64,000 nucleotides of DNA from Omphiscola glabra (Eukaryota; Mollusca; Gastropoda; Lymnaeidae): positions 21,466,088 to 21,530,087 of the forward strand of contig OZ024806.1 in NCBI GenBank assembly GCA_964017045.1. Direction: 5' to 3'. The translations under genes and the position numbers were made by a program. Position 1 is the stretch's first letter, and each line of letters starts with the position of its first letter. This document shows positions 1-64,000 of the stretch, in pieces. The notes beneath the pieces were generated by a model. The model worked only from the letters and a program-made list of their open reading frames with translations. It was not told the DNA's origin and did no database searches.

Positions 1-99
1 ATTGTCCGCTATTATCGCAACAATGTGGCATAGTATCTGCCATTGCAATAGCCATCAAACCGGTTGTGAAATTAAGGGATTTATAGTGCTTGACAAAAC

Positions 100-470
100 G
101 AAGAACATCACAAAAATCGCAAACATCATAAACATCACAAATACCACCCACATCAAAAGCATCACAAATACCACGAACATCACAAACATCACAAAAATCA
201 CAGCTTCACAAGAATCACAAACACCACAAACATCACAAACATCACAAGCACCACAAGCATCACAAACACCACAAACATCAAAAACATCACAAGCATCACA
301 AACACCACAAACATCACAAACATCAAAGCTTTACAAGAATCATAAACACCACAAACACCACAAACATCACAAACATCAAAACACCACAAACACCACAAAC
401 ATCAAAACACCACAAACATCACAAATATCACAAGCATCACAAACACCACAAACATCACACATTTCATCAA
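100..470. repeat. Tandem array of a 9-bp ACAAACATC-like unit
   Basis: A run of CAAACATCA and CACCACAAA variants with a period of about 9 bp. It keeps reading frames open on both strands (Thr-Asn-Ile-type and Val-Cys-type repeats), but these are by-products of the array. The next 450 bases up to about 920 are AT-rich and show nothing recognisable. Confidence 0.85.
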
Positions 471-924
471 TACTGGATTTAACATTAGGGAAGTAAGAAA
501 TTAAATTCGTGTTAAAATATTGCACAACACTTTTTTATATATTATATTTTTTTATGGCGCCTTTACGCCAATGTTTACCAGAAACAGTGTCGGCTTTCTT
601 CAGTATAAAGTAGCTGTGTTACACGTACGTATCCCATCACATATAGATTTCATTTCTGATTGCATTCAGCCACGCGTTGAAGACTGGATTATATTTCCGG
701 TCGGGACACTCTTTAAAAAAAAATAATATTTACCTTTGTCTTTTATACAAGTTTTATTTAGTTAGTTTTTTGCTCTTTAGAAGATATTGCAACTCACATA
801 CGTCACATTTTCAAACTAATCCCTTGACAAATAAATAAAATCATAGAGACCTCGTAAATAAACGACTATACTTTATCACCATCATTTTGAAAGAATAAAT
901 ATTTAGTTTTTTTTTAATTTCACA

Positions 925-1115
925 TCTCAGGGACGTAGAAAGGGTGCAGAGGGGGCGTTCAGCCGCGGGCGGCACTTTTTTCTTTATATGGAGGTGCGTC
1001 CTTTTTTTTTTTTTGGCCAACTGCACAGTTTTTCGGGGAAGGAGGTGGGGAATTTATCTTGGCCCGCCCGGGTGGCACTAACTCGAGCCACGCACGCCAC
1101 TTGGGTAACGCTTAA
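925..1115. mobile_element. Degenerate hAT-type MITE remnant
   Basis: The stretch contains GGGCGGCACTTTTTTC and GGCCCGCCCGGGTGGCACTAAC and ends ACGCCACT. The same blocks recur at 38755-38875 beside an end reading CTACGCCACTG. The latter is the terminus of the well-delimited MITE at 47471-47652. No target duplication was found, so the boundaries are approximate. Confidence 0.35.
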
Positions 1116-1312
1116 GTCACAAGAATTTTTACGCATGTACCCATGTAATGAAATAGGAAAATTGTTCACCTAACAAGTTTGTACTCATGTTTCCCAATCA
1201 TTGGAGTTTGGTGGACCATTGGACAAGTTTCAAAATCGCAACAGGGACCGAAGCCAGGTTAATTTATAATATTTTCTAATTTATCTGACATCTGACAATA
1301 AATATTTATGTT

Positions 1313-1385
1313 GATCGGACCGGCAACATAAGGCTCATGGCCCGGCAACATAAGTCTCATTAGTCGGCAACATAAGGCTCGCGGG
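1313..1385. repeat. Short tandem repeat, CGGCAACATAAGGCTC x3
   Basis: Three units of about 22 bp with the core CGGCAACATAAG. The stretch that follows to 1560 is GC-richer than its surroundings and unassigned. From 1560 to 2000 only AT-rich sequence and poly-T tracts are seen. Confidence 0.6.
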
Positions 1386-2005
1386 CCTGCGCGCGGACCA
1401 CCATTTCGGGAAGGCCGATGTATACTACCGTGATGTCCGGGGATGGCATGTTCCAGCTTGAATCGAGCACGTCAGGATTAATGACGCCCACGTTGGTGAC
1501 ATCATGCCACCAATCAGTCAACCATAACATCAAGTGTGAGATCATGCAGGTGGAGCGAACGTAAAAGTAGTCATATTACATAGGTGGTTCTAGGAAATTT
1601 TGGGGGTGGGGGTGTTCATCCAAATATTTTTTTTTTTTTTTAATAAACATTGCATTCAGGACGAAACCATATTTTGGAGGCCTTAAATGTTCTTGTTATT
1701 CATTGTGCCTATATTGATACATGTTTTTATGTTGGTTTTCGTATTTGCTTTGATTTGAAATTGTCACAAATATAATTTGGGAAAGGAAAAAAAAAGTGGG
1801 GGGTACATTTCAAGCTTTATAAACTAAGGTGGAATAAATAATAACTAGCTATAGCCCCCAAACATTGGCGACAGCAATGCGTGAACTTCCCATCTACTAA
1901 AGTTACTTGACAAATATGAACTCAAGTCACGTACATATAAGAATCCCAATTTTTGCTACACCCTTCGCACCATGATATGTCTTTGCACACTTTTATTTCA
2001 CGCCA

Positions 2006-2995
2006 ATGAACTATATTAAATATTCTGTTCCAACCACTTTTAAAACGAATATTTTTTACACCATACTTAAATTGAGACGATTTCATTTTCCGAAAAGAAA
2101 ATATTTCACGCCAAACGCAGTTGCGTTATGTATTTTAAAAAAATCATTTAGCCTAATTATTGGGACAGTCAGCATTGGTGGCAGAACGATCACCAATCTA
2201 CGTTTTGCGGATGACATAGACGGACTGGCGGGAAGCGAGGAAGAGCTAGCCAACCTAGTAAAGAGTCTCGACAAGACTTCATCGTCCTTAGACATGCAAA
2301 TCAGGGCAGAAAAGACAAAAATGATGACGAAAAGCACTAATGGCATCACCACTGAAATTAAGGTCGGGGAGGAAAGATTAGAGACAGTTGGCAGCTTCAA
2401 ATACCTCGGAGCAATAGTATCGGAACAAGGCTCCAGGCCCGAATTAATGGTCAGGATTGCGCAGACCACGACAGCACTAAAGAGGCTCAAGAAAATATGG
2501 AACGACAAAAATATAGCCCCCAGCACCAAAATCAGGCTGATGCGCTCATTAATCCTCTCCATTTTCTTATATGCCTGTGAGTCCTGGACATTAACAGCAG
2601 AACTTGAAAGGAAAATAAAGACGATGGAGATGAGATGTTACAGAGGCATTCTTGGCATCTGGTATAGAGACCACAACACCAATGAGCATATAAAAGAAAG
2701 GATACGTCAGGCAATTGGGCAATACGATGACCTTCTGACGTCTGTTAAAAAGCGCAAACTTGAGTGGTATGGCCACGTAACCAGAAAACAAGGGCTCGCC
2801 AAAGAGATCTTGCAGGGCACTACTAGAGGAGAGAGAAGAGGAAGACAAAGAAAAAGATGGGAAGATAATATCAAAGAATGGACTGGATTACAACTAGGCG
2901 ATGCTATGCGTAGGGCAGAAGACCGAGAGGAATGGAGAAGAATAGTGTACATGTCATCTGTGGCGCCCCAACGGTCGAAGGACTACGGGACCTGA
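2006..2995 (+). pseudogene. Non-LTR retrotransposon reverse transcriptase, C-terminal fragment
   Basis: A 5'-truncated LINE ORF2. The coding similarity starts near 2158; the upstream part of the open frame is probably unrelated sequence. It carries the catalytic box as RFADDI, then a YLGAIV block, a CESWTL motif, and the C-terminal region with LEWYGHV and RRGRQRKRWEDN typical of LINE polymerase tails. The endonuclease and the N-terminal half of the polymerase are missing, so it cannot be autonomous. The frame is still open over about 280 codons, which suggests a fairly recent insertion. The 3' end GGACTACGGGACC followed by (GAT)n matches the 235-bp copy at 35465-35697. The clade (RTE- or CR1-like) was not determined. 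Confidence 0.8.
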
Positions 2996-2999
2996 TGAT

Positions 3000-4070
3000 G
3001 ATTGGGAATTAAATTTTGCGCGCTATTTAACTTATTATTGAGCCGGAAATGGAAGCAGTAAATTAGGAAGCCATCCACGAGTCGTACAAGAAGAGAATAT
3101 GTATAAGAGATTCCTTTTGGAGTTAATGTTCAAAGAAAAATAATATTTTGCTTATTAAAAACTTTTTTGTTTCTTTCATGTTGACAAGTCCACGTTGTTC
3201 TTTTTTTTTTTTTTTTTTGAAATTGTGACATTGCGTCTAGATCATGAAAACTTTCCGACGAATTCTATAGCTATTCAGAGTACAGTTTAGGACATGCCTG
3301 CACAACATACGATGCGCGGAATGCATGCGGCCCGCCAGCTCCCGCTTTGCGACCCGCGGAGTAACTAAATATTCTTTATTCTTATCATTTTCTTATAAGC
3401 TTTCCCCCTTGTCCTATTTTCTTTTTACCCGCACAAGTCATTCCTATTTTCTTTCGGCCTGCACAAGTTTTTCATAAAGTATTTCGGCCCGCTTTACATT
3501 TTGAGTTTTGCAGACCTGGTTTAGAAGCTTAGGGATTTTGAATCAGTGGCGTCGGTACCACCACCCCCAACCACAATAAAACAAACACTAAAGTTGTCAG
3601 AATATGCCACCCCTCAAAATATACAAAATAAAGTGGGGGCTGCACGGGTTGATCGTCCCCTATCTACGCAACCGAATTGTGTCTCTCTGAGATTGCTGTA
3701 AACCGTCTTTTTCGAGTAATAAATTCACTGATCCTTTCGAATCGGGAGACATTCGAACTCTGTTACTGGCGGACTAAAGTGAGTATTTAGAGCTTATCAT
3801 AAGAGGAACATTATGAAACAAATTTATCGGAAAAATATTTATTTAAAGGCTTTTTTTTAATGATGACAGTTGTCTTCTTCTATGTTTCCAGGGCCCACGA
3901 TCAATGAATTGATCACTCTGGCTCCTATCATCGACGTGGTTAACATGGTAACAAACCTGATGGAATGATAACTTTGAACTTTTACCACGCCGGCATTGTA
4001 GCTGGTAACTAAGTTTTAAAACGTGCTGCGTCCATCCATGAAAGGTGAAGAGCCGAAGTGAGATTGATTG
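3000..4070. other. Intergenic stretch upstream of locus 1 with repeat remnants
   Basis: Contains a GC-rich remnant (about 3290-3500: ATGCGGCCCGCCAGC, GCGGAGTAACTAAATATTC) that recurs at 36755-36850. It also contains a short LINE/SINE tail block (about 3885-3930) with GGGCCCACGATCAAT, which recurs at 17893, 15440, 50745 and 62255. No gene seen. Confidence 0.5.
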
Positions 4071-4075
4071 ATTTT

Positions 4076-4099
4076 CACGTGTGCGACACATGCGCAAAT
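4076..4099 (+). promoter_or_regulatory. Conserved upstream element of the peptide gene family
   Basis: The block around TGCGACACATGCGCAAAT lies about 150 bp upstream of the locus 1 TATA box. In matching orientation it also lies 110-150 bp upstream of the TATA boxes of loci 2, 3 and 4 (58528-58549, 45011-45032, 27283-27305). Conservation in flanks that otherwise differ suggests a shared transcription-factor site. The GCGCATG core resembles NRF1-type motifs, but that is only a resemblance. Confidence 0.5.
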
Positions 4100-4249
4100 G
4101 ACATTTGACCTTCCTTGATAATTGTATTCATCTAAAATTGTAGATCTCAAGTGACACGAATCCGGCCCCCCCCCCACCCCCGACCCCCAAAGGTAAATAA
4201 CAGTCGTTGAAAAACACAATGTCAATGATTGCTCAAAGCACCCGACTCC

Positions 4250-4255
4250 TATAAA
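4250..4255 (+). promoter_or_regulatory. TATA box of locus 1
   Basis: TATAAA in the context CTCCTATAAATTCCG, about 70 bp before a consensus splice donor (CAGTCAG then GTAAGTC at 4321). The same TATA to exon to GTAAG arrangement is found at all four loci. Transcription would start near 4280. Confidence 0.6.
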
Positions 4256-4279
4256 TTCCGTCAGGACTACAAAAGTGGA

Positions 4280-4320
4280 CAACACCGGTTTCCTTTTAAC
4301 ACTCACAATCACTCAGTCAG
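4280..4320 (+). other. Locus 1 exon 1 (5' untranslated)
   Basis: A non-coding first exon of about 40 nt ending ACTCAGTCAG before GTAAGT. It aligns with the first exons of locus 4 (27068-27106) and locus 2 (58352-58390), sharing AACACTCACA...CAG. The start is inferred from the TATA position. Confidence 0.5.
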
Positions 4321-4689
4321 GTAAGTCAAGTCATATGTTCTGAGTTTCTCTCTTTGACTTATAATCATCGTGAGGTCGATCAAACTGTTTCTGTTCAGGG
4401 CATACATTTAAGAATTATTATTTCTTTTTTAAATATCATTACCCTTTTTTTTTTGTTGCACTTATATTGACTAAATGCGTCAATTAAATAAATGCATGTA
4501 TTGTAATTAATTTGATTCTAAAAGCATAAAGCTTCAACACTTTGTATCATTGTCAAATAGGTCTTTGATTTTTTTTTATAGCAAAGTGGTCTAACAACGG
4601 GCGCATTTTTGTTTAAATAGATGGATGCTGTTTGATCAAGTTACTTCTCCCACTTAAAAGCAAAATCTTCTTTGTTTTGTCATGTGATA

Positions 4690-5640
4690 CAGGGGCTATG
4701 TCTTGACGGGCTTGGGGTGTCTTTTTTGGACGTGTCCCGGGGTTTTAGTGTCTTTCTGGAGGTTGACGAGGTTGGAGTGTCTTTTTGGACGTGTCCTGGG
4801 GTTTTAGTGTCTTTCTAGTGGTTGACGGGGTTGGAGTGTCTTTTTGGACGTGTCCTGGGGTTTTAGTGTCTTTCGGAGGTTGATGGGGTTGGAGTGTCTT
4901 TTTGGACGCGTCCTGGGGTTTTAGTGTCTTTCTGGAGGTTGACGGGCTTGGAGTGTCTTTCTGGAGGTTGACTGGTTTGGAGTGTCTTTTTGGACGTGTC
5001 CTGGGGTTTAAGTGTCTATCTGGAGGCTGACGGGCTTGGAGTGTCTTCTGGAGGTTGACGGGGTTGTAGTGTCTTTTTGGACGTGTCCAGGGGTTTTAGT
5101 GTCTTTCGGAGGTTGATGGGGTTGGAGTGTCTTTTTGGACGCGTCCTGGGGTTTTAGTGTCTTTCTGGAGGTTGACGGGCTTGGAGTGTCTTTCTGGAGG
5201 TTGACTGGTTTGGAGTGTCTTTTTGGACGTGTCCTGGGGTTTAAGTTCTATCTGGAGGCTGACGGGCTTGGAGTGTCTTCTGGAGGTTGACGGGGTTGTA
5301 GTGTCTTTTTGGACGTGTCCAGGGGTTTTAGTGTCTTTCTGGAGGTTGACGGGCTTGGAGTGTCTTTCTGGAGGTTGACGGGGTTGTAGTGTCTTTTTGG
5401 ACGTGTCCTGGGGTTTTAGTATCTTTCTGGAGGTTGACGGGTTTGGAGTGTCTTTCTGGAGGTTGACGGGGTTGGAGTGTCTTTCTGGAGGTTGACGGGG
5501 TTGGGGTGTCTTTCGGGAGGTTGACGGGGTTGGGGTGTCTTTCGGGAGGTTGACGTGGTTGTAGTGTCTTTCTGGAGGTTGACGGGGTTGGAGTGTCTTT
5601 CTGGAGGTTGACGGGCTTGGAGTGACTTTCAGGAGGATAG
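4690..5640. repeat. Minisatellite in intron 1 of locus 1
   Basis: Units of about 25-60 bp are built from GGACGTGTCCTGGGGTTTTAG, TGTCTTTCTGGAGG and TTGACGGGGTTGGAG. A higher-order duplication is visible (4860-5060 against 5100-5290). It fills most of the intron between the untranslated exon and the signal-peptide exon. Confidence 0.9.
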
Positions 5641-5924
5641 ATCTTGATTGTGAATCTTTTTAACTATTCAAATATACTCACATTATTATTTGCAGACAAA
5701 TTAAAAGAAATTTAAAAGATATCTTTTTATTAGTAAATTATCATTGGCGCGATGTTTCCCCAGATGGAAGTCTCATTACCGGAAAAAAAAATTTAACTTA
5801 AAAAGTGGCAAGGTGAGAATATCAGTTCTTAACAGCAGTCCCAAAACCCCTCTTTCTTTTCACCGTACAATTTTAAACTACAATTGTTACAAAAGAATGA
5901 ATAGTGTTCCACTGACATGTACAG

Positions 5925-6086
5925 GAAAACTTGACCGTAATGATGAAGCTGTCAAGTTGTCTAAGAAATCTGGGGTTGTCATTTCTCCTGCTCATCGTCC
6001 TGGTTCAATGCGAGGCAAGGGATTTGGAGGACAGGGACGTGAACCTCGACGACGACACCCAACTTTCTGAGAGATTCTCTGAAGAG
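5925..6086 (+). CDS. Locus 1 exon 2: signal peptide and acidic propeptide
   Basis: The acceptor is ACATGTACAG at 5924 and the donor GTTTGT follows 6086. Two in-frame ATGs (5940, 5943) occur; the second aligns with the single ATG of the paralogues (MALSSC there, MKLSSC here). It encodes about 49 residues: a hydrophobic signal segment LGLSFLLLIVLVQC with likely cleavage next to that Cys, then an acidic propeptide with LEDRDVNLD and ending ERFSEE. The minus-strand exons at 26184-26327 and 57439-57582 share the LEDRE(D)-NL and ERFS blocks, which supports a coding exon over chance. Confidence 0.75.
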
Positions 6087-9000
6087 GTTTGTGCTTTTAA
6101 AAAAATCCGTTCTAAAAATAAAAATAATAAAAAGAAATGGTTTAAAAATCTGATTAAAGATTCCATTTATCCTATGTCACACATAACATCAGTGTACACA
6201 TTTATCCTATGTAAACTGTTTTGAGTCTTGCAACATGTCTTTCAACACAAAGTTTGGCACATCTTAAACTTACCATTACCAAAATGACGTATCCAGAGGT
6301 CTGAAATCAAATATAAGGCCTTCTTTATGTTTTTGGGCCGTAAATGCTATTAGAAGCATTTTTGGTTTGTTTTATAAAAACATCTCATTTCATTTAAAGG
6401 TAAAATATTTAATTTGGGAAAAGGAAATAGTTAAATTTCATATCTGTTGTTTGCCACAAACATATTCACCACCAATTAAATACCGTGTTGCCTGTATTTA
6501 ATACTTTCTTTCTGTCCCAATTTATTTTCTGTTGTTTGCTCGTTGACGAAGGCTTCCTGCCGACTTGTTCGTTGTTTCATTGCGTTCCCTTTTGCGGGTG
6601 TTCCCATATTTTTTTTACTCATTTCAGTTTTTGCTAACCTGATTTCAGCCTCTCCCCCTTATTACAAAATTTAATACCGCCAGTTATCATGATGCATAAG
6701 AAAATTATATCTTTTTAAAAATTTAATTGGATCAGTCAATAATCGGGGGAAAATGTGAAACAGAACTACTTGTTCCTATCTTAGTCTTGATAACAAAAAA
6801 AGTTAACAAAAGGTTGACTCGAAATCAAAGTGACTGATACGAATATTTTGAGGGGAGGAAGTAGCAGTGGCGTACCTGACTAAGGCCGCCCGGGACAATC
6901 ACACCATTTGCACCCCCTTTAACAGATTGGGTGAGGGGTCAACTGCTAATGGGATCTTAATACGGCGTTGGCAATGATCGCCTCGTGAGTTATTACATAT
7001 GGCTACTTCACTATGCAGACATTGTCCACTATGCAGACATTGTCCACTATGCAGACATTGTCCACTCTGCAAACACCGCCACTATACAGACACCGCCACT
7101 ATGCAGACACCGCCACTATGCAGACACCGCCACTATGCAGACACTGCCACTATACAGACATTGTCCACTATGCAGACACCGCATCTATGAAGGCATTGTC
7201 CACTATACAGACACCGTCCACTACTATGCAGAGAATCAACAAGTGAATTATTTATCGCTGCTGCCACACTTCAAACAACTTAAACTGATTTTATTGTAAC
7301 TTTGAAACGTGCATGCTTTGTATGCACTGAATTCACTATAGCATAAGAATAAAATGGACTGAATATGCTCCCAACTTAACGCCCACATCACATTCTTTTC
7401 AGCACATTCTTTTCAGCACATTCTTTTCAGCACATTATTTTCAGCATATTATTTTCAGCACATTATTTTCAGCACATTCTTTTTAGCACATTCTTTTCAG
7501 CACATTCTTTTCAGCACATTCATTTCAGCACATTCGTTTCCCACACATATATTAATGGCTTATTTTTATTTATAGTTTCTTAACGATCAAATACATTTAT
7601 TTAATTTTATACCCCCTCCTCTCCTTAAGTTAAGCAACCACAGACACTCAAAGAGAGGGCATCATATTAAAATATACTATCCACATCACTGGGGGCGCAG
7701 CATTGGTGTAAGATCTGATGTAAGTTATTACACCGCTTACCAGCTTGAACTCAGCTTTCTTTTTTTAATGACCACCCAGGGTGGGAGGGCATGAGTGTAG
7801 TAAATGTTAAATCAGGGCAAAAGGGCTTCCTAAAAAAAAATTGTCGCTGCTTCCATCCTTCTTGCTGATGTATGTCAGGCGGGTGGATTTCTAACTAGCA
7901 CTTACTTCAGAATCAACTGGTGTCCATTTTAGTATTCATTAAAGCCATCATATAGTTTGAAGTGGTCGGTACAGTACCTACGAATGTGCTTCACTTGTGA
8001 AAGATGTAAATGTGTTGGCACGCGTGTTGTTTTCTATATTCGTTTCGATGATAAGTCGGAGGTGCGGACTCGACCTTTGACATTTTTCAGTGAATAGCAA
8101 ATCTTTGGGTGAAGAGAGAGAGGGGAAAATCTGAGAATGCTCTATCACATTTCGAAGCATTCATTTAATTTTTTTATCTAACCATAGACTGCAATGAGCT
8201 TAACACGGAATTTAAGGCAAAACGGAGAAAGTGTAATTTTGAATAATGCATGTATAAATATTATTCATTCTTTTTGCCTAGCACACGTTTTGAACATCCA
8301 AGCTTCAATTGCGCAATTTGGTTTGCAAATATTTATTGAATGAAAATAATGATTATGAAACGCTTTCATTATATTGAATTCCGGGAAATCCCAAAATCCA
8401 CATTTGATATCTTACCATGGTGTCGGCGAGACATTGTCTCAGTTGGCTTAAATAAACGATTTTGACCTTTTTAGAAGGGACCACATAAAATGCAACTGTA
8501 AATGATCCGTAAAAATGGGAAGGGGGGGGGGTGGGTTGGAGAGCGTGTAGGCATTTATGCACCAAGGTGATGAGATGAAGAAGTGAAGGAATGTGAGCTA
8601 ATGGTAGAATAAAGTTGTGGATGAAAATTATCAGTTAATAATAAAATAAGGGTACACAGCTGTCTTACAAGTCAGATAACAAGAGCAGTGAAAGTGACCT
8701 CCCCTCACTCAGCTTATTGAACACTATCATGGTATGCAACTAATTCAATGGGCGAAGTCTTTGCTGAGACAGCCTTAAATTCTAACATATTTCATTTATG
8801 ACAAGTGACAGCAGTAACAAATCGGATCACCCTATTCTTACTTTTTCTTACTCCAGACAGAAGCAAAAAAAAGAGAATTGATTGACTCCTTAAGAGCCCT
8901 TGCTGGCGCATTTGCGAAAGAATCTCGAAATGTAGGTAGAAAAGTTGCGCAAATTTTTAATTTTATTTTTTATTTAATTTTTTTTTTTTGGTTGCTTTTT

Positions 9001-12000
9001 AAAAATATTTGCAGTATTACATGAATAATAACGCGTGTGTGTTCGGATGTGGTGTGTTGATACTGTATAAAAAAGTACACAAATAATGTATTTATTTGTA
9101 CACACTACCATCAAGTAACCCGTGCACAGTGTTAAAATATCATGATAAAAATGGCTGCGGATATTCTATTTTTAGCAATGCTAATAAGGGGAGAGAATGC
9201 AATCGGATTAGCAAAATAGGAAATGAGCTGTTTTGTTGCGTTCCTTTTTTTCCAGGTTTGACCCTTACTTTTTTTTTTTACTCATGTCCTATTTTTAGCA
9301 ATGTCTGCTGGTCAAATTTAAATTAATCTAAGACTTAAACGCTGAAATGATCTAAATAGCAACCATGGCAATAACAAAAGTTGCTGGGTTTTTTTTAAAC
9401 AACAGCATGAACCATTTTTATGGTAATAAGAAACAGTAGCAATAACACCATTATCACCAACAGCTCAGAGAGTAATTAGTGTCATTGGGCTCGTATGGTC
9501 TTTTTTGGTGAGACCGGTACGCGCGTGTCAGCCTAACTGTAAGCTACTTGGTATGTTCACTTAGGGTGCAGATGAACTCCGGGGCAAGGCCATTGAAGGA
9601 ATCCTATGTGGGGGTTGGGTAACTTGGGAGTGACACTTGATTGACCGCACTGGGTGAACTATATCCTAGTGACGCCACTGTGTCAGCACCGATAATTTCA
9701 GGACCTGCGTATTATTGTCACAGTTATTGTGTACATATTAGTATCACGTTTCGTGTGTACATATTACTAACACAGTTCTTGTGTACGTATTAGTATCACA
9801 GTTATTGAGAACATAATAGTATCATGGTTCTTGTGCACATATTATAATAACAGTTCTTGTGTACAATATGCGTCACGGTTCTTGTGTACATATAACTATC
9901 AAGGTTCTTGTGTACATATTAGTATCACGGTTCTTGTAAACATCTTAGTATCACAGTTCTTGTGTACATATTATTATCGATGAAGGGATGTCTCTATTGA
10001 CAAAAAGGAAATTTTGCAATAAAAATATTTAGTGTGTGTCTTACCCTGTATTTTTTACCTTAAGTCACTGCGCTTTTTATAGATGGCTTATTTTAATGAT
10101 TGTTTTTGTCCAGGTTGTGGCTGATGTTGACAGACGTCATTGGTTCAACAATGCAGAAAGAGACGCCCCGGTTAGTACACATATTTTCGCAAACATTTTG
10201 AGTACCAACCCCCCCACCCAAACACCCCTGTTCTTCTACTTCACCCCCCCACCCAAACACCCCTGTTATTCTACTTCACCCCACCCCCCACCCAAACACC
10301 CCTGTTATTCTACTTCACCCCACCCACACCCACCCCACCCAAACACCCCTGTTATTCTACATCACGCCACAATTGTCTGTTTTTCGACTTTAAACTGAAA
10401 ATAAAAAATAAAATTGTGTTGAAATTCAGCAAGCTGCTTTATTTCGTTGTATGAATTTGGCCAATCAAGTTCGGCCGTGAGAAAGCCGCTCATAGGCAAC
10501 CGTTTCGTCCCGCCACTACCAACGTCCCGACCGAAAGACTCCCTGGGCGGTGGGGAGTGGTAACGCAACACCAACCCCCCGGAGTGGAAGCAAAGCCGTC
10601 CTGACCCACAGAGAGTGGACTGCGGACGCTTTAAACGCAGCGTCCTCGGTCGACCGGGCCTCCCCTAGGTCAAGGGGGAAGTTCCCGGCGCCCTCCCGCA
10701 CGGGCTGGAGTCGGGTTAAGTCCTTCAGTGCTCTGGACTGTGTGGGGGGCGCCGGGGGGGCATTAAGAGCTCACGCTCGACGGCCCACCGACTCCATCTC
10801 TTATGCGACATTTTCAGTTCGGTCTATGGCCGCCTGACAGACAGCCAAATATCTTAGCTGAATTAAAAATCCAATCCATAAATTAATTACATTTCATTGT
10901 TAATTTTTTTTCCTCCAATACTCGCTTTCAGATTGAAGTAGATTATTAAAAAAAAAATTAACAAACATGTTTTCTCTTGCAAATTCATGTTCTTGATGAT
11001 GCAAAATAATAATTATTATTAATATGGACTAAATCTCCAAAGTTTTTTCACGTATCTCTGTTACTTGTCATACATCTTGTTGTCCTGTTTGCTGATGAAG
11101 TCTCTAAGCCGCCATGTCCAAATCTTTTGTCCTGTCGATTAATTCAAGTTCAGCATACCTTGTTCTTATATCTCTCGATGGTGCAAGTGGTTTATTCTTT
11201 TATGAAAAACAAATGGTTCTCGGATTATTTTAATTATAGAGAAACAATCAAATGTGCAAATCAGAAAATCTGATAAATTACGATCACCACACATTTTTTA
11301 ATGCGGAAATATATTGAGTTACTGTGTTAAAGCGAGTATTATAGTCGCAGTAAATGTGCAGTAAAGCCACACTCAGATTGAATGTTTATTTGAGGTTTAA
11401 AAAAATAAAATATTAGTACTAAAGCTATAAGAACCTAATGTGAATTATTTTCTTGTCATTCGGCATGATAGCGGAGTATTTAGCAGGGAATATTTAAATC
11501 GTGGCCAATAAGACTGAATGAGCATTATATTTTAAAAAATGCGTGCGTTGTTAAACTGGGTTTTGAGTTTCTGTTTATGCGAGTTTTTAAAAAGTCTAAT
11601 TGAAAACGAAACGTATAAACCTGAGGACCGAGTAATAAAAAATAACAATAAATATTAATTTAAAATAGCTCTAAGAACATAACAATAAACTCGTTGTGTT
11701 GTTGTTGTTGTTGTTTCTCTGTGCTAAGCATCTCGTTAAAAGCTTAAACAGATATTTTTTGTCACAGTGATTTTGTGAAGTTTGTTTTGTTTCGTATCAC
11801 GGTTGTTTTTAATGACTTTTCAGGTTGCTGACTTTAACAATTCTGTTGTTATTTGTTGTTTTTTTGGTTGTATAAATACCCACCAGAAATTCGATCAAAT
11901 GAAAAAACAATATTTACTATAAAAAAGTTACGTACTTAAAATAAATTAATTGTGAAATCAAATGTTGTTTTTAGGCATAATAAATTAGTCTAACGAAGAC

Positions 12001-13187
12001 TAAGATAATATAAAGTCAGTAATTATAGTATTGACCCAAGAACATCGTTGTCTAACTCATTTACTTGTAGAACTCATCTGAAATTTAAAACGTGGGATGA
12101 AAGCCGTACTGAGTTTGACAATGTAATGTTAACAAATAAAATAAGAATTATCGTGGTAAGTTTGTCTGGAACTAGCGCTAAGGAAAGCAACCTTTGCAAA
12201 AAAATCGAACCATTTACAGAATATGGCATTTACTTCTTTTGTTTCTCTCGTAGTTCGATAGTTATGTGTTACAACACAGTGCTTCAAAAAGAAATTTAGT
12301 TTTACAATATAGTGCGTTCAAAAAGAAATTTAGTGTTACAATATAGTGCGTTTTAAAAGAAATTTGACGAAAATATGACCGTGTGAACTGAACATTAGCA
12401 AAAAGAGATAATTTTTTAAGCATCGTTAAGATAGGGCTGTATATTTTTTTAAATGTACTTTTTCTTGCTTTTTAAACTTCTTTACTTTAATCAATGATAA
12501 ACATGTTGCATGCGTCATTCTTGACGGACGAAAAGGAAGGGTTAACGACTTATTAACACTTACAAACATTCTCTGACTATTACTATTCTAGGCAGCACCA
12601 AAACCAGGGATGGACATCTTAAAGGCCGTCATTGGTGCAGTTGCGAAAGCAGCTCTAAAGGTGAGTTGGAAATTGGCATCAATATTATTATTGTTTTCAT
12701 TCATTTTATTTTTAAATTTTAACATTGTTAGCAGTATGACCAGGGAAAGGAGGGAGGGGAAGGGATTGTTCTGATGTCGTGGGTTGATGCCGTTTTAAAA
12801 GTAAACGCCATCTTGCACGCCAGTATTTTTCAACAGTGACATTTAGAAATAATGCTTATTTAATTTTGATACACAATCCACTTGTAAGCTGTAATCCATT
12901 AAAAAAATTATGTTAAAATCTTTTTCTTAAAATAACAGTATTTAATCCAGGGTGTGCCACCCACCCTTATTTTTAGGATGACAATTTCAATTTCCCTGAA
13001 GAATTGTCTTTGGCCTATGATTAATGATATGGTTCGGTCAAAATAGTTATTTTAACTTTTTTTAATTATTTTGTGTTTCGAATGATCTCACATTTGAAAT
13101 AAAGTTGGCAAGCTTGATGTTTGTATATTTATTAATCTTTGTCTTTTCGTCCAGAATGCTGCTGCCAGCGCTGAAGCAGCGCCTTAA
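5940..13187 (+). CDS. Locus 1: secreted modular peptide precursor (spliced)
   Basis: Five coding exons are proposed: 5940-6086, 8857-8931, 10114-10170, 12592-12660 and 13155-13187 (stop). All junctions are phase 0 with GT/AG ends, giving a precursor of about 126 residues. The order is signal peptide plus acidic propeptide, peptide exon 1 (after KKR), spacer 1 (with DRR), peptide exon 2 (amphipathic, Ala/Val/Lys-rich), and a short C-terminal piece from spacer 2, which runs into TAA. A further exon at 14609-14635 keeps an open in-phase frame with its own stop and may be used if spacer 2 is skipped. The protein would enter the secretory pathway and be cut at basic sites. I do not recognise a named family; a defensive or membrane-active peptide is an inference from composition. 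No transcript evidence. Confidence 0.6.
7010..7230. repeat. 18-bp tandem repeat in intron 2 of locus 1
   Basis: About 12 units of ACTATGCAGACATTGTCC and the variant ACTATGCAGACACCGCC. Located between the signal exon and peptide exon 1. The rest of the intron upstream (6087-7010) shows only AT-rich sequence. An element fragment near 6540-6580 (TTGACGAAGGCTTCCTGCCGA) is repeated at 26030-26065. Confidence 0.85.
7391..7545. repeat. 14-bp tandem repeat TTTTCAGCACATTC
   Basis: About ten units of CAGCACATTCTTTT in intron 2 of locus 1, with T/A variants in the middle units. Confidence 0.85.
7560..7790 (+). other. Conserved intronic block shared with locus 2
   Basis: The sequence around CACTGGGGGCGCAGC and ACACTCAAAGAGAGGGC reappears reverse-complemented at 56480-56650. 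That is the equivalent intron of the minus-strand locus 2, between signal exon and peptide exon 1. It shows that loci 1 and 2 are paralogous beyond their exons. From 7800 to 8850 nothing else is identifiable. Confidence 0.65.
8857..8931 (+). CDS. Locus 1 exon 3: peptide module 1
   Basis: Acceptor CTTACTCCAG at 8856; donor GTAGGT after 8931. It encodes 25 residues beginning TEAKKR, a tribasic cleavage site, followed by an amphipathic segment ELIDSLRALAGAFAKESRN. It aligns with the exons at 55476-55556, 48907-48987 and 43763-43840: basic site in the same place, a shared L-x-x-x-A-G core and Asn near the donor. Unlike those, it lacks a second dibasic site after the core, so the released peptide would run into the spacer or end by trimming. 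Confidence 0.65.
9710..9985. repeat. 27-bp tandem repeat in intron 3 of locus 1
   Basis: About ten units of TAGTATCACGGTTCTTGTGT plus ACATAT, with point differences. Just upstream (about 9480-9685) is a stretch ending GTGACGCCACTG, the terminus of the CAGTGGCGT MITE family. From 8932 to 9480 nothing recognisable. Confidence 0.85.
10114..10170 (+). CDS. Locus 1 exon 4: spacer module 1
   Basis: Acceptor TTTTTGTCCAG at 10113; donor GTTAGT after 10170. It encodes 19 residues, VVADVDRRHWFNNAERDAP. It aligns with the intact 23-residue spacer of locus 2 (52285-52353) through D-x-DRR, FN-A and the RDA end, with four residues missing in the middle. The conserved DRR is itself a possible processing site. 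Phase 0 at both ends. Confidence 0.65.
10205..10365. repeat. C-rich 35-bp tandem repeat
   Basis: Four units of CACCCAAACACCCCTGTT plus ATTCTACTTCACC lie just downstream of the spacer 1 donor of locus 1. Confidence 0.85.
10440..10850 (-). mobile_element. GC-rich retroelement 5' fragment
   Basis: A sharply GC-rich island inside an AT-rich intron, with no stop-free frame of gene quality. It resembles in character the GC-rich block at 24840-25095 and could be the 5' untranslated region of a LINE. The assignment is tentative; it is clearly foreign in composition to the intron around it. From 10850 to 12590 lies AT-rich intron whose part after about 11100 is duplicated at 28.08-30.35 kb. Confidence 0.35.
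12592..12660 (+). CDS. Locus 1 exon 5: peptide module 2
   Basis: Acceptor ACTATTCTAG at 12591; donor GTGAGT after 12660. It encodes 23 residues, AAPKPGMDILKAVIGAVAKAAL and a final Lys, strongly amphipathic if helical. Its duplicate at 30352-30423 differs by several residues but keeps the core DIL-x-AVIGAVAK-x-AL. The basic pair at the cleavage position is PG here and KK in the duplicate, so processing may differ. Confidence 0.65.
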
Positions 13188-13219
13188 TTGCTGAAGAGGC
13201 TGCAAACAGAGAGGCCAAA
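13155..13219 (+). CDS. Locus 1 exon 6: spacer module 2, frame-broken
   Basis: Acceptor TTTTCGTCCAG at 13154; donor GTGAGT after 13219. The exon is 65 bp, not a multiple of three, while the intact spacer at 52285-52353 is 69 bp. Read in phase it gives NAAASAEAAP and TAA at 13185-13187. The 3' part (CAAACAGAGAGGCCAAA) clearly matches the intact spacer end (AAACAGAGACGCCGAG). Net loss of four bases therefore places the stop inside the exon and puts the next exon out of frame. The same truncation by different indels occurs in loci 2 and 3. Confidence 0.55.
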
Positions 13220-13832
13220 GTGAGTGTTAAAGTGAGCTGTTTGATCTTGACGAGCACTGTCAATCAAGTTTAATGTTGATCTTGTCGAGCAGTTTCAATC
13301 AAGTTTAATGTTGATCGATAAACAACCGATTCAGAAACATTTTTATTTTTTTTAAATCATAATTTATTATGTATCTTCCCCACGATGGAAAAATAATTTC
13401 ACTAATGGCCGCCCGTGTCCTTAAGACAAAAAAGTCTGGCCAACTGAATCTTTCATTTTCTCTATATTATATTTTATTTGAAGCTGCTGCCATTTTTCTT
13501 TTTGTTAAATTGGGGCTGGTGTGATGTTTGTGTATGGATTTTTAATTTTTATACCGTTTTCAAAACTATAGTTCTGAAGAATGCGTACACAAACAAATAC
13601 GGAAAAAACCCCCATCATGCAAATCAACAATAACCAATCAACTTTGTTTTATTTCAAATCAGTTCAGTGCCGTCTAAAGGCAGGGGCACAGTATACAGTT
13701 GCCCAGCGCCTAACGCTTGTTAAGAGCCTCCCGATTCTTGGGGGACTCAAACTTCTAGGTGGCCCATGCTTCTATGGGGGTCTAACGCTTATAGGGAGCC
13801 CAACGCTTCTATGGTGCCTAAAGCTTCTAGGG

Positions 13833-14194
13833 CACGGGTGGGCAAACTTTTTGTGCGGAGGGCCACATTGACAAAGTTAAAGCTATTGGGGGGCAGCATG
13901 TATATTATGTCCAATTTTTAAATATCGATAAACATTTCCCTATATTAAAATCGGTAGTTTCGCATTTTAACATTACATGACAAAGGTCAAGGACTGTTTT
14001 AAAAAATAGAAAATTAGAAAGAAATTTGATCAAAAATGTTTTAAAAATCTTAACGGTGCATGAAATTCTGTAATATTCAACAAAATAACTTTAAAAAATA
14101 GTATTTTTTTTAAATTGCTAAATGCCTTCGAGGGCCACATAATATCAGTTGCCGGGCCGCATGCGGCCCGCGGGCAGTAGTTTGCCCACCCCTG
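13833..14194. mobile_element. hAT-type MITE with 8-bp target duplication
   Basis: Terminal inverted repeats CACGGGTGGGCAAACT and (reverse complement of the right end) CAGGGGTGGGCAAACT. It is flanked by TTCTAGGG at 13825-13832 and 14195-14202. The duplicate locus at about 31770-31790 reads through without the element, an empty site. Size 362 bp, no coding capacity. An 8-bp duplication is the hAT hallmark. Confidence 0.85.
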
Positions 14195-14283
14195 TTCTAG
14201 GGGCATTATTTTTAATTTCTTTTTATTTTTTTGTGAGGGACAAACTTTAGGGACGGAAATTATTTCTTTAAAAAAAATTTGTT

Positions 14284-14445
14284 AATCATCCTTCCACCTA
14301 AGCCTATGTCTGCCTGTGAGAAGTTTTCCTCTTGGGTTTTTGTGGTGCACCCTCTTCACTCCTCCTTCATATGGTATTCCTTCTGAGCGTCCCGCCAAAC
14401 AAACCCCGTCCTTTTTTATTTCTCCTTATATTCTGGGATCCTGAT
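14284..14445 (-). mobile_element. LINE 3' fragment
   Basis: It shares TTTTCCTCTTGGGTTTT and GTGCACCCTCTTCACTCC with 32690-32830 and with the decayed LINE at 52590-54418. It lies in the intron before the terminal exon of locus 1 and is shorter than in the duplicate. Confidence 0.5.
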
Positions 14446-14608
14446 ATTGAGTTTACAATTCCTCGTTGGTTATTTTACTAGGTTTCTCAAATCTGTAAGA
14501 ATAGTATGTTCCTCGGGTATTGATGCTGGCTTCAACAACGTCGTCGGCAAAGATATCAATAACCAGATCAGTCCAACAATTCCATCATGTGTTTTAATTT
14601 TTTTTCAG

Positions 14609-14635
14609 GCTAGAGGCGAGCTTGATGATATTTAG
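14609..14635 (+). CDS. Locus 1 terminal exon (ARGELDDI stop)
   Basis: A pyrimidine-rich acceptor TTTTTTTTCAG at 14608, then eight codons, ARGELDDI, and TAG. The homologous exons of loci 2 and 3 read AIGDLKDII and ANGKIKDI before TAG, in the same phase. The frame is conserved across copies although the upstream spacer ends in a stop. This suggests use through skipping of the spacer: peptide exon 2 and this exon are both phase 0. Confidence 0.5.
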   Translation, partial: ARGELDDI

Positions 14636-14749
14636 CTGCTTCCAATTCTATCAAGTGTTATCATGGTCTACCCACTGATGGGCTTATAGCTAAGGACTTA
14701 CTTCGCCTGAAAGCATTTTTTCGATTGAAATTAAAATTTAAAAATTTGA

Positions 14750-14755
14750 AATAAA
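14750..14755 (+). terminator. Candidate polyadenylation signal of locus 1
   Basis: AATAAA about 115 bp after the terminal-exon stop. The equivalent AATAAA is kept in the duplicate at 33137-33142. Confidence 0.4.
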
Positions 14756-14906
14756 AACATTTTTTTATTAAATTATCAAAATCTAAAATACAATTTAAAT
14801 GTCTTCAAATTCATTTTGTTTCTTTTTTCATCGCATAAATGTATATTTTTTAAAGTGATGTTTAGAGAATGAAAATATTTTTAATCAAGATAAAAGTGAA
14901 GAATGC

Positions 14907-15470
14907 ATCTTCGGTCTGGGACCCATTCACTCAGAAGACAATCGACATGTTGGAGGCAGTACAGCGACGGGCAGCACGCTTTGTCCTGAACCTCTACAGG
15001 AATACCTCTAGTGTTGGCAGCATGCTGGAAACACTGGGCTGGTCACTATTGGAGGAACGACGACGACAGTCCAGGCTCTCCATGATTTACAAGATAAATA
15101 ATTGACTAGTCCACTGCTCTGGCATTAAACAGAAACTCGTCCCTCTCCCCCATAGACAGCAACGGGGCCATGACAGGCAGTTCCGGCTCATACCAGCGAG
15201 AAGCCAGTATAGGAACTGCTCATTCCTACCAAAGACAATCAGGGACTGAAACAAGCTTCCAAAAGGAACAGTTGAGGTAACAAAACTTGATTCATTTGCG
15301 TCTATTGCCTCAGGCCTTCCAACCTTTAGTGCATGATACTATTGTAACCAGTTAAATATCCTCATCAACACCAGGCACAGAGACATTGCAAATCCCATCT
15401 ACATTCATAGGAGCCATAATGATCAATAAATTGATCGTGGGCCCTTAAAATATAGAAGAAGAAGATATTT
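14907..15470 (+). mobile_element. 5'-truncated LINE with 11-bp target duplication
   Basis: Encodes the C-terminal end of a non-LTR polymerase: VWDPFTQKTIDMLEAVQRRA, then LGWSLLEERRRQSRLSMIYK, running on with interruptions through a QKLVPLPHRQ-like region. The 3' tail is GATCGTGGGCCCTTAAAAT plus (GAA)n. GTGAAGAATGC flanks it at 14896-14906 and 15471-15481. The duplicate locus near 33285 lacks it. The duplicated string is also the unit of the neighbouring array, which weakens the target-duplication evidence slightly. Confidence 0.75.
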
Positions 15471-15850
15471 GTGAAGAATGCCTCAGATAGTGTTGAAGAA
15501 TGCCTCAGATAGAGGTCAAGAATGCTTCAGATAAAAGTCAAGAATGATTCAGATAGAGGTGAATAAAGCCTCAGAAAGAGGTGAAGAATGCTTCAGATGG
15601 AGATCAAGAATGCTTCAGATAGAGATGAAGAATGCCTCAGATAAATGTGAAGAATTCCTCAGATAAATGTGAAGAATGCTTCAGATAGAGGTCAATAATG
15701 CTTCAGATAGAGGTGAAGAATACCTCAGATAGAGGTGAAGAATGCCTCAGATTGAGGTCAAGAATGCTTCAGATAGAGGTCAAGAATGCCTCAGATAGAG
15801 GTGAAGAATGCCTCAGATAGAGGTGAAGAATGCTTCAGATAGAGATGAAG
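15471..15850. repeat. 22-bp tandem repeat GTGAAGAATGCCTCAGATAGAG
   Basis: About 17 units with C/T variants. The duplicate locus at about 33285-33315 holds roughly one unit, so the array grew after the duplication. Confidence 0.9.
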
Positions 15851-16900
15851 GTTTCACTGAATATCAGAAAGACTGCCCTAAAATTAATATCAATCTTCTT
15901 ATAAGTTTCTCTATATCAATCGGACGAACTCATGATCTTCTCTAGCATTCTAGTATATTTGGAATAAATAAAAACTATGATTCTTGTACTTAATTATGAC
16001 GGCAATTTGTGGCCATATGGTTATTTAGCATGTTTCCATACACCCCCCCCCCTTTTTTTTAAACCTAATAAAATAACCAACAACACCAAACAATATCACA
16101 CAATATCTATACTAAATATATTCTGAACTTTATAATTATACATAATATTCTGAAAAGAATTTGCCATGACTCACAAACTACTTGAATAAATGTTATCTCT
16201 AAACCCTAACGGTCTTTTTCTTCTATATTTTGAGGGCCTGAAATCAATGTATTGATCATCCTGGCGTTATAATGAAGATAATAATATTTACACCTCTCCA
16301 TGTGATGCAGCTATAATTGACACAGTTTTATAATATTTTACTACGAATAAGTCGGTAGGATGATGATTATTCGTTTAACATCCTGGTGGCGCCCAGCCTC
16401 TGTTTAGACCTGTCCTGGTGGCGCCTAGCCTCTGCTTAGACCTGTCCTGGTGGTACCCAGCCACTGTTTAGACCTGTCCTGGTAGCGCCCAGCCTCTGTT
16501 TAGACCTGTCCTGGTGGCGACCAGCCTCTGTTTAGACCTGTCCTGGCTGCGACCAGCCTCTGTTTAGACCTGTCCTTCGTGCGACTTGGTCGACGATCCT
16601 CTGTTTGCGTAACGATACAAAAATAAGCAATATATTTCTAAAGTTACCTCGCAGAGTGTGTACAATTACGCGAAACTAAAGTTCGATGAAGACTAGATCA
16701 AAGATCCTTTGTATACCTGCTAAATGTCCAGTTTATCAAGACGTAAAATACTTTGCTAATTGGGTTAGAGATTTTCTTTCAAAGTATTCATTTTATTCTC
16801 TTCCCTGTGAATACATTATTTCGATCAGTGAGCTTTACTTTGTAATTATTTTGACCAAATTTTGATGTACCGACCTCCAATTAGTCAAACAATTGAAAAA
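15850..16900 (+). other. Duplicated block, direct copy of 33.3 and 35.13-36.18 kb
   Basis: 15850-15930 matches 33310-33380, and 15955-16900 matches 35140-36180 (for example CGGCAATTTGTGGCCATATGG in both). It includes a LINE tail at about 16230-16260 (ATCAATGTATTGATCATCC), which is the empty site of the insertion at 35465. No gene seen. Confidence 0.7.
16385..16585. repeat. 32-bp tandem repeat
   Basis: Six units of GACCTGTCCTGGTGGCGCC plus CAGCCTCTGTTTA. The paralogous array at 35822-35955 has about four. Confidence 0.9.
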
Positions 16901-16904
16901 GTGA

Positions 16905-18310
16905 TCTTCTTTATTATATATATTAGAATGAGCTATAGTGACATAACGCTTAATGCCCGAAAATATTTTGATACGTTTGGACTCTTAAAAACAATCATAG
17001 TTTTTTTCTATGATTTTACGGAAATCGAATAAATTTACATGCGCAAAAAAATTATATTTCCGCTTTTATTTTAGCAAAAGTTTAAGTATTATTATTATAA
17101 ATTGCAAATACATATAAAAAAACAACTAAGGAACAATCTTAAGCATTTTATATGCGTTTAAAAGTTATGAAAAGAAAAATAAATAGAAAAAATATTATCA
17201 AAGAAATACACAGTAATCACATTTATCGGGAAAACCTAAACATCAGTTGTTGTTAGTGCGTTCTTTAGCGCGTTGTCAATAAGGCGAAAAATTTATTAGT
17301 TCTAAATAATCATGCAAATGACGTCATAGAGCGAATTGCCTATTTAGCCAAAGATAAAATTTCTCTAATTTAATAAAAGAGCGTGACAAAATTGATAATG
17401 TACATTCCCCTTCTTAAAGTTAAATTATTAAATAGCATTGATCGCTTCTTTGAGTTTTCTAAACTTAAATAATAATTTAGCTTTGTGCTTTTTAACATTT
17501 AATAAGTGTGTACTTTTTATTTATTCCAAAAATAAACTTTGATGAAATTTATAAAGTAGTAGACATTTAAAAATAACTTTCATAAGAAAATGTTGTTTAA
17601 TTAAATTGGTGCAGCAAAACTAAATAGCCAAATAGCATTTTTAATCTAGATAATAAAAAAGCATATTAAATGAAAAAAAAAATATATATTTTTTTGCTTA
17701 AGCAAGGGGGCTAAAATCCAGTTGATGATTTATTTATTTTTTCAAAACTCTGTGGGCGGGGAGTGCACGTTATCCTAGTAAACATGCATGAACTCAATTT
17801 CCTACCATCGATAAAAATGTATCGGAGAAGGTTAATTATTGATCAAATTGATTCTGAGGCTTATCTTGTGCTTTTTCTTCTTCTTATGTTTGAGGGCCCA
17901 CGATCAATTCATTGATCATTCTGGCTCCTGGTTTGAATTCAAAGTTTGCCTTCTCTTAGATGAGTTACCGCCCAAGGCTAACGAGTCCCATCCACCCGGG
18001 CTGCTGGTGGTGTGTTGCTTGATTGGGCTTTGGTGGGGATTGAACTCCATCAACTTGAGATTTGCTCACTTTAGACCACTCGGCCACCCAGCACATCTTA
18101 TCTTGTGCTGCATTGGGCAAAATGAATGTATATTTCAATCCAATGACATTTCAGTTGTAAAAAAAAGCTATATTCTCATTTTACATATGAACATTTGTAA
18201 ACCAAATAAGAAAATCATTGACGTTAACAAAATGTTTATACTTTTACATAATTATACCCATGGATATCAAAACCCAATCACTTTAGACAAGTGAAAATTT
18301 AATTTTCAAA
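16905..18310 (-). other. Inverted copy of 34.1-35.13 kb
   Basis: GAATGAGCTATAGTGAC at 16926, TTAAAAACAATCATAG at 16984 and ATAAATTTACATGCGCA at 17030 match the reverse complement of 34.95-35.13 kb. Together with the flanking direct blocks this gives a B-A'-C order against A-B-C in the other copy. No coding region seen. Confidence 0.65.
17890..18105 (-). mobile_element. tRNA-derived SINE copy with LINE-like tail
   Basis: On the minus strand it has GTGGCCGAGTGGTCTAAA (A-box-like) and GAGTTCAATCCCC (B-box-like), then the family body. The plus-strand left end carries the tail GGGCCCACGATCAATTCATTG. Better copies are at 33410-33778, 22780-23206 and 49150-49528. Confidence 0.6.
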
Positions 18311-18324
18311 ATAGATATTTTATT

Positions 18325-18590
18325 ATATAGAGAGATAGAAAGAAAGACAGACAGACAAATACACAGATAGATGATAGATAGATAGAGATGTAGATATATG
18401 ATAGGTAGACGGATGGATGGATGGATGAAAGGATGGATGGATGAAAGGGTGGGTGGGTGATGGACGAATGGATGGATAGATAGGTAGGTAGGTTGGTAGG
18501 TAGGTAAGTAGGTAGATAGATAGATGGGTAAGTAGGTAGGTAGGGATATAGGTAGATATATAGATATATGGGTAGATAGGTACAGACCTG
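18325..18590. repeat. GATA/TAGG/GGAT simple-repeat tract
   Basis: Compound microsatellite of GATAGATA, GGATGGAT and TAGGTAGG. The inverted duplicate carries the complementary tract at 33779-34100. Confidence 0.9.
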
Positions 18591-18592
18591 TT

Positions 18593-18735
18593 AACTCTTA
18601 CGATTTTGGCGTACAATGTACGATTTTGAGGTGTATATATTATATATACTGTGTGTTTTTTTACTATTAAGATAATGTATTGAACGATTTTGTGATCATA
18701 TTGTACGATTTTAAGATTTTGAGGTTAAACAGGTC
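18593..18735. mobile_element. MITE copy, CAGACCTGTT family
   Basis: Starts CAGACCTGTTAACTC and ends GTTAAACAGGTC, with inner TACGATTTTGGCGTACAATG. It is the same family as 37932-38088 and 45912-46070 in inverted orientation. It interrupts the TAGG microsatellite. The right terminal bases look lost. Confidence 0.65.
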
Positions 18736-19495
18736 GATGGATAGGTAGATAGTTAGGTAGATCGGTATAAAGGTAGGTGGTTAGGTAGGTAGGTAGGTAG
18801 GTAGGTAGGTAGGTAGGAAGTTAGGTAGGTAGGTAGGTAGATAATTAGGTAGTTAGATAGGTAGGTAGTTAGGTAGGTAGGTGGGCAGGTAGGAAGGCAG
18901 GCAGGCAGGCATGTAGATGGTAGATAGTTAGATGATAGATAGATAGGTAGATAGATAGACAGACAGACAGACAAACAAACAGACAGGCAGTCAGACAAAC
19001 AGAGGGACAGAAAGAGAGAGAAAGAGAGACAGTCAGAGAGACATACAGAGAGACAGACAAAGAGACAGACAGAGAGACAGACTGAGAGACAGACGGAGAG
19101 ACAAACAGAGAGACAGACAGAGATACAGATAGAGAGAGAGAAACAGAGAGACAGACAGAGAAACAGACAGACAGAGAGATAGACAGAGTGACAGGCAGAG
19201 AGACAGACAGAGAGACAGACATTGAGACAGAGAGATAGACAGAGAGACAGCCTGAGAGACAGCTTGAGAGACAAACATAGAGACAGAGAGACATATAGAC
19301 CGGCAGAGAAACAGAGAGACAGACACAGCGACAGAGAGAGACATACAGAGAGACATACAGAGAGACAGAGAGACAGACAGAGAGACAGAGAGACATACAA
19401 AGAGACAGACAGACATACAGAGAGACAGACAGAGAGACAGACAGAATGGCAGAGAGACAGGCGGAGAGACAGACAGGCAGAGAGACAGACAGTCA
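18736..19495. repeat. TAGG then ACAGAGAG simple-repeat tract
   Basis: First (TAGG)n to about 18960, then an ACAG/AGAG polypurine tract to 19495. Open frames on both strands here (Cys-Leu-Ser or Arg-Asp repeats) are artefacts of the repeat. Confidence 0.9.
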
Positions 19496-19545
19496 GATCA
19501 TCCTTGAATAAGTGCAACAATGCTATCTTAATTCGGTAAACTATA

Positions 19546-20304
19546 TCTATACATATATAAAAATTAATATATATAAGTATATCCCGTATGTGCTTCTTTA
19601 CCATTTCTCCAAAAGTGATGAAAAGTTTGTTAATTGTAAAAAAATACAAATGTTTCTGAATTATTACACACATTTTACAATATTCCGTTTTGGGACCGGG
19701 GACCTAAATTCTTTTTCCCCCCTTTTATGAGCTAAATATAATTTCCGTATGCGTTCCTATACCATTCATCCGATTGTGATAAAACTTTGGTAAGTTGTTG
19801 TGCGCACCAAAGGTTTCTGAATTAGCTTATCCGTTTTGAAATATTCCTTTTGGGGCCGGAGCCCCAAATTATTTTTTTCTTATATGAGCTGTACAAATAT
19901 AATTTCAAACAGTGCTATCGTAAGGGCAGCTAGAAATCAATCAAATACAAACGACATTTCAGTTTGTGTGTGACATAAGTACAACCATTTAAAAATTTTG
20001 CGTTTGTGGCCGGGGGCCTTATTTCAAAAATAATAAATTTTTGAGCTATCTAAATGTAATTTAAAACAGAGCTACTGCATGGATGAATCAATCGCTACAA
20101 GTGTGTGGACTAAATTTTGAAAATCCATGTTTCTCACGTAGAAAGCTGTATGTTGCCTGCTCATGCATCGAAAAAACGTCTATCTGTGTACAAAGCAGAC
20201 GGAAAAAACAATAAATATTTTCTATTTAAAAATTACTTTAAAACGTAATTAAAACACAAACACTTTTTTCATTGAGTGGCATTGCAACGCTGGGTTCTCG
20301 CTAG
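19546..20304 (+). mobile_element. Candidate non-autonomous Helitron
   Basis: It begins TCTATACATATATAAAAA after an A and ends GGGTTCTCGCTAG before a T. This fits the Helitron rules: 5' TC, 3' CTRR, insertion between A and T, no target duplication. The interior holds several degenerate units with GGGACCGGGGACCTAAATT or GGGGCCGGAGCCCCAAATT followed by T-runs. The sequence immediately after it (TTGAGAATA) matches the paralogous block at 36182. No protein coded. Confidence 0.5.
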
Positions 20305-21560
20305 TTGAGAATAAAAAAATAACTCTAAAACACGAAATACAATGTAAATATTTGTTTTTATTTCCGATATAGGGCTTACTTTTTTCATCCTTTTTCAGGA
20401 AATTTTGTAATCCCGTTAAGATTTACTTTTTTTTTTATAATAAAAACCGACTTCACTGTATAACTGTCTCCTGTCTAAGCTGGTGACAACAGTTTGTTCA
20501 AATTAAAATGCGTTTCATTTGTTCAATAGGCGATGCAATAGCTCGATTTTTCTGTATCAGAACGTTATGATTTAATTCCTATACAAAGCCACCATTTTTT
20601 CCTAGTACTTTTGAGTAGTGTGCCTTTATTTTCCAATTGCTATAAAATGCAAACGATGTGAGTCTTACTTCACACTGAAGAAACGGAATTGCTTGATAAG
20701 ATTTATGGAACTATTTATTACCCTTGCGATTTTTATACGTGACAAACCTGATATGCAATATCTGTTGATGTCGATGGTAGAGCATTCGTGAGTTATTTAG
20801 CCGACATCTTTGAAAAACTAAATATATTAAATATCCAACCTCAAGGATCAGATACAACTCTTGTCGATGTTAAAGCGACGATATTTGTTTCATTTCCTTT
20901 ATTTAAATGTTGACAGAAAAATTTTTACAACAAAGAAAATTTTCATTTTTCATTTTCTCCAATAATGTGAAGTGACTGATACCGCTATACTTTTTATTCT
21001 CGATTATCTGAAAATTATATTGGCTTATTTAAAAGAAATATTTTATGATTTGAAACAAATGATTTTCCAACTTGAATGATGCAGCCAGTGTTAGTGGAAT
21101 ATGCAGTGTCAAGAAAAACTCGCAGAAAAGCAAAATGATGAGTCGTTTCAAACTTTTTTTATGTTAAAATGAGCGATGACATGGCATTGTGAGGAAACAG
21201 AAATGAAATTTCCAAATTCAACCAAATTTTCAAGAAAACGATTACTACCGTTTCCATCTTCGTATTTTGCTGAATTTTGGTTTAGTGCCTAAAATGATTC
21301 GCCGCAACAACAACAAAAAAAAAAGAAATTGGCTGGATATAACACAACGGGGAGACTTGAGACGAAGCTAACTTAATTGGAACCTAACATAAAATCTCTT
21401 GTAAGCAAGCATCAAGCACAAACATCTCACTAACGTTAAATAATAAATAATGTTTATTAATTAAAATAATTTAGAAAATTATTTCATGAAAATTATATCG
21501 TACTTGAACTTCGGTTCTCCATTAAATGTTTTGAAAATTTACTTTCTATGTTTCCTCACC
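20305..21560. other. AT-rich intergenic stretch
   Basis: The first 110 bp match 36185-36295 (AACTCTAAAACACGAAATAC), then sequence without recognisable features. Nothing that looks like an exon of the peptide family was found here. Confidence 0.5.
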
Positions 21561-21589
21561 AATCTCCTATATGATTTCTTCCTAAAACC

Positions 21590-22060
21590 TGTCATTTAAG
21601 TTTCTTCAGTGAACAACCGTATTTTTTAATATTAAAAAATAAGTATATGATACATTGGGGGCATACGTCTTTTAGAAAGGCGTAGTTGAGGCATGGCACA
21701 AAAAAAGGTTTGGAAACACTGTTGTAGACAATGGTGTTTGGGTGAATCCTCACAAACCAATAGCTGTTTCTTGTAGACAATGGTGTTTGGGTGAATCCTC
21801 ACAAACCAATAGCTGTTTCTTGTAGACAATGGTGTTTGGGTGAATCCTCACAAACCAATAGCTGTTTCTATTGTACAAAGACACGCCCATAATCACAACA
21901 ATATTGAACGGCAAATTGCACTGGACATTGTTACTGGAAGGTGTTCCAAACTTTATTACTGGCCTATTTTCTAACATTTTTACTTACCTATGTTCCTTAC
22001 AATGTTACTAACCTAAATTTCAATTATTGTTAATGACCTAATACATTTGTTATTTCGAAA
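21590..22060. other. Block shared with 47.3-47.95 kb, downstream of locus 4
   Basis: Matches the region between terminal exon and spacer 2 of locus 2 (GGCGTAGTTGAGGCATGGC). It has a 45-bp tandem repeat at 21718-21868 (three units with GACAATGGTGTTTGGGTG), present as one unit in locus 2. It is also the empty site for the MITE at 47471. Confidence 0.7.
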
Positions 22061-22577
22061 GCGCGCAATATCATTTTTTTTCTTTTTCCACAGACATTTC
22101 TCCACCGATAATTCTATATAACTGGGACATTGTGGATAGTTTAGGGGATCAGGATATATTAAACAAATGAAGGGCCGAGTAGAAAAAATACTTAAGTGCA
22201 TTTTTGAAGTTTTGAGAAAATTAAGTTTACAATTTTTTAATTCTTATTTAGATACATTAAAATCTGTCCGAGGTAACTCTGAATCAAACACTTATGGCCA
22301 TTTTTCATGAATGATATTTACAGGAATGATTCAGGGGAAGTACTCAAATATAATGCCTGTCTCAACTCAGTTTTGAAAAATTGTAACTTAAGTACTTTTT
22401 CTACTCAGCCCTTCAAATGGTCCCTATTTATCTGTGACATAATGTTTGAAATATTGCGGCATTACAACACCAATCTACCACATCTAAACAATTACACCCA
22501 AAACGTCCGAGTAATATTGATAGTATTTTTTAAAGCAACCGGTGACCGTTGGAATATTATCCTACAAAAATGTTCAG

Positions 22578-22655
22578 TTATTTTTTTCCCTTAAAGAGTT
22601 TAAGGATATTTGAAAGTTGCTCCCATGGCCCATGTAGACTGCTTTCTGGCTTTGT
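22578..22655 (-). CDS. Locus 4 last exon: peptide module with in-exon stop
   Basis: Acceptor TTTTTCTATTCCAG, the same acceptor block as at 48987 and 55556. It encodes TKPESSLHGPWEQLSNIL, then KLFKGKK and TAA. The usual KR at residues 5-6 is SS here. The C-terminus Gly-Lys-Lys just before the stop would still permit amidation after trimming. Against the locus 2 paralogue an indel near AAAAGAACTGAAAAG creates the stop. Confidence 0.5.
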   Translation of the reverse strand, partial: TKPESSLHGPWEQLSNILKLFKGKK

Positions 22656-25600
22656 CTGGAATAGAAAAAGTAAGATAGCTTTAAATAATTTTTTAATTAA
22701 TTAATTACTCCCCACCAAACAAGGCATGTATTTCACATCTACTAAAGTTACTTGATAAATTAGGATTAAAATGGGTTTTTTTCATGGTATCCGTCCAAAT
22801 GTGACAAATATGTAGACTTTGCAGGACGAAATCCAAGTTGCATGGCATTATTCTTTTTTTTTTTATTATTTTGGGGGGGGGGGGGTGTGGGGGAGGCTTG
22901 TAAGCTGTTTTCAACATAGCAAATTGCCTCTCTCCACGCCGCTCTCTGCAAGGGGGCATCATGCTTAGCGTCGCAGGTCTAGTCGGAATGTTTCATTGCG
23001 CCAATGTTATCCGCCATCGGAACTCCAGCTCTGAGTTTCAATTCAGAGTCTCCTTCTCTTGGATGAGTTGCCATCCAGGGTTAACGAGTCCCATCCACAG
23101 CCGGGGTGCTGGTGATGTTTTCTGCTTGACTGGGCTTTGGCGGGGATTGAACTCCACACTACAAACTTGAGATTGACTCAGTCTAGAACAATCGACCACC
23201 CAGCACCCGTTCTATATAGAATATAAATTAGAGTAACCATCACCCTCCCCCCCCCCCCCCCAGGTAAGCCATCACCCATGAAATTCACTAAAATTGTAAA
23301 GTCAAAGCCCTTTTTTACGCCGCAGATTTGTAAGAGCACGATTCAATTGAGAATATTTCCGTAAAACAAAGAACATATTACTCACCAATCCCATTAAAGC
23401 AATAGGATTAAAGATGTCAGGAAACGATATTCTTTTTTCTAGTCCTGTCTGGAATAGAAAAAATCAGAGATATTTGCATCTGTGATATTTTCATTTTTAA
23501 ATAGACGTTTTCACCTGTCATAAATGAAGTATAAAAGACTTTATAAATAATATAAGTTTTAAAAAAAATGTTGAAGAGGCGACTTAAGGTTATTCTAAAA
23601 GAAAAAATAATCAGTTATTATCCAAAGACAGTGCCCATTAAAAAAATGTTGAAGGGGCGACTTAATGGTATTCTAACAAAGAAAAATCCCTTATTATCCA
23701 AAGACAGTGCCCATTAAAAAAATGTTGACGGGATGACTTAAGGGTATTCCAAAAAAGAAAAATCGGTTATTATCCAAAGACAGTGCCCATTAAAAAATGT
23801 TGAAGGGGCGACTTAAGGGTATTCTAAAAAAGAAAAATCAGTTATTATCCAAAGACAGTGCCCATTCAAAAAATGTTAAAGGGGCGACTTAAGGGTATTC
23901 TAAAAAAGAAAAATCAGTTATTATCCAAAGACAGTGCCCATTCAAAAAATGTTAAAGGGGCGACTTAAGGGTATTCTAAAAAAGAAAAATCAGTTATTAT
24001 CCAAAGACAGTGCCCATTAAAAAAATTTTGAAGGGGCGACTAAAGGGTATTCTAAAAAATGAAAAATCAATTATTATCCAAAGACAGTGCCATTAAAACA
24101 GTGTTAAAAAGGCGACTTAAGCGTATTCCAAAACAAATTCAGTTATTATCGAAAGACAGTGCCCACTAAAAAAATGTTAAAGAGGCGACATGAGGATATT
24201 CTAAAAAGAAAAAGCAGTTATTACTCAAAGACAGAACCCATTTAAAAAATTCTTGATTTTCAAAGATCGGGAAATGTATAGCATAAGAGCTCTCGCTTAG
24301 AAGACATATACAATAATGTCCATATGCCATTCAGACACGCACCAATGATAAAGAGGAGCCGAGATGTTATCAATAGGCGCTGAAACACCCTGCCACTACC
24401 AGCTGGTTAATATACATGAACACAAACAACAAAAGAGCTGAACCTGGGATATGTTGAAGGACAGACAAAAACTGCCCAATGTTTGTAGTTACAGCGGAAG
24501 CCTTCTATAGCCTGATAATTGGTGTCCGAATAACCGGATGACTTTAAAAGGGGAGGCGCGTCTCAATGGTAGTAGGATTTTTTGTTTAAGTTTATATGTT
24601 AAGGGCATTCTGTTGTTCTTTACAAACAAATTGTTTTAATCTCTTTCGGCTTTTGAGCAAAGTGATGTTGAAGTTAGGCCCAGTTGTTATTGTGTCGTAC
24701 TAGATCATCGGTACTCAGCCTGTTGCTCGCGACCTCTAATCTACTTCAGAAAAACAGTAAACTATCGAGCCGAAACTAAGGAAGTCTTCCCCAACGCATC
24801 CTCCGCTAAAACCAACTGGCCTTCAACTACTCCCCTCAGTAGTCTTTATTCCAGTCGGGCTGCGAAGCGGCACGCCGGGAGCATTCCGCCCCTGAGACCA
24901 CCCACCCGCCCTTCGACTCGATTGACTATGAGAGTGTGACGGCACCAGAGAAGAAACACCTGGCCGGTCGGGGTGCTGCTTTCATACAGCAAACGGGATG
25001 GACTTTCTAGAGCTGGGGGGTGAATATATTTCACGTCCTTGATACCCCTCCCGACCCGAGGGGACGCGTAAGTGTTTCATAGACGCCCTCTAAGAGGGTT
25101 TACGTGGTTTTATGCGATGTGGCTAATTCACAGACCAGCTGGGAAAGAAAAAAAGAGGTTGCCTATGAGCAGGGTATCGGAGGTGTGAGGAGGGTTGGGA
25201 AGATGTGTGAAGGGTTGGAAGGTGGGTGGAGGGTTGGGAAGGTGTGTGCAGTGTTGTGAAGGTGGTTGGGGGTTGGGAAGGTTGTTGGAGGGTTGGGAAG
25301 GAGGTTTGAGTATTGGCAAGGTGTGTGGGGGGTTGGGAATGTGGTTGGAGGGTGGGGAAGGTGTGTGGAGGGTTGGGAAGGTGTGTGGAGTGTTGTAAAT
25401 GTGGTTGGCGGGTTGGGAAGGTGTGTGGAGTGTTGTGAAGATGGTTGGAGGGTTGGGAAGGTGTGTGGAGGGTTGGGAAGGTGGTTGGAGGGTTGGAAAG
25501 ATGTATGGAGGGTTGTGAAGGTGTGTGAAGTATTGGGGAGGTAGGTGGAGGGTTGGAAAGATGTATGGAGAGTTGTGAAGGTGTGTGGAGTGTTGGAAAG

Positions 25601-26327
25601 GTGTGTGGAGGTTTGGGAAGGTGGTTGGAGGGTTGGGAAGTTGTGTGGAGGTTTGGGGGATGTTGTTTTGTTTTCTCTGTAACGTGATAAATGGCCCTAC
25701 AGACCTTACAACTCTATGACTGCTCTATCAGTTATTAAAAACAGCTGGCTAATTATGATTTGTATTTACAAAAACAGCTGGCTAATTATGATTTGTATTT
25801 ACTTTGAAAACTTTCGGTTATTGCAAACTTGAAATTGTTCCAAAATTTTTTGATGGGCTTGTTGCAATAAACACAGAAAATTACCTCTGAGTAAGAAGGG
25901 CTTGTTGCAATGCACAAGGCGAAGTAACTAAAACTGCATAAGTCATTTGCTGCCCTTTTGGATACCACTTCTCAGCTAAGTGCTATTTTTTTTTAAATTT
26001 TAAATATTTCGTTTTTTCTGTTTGTTCGCTGACGAAGGATTTCTGCCGAGACGCTCGTTGTTTTGTTGAGTTCCTTTTTTACTAATTTCATAAAGTACCT
26101 AGAAGTAATCGAAACAAAATATTTTTTTAAAATATAATTCAATTTCGAGTAAAATCGGTTGTGCATTAATTTTAATGACAAACCTCTTCGGAAAATCTCT
26201 CAGCAAGTTGTGGCTGGTTGAGGTTAATTTCTCTGTCCTCCAAGTGTTCAGCTTCCTCGCAGTGAACCAGGACGATGAGCACGACCCACGACAGGACCAG
26301 ATGCATTATACAGCTTGACAAGGCCAT
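22578..26327 (-). CDS. Locus 4: secreted modular peptide precursor (spliced)
   Basis: Coding exons on the minus strand: 26327-26184 (signal/propeptide), 23448-23386 (peptide module) and 22655-22578 (second peptide module, ending TAA). All are phase 0, for about 94 residues. Exon 1 and the TATA box lie at 27068-27137. No spacer exon was found between the modules, and the last module has gained a stop by a small indel near the usual Lys-Arg site. Both peptide cores differ strongly from those of loci 1-3, so this is the most diverged copy. It may be a functional variant or an early pseudogene; the open frames favour the first. Confidence 0.5.
22780..23206 (-). mobile_element. tRNA-derived SINE
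   Basis: On the minus strand the head is GGTGCTGGGTGGTCGATTG with a tRNA-like A box and GAGTTCAATCCCC as B box. The body follows (GATGGGACTCGTTAACCCTG) and the tail GGACGGATACC. An almost identical copy in the same context lies at 49150-49528, so the insertion predates the locus 2/4 duplication. Confidence 0.7.
23386..23448 (-). CDS. Locus 4 exon: peptide module (TGLEKR)
   Basis: Acceptor TTTTCTATTCCAG and donor GTGAGT. It encodes 21 residues: TGLEKR, then ISFPDIFNPIALMGL. The TGLEKR start matches TGPEKR of locus 2 exactly in position, so cleavage after KR is expected. The core is hydrophobic and Pro-containing, not the Lys-rich amphipathic type. Phase 0. Confidence 0.55.
23565..24245. repeat. 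73-bp tandem repeat in the intron of locus 4
   Basis: About nine units containing GGGGCGACTTAAGGGTATTC and TTATTATCCAAAGACAGTG. Locus 2 has a single related unit at 55685-55735, so this is a copy-specific expansion. From 24245 to 24840 the sequence matches 55750-56200 of locus 2. Confidence 0.9.
24840..25095 (-). mobile_element. GC-rich retroelement 5' fragment
   Basis: A GC-rich island (CCCTCGGGTCGGGAGGGG in minus orientation) with a 62-codon open frame, in an AT-rich intron. It is probably the 5' part of a retroelement; absent from locus 2 at the corresponding place. The family is not identified. Confidence 0.35.
25180..25665. repeat. 20-bp G-rich tandem repeat
   Basis: About 23 units of GGAGGGTTGGGAAGGTGTGT with small changes. 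Locus 2 has three or four related units at about 56980-57065, so it expanded in locus 4. Confidence 0.9.
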
Positions 26328-26344
26328 CTTTAGAATCAGATTAT
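26184..26344 (-). CDS. Locus 4 exon 2: signal peptide and propeptide
   Basis: Minus strand: acceptor CACTTACAG after 26344, ATG at 26327, donor GTTTGT below 26184. It encodes 48 residues beginning MALSSC. A hydrophobic segment LVLSWVVLIVLVHC is followed by EEAEHLEDREINL and an end AERFSEE. It is nearly identical to the locus 2 exon. A single ATG precedes it in the exon. Confidence 0.75.
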
Positions 26345-27067
26345 CTGTAAGTGTAACAAATATTACGCGGTCATTGTGGTCACATTATCTCTAAATGTAA
26401 ACAAAAATATTACGCCATCATTTTCACAGTTGTAATGTAAATTATGGGGTAGTTGTTAATACTTATTACTAATCCTCTTTGTCGCTGTTCAATATAGATG
26501 TTGCTTCCGTGATTGTAACACCTGATTGGGAAACTTATAGGCCATGCAAAGCTACTAACATTATTTTGTGTAGATCAAGATTCCTTTAAAAATTCCTTTC
26601 AATCTAAGTTAGCAACATTTCCTACTTAAAAGCATTGATCTCTCGTTCTTAAGATACAACTCACGTATCTTTCGGTAGAAGCGTAGTGGCTTCATTGAGA
26701 ATTTTTTGTGCATGTAACTTGAATTTAAACACATATTTTCAACTAACTTAGACTTTTAAGATGCAAAACATTTCCCTTCTCTTTTTCGAAAATTTGTTTT
26801 ACTTTTATGATGAGGTAATTTAAGATCCATTTATTTGTTCAAAATCATCGATAATCATAATATCTTTTTTTTATCTTTACGCCAAGATGGCATTTAACGA
26901 AACAATTGAGACTGTCGATTTACTGTTTAAAGTATTTTATAAAAACACCTGGTATCTTCTTTTAGGTGATTTTTAAAAAAAAATAAAATTTATGTCATGA
27001 ACAGAACAGCTTCAGCAACCTCACAAAATAAAGCAAGGATTGAAGCTGACCATACAGCCTGGCTTAC

Positions 27068-27106
27068 CTGGCTGTGAGACTGTGAGTGTTGACAGGAGAG
27101 CGTGTT
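27068..27106 (-). other. Locus 4 exon 1 (5' untranslated)
   Basis: Minus strand, ending CTCACAGCCAG before GTAAGCC. It contains one copy of CTCTCCTGTCAACACTC, the string that is expanded about 30-fold in the matching exon of locus 3. The start is inferred from the TATA box. Confidence 0.55.
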
Positions 27107-27131
27107 GTCCGACGACGTGGTCCTGCCGACA

Positions 27132-27137
27132 TTTATA
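27132..27137 (-). promoter_or_regulatory. TATA box of locus 4
   Basis: TATAAA on the minus strand in CCCTATAAATGTCGGCAGG, about 65 bp before the exon 1 donor. Confidence 0.6.
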
Positions 27138-27282
27138 GGGTTTGAGGTGTGCTGACCAGGTATTGACAACGTGTTTACAACTCACTTGGAGATTTGGAGG
27201 GGGGCGGGGTGTTGTGGGAGTCATGTAGCTTGAAAGATAAAACTTTTAGGTGAATACAATTTTCAAAGTGGGTAAAATTACA

Positions 27283-27305
27283 TTTGCGCATGTGTCGCAT
27301 ACGCG
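27283..27305 (-). promoter_or_regulatory. Conserved upstream element, locus 4
   Basis: Plus-strand reading TTTGCGCATGTGTCGCATAC, about 150 bp upstream of the TATA box. It is the same block as at loci 1, 2 and 3. Confidence 0.5.
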
Positions 27306-27357
27306 AGAAATAGGAATCCAATTTTCAGCTCTTTTTCAACTGTCACATATGGATTGA

Positions 27358-27464
27358 TGCAGAAATTAATTTAAAACATTTAATTGCAGTCAGCAATGGC
27401 ATTCCGGTCAACGTTTCAAATTACCATGCTGACTGCAATTAAATGTTTTAAATTAATTTCTGCA
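27358..27464. repeat. Perfect 38-bp inverted repeat, 31-bp loop
   Basis: The arms 27358-27395 and 27427-27464 are exact reverse complements (TGCAGAAATTAATTT... and ...AAATTAATTTCTGCA). The paralogous site of locus 2 (about 58605-58670) has the left arm and loop but not the right arm. The right arm therefore appears to be a new, inverted copy. Between 27480 and 27600 two or three units of the 58.6-kb minisatellite follow. Confidence 0.9.
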
Positions 27465-27599
27465 TTAATAAGGCTTTTGTTCATAGTTCCCATGTCAGTA
27501 AGGTTTTTGTCTATATTTACTATGCCAAAACAGACTTTTGTCCATAGTGACCTACCAATAAGGGCTTTTGTCCATAGTCAGCTTTTTCAGTAGGATTTT

Positions 27600-28250
27600 T
27601 GACAACAGTAGTCAATGATGTCATTTTCCATATTTACCTTGTACACGAGATCAACGATCATTGTTGTCAAGTATGGGAGTTCATTGGTTATTGTTACGTT
27701 TGAATGCATGCTTATTACGCGCGGTGTGTGAAAGAGTTTTTATTAGCTAATGAACGCGCTTGTCTGAATGACGTATTTTTATGTGTATTGTGACGTAAGT
27801 AGTAGTCGTGCGGGAGTTATGGTGTAGAACCTTAGGGAAGAGAGATGTTTTTCAATCTCGGACGAGTAGCCCCCAATGTCAACTTCTATACTCCTGGATT
27901 GGATCATTCATCAAGTTCTCCCACTATTTCAATCATTAGTGAATAACTCAAGTCCTTTTAGTAAACATAACTTTAATTATCAGGAGCCACAAGAAAAACA
28001 TCTTTGAATGATGTAAACGCTCTGTGATCAAATACAAAACAAAGAACACAAAGAAAATCCCCAAACATGATTCTCTTGCAAATTCCTTCTCTTGACAACG
28101 CAAGTGGTTTATCTCTTTTTTGAAAAACAAATTGTTCTCCAATTATTTGAATTATAGGTAAACAATCAAATGAGCAATTCAGAAAATCTCATAAATGCTT
28201 TCACCACACATTTTTTTTTAATGAGAAAACGGTGTTAAGGCTAGTCGAGT
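27600..28250. other. Spacer between locus 4 promoter and orphan copy
   Basis: Contains TGTACACGAGATCAACGATC, shared with 59638, marking the end of homology upstream of loci 2 and 4. From about 28080 the sequence matches 11.1 kb (CAAGTGGTTTAT), the left limit of the duplicated locus 1 segment. No gene. Confidence 0.5.
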
Positions 28251-28254
28251 TGTC

Positions 28255-29250
28255 AAATTTGCAGTCAAGCCATACTCTGACTGAATGTGCAGTCAAGCCA
28301 TAATCTGACTGAATGTGCAGTCAAGCCATAATCTGACTGAATGTGCAGTCAAGCCATAATCTGACTGAAGGCCATACTCTGACTGAAGGCCATACTCTGA
28401 CTGAAGGCCATACTCTGACTGAAGGCCATACTCTGACTGAAGGCCATACTCTGACTGAAGGCCATACTCTGACTGAAGGCCATACTCTGACTGAAGGCCA
28501 TACTCTGACTGAAGGCCATACTCTGACTGAAGGCCATACTCTGACTGAAGGCCATACTCTGACTGAAGGCCATACTCTGACTGAAGGCCATACTCTGACT
28601 GAAGGCCATACTCTGACTGAAGGCCATACTCTGACTGAAGGCCATACTCTGACTGAAGGCCATACTCTGACTGAAGGCCATAATCTGACTGAAGGCCATA
28701 CTCTGACTGAAGGCCATACTCTGACTGAAGGCCATACTCTGACTGAAGGCCATAATCTGACTGAAGGCCATACTCTGACTGAAGGCCATACTCTGACTGA
28801 AGGCCATACTCTGACTGAATGTTTATTGAGTTGTCAAATGTGCAATCAAGCCATACTCTGACTGAATGTTTATTGAGTTGTCAAATGTGCAGTCAAGCCA
28901 CAATCTGACTGAATGTTTATTGAGTTGTCAAATGTGCAGTCAAGCCACAATCTGACTGAATGTTTATTGAGTTGTCAAATGTGCAGACAAGCCATAATCT
29001 GACTGAATGTTTATTGAGGTGTCAAATGTGCAGTCAAGCCATACTCTGACTGAATGTTTATTGAGTTGTCAAATGTGCAATCAAGCCACAATCTGACTGA
29101 ATGTTTATTGAGTTGTCAAATGTGCAGTCAAGCCATACTCTGACTGAATGTTTATTGAGTTGTCAAATGTGCAGTCAAGCCATACTCTGACTGAATGTTT
29201 ATTGAGTTGTCAAATGTGCAGTCAAGCCACACTCTGACTGAATGTTCATT
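28255..29250. repeat. Three-part nested satellite (27, 18 and 47 bp units)
   Basis: Four 27-bp units (TGTGCAGTCAAGCCATAATC plus TGACTGAA) come first. About 25 nearly perfect 18-bp units (GAAGGCCATACTCTGACT) follow to 28815. About eight 47-bp units containing TGTTTATTGAGTTGTCAAAT end the array. All share CTGACTGAA. The paralogous site at 11340-11395 has one unit only. Confidence 0.95.
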
Positions 29251-30351
29251 GGCGGTTTTTAAAAAAAAATATTAGTACTAAAGCTATAAGAATCAAATGG
29301 GAATTCTTTTCTTGTCATTCGGCATGATAGCGGAGTATTTAGCAGGGCATATTTAAATCGTGACCAATAAGACTGAATGAGTCTTATATTTTTAAAAAGC
29401 GTGTGTTGCTGGAGTGGGTTTTGAGTTTCTGTTTATGCGAGTTTTTAAAAAGTATACGTATAAACCTGAGGACAAAGTAATACAAAAATTTAAAAATATA
29501 GAAATTAAAAAGACCGTTAGGTACAGAATAATAAACTAGGTGTGTTGTTGTTGTTGTTGTTTTTCGGTGTTAAGAATCTCGTGGAAAGCTTAAAGAGATT
29601 TTTTTTTTAATTCCTTATTTCTTATCATTGTTGTCTTTAATGACTTTTCAGATAGTTGAATTTAAACCATTTTTTTTTTGGTTGTATAAATACCACCCAG
29701 AAATTCGATCAAATAAAAAAACAATATTTACTTTGAAAGTTACATACATAATTTTAATATAAATTAATTGTGAAATCAAATGTTTTTTTTAAACATAAGT
29801 CAATTAGTCTAATGAAGACTAAGATGATATAAAGTCACTGGCAATAGTATTGACAAAAAAAAATCGTTACCTAACTCCTTGACTAGTAAAAATCATCTCA
29901 AATATTAAAAGTTGGATGAAAGCCGTACTGGGTTTGACAATGTAATGTTAACCAGTAAAATAATAAATATCGTGTAATTCTGTTTGGAATTATCGCTAAG
30001 GAAAGCAACCTTTGCACACAAAAAAATCGTTCCATTTTCAGCATATGGCATTTAGTTCTTTTGTACACGGATAATTCGAAAGTAATTTATTAATATAAAG
30101 TGTGTTCAAAAAGAAATTTGATGAAAATATGATCGTGTGAGCTGAGTATTAGTAAACACAGACAATTTTTTAAGCATCGTTGAGATAGGCCTGTATATAT
30201 ATATATATATTAATGCACTTATTCTTGCTTTTTAACCTTCTTTAATTTAATCAAGGATAAACATGTTGCATGCGTCATTCTTGACGAAAGACATGGAAGG
30301 GTTAACGACATATTAACACTTAGAAACATTCTCTGACTATTACAATTCTAG

Positions 30352-30423
30352 ACGGCACCAGACAAAAAAGTGATCGATATCTTAACAGCGGTTATTGGTG
30401 CAGTTGCGAAAGTAGCTCTAAAT
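30352..30423 (+). CDS. Orphan peptide exon
   Basis: Acceptor ACAATTCTAG, donor GTGAGT, 24 codons: TAPDKK, then VIDILTAVIGAVAKVALN. The splice sites and frame are intact, and the KK at the cleavage position is kept, unlike in locus 1. An intact exon in an otherwise headless copy is notable. Confidence 0.5.
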
Positions 30424-30537
30424 GTGAGTTGCAAATTGGCATAAATATTATTATTATTTTCATTTATTTTTTTTTTTTTGCATTTTTACATTGCTAGCAG
30501 TATTACCCGGGAAAGGAGAGGGGGGGGAGGGGATTGT

Positions 30538-30615
30538 TCTGATGTCGTGGGTTGATGTCGTGGGTTGATGTCGTGGGTTGATGTCGTGGGTTGATGTCGT
30601 GGGTTGATGTCGTTT
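30538..30615. repeat. 16-bp tandem repeat GATGTCGTGGGTTGAT
   Basis: Five to six units. Locus 1 has one at 12773-12790. Confidence 0.9.
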
Positions 30616-30956
30616 TAAAAGTATACGCCTGCTCGCAGTCCAGTATTTTTCAATTGTGACATTTAGAAATAATGTTTATTTAATTTTGATACACAATCCA
30701 CTTGTAAACTGTAATCCATCAAAAAAATAATGTTAAAATATTTTTAAAAATAACAGTATTTATTCCATTATTTTTAGGATAATAGTTTCAATTTCCTTGA
30801 AGAATTGTCTTTAACCAATGAATAATGATATGGCTCTATCAAACAAAAAAATATTTATTTTTTTATTTTATTTTGTGTTTTGCGTGATCTCACATTTGAA
30901 ATAAAGTTGGGAGCTTTTTGTTTTTAATATTAATTAATATTTGTTATTTCGTCCAG

Positions 30957-31017
30957 AATGCGAATGCAATGAAGCAGCGCCTTCATAGCTGAAGAGCCTG
31001 TAAACAGAGACGACAAA
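30957..31017 (+). pseudogene. Orphan spacer exon, frame-broken
   Basis: Acceptor TTTCGTCCAG; donor weakened to GTGCGT. It is 61 bp, against 65 bp in locus 1 and 69 bp in the intact locus 2 spacer. Read in phase it gives NANAMKQRLHS and a stop at 30990-30992. From 31018 to 32430 the sequence follows the locus 1 intron without the MITE of 13833. Confidence 0.5.
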
Positions 31018-32429
31018 GTGCGTGAAAAGTAGTTTGTCTGTTTCAACTTTGAATTTACTTAAATCTGCCTTTTAACCATCTTCCTCGTGATCTAGAAAGA
31101 TGACATTTATTAAGTTATTTGATCTTGTCGAGCACTGTCAATCAAGTTAAATGTTGATCTTTTCAAGCAGTTTCAATCAAGTTTAATGTTGATCTTTTCA
31201 AGCAGTTTCAATCAAGTTAAATGTTGATCTTTAAACAAACGATTCAGAAACATATTTAATAATTTTTAAATCATAATTTGTTATTTATATTCCCCTCGAT
31301 GGGAAAATAATTTAACTAATGGCCGCCCTTGTCCTTAAGAAAAAAAAGTCTGGCCAACTGAATCTTTCATTTTCTCTATATTATACTTTATAGATTTCTA
31401 TTTGAAGCTTCCGCCGCAATGCATGCTGCCATCTTTCTTTCTGTTAAATTGGGGCTGATGTGATGTTTGTGTATGAATTTTAAATTTTTATACCGTTTTC
31501 AAAACTATAATTCTGAAGAATGCGTACACAAACAGAGAGAGAGAATAACCCCATCATGCAAATCAACTATTACCAATCAACTTTGTTTTATTTCAAATCA
31601 GTTCTGCGACGGCGCAGTGCCGTCTTTAAGACAAGGGAACAGTAAACAGTTGCCCATCGCCTAACGCTTCTTAAGGGCCTCCCGATTCTGGAAAGACTCA
31701 TGCCTCTAGGGGGCCCATGCTTCTATGGGGACCTAACGCTTATAAGGAGCCCCACCCTTCTAGGGTGCCAAAGATTCTATGGGCATAATTGTTTATTTTC
31801 TTTCTTTTTTTTCTTTTTTTTTTTTTTTGTAAGGGACAAACTTTAGGGACGGAAATAATATGTTTTTAAAAATATCGTATATGAAGTACTGTAAAGAAAG
31901 AAATAGATTGAATAATAAAATTATTTTAAAAAATTGCTATTTAGAAAAACTTAAAAAATAAAAATTTCTTAAATAGAAACAGCTGAAAAGGACCTACATT
32001 TTCATTAGAATCTCTTCTGTTTATCGTCGATTAAGTGTAGAGCGATTAAACTCTAAATTCATGTATGAGTCAAAATGCAGAAACGCATTTCGTAAAATTT
32101 TTATGGGAAGGGACTATGAGCCCCCTCCCTAAACCCCATGAACATAGCTGAAATATATAGACTCCAGGGAAGAACCCTAAGTTGAGGCTAAAAGCACGGC
32201 CTCAAGGGTCATCACAAGCCAAAGTCGGAGAAGCCCTGAGTCACATGCCTAGTTTTGTTTCTGATCGGTTACCTGCACCACTTCCTGAACGCCGAAAAGG
32301 ATACCTACCCCACACACACACACAATTTTATACACACTTTTTTCCCCCATGAAATGCCCTGAATGAAACACTGTTAATAACAAATGGGCCAACGTGGGCC
32401 CCGGCCCGAAATGCTTTTCCAAAAATTAA

Positions 32430-32830
32430 TTGAACACGTTAGAAAGGAATAGGGGGCCTCGGTGCATTACTTCGCACAAGGTCCCGATGCTTTTAAGGTG
32501 GCCTTGTGAGTGCATCAGGTTTCTTTTCATAGATAGTATACTATCCCTCCATCCTTGTTTCGCTACAGTCCATGTAGGGCTTTGACCTGCCTCACCACAT
32601 CCTCCACTCAGACCTAACTGTTGCTTTTCTTTTCCATGCTTTGATTCCCACCTGCTATAGATCATTTTTCAAATAATCCTTCCATCGAAGCCTAGGTTGC
32701 CTTTTAGACGTTTTCCTCTTGGGTTTTGTGGTGCACCCTCTTCACTCCTCTGTCACTTGGCATTCCTTCTGAGTGCCCCGCCTAACGTAGCCTGTCCTTT
32801 TTTTATTTCTCCTTATATTCTGGCATCCTG
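32430..32830 (-). mobile_element. LINE 3' region fragment
   Basis: The minus strand encodes RWESKHGKEKQQLGLSGG and an interrupted continuation related to the LINE at 52590-54418 (ESKHGKEK recurs there). It is a longer version of the piece at 14284-14445. Confidence 0.55.
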
Positions 32831-32996
32831 ATATTTAGTTTACAATTCCTGGTTGGTTATTTTACTAGGTTTCTTAAATCTGTAAGAATAGTATGCTCCT
32901 CAGGTATTGATGCTGGTTTGAACAACGTTGTTGGCATAGATATAAATCACCAGATCTGTCCAACAATTCCACCATGTGTTTTATTTTTATTTTCAG

Positions 32997-33065
32997 ACTA
33001 GAGGCGAATTCGATGTTATGTATCTGCTTAAATTCTATCAAGTTGTATCAGGGTCTACTCACTGA
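32997..33065 (+). pseudogene. Orphan terminal exon, stop lost by 1-bp insertion
   Basis: Acceptor TTTTATTTTCAG, then TRGEFDVMYL and a further 12 codons to TGA. Compared with ARGELDDI-stop of locus 1, one inserted base removes the normal TAG. The polyadenylation signal AATAAA at 33137-33142 is retained. Confidence 0.5.
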
Positions 33066-33409
33066 CGTGCTTATGGCTAGGGACTTATTTCGCCTGGAAT
33101 CATTTTTTGATTAAAACTAACATTTTAAAAAATTAAAATAAAAACATTTTTTTTATTAAATTGTCAAAACCTAAAATACAATTTAAAAGTCTTCAAATTA
33201 ATTTTGTTTCTTTTCTCATTGCATATATTTGTATAGTTTTTGAAGTGAGGTTTAGATAACAAAAATATTTTTAATCAATATAAAAAGAAAAAAATGCTTC
33301 CGATAGATTTGAAGGTTTCCCTGAACATTAGAAAGACTACCAAAAAATTAAAATTAATCTATTTAGTAGTTTCTCTAATATAATATCTACCATCTACCTG
33401 CCTACCTAC

Positions 33410-33778
33410 CTTTCTTTTGCTGGCATCCGTCCGTCACTAGGACGAAATCCACAAGACCTGGGATAAGCTAGTTCCCAACAGCAAATCGCCTCTCTCCACG
33501 CCGCTGGATAACCCCAAAGGAACCATGTGGAGGATAAAGCTTGGCACCAGTGGCGTCGCATGAGTTGTCAGAATTTTTCATTGTATCAATGTTATCCGCA
33601 TTTCGGGACTCCATATCCGGGTTTGAATTCAGAGTCGCTTTCCCTTACATGAGTTGCCGTCCAAGGTTAGCGAGTCCCATCCACCCGGGGTGCTGGTGTT
33701 TTTGCTTGACTGGGCTTTGCTGGGGATTGAACTCAAGACTTGAGATTTGCTCAGTTTAGACCACTCGGCCACCCAGCA
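33410..33778 (-). mobile_element. tRNA-derived SINE (best preserved copy)
   Basis: Minus strand: head GGTGCTGGGTGGCCGAGTG, A box TGGCCGAGTGGT (33760-33771), B box GAGTTCAATCCCC (33722-33734). The body and a tail near GGACGGATGCCAGC follow. It shows the Leu/Ser-type tRNA head most clearly. It is not a functional tRNA gene because no cloverleaf 3' half follows the B box. Confidence 0.75.
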
Positions 33779-34100
33779 CCTACCTATCTACTCACCTAAT
33801 TACCTACCTATCTATATATCTACCTACCTAACTACTTACCTTCCTACCTATATATTAACTTACCTATCTACCAACCTACCTACTTACTTTCCTATCTAAT
33901 TACCAACCTACCAAACGACCTACCTGTCTACCTACCTACATACCTACCTACCTACCTATCCATCCATTCATCCACGCAATCACCCACCCACCCTTCAATC
34001 CATCCATCTATCTATATATTTATTTATTTATCTATCATCTATCAATATATCTATATGTCTCTCTATCTATCATCTATCTATCATCTATCTATTTATCTAT
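33779..34100. repeat. CTAC/CTAT simple-repeat tract
   Basis: TACC, TATC and CCAT tetranucleotide runs, the inverted counterpart of 18325-18590. From 34110 to 35130 follows the A block that is inverted at 16.9-18.3 kb; no gene seen. Confidence 0.9.
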
Positions 34101-35464
34101 CTAAAAAATCTTAACCCGATCACTCTTTTGAAATTTAAATTTTCACATGTGCAAAATGAATGGGTATTGATAATTATGTGAATGTATTTAAGTTTTGTTA
34201 ACGTCATTGATTTTCTTCATTGGTAAAATTAGAATATGGCATCTATTTTTCAAGATATTGTCATCCACGTAAACATGTACACACACTATTTCCCACACCC
34301 GATATATATGTACCTGAGAAGGTTAATTATTTATCAATTTTAGTCTGAGGTGCTACTTATGCTGCCTTGAGCAAATGAAATTATCGTTATACTTTTATTT
34401 TCTCCTCAAAAGTTAAAAAAGATAATAAAATCATCCACGGGTTTGTAACCCCTTTGCTTCCGCAAAAATAAATGTTGTGCATTTCATATACTTTGTTCTT
34501 ATTTGGATGAGTGATAAGTTAAATAGTGAATACATTTTGGCTATGTAGTTTCACTTTCCTGATTGAATTCAAGCATTTTATTATTAAAGGTAGATTTAAA
34601 GGTTACGTTTTTACTACTTTATATTTAAGTTATTTATTAATTTTACTTTTAAGAAAGGGAAAATATATTATCAGTTTTGTCACGCACGGCTATTAAATCA
34701 AAGAAACTTAGATCTTTGGCTAAAATAGGCAATTCATGCTATGATGTAATTTGTGTATTTATTTCAATCAAATTAATTTTATTTTTATTTCGTACTATTA
34801 ACGACGCATTAGAGAACGCACTAAAAATAACAGATTTTTGGGCTTTCCCGATAAAAATGATTTCGGTGCTATTCTGAGATCATAATTGTTTTATTGATAT
34901 ATTCGGATAAAATGTTTAAAATAGCTCCATAGTTGTTACTTTACATGCTTTTGTAATTTTTAATAATAATACTTAAACTGTTGCTAAAATAAAAGCGGAA
35001 ATATAATATTTTATGTGCATGTAAATTTATTCGATTTCAGTAAAAATAACTATGATTGTTTTTAAGAATCCGAACGTGTCTAAATATTTTCGGTTCTTTG
35101 GAGTTACGTCAGTATAGCTCATTCTTAAAGATATTTTAGTATATTTGGAATAAATAAAAACTATGATTTTTGTACCTAAATATGGCGGCAATTTGTGGCC
35201 ATATGGTTATATAACATGTTTCAAGACACCCCCTACCTCATCAAATAACCAAAAACAACCAAAATAACACAATCTCTTTACTAAATATATTCTGAAATCT
35301 ATAGTTATACATAATATTTTGAAAATAATTTATTTTAAGCCTTTTTTATTTTTAAAATTTCTACATTTGCACTGACTCAAAAACTACTTGAAGAAATGGC
35401 ATCTCTAAACTCAAACGTTTTTTTCTTTTTTATTTCAGGGTCCAAAATCAATGTATTGATCATC

Positions 35465-35697
35465 ATCATCATCATCAGGTCCCGTAGTCCTTCGACCGTT
35501 GGGGCGCCACAGATGACATGTACACTATTCTTCTCCATTCCTCTCGGTCTTCTGCCCTACGCATAGCATCGCCTAGTTGTAATCCCGTCCATTCTTTGAT
35601 ATTATCTTCCCATCTTTTTCTTTGTCTTCCTCTTCTTCTTCCTCCCTTAGTGCCCTGCAAGATCTCTTTGGCGAGCCCTTGTTTTCTGGTCACGTGG
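35465..35697 (-). mobile_element. LINE 3' end with 8-bp target duplication
   Basis: Minus strand encodes LAKEILQGTKGGRRRGRQRK and ends GGACTACGGGACC plus (TGA)n, as in the copy at 2158-2998. TGATCATC flanks it at 35457-35464 and 35698-35705. The paralogous site at about 16248 is uninterrupted (ATTGATCATCCTGG). It is a clean, 5'-truncated insertion younger than the block duplication. Confidence 0.85.
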
Positions 35698-35821
35698 TGA
35701 TCATCCTGGTGTTATTATGAAGATAATAATATTTACACCTCTCCATGTGATGCAGCTTTAATTGGCACAGTTTTATAATATTTTCTACGAATAAGTCGGT
35801 AGGATATGACTATTCTTTTAC

Positions 35822-35955
35822 CGTCCTGGTGGCGCCCAGCCTCTGCTTAGAACTGTCCTGGTTGCGCCCAGCCTGCGTTTAGACCTGTCCTGGTGGCGCC
35901 CCGCCTCTGTTTAGACCTGTCCTGGTGGCGCCCAGCCTCTGTTTAAACCTGTCCT
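35822..35955. repeat. 32-bp tandem repeat, paralogue of 16385
   Basis: About four units of CCTGGTGGCGCCCAGCCTC. The sequence to 36180 continues the B block. Confidence 0.85.
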
Positions 35956-36754
35956 TCGTGCGATTTTCAGTGCGATACCTGCTAAATGTTCAGTTTATCA
36001 TAACGTAAAATACTTTGCTAATTGGTTTAGAGATTTTGTCTTCAATGTATACATTTTATTCCCTTCCCTTTTATTACGTTATTTCAATCAGTGATCTTTT
36101 CTTTGTAATTATTTTGACTACATTTTGATGTATCGACTTCCAATTAGTCAAACAATTGAAAAGGTGAATTTCTTTATTATTGAGAATATGTTTATAACTC
36201 TAAAACACGAAATACAATGTAAATATTTGTTTTTATTTCCGCCATAGGGCTTACATTTTTTTTCTTCATTTTCAATGAATTTTAAACTTTACTAATCTTT
36301 ATAATATGTCTTAAATTTTCACCGGATGTCACAAAAGTTTGACAACTGCTTATTTATTTAATACCCAATACTCTGGCTGCCAATCATCCTTCCAATGGTC
36401 AAATGGTCAGTTCGTTAGTAAATGGAATTTAAAATTTTTTTAAAACTTAAATAGTAAGGAAATGTGCAAAGTCACCTATGGATTCATTTTTTACCATTTT
36501 CTTTGCATCACAAAACGGGAAATGAGTCATCTGGATGTTGATCATCCACAGTGTGAGCGAGGATCAAGGGCCAGCAGATAAGCTGGACGGCGATCAATGA
36601 TACCAGGAGCGTAGCTACCTTGACGAGAGGATTAAATCATCATTTATAATTACCTAACTATTTAACTCTGGGCATGGAATGTGATCATTTTATAACAAAG
36701 GCCAAACATTCATATCTTTTCAAATTTAATTTTATGACCAAGTCTTTAAAGCAG

Positions 36755-36850
36755 GCGTGCACAACATACGGCCCGCGTGCAATATATGGCCCGCCAGCAC
36801 CCACTTTGTGGCCCGCGAAGTAACGAAATATTCTTTTTAATTATTATTTT
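36755..36850. mobile_element. hAT-like MITE remnant
   Basis: GCGTGCACAACATACGGCCC and TTTGTGGCCCGCGAAGTAAC. The same fragment in more decayed form is at 3290-3370. No intact inverted repeats. 36850-37460 is AT-rich with nothing recognised. Confidence 0.4.
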
Positions 36851-37464
36851 CTTAATAGCTTCCTCCTCACCCCGTCCCACTTTCTGTATTTTACTTTGAT
36901 AAAACACACATTTGGCCACGAATTATTTAAATTCGTTCTGTGTTTAGTCCTTTTTTAAACGCTTCAATTATAATTATCACTAAAGGTAACTGAAGGTCTC
37001 GACCTTTTTACGTTATAGATCGTACCACTGAAATTTCTATCCCTTTAAGAAGGAGTTATAGTTTTGATGGCTTATCAACAACTTTTCCTCCCGTTTCGAT
37101 GTGTAAAATGCTTGCACCTATAAGTTGAATCAAACATTGTTTGTTAGAAAAAACGTTTATAAAATACGTAACAATAATAAATTATACATTTATCTATTGA
37201 CCTAGACAGCAACAGCAGAATCCCCCCACCCACTTTTTTTTCAAAAAAACACATCAGTTCCGGGCTATCTCAAAACAAATGTGGATTCAAACAAAATTCG
37301 AACAAGCGTTTTAGAATAAATTATTTTACTTTTGATATTCATGTGCCCACCGTGAGCCTGGGTGATCTAACGGCCACTAAATACAAGCAGACTTTAAAGA
37401 GCCTGGTGCGAAATTTTAATATAAACATTAACACAGGAGCAACGAGTGCATCGTTGAAACATCG

Positions 37465-37635
37465 CAACAAACAGCTGCTGTTACAGAGCTTACACAAACA
37501 GCTGCTGTTACAGACCTTACACAAACAGCTGCTGTTACAGACCTTACACAAACAGCTACTGTTACAGACCTTACACAAACAGCTGCTGTTAAAGACCTTA
37601 CACAAACAGCTGCTGTTACAGACTTTACAGACACT
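37465..37635. repeat. 30-bp tandem repeat
   Basis: Six units of ACACAAACAGCTGCTGTTAC plus AGACCTT. Frames on both strands are open across it but are repeat by-products. Confidence 0.9.
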
Positions 37636-37689
37636 GCAGCATGCAGTGAACTCATTTCATAGGAATCTCATTTGATCACATCGTATCAA

Positions 37690-37915
37690 GCTCGTGAATG
37701 TGTACCTTTCAATGTCCAGCGTATCAAGCTCGTGAATGTGTACCTTTCAATGTCCAGCGTATCAAGCTCGTGAATGTGTACCTTTCAATGTCCAGCGTAT
37801 CAAGCTCGTGAATGTGTACCTTTCAATGTCCAGCGTATCAAGCTCGTGAATGTGTACCTTTCAATGTCCAGCGTATCAGGCTCGTGAAAGTATACCTTTC
37901 AATGTCCAGCGCATA
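37690..37915. repeat. 38-bp tandem repeat
   Basis: Six units of GTATCAAGCTCGTGAATGTG plus TACCTTTCAATGTCCAGC, nearly identical, so young. Confidence 0.95.
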
Positions 37916-37931
37916 GCAAAAATCCTAATAG

Positions 37932-38088
37932 CAGATCTGTTTACCCTCAAACTCTTAAAATCGTGCATCATCACAAAATAAATCAATACATTATTTTAAT
38001 AGGAAAAAAAAATAACATACAGTTTTTATAATTTATACATCTCAAAATCGTACATTGTACGCCAAAATCGTAAAAGTAAACTGGTCTG
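37932..38088. mobile_element. MITE, CAGACCTGTT family, 6-bp target duplication
   Basis: Begins CAGATCTGTTTACC and ends AAGTAAACTGGTCTG, flanked by TAATAG at 37926-37931 and 38089-38094. The interior has CTCTTAAAATCGTGCATC and CAAAATCGTACATTGTACGC. 157 bp, no coding capacity. Confidence 0.75.
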
Positions 38089-38159
38089 TAATAGCAGCAT
38101 ATCAACTGGCATCAATTCTAATTTAATCCAACTGACTTTGAAATTTTAAAAAAAAAAAT

Positions 38160-38665
38160 CAAACCAAGAAACATATCTGTCGTGGAGCACAGCACATGTG
38201 TGAAGAAGCCGGATGCTGATACACGCATGGATCACGTTCTCCGGCCTGTTGGTGACAGCCTCGTTGGTCGGATACTTACTCTTCCTACTGAAATTGATTT
38301 CATATCACGTAACTCGGAAACACTGCAGATCTGCAACCGCGACACACCAACATGCTGACGTGGTTCTATATTAGGCGTGACTATCGTGTCCTGTACACAC
38401 GAGGGAGCGGGGCTTATGATTTCACTGCAGTAACTTTGAAATGGAAATATCCTCTGTTTAGACACGCCATTGGAAAGTGCCTCCCGCTGTCACATTATGG
38501 CGACACTAGAGGATTTCTACCAGTCCTGTCATTAAGACACAGCAAGAGTTCGTCTAGCTGTGTGGTGGCACGGAGAACCCTTTGCAACCATCACTGTAAA
38601 GCTAGACGTGAACGAATTTTTTCAAGTATTATCGAAACATTAGAGAGCCAAGAGAATTGACAATT
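38160..38665 (+). other. Unassigned region with a possible decayed coding stretch
   Basis: Less AT-rich than its neighbours. One frame reads DHVLRPVGDSLVGRIL and continues with several stops; another is open for 102 codons at 38352-38660. I recognise no family. It may be a decayed transposon gene. Confidence 0.25.
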
Positions 38666-38754
38666 CGGAGACTTCAGAGAGAATGTAAACTACGTTTTGA
38701 ATATAGTATAAAAACTTTAACACAGATTGCTTGATAAGATCATCTAATCAGTTG

Positions 38755-38875
38755 CGTAGGAAGGAGGTGAGGAGGGATGGTCCATTCTGGGCGGCACTAT
38801 TTTTCATGGAAATAGGCGGCAAAAATATTGGCCCACCCCGGACGTGACTAACCGCAGCTACGCCACTGCCTATAA
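38755..38875. mobile_element. CAGTGGCGTAG-type MITE remnant
   Basis: Left TTGCGTAGGAAGGAGGTG and right GCAGCTACGCCACTG, with a GGGCGGCACTATTTTTC interior that also appears at 925-1115. Confidence 0.45.
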
Positions 38876-39009
38876 TATAAATATCCTAAGTATCATTTAT
38901 CCAACAAATATATATATATAAACATCTAAAGATCTTTGATACTGTAATCGGCAAGGCAATCAGTTATCAGACAAAATTCATGCAATCGTGGTCAGAATAA
39001 TTACCAAGA

Positions 39010-39312
39010 AGGTGTGCTACCATCTTACCACCAAGAAGGTTATCTACCATTTTACCCCCAAGAAGGTATTCTACCATTTCTACCATTTTACCCCCAAGAA
39101 GGTATTCTACCATTTCTACCATTTTACCCCCAAGAAGGTATTCTACCATTTCTACCATTTTACCCACAAGAAGGTATTCTACCATTTCTACCATTTTACC
39201 CCCAAGAAGGTATTCTACCATTTCTACCATTTTACCCACAAGAAGGTATTCTACCATTTCTACCATTTTACCCACAAGAAGGTATTCTACCATTTCTACC
39301 ATTTTACCCCCC
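39010..39312. repeat. 36-bp tandem repeat
   Basis: About eight units of TACCATTTTACCCCCAAGAA plus GGTATTCTACCATTTC. After it, 39345-39490 belongs to a dispersed repeat (TTATATTAACTTCACTTTTG, GACCCACTTCCC) that recurs at 49735-49830 and 63240-63380. From 39500 to 40900 nothing recognisable. Confidence 0.9.
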
Positions 39313-40899
39313 TCCCCCCCCCCCCCAAAAAAAAAGAAGGCATTGTGCGTCTTATTTTTAAATCATTTATATTAACTTCACTTTTGTTTGTGGCTGGCTG
39401 ACTGACTGAAGGGTGGCAAAATTTTCGGACGGCTAATTGACCCACTTCCCTTCTATTTTGACAAGAATTTTCGAAAAGATAGAGTAACGCACACTGACAT
39501 AAAGAACATATTGTTGGGGTAAAGTGTGGGAGGGATTACATACTCTCAAAGCAAAAAATAACTACCCAAGACAATCCAGTTTTTATAATAGAACACTTTT
39601 TTTAGAAATGATAAAAACATGTAAACACTGTTACGTCATTTGAGAATATGTGAAGTCATTTAGTTGCATTTTTGTTCATTATTCTTGAGGTACACCTTCA
39701 GGTGTATATTTTCCGTATAGCTCGAAGAAAAGGTCTAAATTAAGGTTTTACGCTACCTGGGCGTGGAACAGTTGTCAACGAGCACAATTTTTAGTCTATC
39801 CCTACAATTTACTAGTGAGATTGTGGCATAAGCGTTGATGTAAATTGTTTTTTGTTAAGGGACCAAAAAAATATTTTTTAAATCTTTCAATCAAAGTCTA
39901 GTTAAAACACACTATTAAGCAGAACATTATTTAAAATTTCTGTAAATGCATTACGCAATGGAAGTATGTGCAGAATACATTTTCTAAAACTTAAAAAAAA
40001 ATTAAACATATTTAAGTTTCGTCTACATTCAATTCGAATTATTTGGATTCCAAGAGTGTTTAATTACATTTTTGTTCTTTTTGCGTTATATATTTTAAAC
40101 AGTTTTAGATTACAAATACTACAAATTTTAAAAAAAATAAAAAAAAAATTTTATTTCCTTTAAAAAAAATAATAAAGATAGAAAGCCTATGTTTAAAATA
40201 TTTTTTTAAAAATATTTTGAAGTTTCTTCTACATTTCTTGGTAATCCTCTGCCTTCATAGTGTGCATTAGAACCCTTCTCTACAATCCTTCTTTTTATAT
40301 GTTTATATTTTATCATTTGTTGTCAGTGATGACTGTCATTACGGACATATATCATTAGTTGTATAATATAAGAAAATATCAATCAGTATTGTCTTGGATG
40401 GACAGATCGAAAGATTCTTCTCATCACTACACCGGAGCGTAATGTTTTGTATATTGAAAGTAATTAACACGCGCTATCTTGGTCTAAACTTGCTGATACC
40501 AAATATGAAGTCAAATTCTGACTAGCACGCGTAGCTTTTGAGTTATGACTAAACTTAATTTACCTAATAACTGTATACGGATTTGAAATTAGCGAGCCCG
40601 AAATAGTGCATTACACACCGATGCGTCCTGAGGCAGGAGAAAATAGTTTTTGTGTGATCAAGATTACTTTGAGATGGGAAATTATTTTTGTGTTACATAA
40701 ATTATTGTTTTTGTTAATGATGAGTAAAGTTGAACTTATAATTTTGTAATAATTTTTTTTTGTTTGGTATAAATTTCATGAGTATACACTGTATTGAGTA
40801 TACAAATCTCTTTTGTCAGAATATGATATTTGGTCTCAGCACATGCATTGTTTACACAATAATAATGACAGCCTCACATCATTTTCAAAATTGCATAAA

Positions 40900-41366
40900 A
40901 ACCATTGTTGTTTATTTCGGTTATAAGCTACAACGCCACTGAAAACGTTGGTTGTTTCCCTTGGATATCGAACATAATAAAACCATTTCAGATTGATGTA
41001 CTCCTTCTTTTTGTCAAGTAAATATTCCACACGTTTATAGTGTTATTTGCACTAGAAAATGTCTTTGAGTTTTTAAAACAAGACTACTAATTTAAAAAAT
41101 AAGCAAAAAATTAATTTTAAACAGTAAAAAAAACCAAAAGAGCGTAAATTTAAATATTTGTTCATTGTATTTTTAATTTGTTGACAAACTTTTAGGAATT
41201 ATTTGTGATAAAGTCATAAGCCATCAGACAAACAGTGAGCAGATCTAGATAAATTCAGCCAATCAGTGAGTAAACACATATATATTCAGCCAATCATTGA
41301 GGAGACCCAGATACATTCAGCCAATCAGTGAGTAGATCCAGATAAACTTTGTAGAATCGGCAGCAG
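40900..41366 (-). other. Conserved downstream region of locus 3
   Basis: 41200-41360 has ATTCAGCCAATCAGTGAG repeats and 40905-41060 has AAGCTACAACGCCAC. Both match the region downstream of the locus 2 terminal exon (46440-46560, 46090-46240). It is the probable 3' untranslated and 3' flank of the gene. Confidence 0.5.
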
Positions 41367-41393
41367 CTAAATATCCTTAATCTTGCCATTAGC
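41367..41393 (-). CDS. Locus 3 terminal exon (ANGKIKDI stop)
   Basis: Acceptor AATTTTTTTTTCAG on the minus strand, then ANGKIKDI and TAG. It is homologous and in phase with the terminal exons of loci 1 and 2. Confidence 0.5.
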   Translation of the reverse strand, partial: ANGKIKDI

Positions 41394-41424
41394 CTGAAAA
41401 AAAAATTATTGTAAAATTGTCACT

Positions 41425-41812
41425 GATGTCACTTAAGTCACTGATGTCACTGGTGTTACCGATGTCACCAATGTCACCGCTGTAACTGATGTCATCGATT
41501 TTACCGACGTCACTGATGTCACTTAAGTCACTGATGTCACTGGTGTCACTGGTGTTACCGATGTCACTGATGTCACTGGTGTTACCGATGTCACCAATGT
41601 CACCGCTGTAACTGATGTCACCGATGTCACTGATGTCATCGATTTCACCGACGTCACTGATGTCACTGATGTCGCTTAAGTCACTGATGTCACTGGTGTC
41701 ACTGGTGTTACCGATGTCACCAATGTCACCGCTGTAACTGATGTCACCGATGTCACTGATGTCATCGATTTCACCGATGTCACTGGTGTCACTGATGTCA
41801 CTGATGCTATGA
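41425..41812. repeat. Tandem repeat ACTGATGTC / ACCGATGTC
   Basis: 9-bp units grouped in higher-order blocks of about 100 bp. Locus 2 has a residual version at 46690-46735 (TCTCCGATGTCATTGATGTC). Confidence 0.9.
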
Positions 41813-42124
41813 GCGAAACAGAAGGAACTTATTGATATTATGAACGCAGTAAAAATTTACAACATTATCAGTGTTGGTATAATATACAACATTATCAAGC
41901 CCTTACTAATCACTTTTACTATGCGAAAATTGATGACACGGTGTGGTATAGATTTCGACATGTTTGTATTAAAATATGTACGTTGTCATAGCAACGGTCG
42001 TGAAATAATATAAAATTGAGTGCTTGAAGTTAGGAACATTTTTTTAAAAAATATAAATTACTAAAATTTCATTTTGATTAGCAGGTCTGGCCGTAGAATT
42101 CTTTTTTACAATGTGCATGATAAT

Positions 42125-42512
42125 ATATGCCAACCCATAATCATAAATGTAGATGTGTCGTCTATTTATTAATAGCTTTCCATTTTCTAAGAAACCAAAT
42201 GTAGATGAGTCGTCTATTTTCAATAGTTTTCAGTTTTCTAGTAAACCAAATGTAGATGAGTCGTCTATTTTTAATATTTTTCAGTTTTCTAGGAAACAAT
42301 GTAGATGAGTCGTCTATTTTTAATAGTTTTCAGTTTTCTAGGAAACCAAATATAGATGAGTCGTCTATTTTTAAAAGTTTTCAGTTTTCTAGGAAACCAA
42401 ATGTAGATGAGTCGTCTATTTTCAATAGTTTTCAGTTTTCTGTGAAAACCAAATGTGGATGAGTCGTCTATTTTTAATAGTTTTCAGTTTTCTAGGAAAC
42501 CAAATGTACATT
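42125..42512. repeat. 54-bp tandem repeat in the intron of locus 3
   Basis: About seven units with GTAGATGAGTCGTCTATTTT and AGTTTTCAGTTTTCTAGG. A single unit is present in locus 2 at 47092-47145. Confidence 0.9.
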
Positions 42513-42908
42513 CCCAAAATAAAGCGCCGGCAAAGATCACTGTTTTATTTCTTAAACTATTCGTTTTCAGTCTCGTGGTGTGCATCAATTAAATTATGAC
42601 GTGGTCTACGCGCGTGAAATTCCCACCTGCTAAGGTTACTTGACAAACCATGCTTTAAGAAAGCGTACATTATAAAATATCAATTAGTGTTACCCCCAGC
42701 CTCCCCTTAGAACTATTACTCTGGATCTTCTTTATTTGATTCGACACATTTTCAAGGATGCATTTTTAATTATTTTTTTTTATAGTTTTTTTTAGTTTTT
42801 TTTATAAAAATATTTTTTGTTGCGATCGGCAAAAAATTATTTGGTTTAATTTGCTCAACAACAAATGATGCTGGCGGAATTTCAACTTTCTATGATATGG
42901 TTACTCAC

Positions 42909-42975
42909 CTCTGGGTCTCTATTTTCCAGATTATTCAGAGTTGAACAATTCACGCCTGTCAGTGTCTGTAAGCTC
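42909..42975 (-). pseudogene. Locus 3 spacer exon, 2-bp deletion
   Basis: Acceptor TTTTCGTCCAG, donor GTGAGT. 67 bp: ELTDTDRRELFNSE, then TAA. Compared with the intact spacer of locus 2, two bases are missing after TTCAAC, which shifts the frame. Splice sites are intact. Confidence 0.6.
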
Positions 42976-43635
42976 CTGGACGAAAACATGGAATAAAAGT
43001 TATCAAAACAAAAAAATACGTGCACAATTTCGTTCGAAATAATGTTAGATCACGTAAACGGGGGAAGTAATAAAAAAATATATAATAACTTTATTGATCG
43101 CACAACATCATTTCTCTTTGTGCGCGGAGACATCTCTATATCCATGACAAAATGTGAGTTGTTAACGATATAGGAACAACCTCTATAAATGGTATGCATG
43201 TTTATAGTTATTAGCGTGAAACTGGGAATTTTAAGACATTTAATTTTGTTTAAACTTCTATTTGATTTAAATTCCTTTTTTTATTTTTTTTTGTCTACTT
43301 TATATATTACAAAAGTGGGAAAATCAGCTTACCCATTTATTAAAAAAAAATCAAGTAAAATTACTAATTCTCTAAAAGTAAGTTTTACGTTTGAAAAACG
43401 GCAGAGGTAAATGGTATAGAGGGAGTCGGTCCGCCCCGAATCGCACACTTTCGTCACTAAATGGTAGGTGTCATTTCCAGCCTACTGGGCGTGGTTGTCT
43501 CTTTCAGGGCACATACAGAGGCCACAAATATTAAACTGTTGGCTGTGTCCGAGGCGGCAAAGGAACTCTGCATTTGATGTCGTAAACTTTATCTTCCGAT
43601 AGTGTGCACTCTATAAAAACATACCACAGCCAAAC

Positions 43636-43755
43636 GATTACTCTTAAAATCATAGGATTACTCTTAAAATCATAGGATTACTCTTAAAATCATAGGATTA
43701 CTCTTAAAATCATAGGATTACTCTTAAAATCATGGGATTACTTTTAAAATCATAG
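43636..43755. repeat. 20-bp tandem repeat GGATTACTCTTAAAATCATA
   Basis: Six units abutting the donor side of the locus 3 peptide exon. The donor GTAAGTCCTATGATTTT is immediately followed by the array. There are no spacers, so it is not CRISPR-like. Confidence 0.9.
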
Positions 43756-43762
43756 GACTTAC

Positions 43763-43840
43763 GTTTTCATTTCTTTTTCCCAATAAACTGCCAGCAATGG
43801 ACTTTAACATGTCCAACCACTGTCTTTTTTCTAGCCATGC
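43763..43840 (-). CDS. Locus 3 peptide exon (amidation-type)
   Basis: Acceptor TTTTTTACATAAG, donor GTAAGT. 26 codons: AWLEKR, core QWLDMLKSIAGSLL, then GKRNEN. If processed at both KR sites and amidated at Gly, it would yield a 14-residue peptide with an N-terminal Gln able to cyclise. The acceptor is less standard than in the paralogues. Confidence 0.6.
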
Positions 43841-44318
43841 CTTATGTAAAAAATAAAAATAAAAAATCAGACATTTTTGGACAGAATTGCATACTTTGTT
43901 TTCAGTCTTGGAATTTTTGTGATATCTATTTTTGTGTTCCCTTAAATTGGTCTGTAGCAAAACAGTGAATTATTGTGTGGTCAGAAAATGTGCTCAGCTC
44001 TTGAGTGACGTTGACATTTGGCAGAGACTGGGCGCTTTTTGTTCGAAAGTGAGAGGGGTTGTTTTTTTTTTTTTGGGGGGGGGTGCAATATCATTGATAA
44101 CCATAGTGTCTGTGTAAATCTTCGCGCAAAGATAGCGTATCACGAAACAGTTAAGTCTGTCGATTTAATACTCAAAGAATTTTATGAACAAACTTGGCAC
44201 ATTTAAGCGTCGTTTTTTACTAGAGAGCTCTATTCAAAATAAAGGCAATGAACAGAACAGAGTCACCGACCTCGTCAAGTAAAGCAAGGCGTGAGGCTGA
44301 CCAAACAGCCTGACTTGC

Positions 44319-44845
44319 CCGGCTGCGAGATTGTGAGTGTTGACAGGCTGGAGAGAGTTTTGATAGGTGAGAGTGTTGACAGGAGAGATTGTTGAAAGGA
44401 GTGAGTGTTGACAGGAGTGAGTGTTGACAGGAGAGATTGTTGACAGGAGTGAGTGTTGACAGGAGAGAGTGTTGACAGGAGAGATTGTTGACAGGAGTGA
44501 GTGTTGACAGGAGTGAGTGTTGACAGGAGAGAGTGCTGACAGGAGAGATTGTTGACAGGAGTGAGTGTTGACAGGAGAGAGTGTTGACAGGAGAGAGTGC
44601 TGACAGGAGAGAGTGTTGACAGGAGAGGGTGTTGACATGAGAGAGTTTTGATATGAGAGAGTTTTGACATGAGAGAGTGTTTACATGAGAGAGTGTTGAC
44701 AGGAGATAGTGTTGACAGGAGAGAGTTTTGACAGGAGAGAGTGTTGACAGGAGATACTGTTGACAGGAAAGAGTTTTGACAGGAGAGAGTGTTGACAGGA
44801 GAGAGTGCTGACAGGAGAGAGTTTTGACAGAAGTAAGTGTGGTAC
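44319..44845 (-). other. Locus 3 exon 1, expanded by about 30 tandem units
   Basis: Same position as the roughly 40-nt first exons of loci 2 and 4, but about 520 nt long. It is filled with 16-bp units, ACTCTCTCCTGTCAAC on the minus strand, with variants. The donor is GCAAGT, not GTAAGT, so it would need GC-AG splicing. Open frames across it (Ser-Cys-Gln repeats) are incidental. Confidence 0.65.
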
Positions 44846-44866
44846 GTTGATGTGATCCTTTCATGA

Positions 44867-44872
44867 TTTATA
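44867..44872 (-). promoter_or_regulatory. TATA box of locus 3
   Basis: TATAAA on the minus strand in CTCCTATAAATCATG, the same context as at the other loci. Confidence 0.55.
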
Positions 44873-45010
44873 GGAGCGATGTGTGGTGACCAGGTATTGA
44901 CAACATCTCTGCAACTCACATGGGGGTAGGGTGTGGAGGTTGGAGAAATCGTGTCGTTTGAAAGATGAAACGCTTAGGTGAATACATTTTTCAAAGTTGG
45001 TAAAATAGGA

Positions 45011-45032
45011 TTTGCGCATGTGTCACATACGT
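45011..45032 (-). promoter_or_regulatory. Conserved upstream element, locus 3
   Basis: Plus-strand reading TTTGCGCATGTGTCACATAC, about 140 bp upstream of the TATA box. Confidence 0.5.
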
Positions 45033-45189
45033 AAGAAATAGGAGTTCAACTTTCAGCTCTTTTTTCAACTTTCATAGATGTATGGACACAGAAATTGAAA
45101 ACATGCAATTGCTATTAGCAATAGCATTTAGGTCAATATTCTAAATTACCATAAAGTCAATAAAGCTTGTGTCCATAGTTTTTAGTATT

Positions 45190-45985
45190 AGTACTATTAA
45201 GGCGGTTTTATATAGCGCAGAGCCCCAGCCTAGGGCTAGGCTCACTATATATAAAAAAATTAGCATATACCGAAAATTATGCATTTAAAAAAACAGTTGT
45301 TAAAAAGCTTGACCTCACCCACCCAGGTACTATCTACGCCCCTGTCCAGCCCTGGACAGCAACCAGCAGCACCGAGCGTTGTTTATCAGTCAGATGAGTC
45401 GGTACAGAACAGTTTGAAAAGATGGGTTTTTGAGGGCAGTTTTGATAGCTGGGATGGTCGGCATATTGCGGACACGTAATGGGAGAGAATTCCATTGTTT
45501 GACGGCACAGAAAGGGAAAGATCGTTCACCATATGTTTTAGTGCTTTTTCTAGGAACAGAAAGTATGTGCGTGTCCGTGGAGCAATTGGGGGGGGGGGGG
45601 TTGAAGGGGTGAATAAACAGAAAGAAGTTTAGTAAGATGGGAAGAGGAGGAACCAGAGAAAATGTTATGACAGGGAACAGACAACTTGTAATCAATGCTT
45701 GTCTGTATAGGGAGCAGATGGCGTGAGTGAAGTAGTGGAGTGTCGTGATCACGTTTCTTTGCCTTTAGATCTCACCTAGCAGCTGAGTTTTGAACTTGCT
45801 GCAATTTTTCTAGAAAATGTTTTGTTGAACCTGACAGAAGAGAATTACAATAGTCTAGACGAGAGATAACAAGAGCACAGATTATTGTTTTTTGTTGCGT
45901 TATCACATTCACAGACCTGTTTAACTTCAAACTCTTAAAATCGTACAATATCATCACAAAATCATTCAATACATTATCTTAATAG
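45190..45985 (-). mobile_element. LINE fragment, CR1/L2-like
   Basis: Minus-strand pieces: SRLDYCNSLLSGSTKHFLEK and LQQVQNSAAR (45772-45969), then after a frame change YGERSFPFCAVKQWNSLPLR (45390-45752). These are standard polymerase C-terminal blocks. The frame is interrupted, so it is dead. The MITE at 45912 interrupts its 5' side. Confidence 0.7.
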
Positions 45986-46070
45986 TAAAAAAATAAACAC
46001 ACAGTATATATAATGTACACACCTCAAAATCGTATATTGTACGCCATAATCGTAAGAGTAAACAGGTCTG
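45912..46070. mobile_element. MITE, CAGACCTGTT family, 6-bp target duplication
   Basis: CAGACCTGTTTAACTTC to GAGTAAACAGGTCTG, with CATTCA at 45906-45911 and 46071-46076. The third and most intact copy of the family in the window, 159 bp. Confidence 0.8.
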
Positions 46071-46414
46071 CATTCATAATTGCATTAATAAATTATTGTT
46101 GTTTTTATCGACTACAAGCTACAACGCCACGGATAATGTTGTTTTGGTCACAATGATATCGAAATTAATAACACCATTTCAAACAGATTTACTCCTTCTT
46201 TTAGTCACGTTTATCATGTTATTCGCATTATAAAATTTCTTTCATTTTTTTAAATAAGACATTACATTAAAAACAAGCAAAAAATTTATTTTGCTCAGTA
46301 AAAAAGCAACAACAAAGAGTGGAAATTCTAAGTTTATTTAATTGTATTTTCAATTTTGACAAACTCTTATGAATAGTTTTAATTTGAACAAAAAAAAATA
46401 TATTTTTTTAAAAC

Positions 46415-46420
46415 TTTAAT
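46415..46420 (-). terminator. Candidate polyadenylation signal of locus 2
   Basis: ATTAAA on the minus strand, about 150 bp after the terminal-exon TAG. Confidence 0.3.
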
Positions 46421-46566
46421 CGAAAAATATTGCAGGCGATGAAATTCATAAGTCATCAGACAAACAGAGATTATATCCAGATAAATTCAGCCAATCGGTG
46501 AGTAGACTCGACAAATTCAGCCAATCTGAGACTAGACCAACATAAACTTTGTAGAAAGGGAAGTGT

Positions 46567-46596
46567 CTAAATTATATCCTTTAAATCGCCTATAGC
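46567..46596 (-). CDS. Locus 2 terminal exon (AIGDLKDII stop)
   Basis: Acceptor TTTTATTTTTTTCAG on the minus strand, AIGDLKDII, TAG. One codon longer than in loci 1 and 3 and in the same phase. Confidence 0.5.
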   Translation of the reverse strand, partial: AIGDLKDII

Positions 46597-47470
46597 CTGA
46601 AAAAAATAAAATCATGATAAAATTGTAATAATGGGTTCATATATGTTACACTATTCTGAGCTAAAGTTTACTTTAAGTGACAGTAATCTCACTGTCTCCG
46701 ATGTCATTGATGTCACTAATGTTACTGATGCCAGGAGGAAAATTAAGGAACTTATCGAACATAGTAAAAATATAAAACATTATCAACCTAGTATAATATA
46801 CAACAATATCAACCTAGTATAATATACAACATTATCAACCTGTATCATTTAGTTAAAATGCGAAAAGCAATGACACAGTGTGCTATATATATTTCCTAAT
46901 TTTCGTATTAAAATCTGTACGTTGTCATGGTAACGGTCATGAAGTAAATATAACATTATATGCTTGAAGTTCCAGAACATTTTATTTATAAATTATGGAA
47001 ATTTCATTTTGATTTCGAGGCCCGGCCTTATATTTTTTTCTCTGTTTTTACAATGGGCTTGAAACTATATGCCAACCCATTGCGCATAAATGTAGACGAG
47101 TCATCTATTTTTACTAGTTTTCAGTTTTCTAAGGAACCAAATGTTCATTCCTTTTAAAGTATAAATCCAAATGTTGGAAATGTTTAATTAATATTGTTAT
47201 TTTTATTTAAATGATGTGTTATTTTACTTAAACTAAAATTCGCGAATTGGCAAGTTTGGAAAACCTTTCAGTTTTTTCTTTAACATAGAAACCGACGTAA
47301 CCGTGTAACTGATTTCTTCCTAAAACTTATCGTTTAGATTTTTTCAGTGAACAACTCTATTTTTAGATTACTAAAAATTTATGTATATGATACATGGGGG
47401 GTATACGTCTTTTAGAAAGGCGTAGTTGGGGCATGGCACAAAAAAAAGTTTGGGAAACACTGTTGTAGAC

Positions 47471-47652
47471 CAGTGGCGTAGTGAGGGGGGCAAGGGGGGC
47501 ATCATGCCCCGGGCGCTACTCACAAAGGGGCGCCAAATGGTATATTTTATTATAATATTGTATGGTTTTCGAATAAGGTGGCCGCTAAAAAGGTATTGGG
47601 GGCGCTAAAAAGGTATTGTGCCCCGGCGCGAGTTAAGCTCGCTACGCCACTG
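47471..47652. mobile_element. hAT-type MITE with 8-bp target duplication
   Basis: Inverted repeats CAGTGGCGTAGTGAG and (right, reverse complement) CAGTGGCGTAGCGAG. TTGTAGAC flanks at 47463-47470 and 47653-47660. The paralogous site at 21720 reads GTTGTAGACAATGG without an insertion. 182 bp. Remnants of the family are at 925, 9650, 6863 and 38755. Confidence 0.9.
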
Positions 47653-48044
47653 TTGTAGACAATGGTGTTTGGGTGAATCCTCACAAACCAATAGCTATTT
47701 CTATTGTACAAATACACGCCCATAATCACAACAATATTGAACGGCAGATTGCCCTGGACATTGCTACTGGAAGGTGTTCCAAACATTATTACTGACCTAT
47801 TTTCAAACATTTTTACTGACCTATGTTCCTAACAATGTTAATGACCTAATTTTCAAACATTGTTAATGACCTATTTTTCGAAACTATGTTACTGGCCTAA
47901 AGTAACATTGTTACGGACCTATGTTCTGTTGAAGTTGTAAAAGGCAACTTTGAAGCCGAAGAGAACTTTAAACTGGCAGACGACTGTGACGTAAGGTATA
48001 GTAAAAAGGGGTTCTCAGAAAAATTGACTAAACTCTTCACTCAC

Positions 48045-48109
48045 CTCAAAGTCTCTATTTAGAGATTCAGATTCTTGAGTAATACCTGTTTCTCAGCGTC
48101 TGTCAAAGC
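48045..48109 (-). CDS. Locus 2 spacer 2, 4 bp short
   Basis: Acceptor ATAATTGCAG, donor GTGAGT. 65 bp against 69 bp for spacer 1. In phase it reads ALTDAEKQVLLKNLNL, then TAA at 48061-48059; the remaining bases still resemble the spacer end (AATAGAGACTTTGAG). Confidence 0.55.
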
Positions 48110-51100
48110 CTGCAATTATATGATCAAAAGTTTTCCAAAAATAGAAACCTTTTCGACTTTATTCCAAATGAAAAATCACGTGAAATGGAGAACAAATTAC
48201 AAAATATAAATTAGTTATTGGCTGCAGCTATTGTTACCTGGGTACCAGAATTGAGAGCTTGTGATTAAAAAAATATTTAAAATATTATTATTGCGTTTGT
48301 AAGACCAAATAAGGTATCAAAAGAAAAATAATTGAATGTACTATACGTTTGTAATCTTAATTCTTCAGTTTTACTAAAATAAACTACTACAAATGACATC
48401 CGAATAGCATTGAGTCTAATGGTACCCGGGTGCGAATGGCGGCGCTGCGTGTCTGGGTCCATTTTGCCTAATGCTATTCGGATGTCATTTGTAGTAGTTT
48501 ATATTAGTTAAAATGAAGAATAAAGTTCAAAAACATATATTACATTCAATTATCTTTCATTTGATACCTCATTTGGTCTTACAAACCCAACAATAATATT
48601 TTAAATCGTTTTTTAATCCCAACCTCTCAATTCTGGTACCGGGTACCAATAGCCACTTCGTTAGTTATTTCGAAAACGAAATATCTTTTTTTTTTTTCAC
48701 AGACATTTCTCCACCGATAATGTTATATAACTGTGACATTGCGGATAGTTTGCGGGATCGGAGTCTTTTACACAAATGATAAATAGATCATAGCTTACAT
48801 GAATTACAACACCAATCTACCACATCTAAACAATTACACTCAAAACGCCCGGGTAATATTGCTAGTATTTTTTTAAAGCACCGGGTGGAAATATTTTACT
48901 ACAAACCTTTTCAGTTCTTTTCCCCAACAAATTGCCGGCAACGCTCTTTAACAAGCCCCACCAGTCTTGTCTTTTTTCTGGATTTTCCTGGAATAGAAAA
49001 AGTCAGATACCGGTAGCTTTAAACACTCGTTTTCATTTTTTTTAAATTAAATAGTTTCGCCCCGCCAAACAAAGCGTAAATTTCACATCTACTAAAATTA
49101 CTTGACAAATTATAATTTAAAAAATTGTTGGTTTTTTTTGTTTTTTTGCTGGCATCCGTCCAACGATGACTTTGCAGGACAAAATGTATAAGGCCAGGGA
49201 TTATTTTTTTTTGGGTTTATAAGCTGTTTTCTCAACAGCAAATTGCTTCTCTCCACGCCGCTCTCTGCAAGGGGGCATCATGCTTAGCGTCGCAGGTCTA
49301 GTCGGAATGTTTCATTGGGCCAATGTTATCCGCAATCGGAACTCCAGCTCTGAGTTTCAATTCAGAGTCGCCTTCTCTTGGATGAGTTGCCATCCAGGGT
49401 TAACGAGTCCCATCCACCCGGGGTGCTGGTGATGTTTTCTGCTTGACTGGGCTTTGGCGGGGATTGAACTCCACACTACAAACTTGAGATTGACTCAGTC
49501 TAGAACAATCGACCACCCAGCACCCGTTCTATATAGAATATAAATTAGTGTAACCATCACCCTCCCCCCCCCCCAGTACGCCATCACCCTACCCCCCCCA
49601 CCCCAGGTAAGCCATCACACTTGAACTTCATTAAAATTGTAAAGTCATAGCCCTTTTTTACGCCGCAGATTTGTAATAGCACGATTCAATTGAGAATATT
49701 TCCGTCAAACAAAGAAAATGTTACGCACCAAAGGAACTTGCGCTATTTTTAATCCTTTATATTAACTCCTCTTCTGTTCGTGCCTGTCAAAAACTTTGTA
49801 CGGCTAACAGACACACTTCCCGTCAACCTATCAAGATGAAATTCGGCACATAAACTCGTTGACGAGGATACATTTTTGCGTACTGCTCTAATGTTTAGAA
49901 TTGAATCTCTTATTTTACTCTATGGCCCGTGACAAACATTACATAACAGAGTACGATACCAGTAATGAAATTTAGCATTAAAGAGCGATACACAACCTAG
50001 GGTTTATTAGAAATAATAATTTACGATCTACAAATCCAATAGAATGAAGCTAAGACTATTGACTTACAGTACAGCAATGAACTTGTGCCGGTAAAATGTT
50101 GAAAAGGGTGCGCACACACATACACACACACACACACACAGTAAATATTAATATACAAATCGCAAAAAACCATGTCTCTCCTTCGTCTCGTATCGTAATC
50201 GCTCCTCTTTTCTCTAAGTCGAGCGGCTTATTTATAGTCTCTCTTTGAGACTTTTCCAGAAAGGGGATATTCATTATTTCTGTACCTCGACCCGTCCAAT
50301 GCGTTCGAAAGATTTCTATTGCCAAAGGCTATAGACTATGTTTACATTATGCAAGGTCAATGATGGCGATTTATAATCAGGCTACACCCCGACGCGTTGC
50401 CATACTTGGGCTCAGCCGACGTCTGCTCTGCATAACAAAATGTAATCAAATTTTAAACAACCTTCCCAAACATCAACCCCGGAAAAAATCTCTTTTTTTC
50501 CTTTATTCAAGGGGAAGATGAAACAAGAACTCAGTACAGGAGCTCCTCATTCCTGCCAAAGACAATAAAGGACTGGAACAAGCTTCCAAAAGCAACAGTC
50601 GAGGCGAATACACCTGACACATTTGCGGCTCTTGCCTCCTGTCTTGCAACCAGTGAATTATCCCCTTAAAAAACCACGCACATTAACATCGCGAACCCCT
50701 CTGAACCATAGGAGCCATAATGATCAATGCATTGATCGTGGGCCCTCAAAACATAGAAGAAGAAGAAGAAGAATGAAATATGATGACACTGATTTCATGA
50801 AATAAAATTTGCGATAACTGCGTTAAATGATATTCTTTTTTTTTTTTGTAAAAAATATTCAATTGCATTTGGTGCGTAATATTTTTTTTTTGGTGTGTTT
50901 CCGAAATAGTTGGTGAGATAAATATGTGGTGTAAAAGAGGAGGGTTCTTTATAAATATTAATATAGTTAGGGGCGTGAAAAATAATATGTTGTTGCGACC
51001 TTTGGGGTTGGGGGGTGGCTTTAATATTGAATGTTTTGTCAAAGTTTCGGTCCCATTGCTCGATATTACATGTTATAAAGAATGTATACGAAAAGCTTTC

Positions 51101-54100
51101 TCATAACTTAAGTCCGATTCCCACTGCTTTAGTACGATTCTGATAGCTTTAGGGCGATCTCATAGTTGAAATGCTTATTCTCACAGATTTCGTACGATTC
51201 TGATTTCTTTAGGACTATCTTCATTGCTTCGATTCATGTATGTCTAATCAAGGCTGTTGAGGAGGCGGCAGTTACTTCCAATTTCATTTGGGAAGGGGGA
51301 ATCAATCTGTTCCTACTTTTCTGCTTTTGAATTGCTCCATGCAACAAAATTAATATGGGAATGTAAAGGATTACAAACAATCATTTTTATCAATTTTGAA
51401 TGACATTTGGCTCAATAAAATATCCATAATTAAATGAAAGTAAGAAATATCTAGCCGATTTTTTTAAAGCCAGTATTGAGTGTTTAAAGTACATTTATAG
51501 ATAGTACTAGGGGAACATATTAGACGGCTTGTCCGTCGTCAATAGATCACTTAACATATTTGCTTATGAAAGTATGTGAAATAGAAATCACTTTCATAAA
51601 CACCTTTGCAAAAACCTTTACGGATTAGATAATAATTGATAGACTGCATTCAAGTTGTGTAGATAAAATATAAGAACAAGGTGTGCTAAACTTGAATTCA
51701 TAGACAGGGACAAAAGATTTAGACGTTTCGGCTTAGAGCCTTCGTCAGAAAATAAGACAAAAAGACGTATAACGAGTATCAGATGACAGTAAAAAAAAAA
51801 AAACTTTAGAGATTTCCTTTTTGTTGCCGGATGTAGGATTGCAGGAAGTGAAAGAATATAAATAGTGGTACTGTGCAAAATAAGGCAGATTATCTTATCG
51901 GATCAAAATATTCCGATGAAGGTTCTATGCCGAAACGTCAAAATATTTTCTCCTGTCAATGACTTTACGGATTAGTTCGTTTTCCCGTTTAAATAAAATT
52001 AGAATCATCAAATCACCAAGAGACAAACAAAAACAAGAACCAGCAACATCGCCAAGGGAATTAATTTTCTAGGTCATCCTTACATGATAATTGAAATGTT
52101 CATGGAAGCTAGAGTTATTTTTTTTTATTGTAATTACTTCTTGAAAAGATTTTTTTTTTAATACGATCTAAAGCGAATATTCGCAAATGGAAAGCATCGC
52201 AAGGACCAAAATTATTTGGTTTAAATTGATTAAAAACGTAAAGATGCTTGCCACATTTCAGCTTTCTTTGATATGGTTACTCACCTCGGCGTCTCTGTTT
52301 TCCAGACTGTTCAGAGCGTTGAACAACTCACGCCTGTCGTTGTCTGTTAGCTCCTAGACAAAGACATAGATTATAAGTTAATGTTTGAAAAAACCTGCAT
52401 AATAACGTTCAAAATAATGTGAGATCACGTGAAATAGAAACTAAACAAAAAAATGTAAAGACCTTTATTGATCGCCCACAACATCGTTTCTCTTTGTCCG
52501 CGTAGACATTTCGTCATCGATAGCGAAATGTTCGTTATGGTGATAAGGGAACACACTCTATGAATGGTACCCATACATCTATCCATCCCTGTGACGCTAC
52601 AGCACATGTAGGGCTTCGGCCTGACTCACCACTTCCTTCCACTCAGACCTAACTAATGCTTTTCTTTTCCATGCTTGGATTCCCAGTTGTTGTAGATCAT
52701 TTTCTACATCACACATCCATCTAAGCCAAGTCTGACTTTGAGCCGTTTTCCTCTGGGGTATTGGTGATGCACCCTCTTCACTCCTCTGTCATTTGACATT
52801 CTTTCTAAGTGTCCTGCCCAGCGTGGGATCCTGATATAGACTGTACAATTCATTTTTATTTCGTATTCTCCATCCATATTCATCTTTTGTTGGTCTGTAT
52901 ATTTCCCTGAGAACTTGTAGCTCCCATGTAATTTTCTGCACTTTTTGTAAGGTCAAAGTTTCACTTACATATGTCACAACTAGTCTGATTACAGTTTTAA
53001 AAATAGTTTTCTTTGTTTCTCTTGTAATGTTTTTAGTTTTGGCTAATTTCTTACTACTTTAGTGTGCCCTGTTTCCAGTTGATATTCTTTCTTTCATTTC
53101 TGTAAGTAATTCGTTTCTTGCATTAATTAAAAAAACCTAGGTATTTGAATTGATTTACTTTTTTCAAAATTCTGGTTTCTAATTTTAATGGCTTTGTCTG
53201 TCATACTCTTATCATAGGTATGTATTTTGTATTTTGGTTCGAAACTTCCAGCCCTGCTTGTAGTGATACGTCTTCTAATTCAATAAAGGATTTTGATATG
53301 TCTTTAATACTTTTCTCCAGCAGTGATATGTCATCAGCATATGCAAGATACTGAAGGGGTTGATTGTAAAGTGTGTCCATTGGTTGTGTGTCTTGGGTTT
53401 CCTTCTGAAAGTATCCTGTTATTGTTCCTCCGGTGTCAATGTGTCTGCTTCTTATAACTCTCTCTAATGTTTGATTTAAAAATATACAAGACAGGGAGTC
53501 TCCTTGTCTCAGGCCTAGTCTAATCTGAAATTCCCTTGAATATTCTCCTTAAAACTTGATTTTGGAGTTGCTCAATGCTACATTATCAGTCTTGTCAGTT
53601 TGTTGGGTATGCTAAACTCCTCCAGAGTCTCAAATAGATGTTTTTCTTTTGATGCTGCCATAAGCCATTTTATAGTCCACATAGAGTTATGTACTGGGAT
53701 AGTATACTCATAACATTTCTCTAATAGGCATCTGATGATGAAAATCTGATCAGTCGTTGATCTGTTTTGCCTGAATCCACATTGGTAACCACCAAGTATT
53801 TCTTCAGTGTACGGTTGTAGTCTTGTGGCAATTAGCTTCTTCAGTATTTTGTATGAAGCATTTAATAGTGAAATTCCTCTGTAGTTTGTGCACTGAAGTT
53901 TGGAGCCTTCTCTTGTGTAATGGGTTTATTAATGATGTTTCCCATTCTGTTGGACTCGTCTATTCTTGTCAAATTTTAGTTATAATTGTATGCATCTGAG
54001 TGTGTAGGTCTCTTCCTCCATATTTATTAAGTTCTGCTGTGAGGAGGTCTTCTCCATGGGCTTTGTGGTTTTTCATATAATTGATTATTTCTTAGGTTTC

Positions 54101-57100
54101 TTCTAGAGTTTGGAAGTTTATAAAAGGGTCTGGTCCTCCATGTGGTGTTTGGTAATCTTCATCTTGTCTATTGTCTGCATTCAGTGTGTCCTCACAATAT
54201 TCATCCCACCTTTCCAGTACGTTACTTTTTTCCGTAATTAATTCTCCATCCTGGCTCTCACACACTTGTGTTCTGGCTTGGTATGCATTCTTTTCATCCG
54301 TTATCTTCATGTAAATTCCTCTGATGTTTCCCTCTCTTGATAAGGCCTCTATTTCTTTTAGCTCTCCAGCTGCCTTAGTTTTTGGGTAAGGTTTCCCTGC
54401 ATTTATGCATCCCTCCACTTCCTACAATGCAGTAGATTCTAATTTTGGTCCGCCCGGGGTATTTTATATCTGGTGGGCTTTCCCTTATCCGCAGCCCGGG
54501 GAGGCGCTCCATGGAAGATCAGTATCTCTGCACGAGATGAATAATATCTAAGTTTTAAAAATTAATGGGAGCGTCGCAACAGTGTCGCAGCAAAGATTGG
54601 TATCACCTTGTGGTGTAAATAATGGTGTCATTGCAACCCCCCCCCCCCAAAAACAAACCGGATATCTGTATCTGCCATGGAATTCTTCTGTGTCCTCTTA
54701 AAGCAGTGGTGCTCAACCTTCTTGATGCCGCGACCCTATAATACAGTACCTTATGTTGTGGTAACCACGAACCATAACATTATTTTCATTGCTTCTTCAT
54801 AAATGTGCTTCCGGTGGACTTAGGCGACCCCGGTGTAAGGGTTGTTCGATCCCCATATGGGTCGCGACCCACAGATTGAGAACCGCTGTCATAATGCCAT
54901 CGTGACCAATAAAAACCAAATGACAATTAGGCTTACTGTACGTCAACGTTTCACGCCGGCATAGCTTAGCTGTCCCGTTCTCTTTAAATTATGTCCCGGG
55001 TTCAATTTCAGTTTAGTAAAAAAAAATCATATTTCCTGACCGACAATGTTTTCTGTTCTCGCGTACATTAGCAATACCAGAACTTTGTTGGTGCCGTATG
55101 CAAATTCGTGTAATAAAACTAAAAAATCTACTTGTAATTACTACGAGATCTAGCGTTATGCCGTGTACATTTGTTTTTGGGTTTTTTTTTTTTTTAAGGT
55201 TTGAACCAACCCAGATTATATTGGCTCTGCTTTTCCAATCTGTTTATAATCAGTAGCACAGTGCCTCTCATAGTGAAACGCGCGATTTTAAGATATTTTA
55301 AATTATGTTCTACATTTCTAGTGTGTGTAAACTACTTTCGATTTACTCTTAAGACGCCGGGTAACATTGCTAGTATTTTTTTAAAAAGCAAACTGTGAGA
55401 CTTTTTCTATTCGTATTTCGATTTGTTTTTTTTTTCTCATGAAAATTTTTTTTTCCCAGCCATCTTCCGACTTACGTATTCATTTCTTTTCGTCAACAAA
55501 GCGCCAGCAACGGACTTTAAGAGGCCCATCCAGTCTACTCTTTTTTCTGGTCCTGTCTGGAATAGAAAAAGTCATAGATATATGAATCTGTGATATTTTC
55601 ATCTTTTACTAGTCGTTTTCAACTGTAAAAGAATGACTTATCTTTATAATAATTAAAGTTGTTGTTTGTTTTTTTTTTAATTTGAAGAGGCGACTTTAAG
55701 CCGTTATTATCCAAAGACAGTGCCAGTAAAAAAAAAAAAATCTTGATTGTGAAAGAACGGGAAATTAAGAGCTTCAGCGCTTCGAAGCTTAGACGACATA
55801 TACAATAATATCCATATGCCATTCAGACACGCTAGCAATGATGAGGAAGGGGGTCGAGATGTTATCAACAGGCGCTGAAACACCCCGCCACGCCCAGCTG
55901 CCTAAAATAAATAAACGACAACAACAAAAGAGCTGAACCTGGGATATGTCGAAGGACGGACAATGTTTGTAGTTACAGCGGAAGCCTACTATGCCCTGAT
56001 AATTGGTGTCCGAATAACCGGATGACTTTTAAAAAGAGGAGGCGCGGTTAATTATTCCGTCTCAATGGTGTTAGGATTTTTTGTTAAATTTTATATGTTA
56101 AGTGCATTCTGTTGTTCTTTACAAACAAATTGTTTTAATCTCTTTTTCGGCTTTTTGAGAAAAGTCATGTTGAAGTTGGACCCATTTTTTTAATTGTGTT
56201 GTACTAGATCAGTGGTTCTCAGCCTGTGGTTCTCAGCCTGTGAAATAAATCTGCGGTGTAAAAGCGGGTGGGTCCCTAGAATATTAATATAGATCAGGTG
56301 CGGGAAAAAATGAGTGGTAGCGAGTCCTGAAGGGGGGGAGAGGGGGCACTAATAGAGATTCATATAAAGTGCGTTGCTTGTATCCATGTTTTGTCTAATT
56401 CTCAACCCTACCCCATAGCCCCATATTACATTGTAAAAAGGATTTATACGAAAACTTTTGTATTTTTGGGGGGGTTGCTCATTTAAAGAAACGACATTCA
56501 AGCTGGTAAGCAGTGTAATTACTTAAATCAGATCTTACACCAAAGCTGCGCCCCCAGTGATGTGGATAGTATATTTTAATATGATGCCCTCTCTTTGAGT
56601 GTCTGTGGTTGCTTAACTTAAGGAGGGGGTATAAAATTAATTCATTATATTTGATCGTTAAGAATCTTTTTCTTTTTTTCTTTTTTAAATGGGCCATTAA
56701 TACATATTTGGGACAAGAATATGCCTTGTGCGTTAACTTGGTGCACAATGAAACGTATGAAGTCAAATGTATTCTTCTACTCTTGAAAAGTTTGTGCAAT
56801 CGTTGCAAGCATGTCTAAAGCTATAAAAAATCAGTTTTAGTTATATTAAGTGTAGTTGAATTTGGGAAAATATTTTTTCTGTTAAACAAGAGAACAGAGA
56901 AAGTAATAGTGTGTCCTTTTTCCAAACTAATTTTGTTTCTCTTTTTATATATATATATATATGTTTTTTTTAAAAGGGTGGGATGTGGTTGGTAGGGTTG
57001 GGAATGTGTGCGGAGGGTAACGGAGGTGTGTGGAGGGTTGGAGAGGTGTGTGGAGGGTTGGTGAATGTTGTTTTGTCATCTTTATAACGCGAGAAATAGC

Positions 57101-57582
57101 CTTACCAACCTTACAGCTTTCTGACAGCTGGATAATTTGATATGTATTTACGTTAAAAACTTCGGTTATAGCAAAATGAAACTGTTCCAAACTTTGTAGA
57201 TGGGATTGTTGCAATAAACAAAGAAAATTAAATAAGTGAAAGAAGGGCTTGTTGCAATGAACAAAGAAAATTACATAGGTGAAAGAAGGGCTTGTTGCAA
57301 TAAACAAAGAAAATTAAATAAGTGAAAGAAGGGCTTGTTGCAATGAACAAAGCAAAGTACCTAGAAGTAATCCAAACAAAATAACAAATTGTAAAGAATA
57401 ATGTTCGAGTGAAATCTTTGGTGTGTTTAATGACAAACCTCTCTGGAAAATCTCTCAGCAAGTTGTGGCTGGTCGAGGTTAATTTCCCTGTCCTCCAAGT
57501 GGTCACCTTCCTCGCAGTGAACCAGGACGATGAGCACGACACAGGACAAGACCAGATGCATTACACAGCTTGACAAGGCCAT
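48059..57582 (-). CDS. Locus 2: secreted modular peptide precursor (spliced), fullest copy
   Basis: Minus-strand coding exons: 57582-57439 (signal/propeptide), 55556-55476 (peptide 1), 52353-52285 (spacer 1, intact), 48987-48907 (peptide 2), 48109-48059 (spacer 2 to its stop). All junctions are phase 0, about 141 residues. The in-phase terminal exon 46596-46567 would be reached only if spacer 2 is skipped. Peptide 1 sits between EKR and TKR, peptide 2 between EKR and GKR, so two short basic-site-flanked peptides could be cut out, one amidated. The gene spans about 12 kb, with introns filled by SINE, LINE and MITE sequence. Function unproven; secretion and prohormone-like processing are inferred from motifs. 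Confidence 0.65.
48220..48660. mobile_element. Foldback/MITE element with 9-bp target duplication
   Basis: Two arms of roughly 190 bp form a long imperfect palindrome (ATTTGTAGTAGTTTAT against its complement, GGTACCAGAATTGAGAG against CTCTCAATTCTGGTACC). A loop of about 55 bp is GC-rich. TTAGTTATT is repeated at 48211-48219 and 48661-48669. A 9-bp duplication with long arms suggests a Mutator-like non-autonomous element; no ORF. Confidence 0.8.
48907..48987 (-). CDS. Locus 2 peptide exon 2 (amidation-type)
   Basis: Acceptor TTTTTCTATTCCAG, donor GTTTGT. 27 codons: ENPEKR, core QDWWGLLKSVAGNLL, then GKRTEK. Dibasic sites on both sides and Gly before the second give a predicted 15-residue amide with N-terminal Gln, two Trp, one Lys and a Leu/Val/Ala face. 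This composition is seen in membrane-active peptides. Confidence 0.65.
49150..49528 (-). mobile_element. tRNA-derived SINE, paralogue of 22780-23206
   Basis: Near-identical to the copy in locus 4, including the GGTGCTGGGTGGTCGATTG head, and in the same flanking sequence. It is followed by C-runs at 49560-49610. Confidence 0.7.
49729..49740 (-). pseudogene. Stump of a peptide exon cut by a dispersed repeat
   Basis: The flank up to GTTACGCACC matches the donor side of the locus 4 peptide exon at 23386 (ATTACTCACC). Only a few exon bases remain before a dispersed repeat (TTATATTAACTCC, also at 39345 and 63370) takes over. Locus 2 once had a third peptide exon here. 49830-50500 shows a CA microsatellite at 50113-50140 and nothing else. 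Confidence 0.4.
50505..50770 (+). mobile_element. LINE 3' fragment
   Basis: Related to 14907-15470: AGGAGCTCCTCATTCCTGCC, CAAGCTTCCAAAAG, and the tail ATTGATCGTGGGCCCTCAAA plus (GAA)n. Dead fragment. 50780-51060 is a dispersed repeat also seen near 56250-56470, 60165-60420 and 62880-63170. Confidence 0.6.
51700..51945. mobile_element. Inverted pair of hammerhead-like retroelement motifs
   Basis: Minus strand 51747-51722 reads CTGACGAAGG...GCCGAAACGTC; plus strand 51913-51939 reads CCGATGAAGG...GCCGAAACGTC. The motif CTGANGA, a short stem, then GAAAC resembles a minimal hammerhead ribozyme core as found in Penelope-like elements, but one extra A sits between the core and stem II. Suggestive only. 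Confidence 0.3.
52285..52353 (-). CDS. Locus 2 spacer 1 (intact reference spacer)
   Basis: Acceptor GTCTTTGTCTAG, donor GTGAGT. 69 bp, 23 codons: ELTDNDRRELFNALNSLENR and then DAE. It is the only full-length in-frame spacer of this type in the window. It is helix-forming and acidic, with a possible cut at RR. It serves as the reference for the broken spacers in loci 1, 2, 3 and the orphan copy. Confidence 0.65.
52590..54418 (-). mobile_element. Decayed LINE (RTE-like) with YADD box
   Basis: Minus strand, with many frame breaks. The start is ARTQVCESQDGELITEKSNV and ERWDEYCEDTLN, the linker before the polymerase domain. A YADD catalytic box lies at 53341-53330, and the C-terminal part contains REIYRPTKDEYGWRIRNKNE (52789-52977). 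It lies in the intron between peptide 1 and spacer 1 of locus 2. Not functional. Confidence 0.75.
54704..54888. mobile_element. hAT MITE resembling vertebrate URR1/SPIN-type elements
   Basis: Left end CAGTGGTGCTCAACCTTC, right end (reverse complement) CAGCGGTTCTCAATCTGTGG. The interior has ATGCCGCGACCC, ATGTTGTGGTAACC, CTTAGGCGACCCC and GGGTCGCGACCCACAG. The flanks TCTTAAAG and TCATAATG match at 6 of 8 positions. Terminal and subterminal sequence agree with my recollection of rodent hAT non-autonomous repeats. Confidence 0.65.
54948..55020 (+). mobile_element. Short tRNA-like SINE remnant
   Basis: GCATAGCTTAGCTGTCC resembles a tRNA A box and GGGTTCAATTTCAG a B box at suitable spacing. Unrelated to the other SINE family here. 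No cloverleaf. Confidence 0.3.
55476..55556 (-). CDS. Locus 2 peptide exon 1
   Basis: Acceptor TTTTTCTATTCCAG, donor GTAAGT. 27 codons: TGPEKR, core VDWMGLLKSVAGALL, then TKRNEY. Dibasic sites on both sides; Thr replaces the amidating Gly, so the product would keep a free carboxyl end. It differs from peptide 2 at few core positions, which suggests exon duplication within the gene. Confidence 0.65.
55680..56480. other. Intron of locus 2 with hAT terminus and shared blocks
   Basis: 55685-56205 matches the intron of locus 4 (24.1-24.7 kb). At 56211 CAGTGGTTCTCAGCCTGTGG, with a partial second copy, resembles a hAT end related to 54704. 56250-56470 is dispersed repeat. 56480-56650 is the block shared with 7560-7790. 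Confidence 0.5.
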
Positions 57583-57599
57583 CTTTAGGATCAGATTAT
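57439..57599 (-). CDS. Locus 2 exon 2: signal peptide and propeptide
   Basis: Minus strand: ATG at 57582, donor GTTTGT below 57439. 48 residues: MALSSC, hydrophobic LVLSCVVLIVLVHC, then EEGDHLEDREINLDQPQ and the end AERFSRE. It has one Arg for Glu near the end compared with locus 4, creating a possible extra basic site. Confidence 0.75.
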
Positions 57600-58351
57600 C
57601 TGTAAATGTAACAAATATTACGCGGTCATTGTGGTCAGATTAACTCTAAATTTTTTAAAAAAAATTACGCCATCATTTTCACAGCTATAATGTAAATTAT
57701 GAGATTGGGGGGGGGGAGGGTTAGTTGTTAATACTTATTACTAATCCTCTTGCCACTGTTCAATATAGATGTTGCTTTCGTGATTGTAACACCAGATTGG
57801 GAAACGTCTCGGCCATGCAAAGTTAATAAAATTATTTTATGTAGATCAGGATTCCACTAAAAAATTTCCTTTTAATCTAAGTTAGCAATATTACGCCCTT
57901 AAAAGCAGTCATCTCTACGTTCTTAAGATACAACTCACGTATCTTTCGGTAGAAGCGTAGTGGCTTCCTTGAGAATAGTTTAGTACATGTGACTTCAATT
58001 TAAACAAATATTTTCAACTCACTAAGACTTTTAAGATGCATAACATTTCTGTTATCTTTTTCGAAAATTTGGTCTACTTTTATGATGAGATGATTTAAGA
58101 TCATTTTATTTGTTAAAAATCATCGATAATCATAATATCTTTTTTTATCTTTGCGCCAAGATGGCATATAACGAAAGAATTGTGACGGTCTATTTACTAT
58201 TTAAAGAATTTTATAAAAACTCCTGGCACATTTAGGTATCTTTTTTTTTAGGTGATTTAAAAATAAAATTAATTTATGCCATGAACAGAACAGCTTCGCC
58301 GACCTCACAAAATAAAGCAAGAGGTGAAGCTAACCATGCAGCCTGACTTAC

Positions 58352-58390
58352 CTGGCTGTGAGACTGTGAGTGTTGACAGGAGAGAGTGTT
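58352..58390 (-). other. Locus 2 exon 1 (5' untranslated)
   Basis: Minus strand, ends CTCACAGCCAG before GTAAGTC. One CTCTCCTGTCAACACTC unit. The start is inferred from the TATA box. Confidence 0.55.
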
Positions 58391-58415
58391 GTCCGACGAT
58401 GTGGTCCTGCCGACA

Positions 58416-58421
58416 TTTATA
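58416..58421 (-). promoter_or_regulatory. TATA box of locus 2
   Basis: TATAAA on the minus strand in CCTTATAAATGTCGGCAGG. Confidence 0.6.
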
Positions 58422-58527
58422 AGGGCGAGGTGTGTTGACCAGGTATTGACAACGTGTTTACAACTCACTTAAAGGTTTGGGGGGGGGGAGGTTGATGTCG
58501 CTTGAAAGATAACATTTTTAAGGGAAT

Positions 58528-58549
58528 TTGCGCATGTGTCGCCTACGCG
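58528..58549 (-). promoter_or_regulatory. Conserved upstream element, locus 2
   Basis: Plus-strand reading TTGCGCATGTGTCGCCTACG, about 110 bp upstream of the TATA box. Confidence 0.5.
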
Positions 58550-58639
58550 AGAAATTGGAATCCAACGTGCAGCTCTTTTTTCAACTTTCACGGATGGATG
58601 GATGCAGAAATTTAAAACATTTAATTGCTATCAGCAATG

Positions 58640-59605
58640 GCATTCTGGTCAATGTTTCAAATTGCCATGTCAATAAGCCTTTTGACCATAGTTCCCATGC
58701 TTGTAAGGCTTTTGTCCATAGTTCCCATGTCAGTACGGTTTTTGTCTATGTTTAACATGCCTAATAAGGCTTTTGTCTATAGTTCCCATGTCAGTACGGT
58801 TTTTGTCTATATTTAACAGGCCATAAAAGGCCTTTGTCCATAGTTCCCATGTCAGTACGGTTTTTTGTCTATATTTAACATGCCAAATAAGGTTTTTGTC
58901 CATAGTTCCCATGTCAGTACGGTTTTTTGTCTATATTTAACAGGCCATAAAAGGCTTTTGTCCATAGTTCCCATGTCAGTACGGTTTTTGTCTATATTTA
59001 ACAGGCCATAAAAGGCTTTTGTCCATAGTTCCCATGTCAGTACGGTTTTTGTCTATATTTAACATGTCAAATAAGGCTTTTGTCCATAGTTCCTATGTCA
59101 GTACGGTTTTTGTCTATATTTAACATGTCAAATAAGGCTTTTGTCCATAGTTCCTATGTCAGTACGGTTTTTGTCTATATTTAACATGTCAAATAAGGCT
59201 TTTGTCCATAGTTCCCATGTCAGTACGGTTTTTGTCTATATTTAACATGTCAAATAAGGCTTTTGTCCATAGTTCCTATGTCAGTACGGTTTTTATCTAT
59301 ATTTAACATGTCAAATAAGGCTTTTGTCCATTGTTCCTATGTCAGTACGGTTTTTGTCTATATTTAACATGTCAAATAAGGCTTTTGTCCATAGTCAGCA
59401 TTTCAGTAGGGTTTTTGTCTATATTTAACATGTCAAATAAGGCTTTTGTCCATAGTCAGCATTTCAGTAGGGTTTTTGTCTATATTTAACATGTCAAATA
59501 AGGCTTTTGTCCATAGTCAGCATTTCAGTAGGGTTTTTGTCTATATTTAACATGTCAAATAAGGCTTTTGTCCATAGTCAGCATTTCAGTAGGGTTTTTG
59601 AAATG
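58640..59605. repeat. 60-bp minisatellite upstream of locus 2
   Basis: About 16 units with GGCTTTTGTCCATAGTTCCC, ATGTCAGTACGGTTTTTGTC and TATATTTAACATG. Two or three units are present at the same place upstream of locus 4 and one fragment upstream of locus 3. The homologous flank resumes at TGTACACGAGATCAACG. Confidence 0.95.
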
Positions 59606-59984
59606 AATGATCAATGATGTCATTTACCTTCTTTACCATGTACACGAGATCAACGATCATTGTTATTTAGAATTTGTTTAACTTGATAATTATTAGCAAG
59701 ACATACACATATGTTAATTACTAGTTAGTTCCTTTACTCCGCCCAGTGCAGGGATGGCTCTAAATTCAAAAAGCACAGTTGCGGAACAGTTGATTTCTAA
59801 GACACTTAAAGACATCTTGTTTATTAGCTGTCTCCCGAATTTCCCCCCATCCACCTCATCGAAAAATATTTACCTTTCTATGGTGTAAACTTTCTTTGAT
59901 CAAAGCAAAACTTACACAAAAAAAACAAGGAACACACGCAAAAAAAAAACAAGGAACACACACAAAAAAAAGTATGAGAATCGA

Positions 59985-60165
59985 CCTTTTAAGAGCGCAA
60001 AGAAACATGAGACTAGACCTGTCGAGAACACAAAGATATATGATACTAGACCTGTCAAGAACACAAAGATATATGATACTAGACCTGTAAAGAACACACA
60101 GATAAATGAGACTAGACCTGTCAAGGGCACAAAGAAATATGAGTCTAGTCCTCTCAAAGGCGATC
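59985..60165. repeat. 34-bp tandem repeat
   Basis: Five units of ATGATACTAGACCTGTCAAG plus AACACAAAGATAT. Preceded by AAAAAACAAGGAACACAC units at 59915-59970. 60165-60480 is dispersed repeat. Confidence 0.85.
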
Positions 60166-60512
60166 TAAAAGCGGGTGAATCATTAGAATATATATATATA
60201 TATATGTAGTTCAGGTTCGTGAAAATAAAATGTGCGGTTGCGAGCCTTGTGGTGGGACGCACTAATTTTGATTCTTATTAAGTATGTTACTTGTTGGCAC
60301 GTTATGTAAAAAACATTGAGGCCCTCCCCCATTGCTCGATAATACATTTGACAAAGGTTTTTTTTCGTACAATTTTGTTTTTAGGGATTGTTTCATTTTT
60401 TCTTGTATTTCGCGGATTTAATTTTTTTTTACATTATCTCCTCCCTACCCCCAGTAGTTTATAAAACATTATCTGAAACATAATCTCAAATTCACATATT
60501 CAAATTCAAACA

Positions 60513-61128
60513 ATGCAAGCACTAACACCAGCACTAACACCAGCACTAACACCAGCACTAACACCGGCACTAACACCGGCACTAACACCGGCACTAACAC
60601 CAGCACTAACACCGGCACTAACACCAGCACTAACACCAGCAGTAACACTGGCACTAACACCAGCACTAACACCAGCACTAACACCAGCACTAACACCAGC
60701 ACTAACACCCGCAGTAACACCAGCACTAACACCAGCACTAACACCAGCACTAACACCGGTACCAACACCAGCACTAACACCAGCATTAACACCAGTACTA
60801 ACACCAGCACCAACAACAGCACTAACACCAGCACTAATACCAGCACTAACACCAGCCCTAACACCAGCACTAACACCAGCTCTAACACCAGCACCAACAC
60901 CAGCACCAACACCAGCACCAACAACAGCACCAACAACAGCACCAACAACAGCACTAACACCAGCACTAACACCAGCACTAACACCAGCACTAACACCAGC
61001 ACTAACACCAGCACCAACACCAGCACTAACAACAGCACTAACACCAGCACTAACACCAGCCCCAACACAAGCCCTAACACCAGCACTAACACCAGCACTA
61101 ACACCAGCACTAACACCAGCACTAACAC
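60513..61128. repeat. 12-bp tandem repeat CACTAACACCAG
   Basis: About 50 units with CCAACA and CGG variants. It is open in three frames (Thr-Pro-Ala-Leu, Val-Leu, Gly-Val-Ser-Ala) with no stops, purely from the repeat. 61130-61970 shows nothing recognisable. Confidence 0.95.
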
Positions 61129-61969
61129 CAAAAAGCATCCAAAAAATTTGTTTCTATAATGTGTATCTTTAAAATCAAATATGTTTACCCGGTTGTCCTA
61201 AAATAACTTTTGTAATATTACTACAATATTAAATGAATTCACCTGCATGATATCACACGCGATGTAGCAGTGCACTGACCTGTGGCGCCATCTCATTAAC
61301 GCGCGTGCCATTAACCCTAACCTGCTCACGCCTAGTAAAACACGCCACCCACCCACTATCTGGTTTCACGGTAGTATAAATCACGCACCTGGTACGAGCA
61401 GTGACACGTCAGAGCAGTGACACGTTAGAGGAGTGACAAGTCACTAGCTCAAATTGAAGGTTGCCCTACATGGATAGTTGTGGGAACAATCATTTAACAA
61501 TAGAAACATGTTTTTTTTTTTATATAGATACGTTTTGTCAAAATGATGAACATATTTTTGTATTTAACTTGCTTTGTTTAACAGACAAGGTAAAATACAA
61601 CTCTTGATCCTGTTAACGGCGGCTATTGGTCCTGCTGTGGCTATTGGTCCTGCTGTGGCTTTTGGTCCTGTCTTTCTTGCAGCTATTGTTTGTATTAACT
61701 GTAGCTCTTAGTCGTGTTGACTGCGTTTGTTCGTTCTGTTGACAGCTGCTCCATTTGACAAGCGTAGTTCATTGAATTTCTACTGAAATGTCAAAAGGAA
61801 ACAAGGCTTGTTATTAAATGACAGAACCTATAAGAGCTTTTCATGCGCGGGAAAACGTTGGCACTTCCTACGTCAGGACACTCAAAATCTGGCTGGCGAG
61901 GCCACTCCAAAAGTCACGCCGAGGGTTTCCGAAATGCTAAAATAAGAATTGTTGAAGTTAAAGCAACCT

Positions 61970-62640
61970 GACCTTTCTCATTGGTGGCAGAGCTGGAGAA
62001 ATCCCTGATGATGAGCACAGGCAAACGAAATGATGGTCTCATTTGTGGCAGAGCTGGAGGAATCCCTGATGTTGACACACAGGCAAATGAAATGATGGTC
62101 TCATTGGTGGCAGAGCTGGAGGAATCCCTGGGGATGACACACAGGCAAATGAAATGATGGTCTCATTGGTGACATAGCCGGAGGAATCCCTGATGATGAC
62201 ACATAAGCAAACGAAATGATGGTCTCATCTTCTTCTTCTATATATTAAGGGCCCACGATCAATTTATTGATCATTATGGCTCCTATGAATGTAGATGGGA
62301 TTTGCAATGTCTCTGTGCCTGGTGTTGATGAGGATATATCACTGGTTACAAGAATGACTGAGTGAGGGTATCATGCACTGGGGGTTGGAAGACCTGAGGC
62401 AATAGACGCAAATGAGTCAAGTGTTGTCGTCTCAACTGTTCCTTTTGAAAGCTTGTTCCAGTCCCTGATTGTCTTTGGCAGGAATGAGCAGTTCCTTCAT
62501 GGCCTCGTCTCTGTCTATGGGGGAGAGGGACGAGTTTCTGTTTAATGCCAGAGCAGTGGACAAGCCCATTATTTATCTTGTAAATCATGGTGGCAGAGCT
62601 TGAGGAATCCCTGATGATGACCACGTGAAAACGAACTGAT
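61970..62640. repeat. 62-bp minisatellite interrupted by a LINE
   Basis: Units with GGTGGCAGAGCTGGAGGAAT and ACAGGCAAATGAAATGATGG. Four lie before 62235 and one after 62590. The interruption is the LINE 3' end listed separately. Confidence 0.85.
62240..62590 (-). mobile_element. LINE 3' end inserted in a minisatellite
   Basis: Minus strand homologous to the 3' half of 14907-15470 (MIYKINNGLVHCSGIKQKL at its start, the tail ATTGATCGTGGGCCC near 62255). It splits the 62-bp array, so it is younger than the array. After 62640 follow poly-C (62915-62935) and dispersed repeats to 63400. Confidence 0.75.
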
Positions 62641-63839
62641 GGCCCCCTCTCGCAGAGGTTTTGTTTTCATTTTCATCGTTTTACATGTTTTCCAAATATC
62701 TCTAGCATAATTAAAGCGTTTTAAAATTAAACAACCTATAATAAAACAATTTTTCGTATAAAGCCATTAGGGGCATTTTTTGTGCGACTAGCGATGGATA
62801 CAGTTGTAAAAGGAATAATTGCATCATATTTCCTTCATCTTACGCTTGAAAACAAAGAAAAACGGAGTTTTGAGGGGGGTTGAGGTAAAGGCTAAAAATT
62901 TAAAAACACCCCCCCATCCCCCCCCCCCCCCGCCCCCACAGCATGGCTCACCATCACACATTTTTTCACGTTCCTGAACCATTTAGTATTTGAAAGTTTC
63001 ACCCGCTTTTACATGGCAGATTTATGTCACCATTAATTTCAGAAAACAAAACACAGCATAACGCAACAAACGCACTCGCGATAGTTTTTTAACAAACTCA
63101 TTTCGCGCATTTATCTGGAATTTTATTTCATGAAATCAGTGTCATCATATTCCTTTCATCTTCCACTAGAAAAACGATAAAAACCATTTTTTTTTCCCCT
63201 TGAAAGTTGGCGGTAGGTGGTGGGGGTGTAAAATGTGTTGTGATCGGCAAGGAGTCCATGTCCAAGTTTCAGCTCGGTAGGTTGACGGGAAGTGGGTCAA
63301 TTACGCTTCCGAATATTTCTAATCCACAAACCCAGAAAGACACACACGCGAACAAAAGCTAAGTTAATATAAAAGATTCAAAAACAGAAGAAAATAAACA
63401 CAATTTTATTTAAAAAATGAAAACTTGCAACAATGGAAATGTAATATTAGTATTAGAAATATACTTTTTTTTTATATAATAAGGTTTTTTTAATAACAAT
63501 GACGTCAAAGCTATGCGCGATTAACACAGAAGAGCTCCGCGTTTAACTTGTAAACAAAAGACATCGCCAAAAAGACAGAAGAGTTCTCCTGCTTCTCCCG
63601 GATGGCAAAAGCAATGAACTAAAAAAAATATTTTGTATCTAAATTATTTTATTTTAATTTAATTTTTGTTTCTTAATGATTGTAATCTCCAATTTCAAAA
63701 ATTCAATGTTTATTAGAAACTAGACCACAGCTTTGTCCGTAATGTAAGAAATACGGGTTTTGTTCTTATTAATCACAAAATCTGCTATATGATATTTCAA
63801 AATATGAGCTGCCAGCTTCCTACAAAGTTTACACATACA

Positions 63840-64000
63840 CAAAAAGGACAGCTACCTTTAAAAATAGACGTGGACAGCTACCTACACAAAGAGACGTGGA
63901 CACAAATAAACTGCGACTGTTACCTACACAAATAGATTTGACAGCTACTTACACAAAAAGACGTGGACCACCAACACAAATAGACTTGAGTAGCTATCTA
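63840..64000. repeat. 26-bp tandem repeat at the window edge
   Basis: About five units of GACAGCTACCTACACAAA plus TAGACGTG; it continues past the end of the window. 63400-63840 is AT-rich with no feature seen. Confidence 0.85.

Follow-up and report, generated by a model that had tools for sequence, protein, structure and literature searches.

Architecture of the cluster

The window analysed here, a stretch of 64,000 bases, contains only two complete genes of one family, A on the plus strand and D on the minus strand, and three partial or degenerate copies, B, C and E. The original prediction had described a cluster of secreted peptide precursors at 4250-58421, an interval whose ends both fall exactly at TATA boxes. 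The exon classes it tallied are largely real, each being present in the window. Its four units of TATA box and exon 1 were confirmed, with TATAAAT at 4250 (+), 58421 (-), 27137 (-) and 44872 (-), as were its three signal-peptide exons at 5940-6086 (+), 57582-57439 (-) and 26327-26184 (-). The counts, although right, conceal that B, C and E are incomplete, and the inventory omitted an exon encoding HHIKIYYPHHW that is present in both A and D. The promoter block ACACATGCGCAAA has the same sequence at all four promoters. No NF-kB consensus was found on either strand of the four promoter stretches. Rfam gave no meaningful match at the gathering score, and a reverse-transcriptase stretch had no match when compared with phages.

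Gene A (plus strand) carries the promoter block at 4086-4098, then TATAAAT and a noncoding exon 1 (4250-4320) ending CAG/GTAAG, the start of the exon being inferred at about 30 bp downstream of the TATA box. Exon 2 (5925-6086) encodes the signal peptide and an acidic propeptide and begins MMKLSSC, matching the Lymnaea stagnalis protein P0002. It is followed by the previously overlooked His-rich exon (7630-7707, 78 nt, phase 0, LSNHRHSKRGHHIKIYYPHHWGRSIG), peptide exon 1 (8857-8931, TEAKKRELIDSLRALAGAFAKESRN), a symmetric spacer 1 of 57 nt (10114-10170, VVADVDRRHWFNNAERDAP) and peptide exon 2 (12592-12660, AAPKPGMDILKAVIGAVAKAALK). Spacer 2 (13155-13219, 65 nt), reading NAAASAEAAP and a stop, is the probable C-terminal coding exon, judging by the C-terminus of P0002. 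The start of the terminal segment, probably 3'UTR, lies at 14609-14635, and the nearest site resembling AATAAA or ATTAAA is 121 bp beyond it.

Gene D (minus strand) has the same layout, with the promoter block at 58527-58539, TATAAAT and noncoding exon 1 at 58352-58421, and exon 2, with signal peptide and acidic propeptide, at 57439-57599 (MALSSCVMHLVLSCVVLIVLVHCEEGDHLEDREINLDQPQLAERFSRE). Its His-rich exon, likewise overlooked, spans 56539-56616 (78 nt, phase 0, LSNHRHSKRGHHIKIYYPHHWGRSFG). Peptide exon 1 (55476-55556, TGPEKRVDWMGLLKSVAGALLTKRNEY), a symmetric spacer 1 of 69 nt (52285-52353, ELTDNDRRELFNALNSLENRDAE) and peptide exon 2 (48907-48987, ENPEKRQDWWGLLKSVAGNLLGKRTEK), which has a GKR amidation signal, come next. 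A listing of phase-0 candidates had missed this last exon because it required GTA or GTG donors and a pyrimidine tract; the exon was found otherwise. Spacer 2 (48045-48109, 65 nt, ALTDAEKQVLLKNLNL and a stop) is probably the C-terminal coding exon, on the basis of the C-terminus of the Lymnaea protein P0001, and the terminal segment, probably 3'UTR, starts at 46570-46596. A shorter form of spacer 2 (24 nt, phase 0), with the boundary GAGAAACAG/GTATTA, was weighed and not adopted.

Gene B, a partial duplicate of gene D on the same strand, retains TATAAAT and exon 1 (27068-27137), an open signal-peptide exon 2 (26184-26344), a strongly diverged peptide exon 1 that has lost the second KR (23386-23448, TGLEKRISFPDIFNPIALMGL) and a remnant of peptide exon 2 terminated by a stop (22578-22655, TKPESSLHGPWEQLSNILKLFKGKK). 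Gene C, also on the minus strand, has TATAAAT and an exon 1 enlarged by a 16-bp minisatellite of exon-1 sequence and ending in a GC donor (44319-44872), but no signal exon was found for it in the window. Its peptide exon (43763-43840, AWLEKRQWLDMLKSIAGSLLGKRNEN) is followed by a frame-broken spacer of 67 nt with a stop after ELTDTDRRELFNSE (42909-42975) and a terminal segment (41367-41393). Fragment E, in which the 3' half of gene A is duplicated on the plus strand, consists of a peptide exon (30352-30423, TAPDKKVIDILTAVIGAVAKVALN), a 61-nt spacer with a stop after NANAMKQRLHS (30957-31017) and a terminal segment (32997-33065).

Exon classes and reading frame

The predicted eight peptide exons were recovered as seven full copies (nhmmer profile, <=4.2e-22, 74-112 bits) and one partial copy near 22655 on the minus strand (4.4e-6), using a profile built from those same seven full copies; the best score of this profile on 20 shuffled windows (63,995-64,000 bases) was 10.2 bits. 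Single exons used as queries with flanks of 20 and 10 bases also detect each other, the first peptide exon of D finding the second at 9e-15 and the first of A at 3e-7. All six spacers were confirmed at E <=4e-22 with a profile rebuilt round by round from its own matches. However, the claim that all copies align with each other did not hold for single queries (E 0.05), where the second spacer of A and that of E match only one another and the second spacer of D matches only that of C. The P-E-K-R-like and D-x-DRR sites are present, but PEKR is exact in only two copies and D-x-DRR occurs in three of the six spacers.

The original prediction held all recognised coding junctions to be phase 0 and the exons to be interchangeable. 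Only two spacers, 52353-52285 and 10114-10170, are symmetric; the other four (65, 65, 61 and 67 nt) are not multiples of three and each has an in-frame stop, so general phase-0 interchange was overstated. Modularity survives in one instance: between A and D, one gene appears to have received a copy of an exon, intron edges included, from the other.

Four terminal segments were detected by a profile that also pulled in tandem repeats next to 41393, and their pairwise links as single queries are weak. The segments are there as predicted, but their coding status is unsupported. Reading the tail A-x-G-x-x-x-D-I-stop as coding was rejected: no codon bias was visible by eye, and the Lymnaea proteins end earlier. 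The stop position is kept in three of the four copies and lost in E. Because both Lymnaea proteins end within the homologue of the second spacer, spacer 2 is probably the C-terminal coding exon; the terminal segments are probably 3'UTR, and we rank them as that or as a rare skip isoform.

Orthologues in Lymnaea stagnalis

Two Lymnaea stagnalis proteins, P0001 (187 aa) and P0002 (116 aa), are related to the cluster, P0001 matching at E 5.5e-33; their entries carry neither name nor function. Judged by the signal exon, P0001 is orthologous to gene D and P0002 to gene A, since identity is higher within these pairs (34/48 and 35/48) than in each window-Lymnaea cross pair (28/49). In both proteins the order of the proposed exons and the ends of the modules are preserved, and P0001 runs continuously across the exon 1/exon 2 codon of D (SQPDNLI) and across E/LSNH. 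They differ from the window genes in that P0002 lacks most of peptide 1 and the HHIKIYYPHHW exon. Compared with D, P0001 has several extra residues between the His-rich peptide and GPEKR.

The His-rich exon, coding for GHHIKIYYPHHWGR at 7630-7707 (+) in A and 56616-56539 (-) in D, is the best conserved of all, and HHIKIYYPHHWGR is identical at 13/13 positions between gene D and P0001. The flanking KR and WGR sites suggest that the peptide would be released as an amide. A protein search with this exon matched P0001 alone (E<=10, 1 candidate), a result that says little about absence elsewhere.

The cores diverge faster than the remainder of the precursor. They share 31-40% identity with their Lymnaea counterparts, whereas the A and D orthologues are 70-83% conserved outside them. 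Between D and P0001 identity is 10/28 in the cores and 69/94 in the rest (Fisher 0.0005), and between A and P0002 it is 11/33 in peptide 2 plus tail and 55/72 in the rest (6e-5). The original prediction had named a lack of synonymous excess between paralogues as refuting it, and taken literally that lack is what the within-gene peptide-exon pairs display: two pooled pairs gave 5.3 synonymous and 39.7 non-synonymous of 45 changes (P 0.001-0.003). Non-coding drift is disfavoured as the cause, because orthologues exist in another species. These pairs were chosen after a prior comparison and the outcome varies with the pairs pooled; pooling D1-D2 with A2-E gave P 0.12, and D2-C alone gave 0.3-0.6. 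A claim of positive selection was therefore softened.

Peptide properties and family searches

The precursors have a hydrophobic N-terminus, judged by inspection. KR flanks the D1, D2 and C cores at either end; the A cores lack the second KR. A signal peptide together with peptides bounded by dibasic sites is what a secreted multi-peptide precursor would be expected to show, and by sequence the family appears to be of this kind. With core ends picked by eye where KR is absent, the helical moment exceeds that of shuffles (P<0.05, uncorrected) in 4/7 window cores and 3/3 Lymnaea cores; amphipathicity does not reach significance in D1, D2 and B1 (P 0.28, 0.08 and 0.30). Net charge, counting side chains only and ignoring termini and His, comes to 0 for 5/7 window cores, with B1 at -1 and A2 alone at +2; the three cores from Lymnaea have +2, +2 and -2. 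Most window cores thus lack the net positive charge of linear alpha-helical antimicrobial peptides and, being near neutral, are unlike classical cationic antimicrobials. An AlphaFold model of P0001 was unreliable (pLDDT 43.8) and was set aside for its low confidence.

Macins, which are also small and secreted, occur in the same animal group, but they are cysteine-rich. The cores here are cysteine-free and lack the cysteine-stabilised macin fold; outside the signal peptide, cysteine is missing from both window precursors (A and D) and from P0002, and in P0001 it occurs only in leader and signal.

Pfam gave nothing meaningful for the A and D precursors (without the His-rich exon), the best rows falling below cut-off (Bromo_coat 0.24, DUF4533 0.039), or for P0001 and P0002. 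The same was true of NCBIfam, a bacterial and archaeal library, with P0001 and P0002, and of PDB sequences with precursor D. Protein searches yielded none besides the two Lymnaea proteins at E<=1 (22 candidates) or E<=10 (7998 candidates scored). The window and Lymnaea peptide strings are absent from the main text of 5.39 million PubMed Central open full texts. No description of the family was found in the databases and full texts searched. The rapidly evolving secreted peptide family that had been predicted is supported, as a multi-peptide precursor family in a gastropod, by the signal exons, KR sites, Lymnaea orthologues and fast-diverging cores.

Discussion

Our preferred reading, held tentatively at a little short of an even chance, is that the cluster is a tandem gene set in two orientations, in a Lymnaea-related snail, encoding secreted precursors with roughly one peptide per exon that are processed at KR into a conserved His-rich amide and fast-diverging amphipathic defence peptides. 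Genes A and D run from TATA box and noncoding exon 1 through signal and acidic propeptide, His-rich peptide, amphipathic peptide 1, acidic DRR spacer and amphipathic peptide 2 to a probable C-terminal stop exon and 3'UTR. This layout, the orthologues and the pattern of conservation are observed; the processing and function that follow are proposals. A proprotein convertase in secretory granules would cleave at KR and EKR sites. The ...HHWGR and ...LLGKR sites would be amidated, and an N-terminal Gln would be converted to pyroglutamate. Predicted products would be (G)HHIKIYYPHHW-amide and amphipathic helices of 14-16 residues, such as QDWWGLLKSVAGNLL-amide; one mature peptide would be pGlu-DWWGLLKSVAGNLL-amide, with pGlu-WWRILLKIATAIF-amide as its Lymnaea counterpart. 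The helices may target membranes, serving in host defence or chemical defence, their cores diversifying while signal, spacer and cleavage sites stay conserved, and the His-rich peptide may have a conserved target, either a receptor or a metal ion. A defence role, which the original prediction had also raised, is plausible, though most window cores are not cationic.

It is conceivable, though we consider it unlikely, that these are instead neuropeptide or hormone precursors, with amidated (G)HHIKIYYPHHW as the messenger and the amphipathic parts as secondary or connecting peptides. Molluscan neuropeptide precursors have a signal peptide, dibasic cleavage sites, amidation signals and several peptides each. 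The snail genes share that layout, with KR sites, WGR and GKR signals and one peptide invariant across species (13/13) while the cores vary. They differ in their fast-diverging amphipathic cores and lack of a family match in Pfam, and P0002 lacks the His-rich exon and none was found in gene B, yet peptide exons have been kept there. It is also less usual for neuropeptide genes to be duplicated in clusters, with degenerate copies and cores that change fast. Reproductive or pheromonal peptides of accessory glands (egg-mass, seminal or water-borne signals) would have the same anatomy, and fast cores with conserved processing sites fit them as well as defence; no pointer to reproduction was noticed in the window, and we hold this to be rather improbable.

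Two further explanations were considered. Truncation or a broken frame affects B, C and E, and four of six spacers are asymmetric, as if the cluster were mostly decaying, its copies pseudogenes, and only the Lymnaea-type A and D mattered in relatives. We give this little credence: in A and D the exons are open, splice sites and TATA promoters are present, and both genes have the conserved orthologues described above. Chance assembly of splice-like sites might be suspected in so minisatellite-rich a window (83 Tandem Repeats Finder rows), but profile scores lie far above those of shuffled windows, and the fact that an annotated snail protein is matched at E 5.5e-33 in effect refutes it.

The closest parallel to our preferred reading is in pipid frogs. 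As described in PMC3731216, the skin defence-peptide genes for magainin, PGLa, CPF/caerulein and XPF/xenopsin are clustered homologues in both orientations. They have 3-5 exons, the peptide exons being duplicated in Xenopus laevis, one copy is pseudogenised, and a precursor yields a hormone-like and an antimicrobial peptide together; the title of a reference cited there names a shared signal-peptide 'export exon'. The snail cluster is alike in its mixed orientation, duplicated peptide exons and degenerate copies. However, the frog genes are cholecystokinin-derived, and our protein and Pfam searches detected no sequence relation; acidic DRR spacers, the conserved His-rich peptide and near-neutral cores set the snail genes apart. 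By analogy, the cluster may work like the frog genes without being a member of that family. A stronger version, which we think improbable, would make it a hitherto undescribed peptide arsenal of hygrophilid snails and the invertebrate counterpart of the frog genes. One precursor would then release diversifying membrane-active amides along with a conserved His-rich amide that is hormone-like or binds metal. Cassettes C and E, which have no signal exon and lie downstream of D and A, respectively, on the same strands, would serve as alternative 3' halves spliced to the signal exons of D and A, giving several peptide sets per promoter.

Freshwater hygrophilid snails are hosts of trematodes. In PMC7919325, macins are the sole antimicrobial peptide family reported from a Lymnaea stagnalis transcriptome, and hygrophilid snails are suggested perhaps to use novel, uncharacterised antimicrobial peptides. 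The family described here is a concrete, testable candidate for such novel categories. The exon apparently copied, intron edges included, from one of A and D to the other would represent exon exchange in a peptide family, datable in relatives, and HHIKIYYPHHW would count as a new peptide regardless of what its precursor does.

A family of secreted-peptide precursors shared with Lymnaea

The window contains members of a real gastropod gene family of secreted peptides. Two genes, A (forward strand) and D (reverse), are complete, B and C (both reverse) are partial or degenerate, and E (forward) is a fragment. A profile built from the seven full peptide exons gave eight matches, the seven full ones at 74-112 bits, whereas 20 shuffled windows never exceeded 10.2 bits. 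Because that profile was built from its own seven exons, individual exons, each with 20+10 flanking bases, were also run as queries (E 0.05). Signal exons retrieved one another at 2e-21 or better, and each peptide exon retrieved at least two others (1.5e-16 to 0.035): all seven for the first of D, three each for the first of A and that of C. Spacers retrieved others at 1.9e-17 to 0.0044; the second spacer of A and that of E found only each other, and the second of D only that of C.

The decisive evidence against chance is the external matches in Lymnaea stagnalis. Among about 5.8 billion proteins, the D precursor, queried without its His-rich exon (then not yet known), had a sole match at E<=1, the unnamed L. 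stagnalis protein P0001 (187 aa; E 5.5e-33). A profile search, with the best 7998 candidates scored, added P0002 (116 aa; E 5.2e-19) from the same species. Since both are listed with the same longest contig (1,382,050 bases), they probably share one contig. As annotated, P0001 follows D's exons in order. The leader reads SQPDNLIRKM versus SQPDNLILKM in D's joined exons 1 and 2, and the joins (P0001 versus D) are E/LRNH versus E/LSNH, KRIEH/ELTD versus KRNEY/ELTD, KDSE/TLREKR versus RDAE/ENPEKR and GKRADK/TLAEAEK versus GKRTEK/ALTDAEK, where slashes are D's exon ends placed on P0001 by alignment, the protein entries themselves showing no splice sites. The exception is the step from the His-rich peptide to GPEKR, where P0001 has several extra residues. 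P0002 starts MMKLSSC, an exact reading of gene A's ATGATG. Signal-exon identity is 34/48 for D-P0001 and 35/48 for A-P0002; other pairs give 30/49 (D-A), 28/49 (D-P0002 and A-P0001) and 26/49 (P0001-P0002). These identities suggest that A and D diverged before the separation from Lymnaea.

Gene anatomy

Exons were located by motif, profile and alignment searches. Gene D comprises exon 1 (to 58352), exon 2 (57599-57439), the His-rich exon (56616-56539), peptide 1 (55556-55476), spacer 1 (52353-52285), peptide 2 (48987-48907) and spacer 2 (48109-48045). The corresponding exons of gene A are exon 1 (to 4320), 5925-6086, 7630-7707, 8857-8931, 10114-10170, 12592-12660 and 13155-13219. The interval originally predicted is exact, since the TATAAAT boxes that bound it, at 4250 and 58421, belong to the outermost genes. 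Each of the four promoters carries the identical block ACACATGCGCAAA (4086, 58539, 27295 and 45023), which lies 118-164 bp upstream of its TATA box.

Gene B retains a promoter, signal exon, strongly diverged peptide exon and second peptide exon ending in a stop; a spacer and His-rich exon were sought in it and not found. It could still be translated. Gene C has a promoter, peptide exon, frame-broken spacer and terminal segment, with no recognisable signal exon. Its exon 1 appears to have expanded from inside via a 16-bp minisatellite at 44350-44830, in which exon-1 sequence (TGTCAACACTCTCTCC) is repeated in reverse complement about 30 times. Fragment E corresponds to the 3' half of a gene like A, and neither promoter nor signal exon was found for it. 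Its edge adjoins one of two long, homogeneous minisatellites with several open frames (28353-28819, 18 bp unit, 98% matches; 60518-61130, 12 bp unit, 92% matches).

The window is repeat-rich (83 rows by Tandem Repeats Finder). Its self-comparison gave segmental duplicates. The stretch 11.2-14.9 kb matches 28.1-33.3 kb (both forward), parts of 21.6-27.5 kb match 47.3-58.8 kb, and parts of 40.9-45.2 kb match these last two; matches in inverted orientation lie at 4.1-4.4, 5.9-6.1 and 7.6-7.7 kb. An ORF at 1976-2995 (forward) resembles part of a LINE-type reverse transcriptase; its match to Pfam RVT_1 (E 1.7e-6) narrowly misses the cut-off. No tRNA (ARAGORN, bacterial code) or Rfam match at gathering score was found in the window.

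Exon phase and the probable C-terminal exon

The proposal that the exons are phase 0 and interchangeable fails for the spacers, which are 69, 57, 65, 65, 61 and 67 nt long, with an in-frame stop in the last four. In A and D the asymmetric spacer is the second. Because both Lymnaea proteins terminate inside its homologue (...TLAEAEK and ...NSANSAPSAEGGR), spacer 2 is probably the C-terminal coding exon. What had been taken for terminal exons lies downstream of it. Measured from the start of the four terminal segments, the nearest AATAAA/ATTAAA-like site is 113-216 bp away; past spacer 2 the distance is 789 bp in A and 558 bp in D. These distances fit the terminal segments as a 3'UTR exon. Alternative splicing may skip spacer 2 into the terminal segment. 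Three of the four segments (14609, 41393 and 46596) share the position of a stop (A-x-G-x-x-x-D-I-stop), although they are probably untranslated.

The His-rich exon

The original prediction was confirmed in part as observation and supported in part as interpretation, and its exon list overlooked the most conserved element, the His-rich exon. In P0001, LRNHQPSKRRHHIKIYYPHHWGRR is placed between propeptide and peptide 1; the corresponding position in A and D is occupied by LSNHRHSKRGHHIKIYYPHHWGRS(F/I)G, and a search of the window found this exon nowhere else. Up to WGR, 19/23 of its residues are shared with P0001, and HHIKIYYPHHWGR (13/13) is the longest unchanged stretch. The DNA of the exon is 77/78 identical between A and D, and the similarity continues past its ends into intron sequence (176 bp, 92% identical; 7574-7749 versus 56497-56667). 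Their signal exons are just 77% identical, with 120-bp flanks at 44-49%. The exon is missing from P0002, which is A's orthologue in Lymnaea. The simplest reading is that exon and intron edges were copied recently between D and A, after the Lymnaea split; alternatively, the exon was lost or not annotated in P0002, and gene conversion acted as well. The cluster offered no second clear case of exon exchange.

Divergence and possible selection

When the two species are compared, it is the amphipathic cores that change fastest. D agrees with P0001 at 10/28 positions in the cores and at 69/94 outside them (signal, His-rich and spacer exons; P 0.0005), and the identity of A with P0002 is 11/33 in peptide 2 plus tail versus 55/72 (P 6e-5), peptide 1 being omitted since most of it is missing from P0002. 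Spacers are conserved (16/23, or 20/24 including six residues from the end of peptide exon 1) and therefore not idle linkers. Within genes, the peptide 1-2 pairs of D and A, picked after the exon alignments were seen, hold 45 changes, 5.3 of them synonymous (neutral simulation under two mutation settings, P 0.001-0.003). Another pooling, D1-D2 with A2-E, gave P 0.12, and peptide 1 of D versus A alone P 0.03-0.07; no such non-synonymous excess was found for D2-C and A2-E. Signal-exon pairs lean to synonymous change, clearly only in B-A (P 0.004-0.06), and the A2/E exon shows slightly more differences (13/69) than the introns beside it (23/235, P 0.055). These comparisons are suggestive of diversifying selection.

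Proposed working and function

From the anatomy, the signal exon would direct the precursor to the secretory pathway, where the acidic propeptide and spacers may neutralise or hold the peptides. Convertase cleavage at KR, C-terminal amides from GKR and WGR and cyclisation of N-terminal Gln would yield the predicted products, (G)HHIKIYYPHHW-amide and amphipathic 14-16-mers. Among the cores, the second of Lymnaea, QWWRILLKIATAIF, most resembles a membrane-active peptide, with a helical moment of 0.61 (P 0.006) and a charge of +2. Net side-chain charge is nil in five of the seven window cores and -1 in one, and amphipathicity is not significant in the D1, D2 and B1 cores. Defence is therefore a tentative first choice, with a neuropeptide or hormone role less likely and a reproductive signal less likely still.

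Judged by anatomy, the cluster works like that of frog skin peptides. The frog cluster comprises 15 homologous genes of 3-5 exons, lying in both orientations; Xenopus laevis genes carry multiple peptide exons in tandem, one gene is pseudogenised, one uses its neighbour's terminal exon, and single precursors yield hormone-like plus antimicrobial peptides (PMC3731216). However, no sequence relation was detected between the two, and the snail cluster is therefore not a member of the frog family. Exact-string searches of open PubMed Central full texts found no description of the snail family, which is apparently undescribed. For L. stagnalis, one paper reports only macins as antimicrobial peptides and suggests categories not yet known (PMC7919325).
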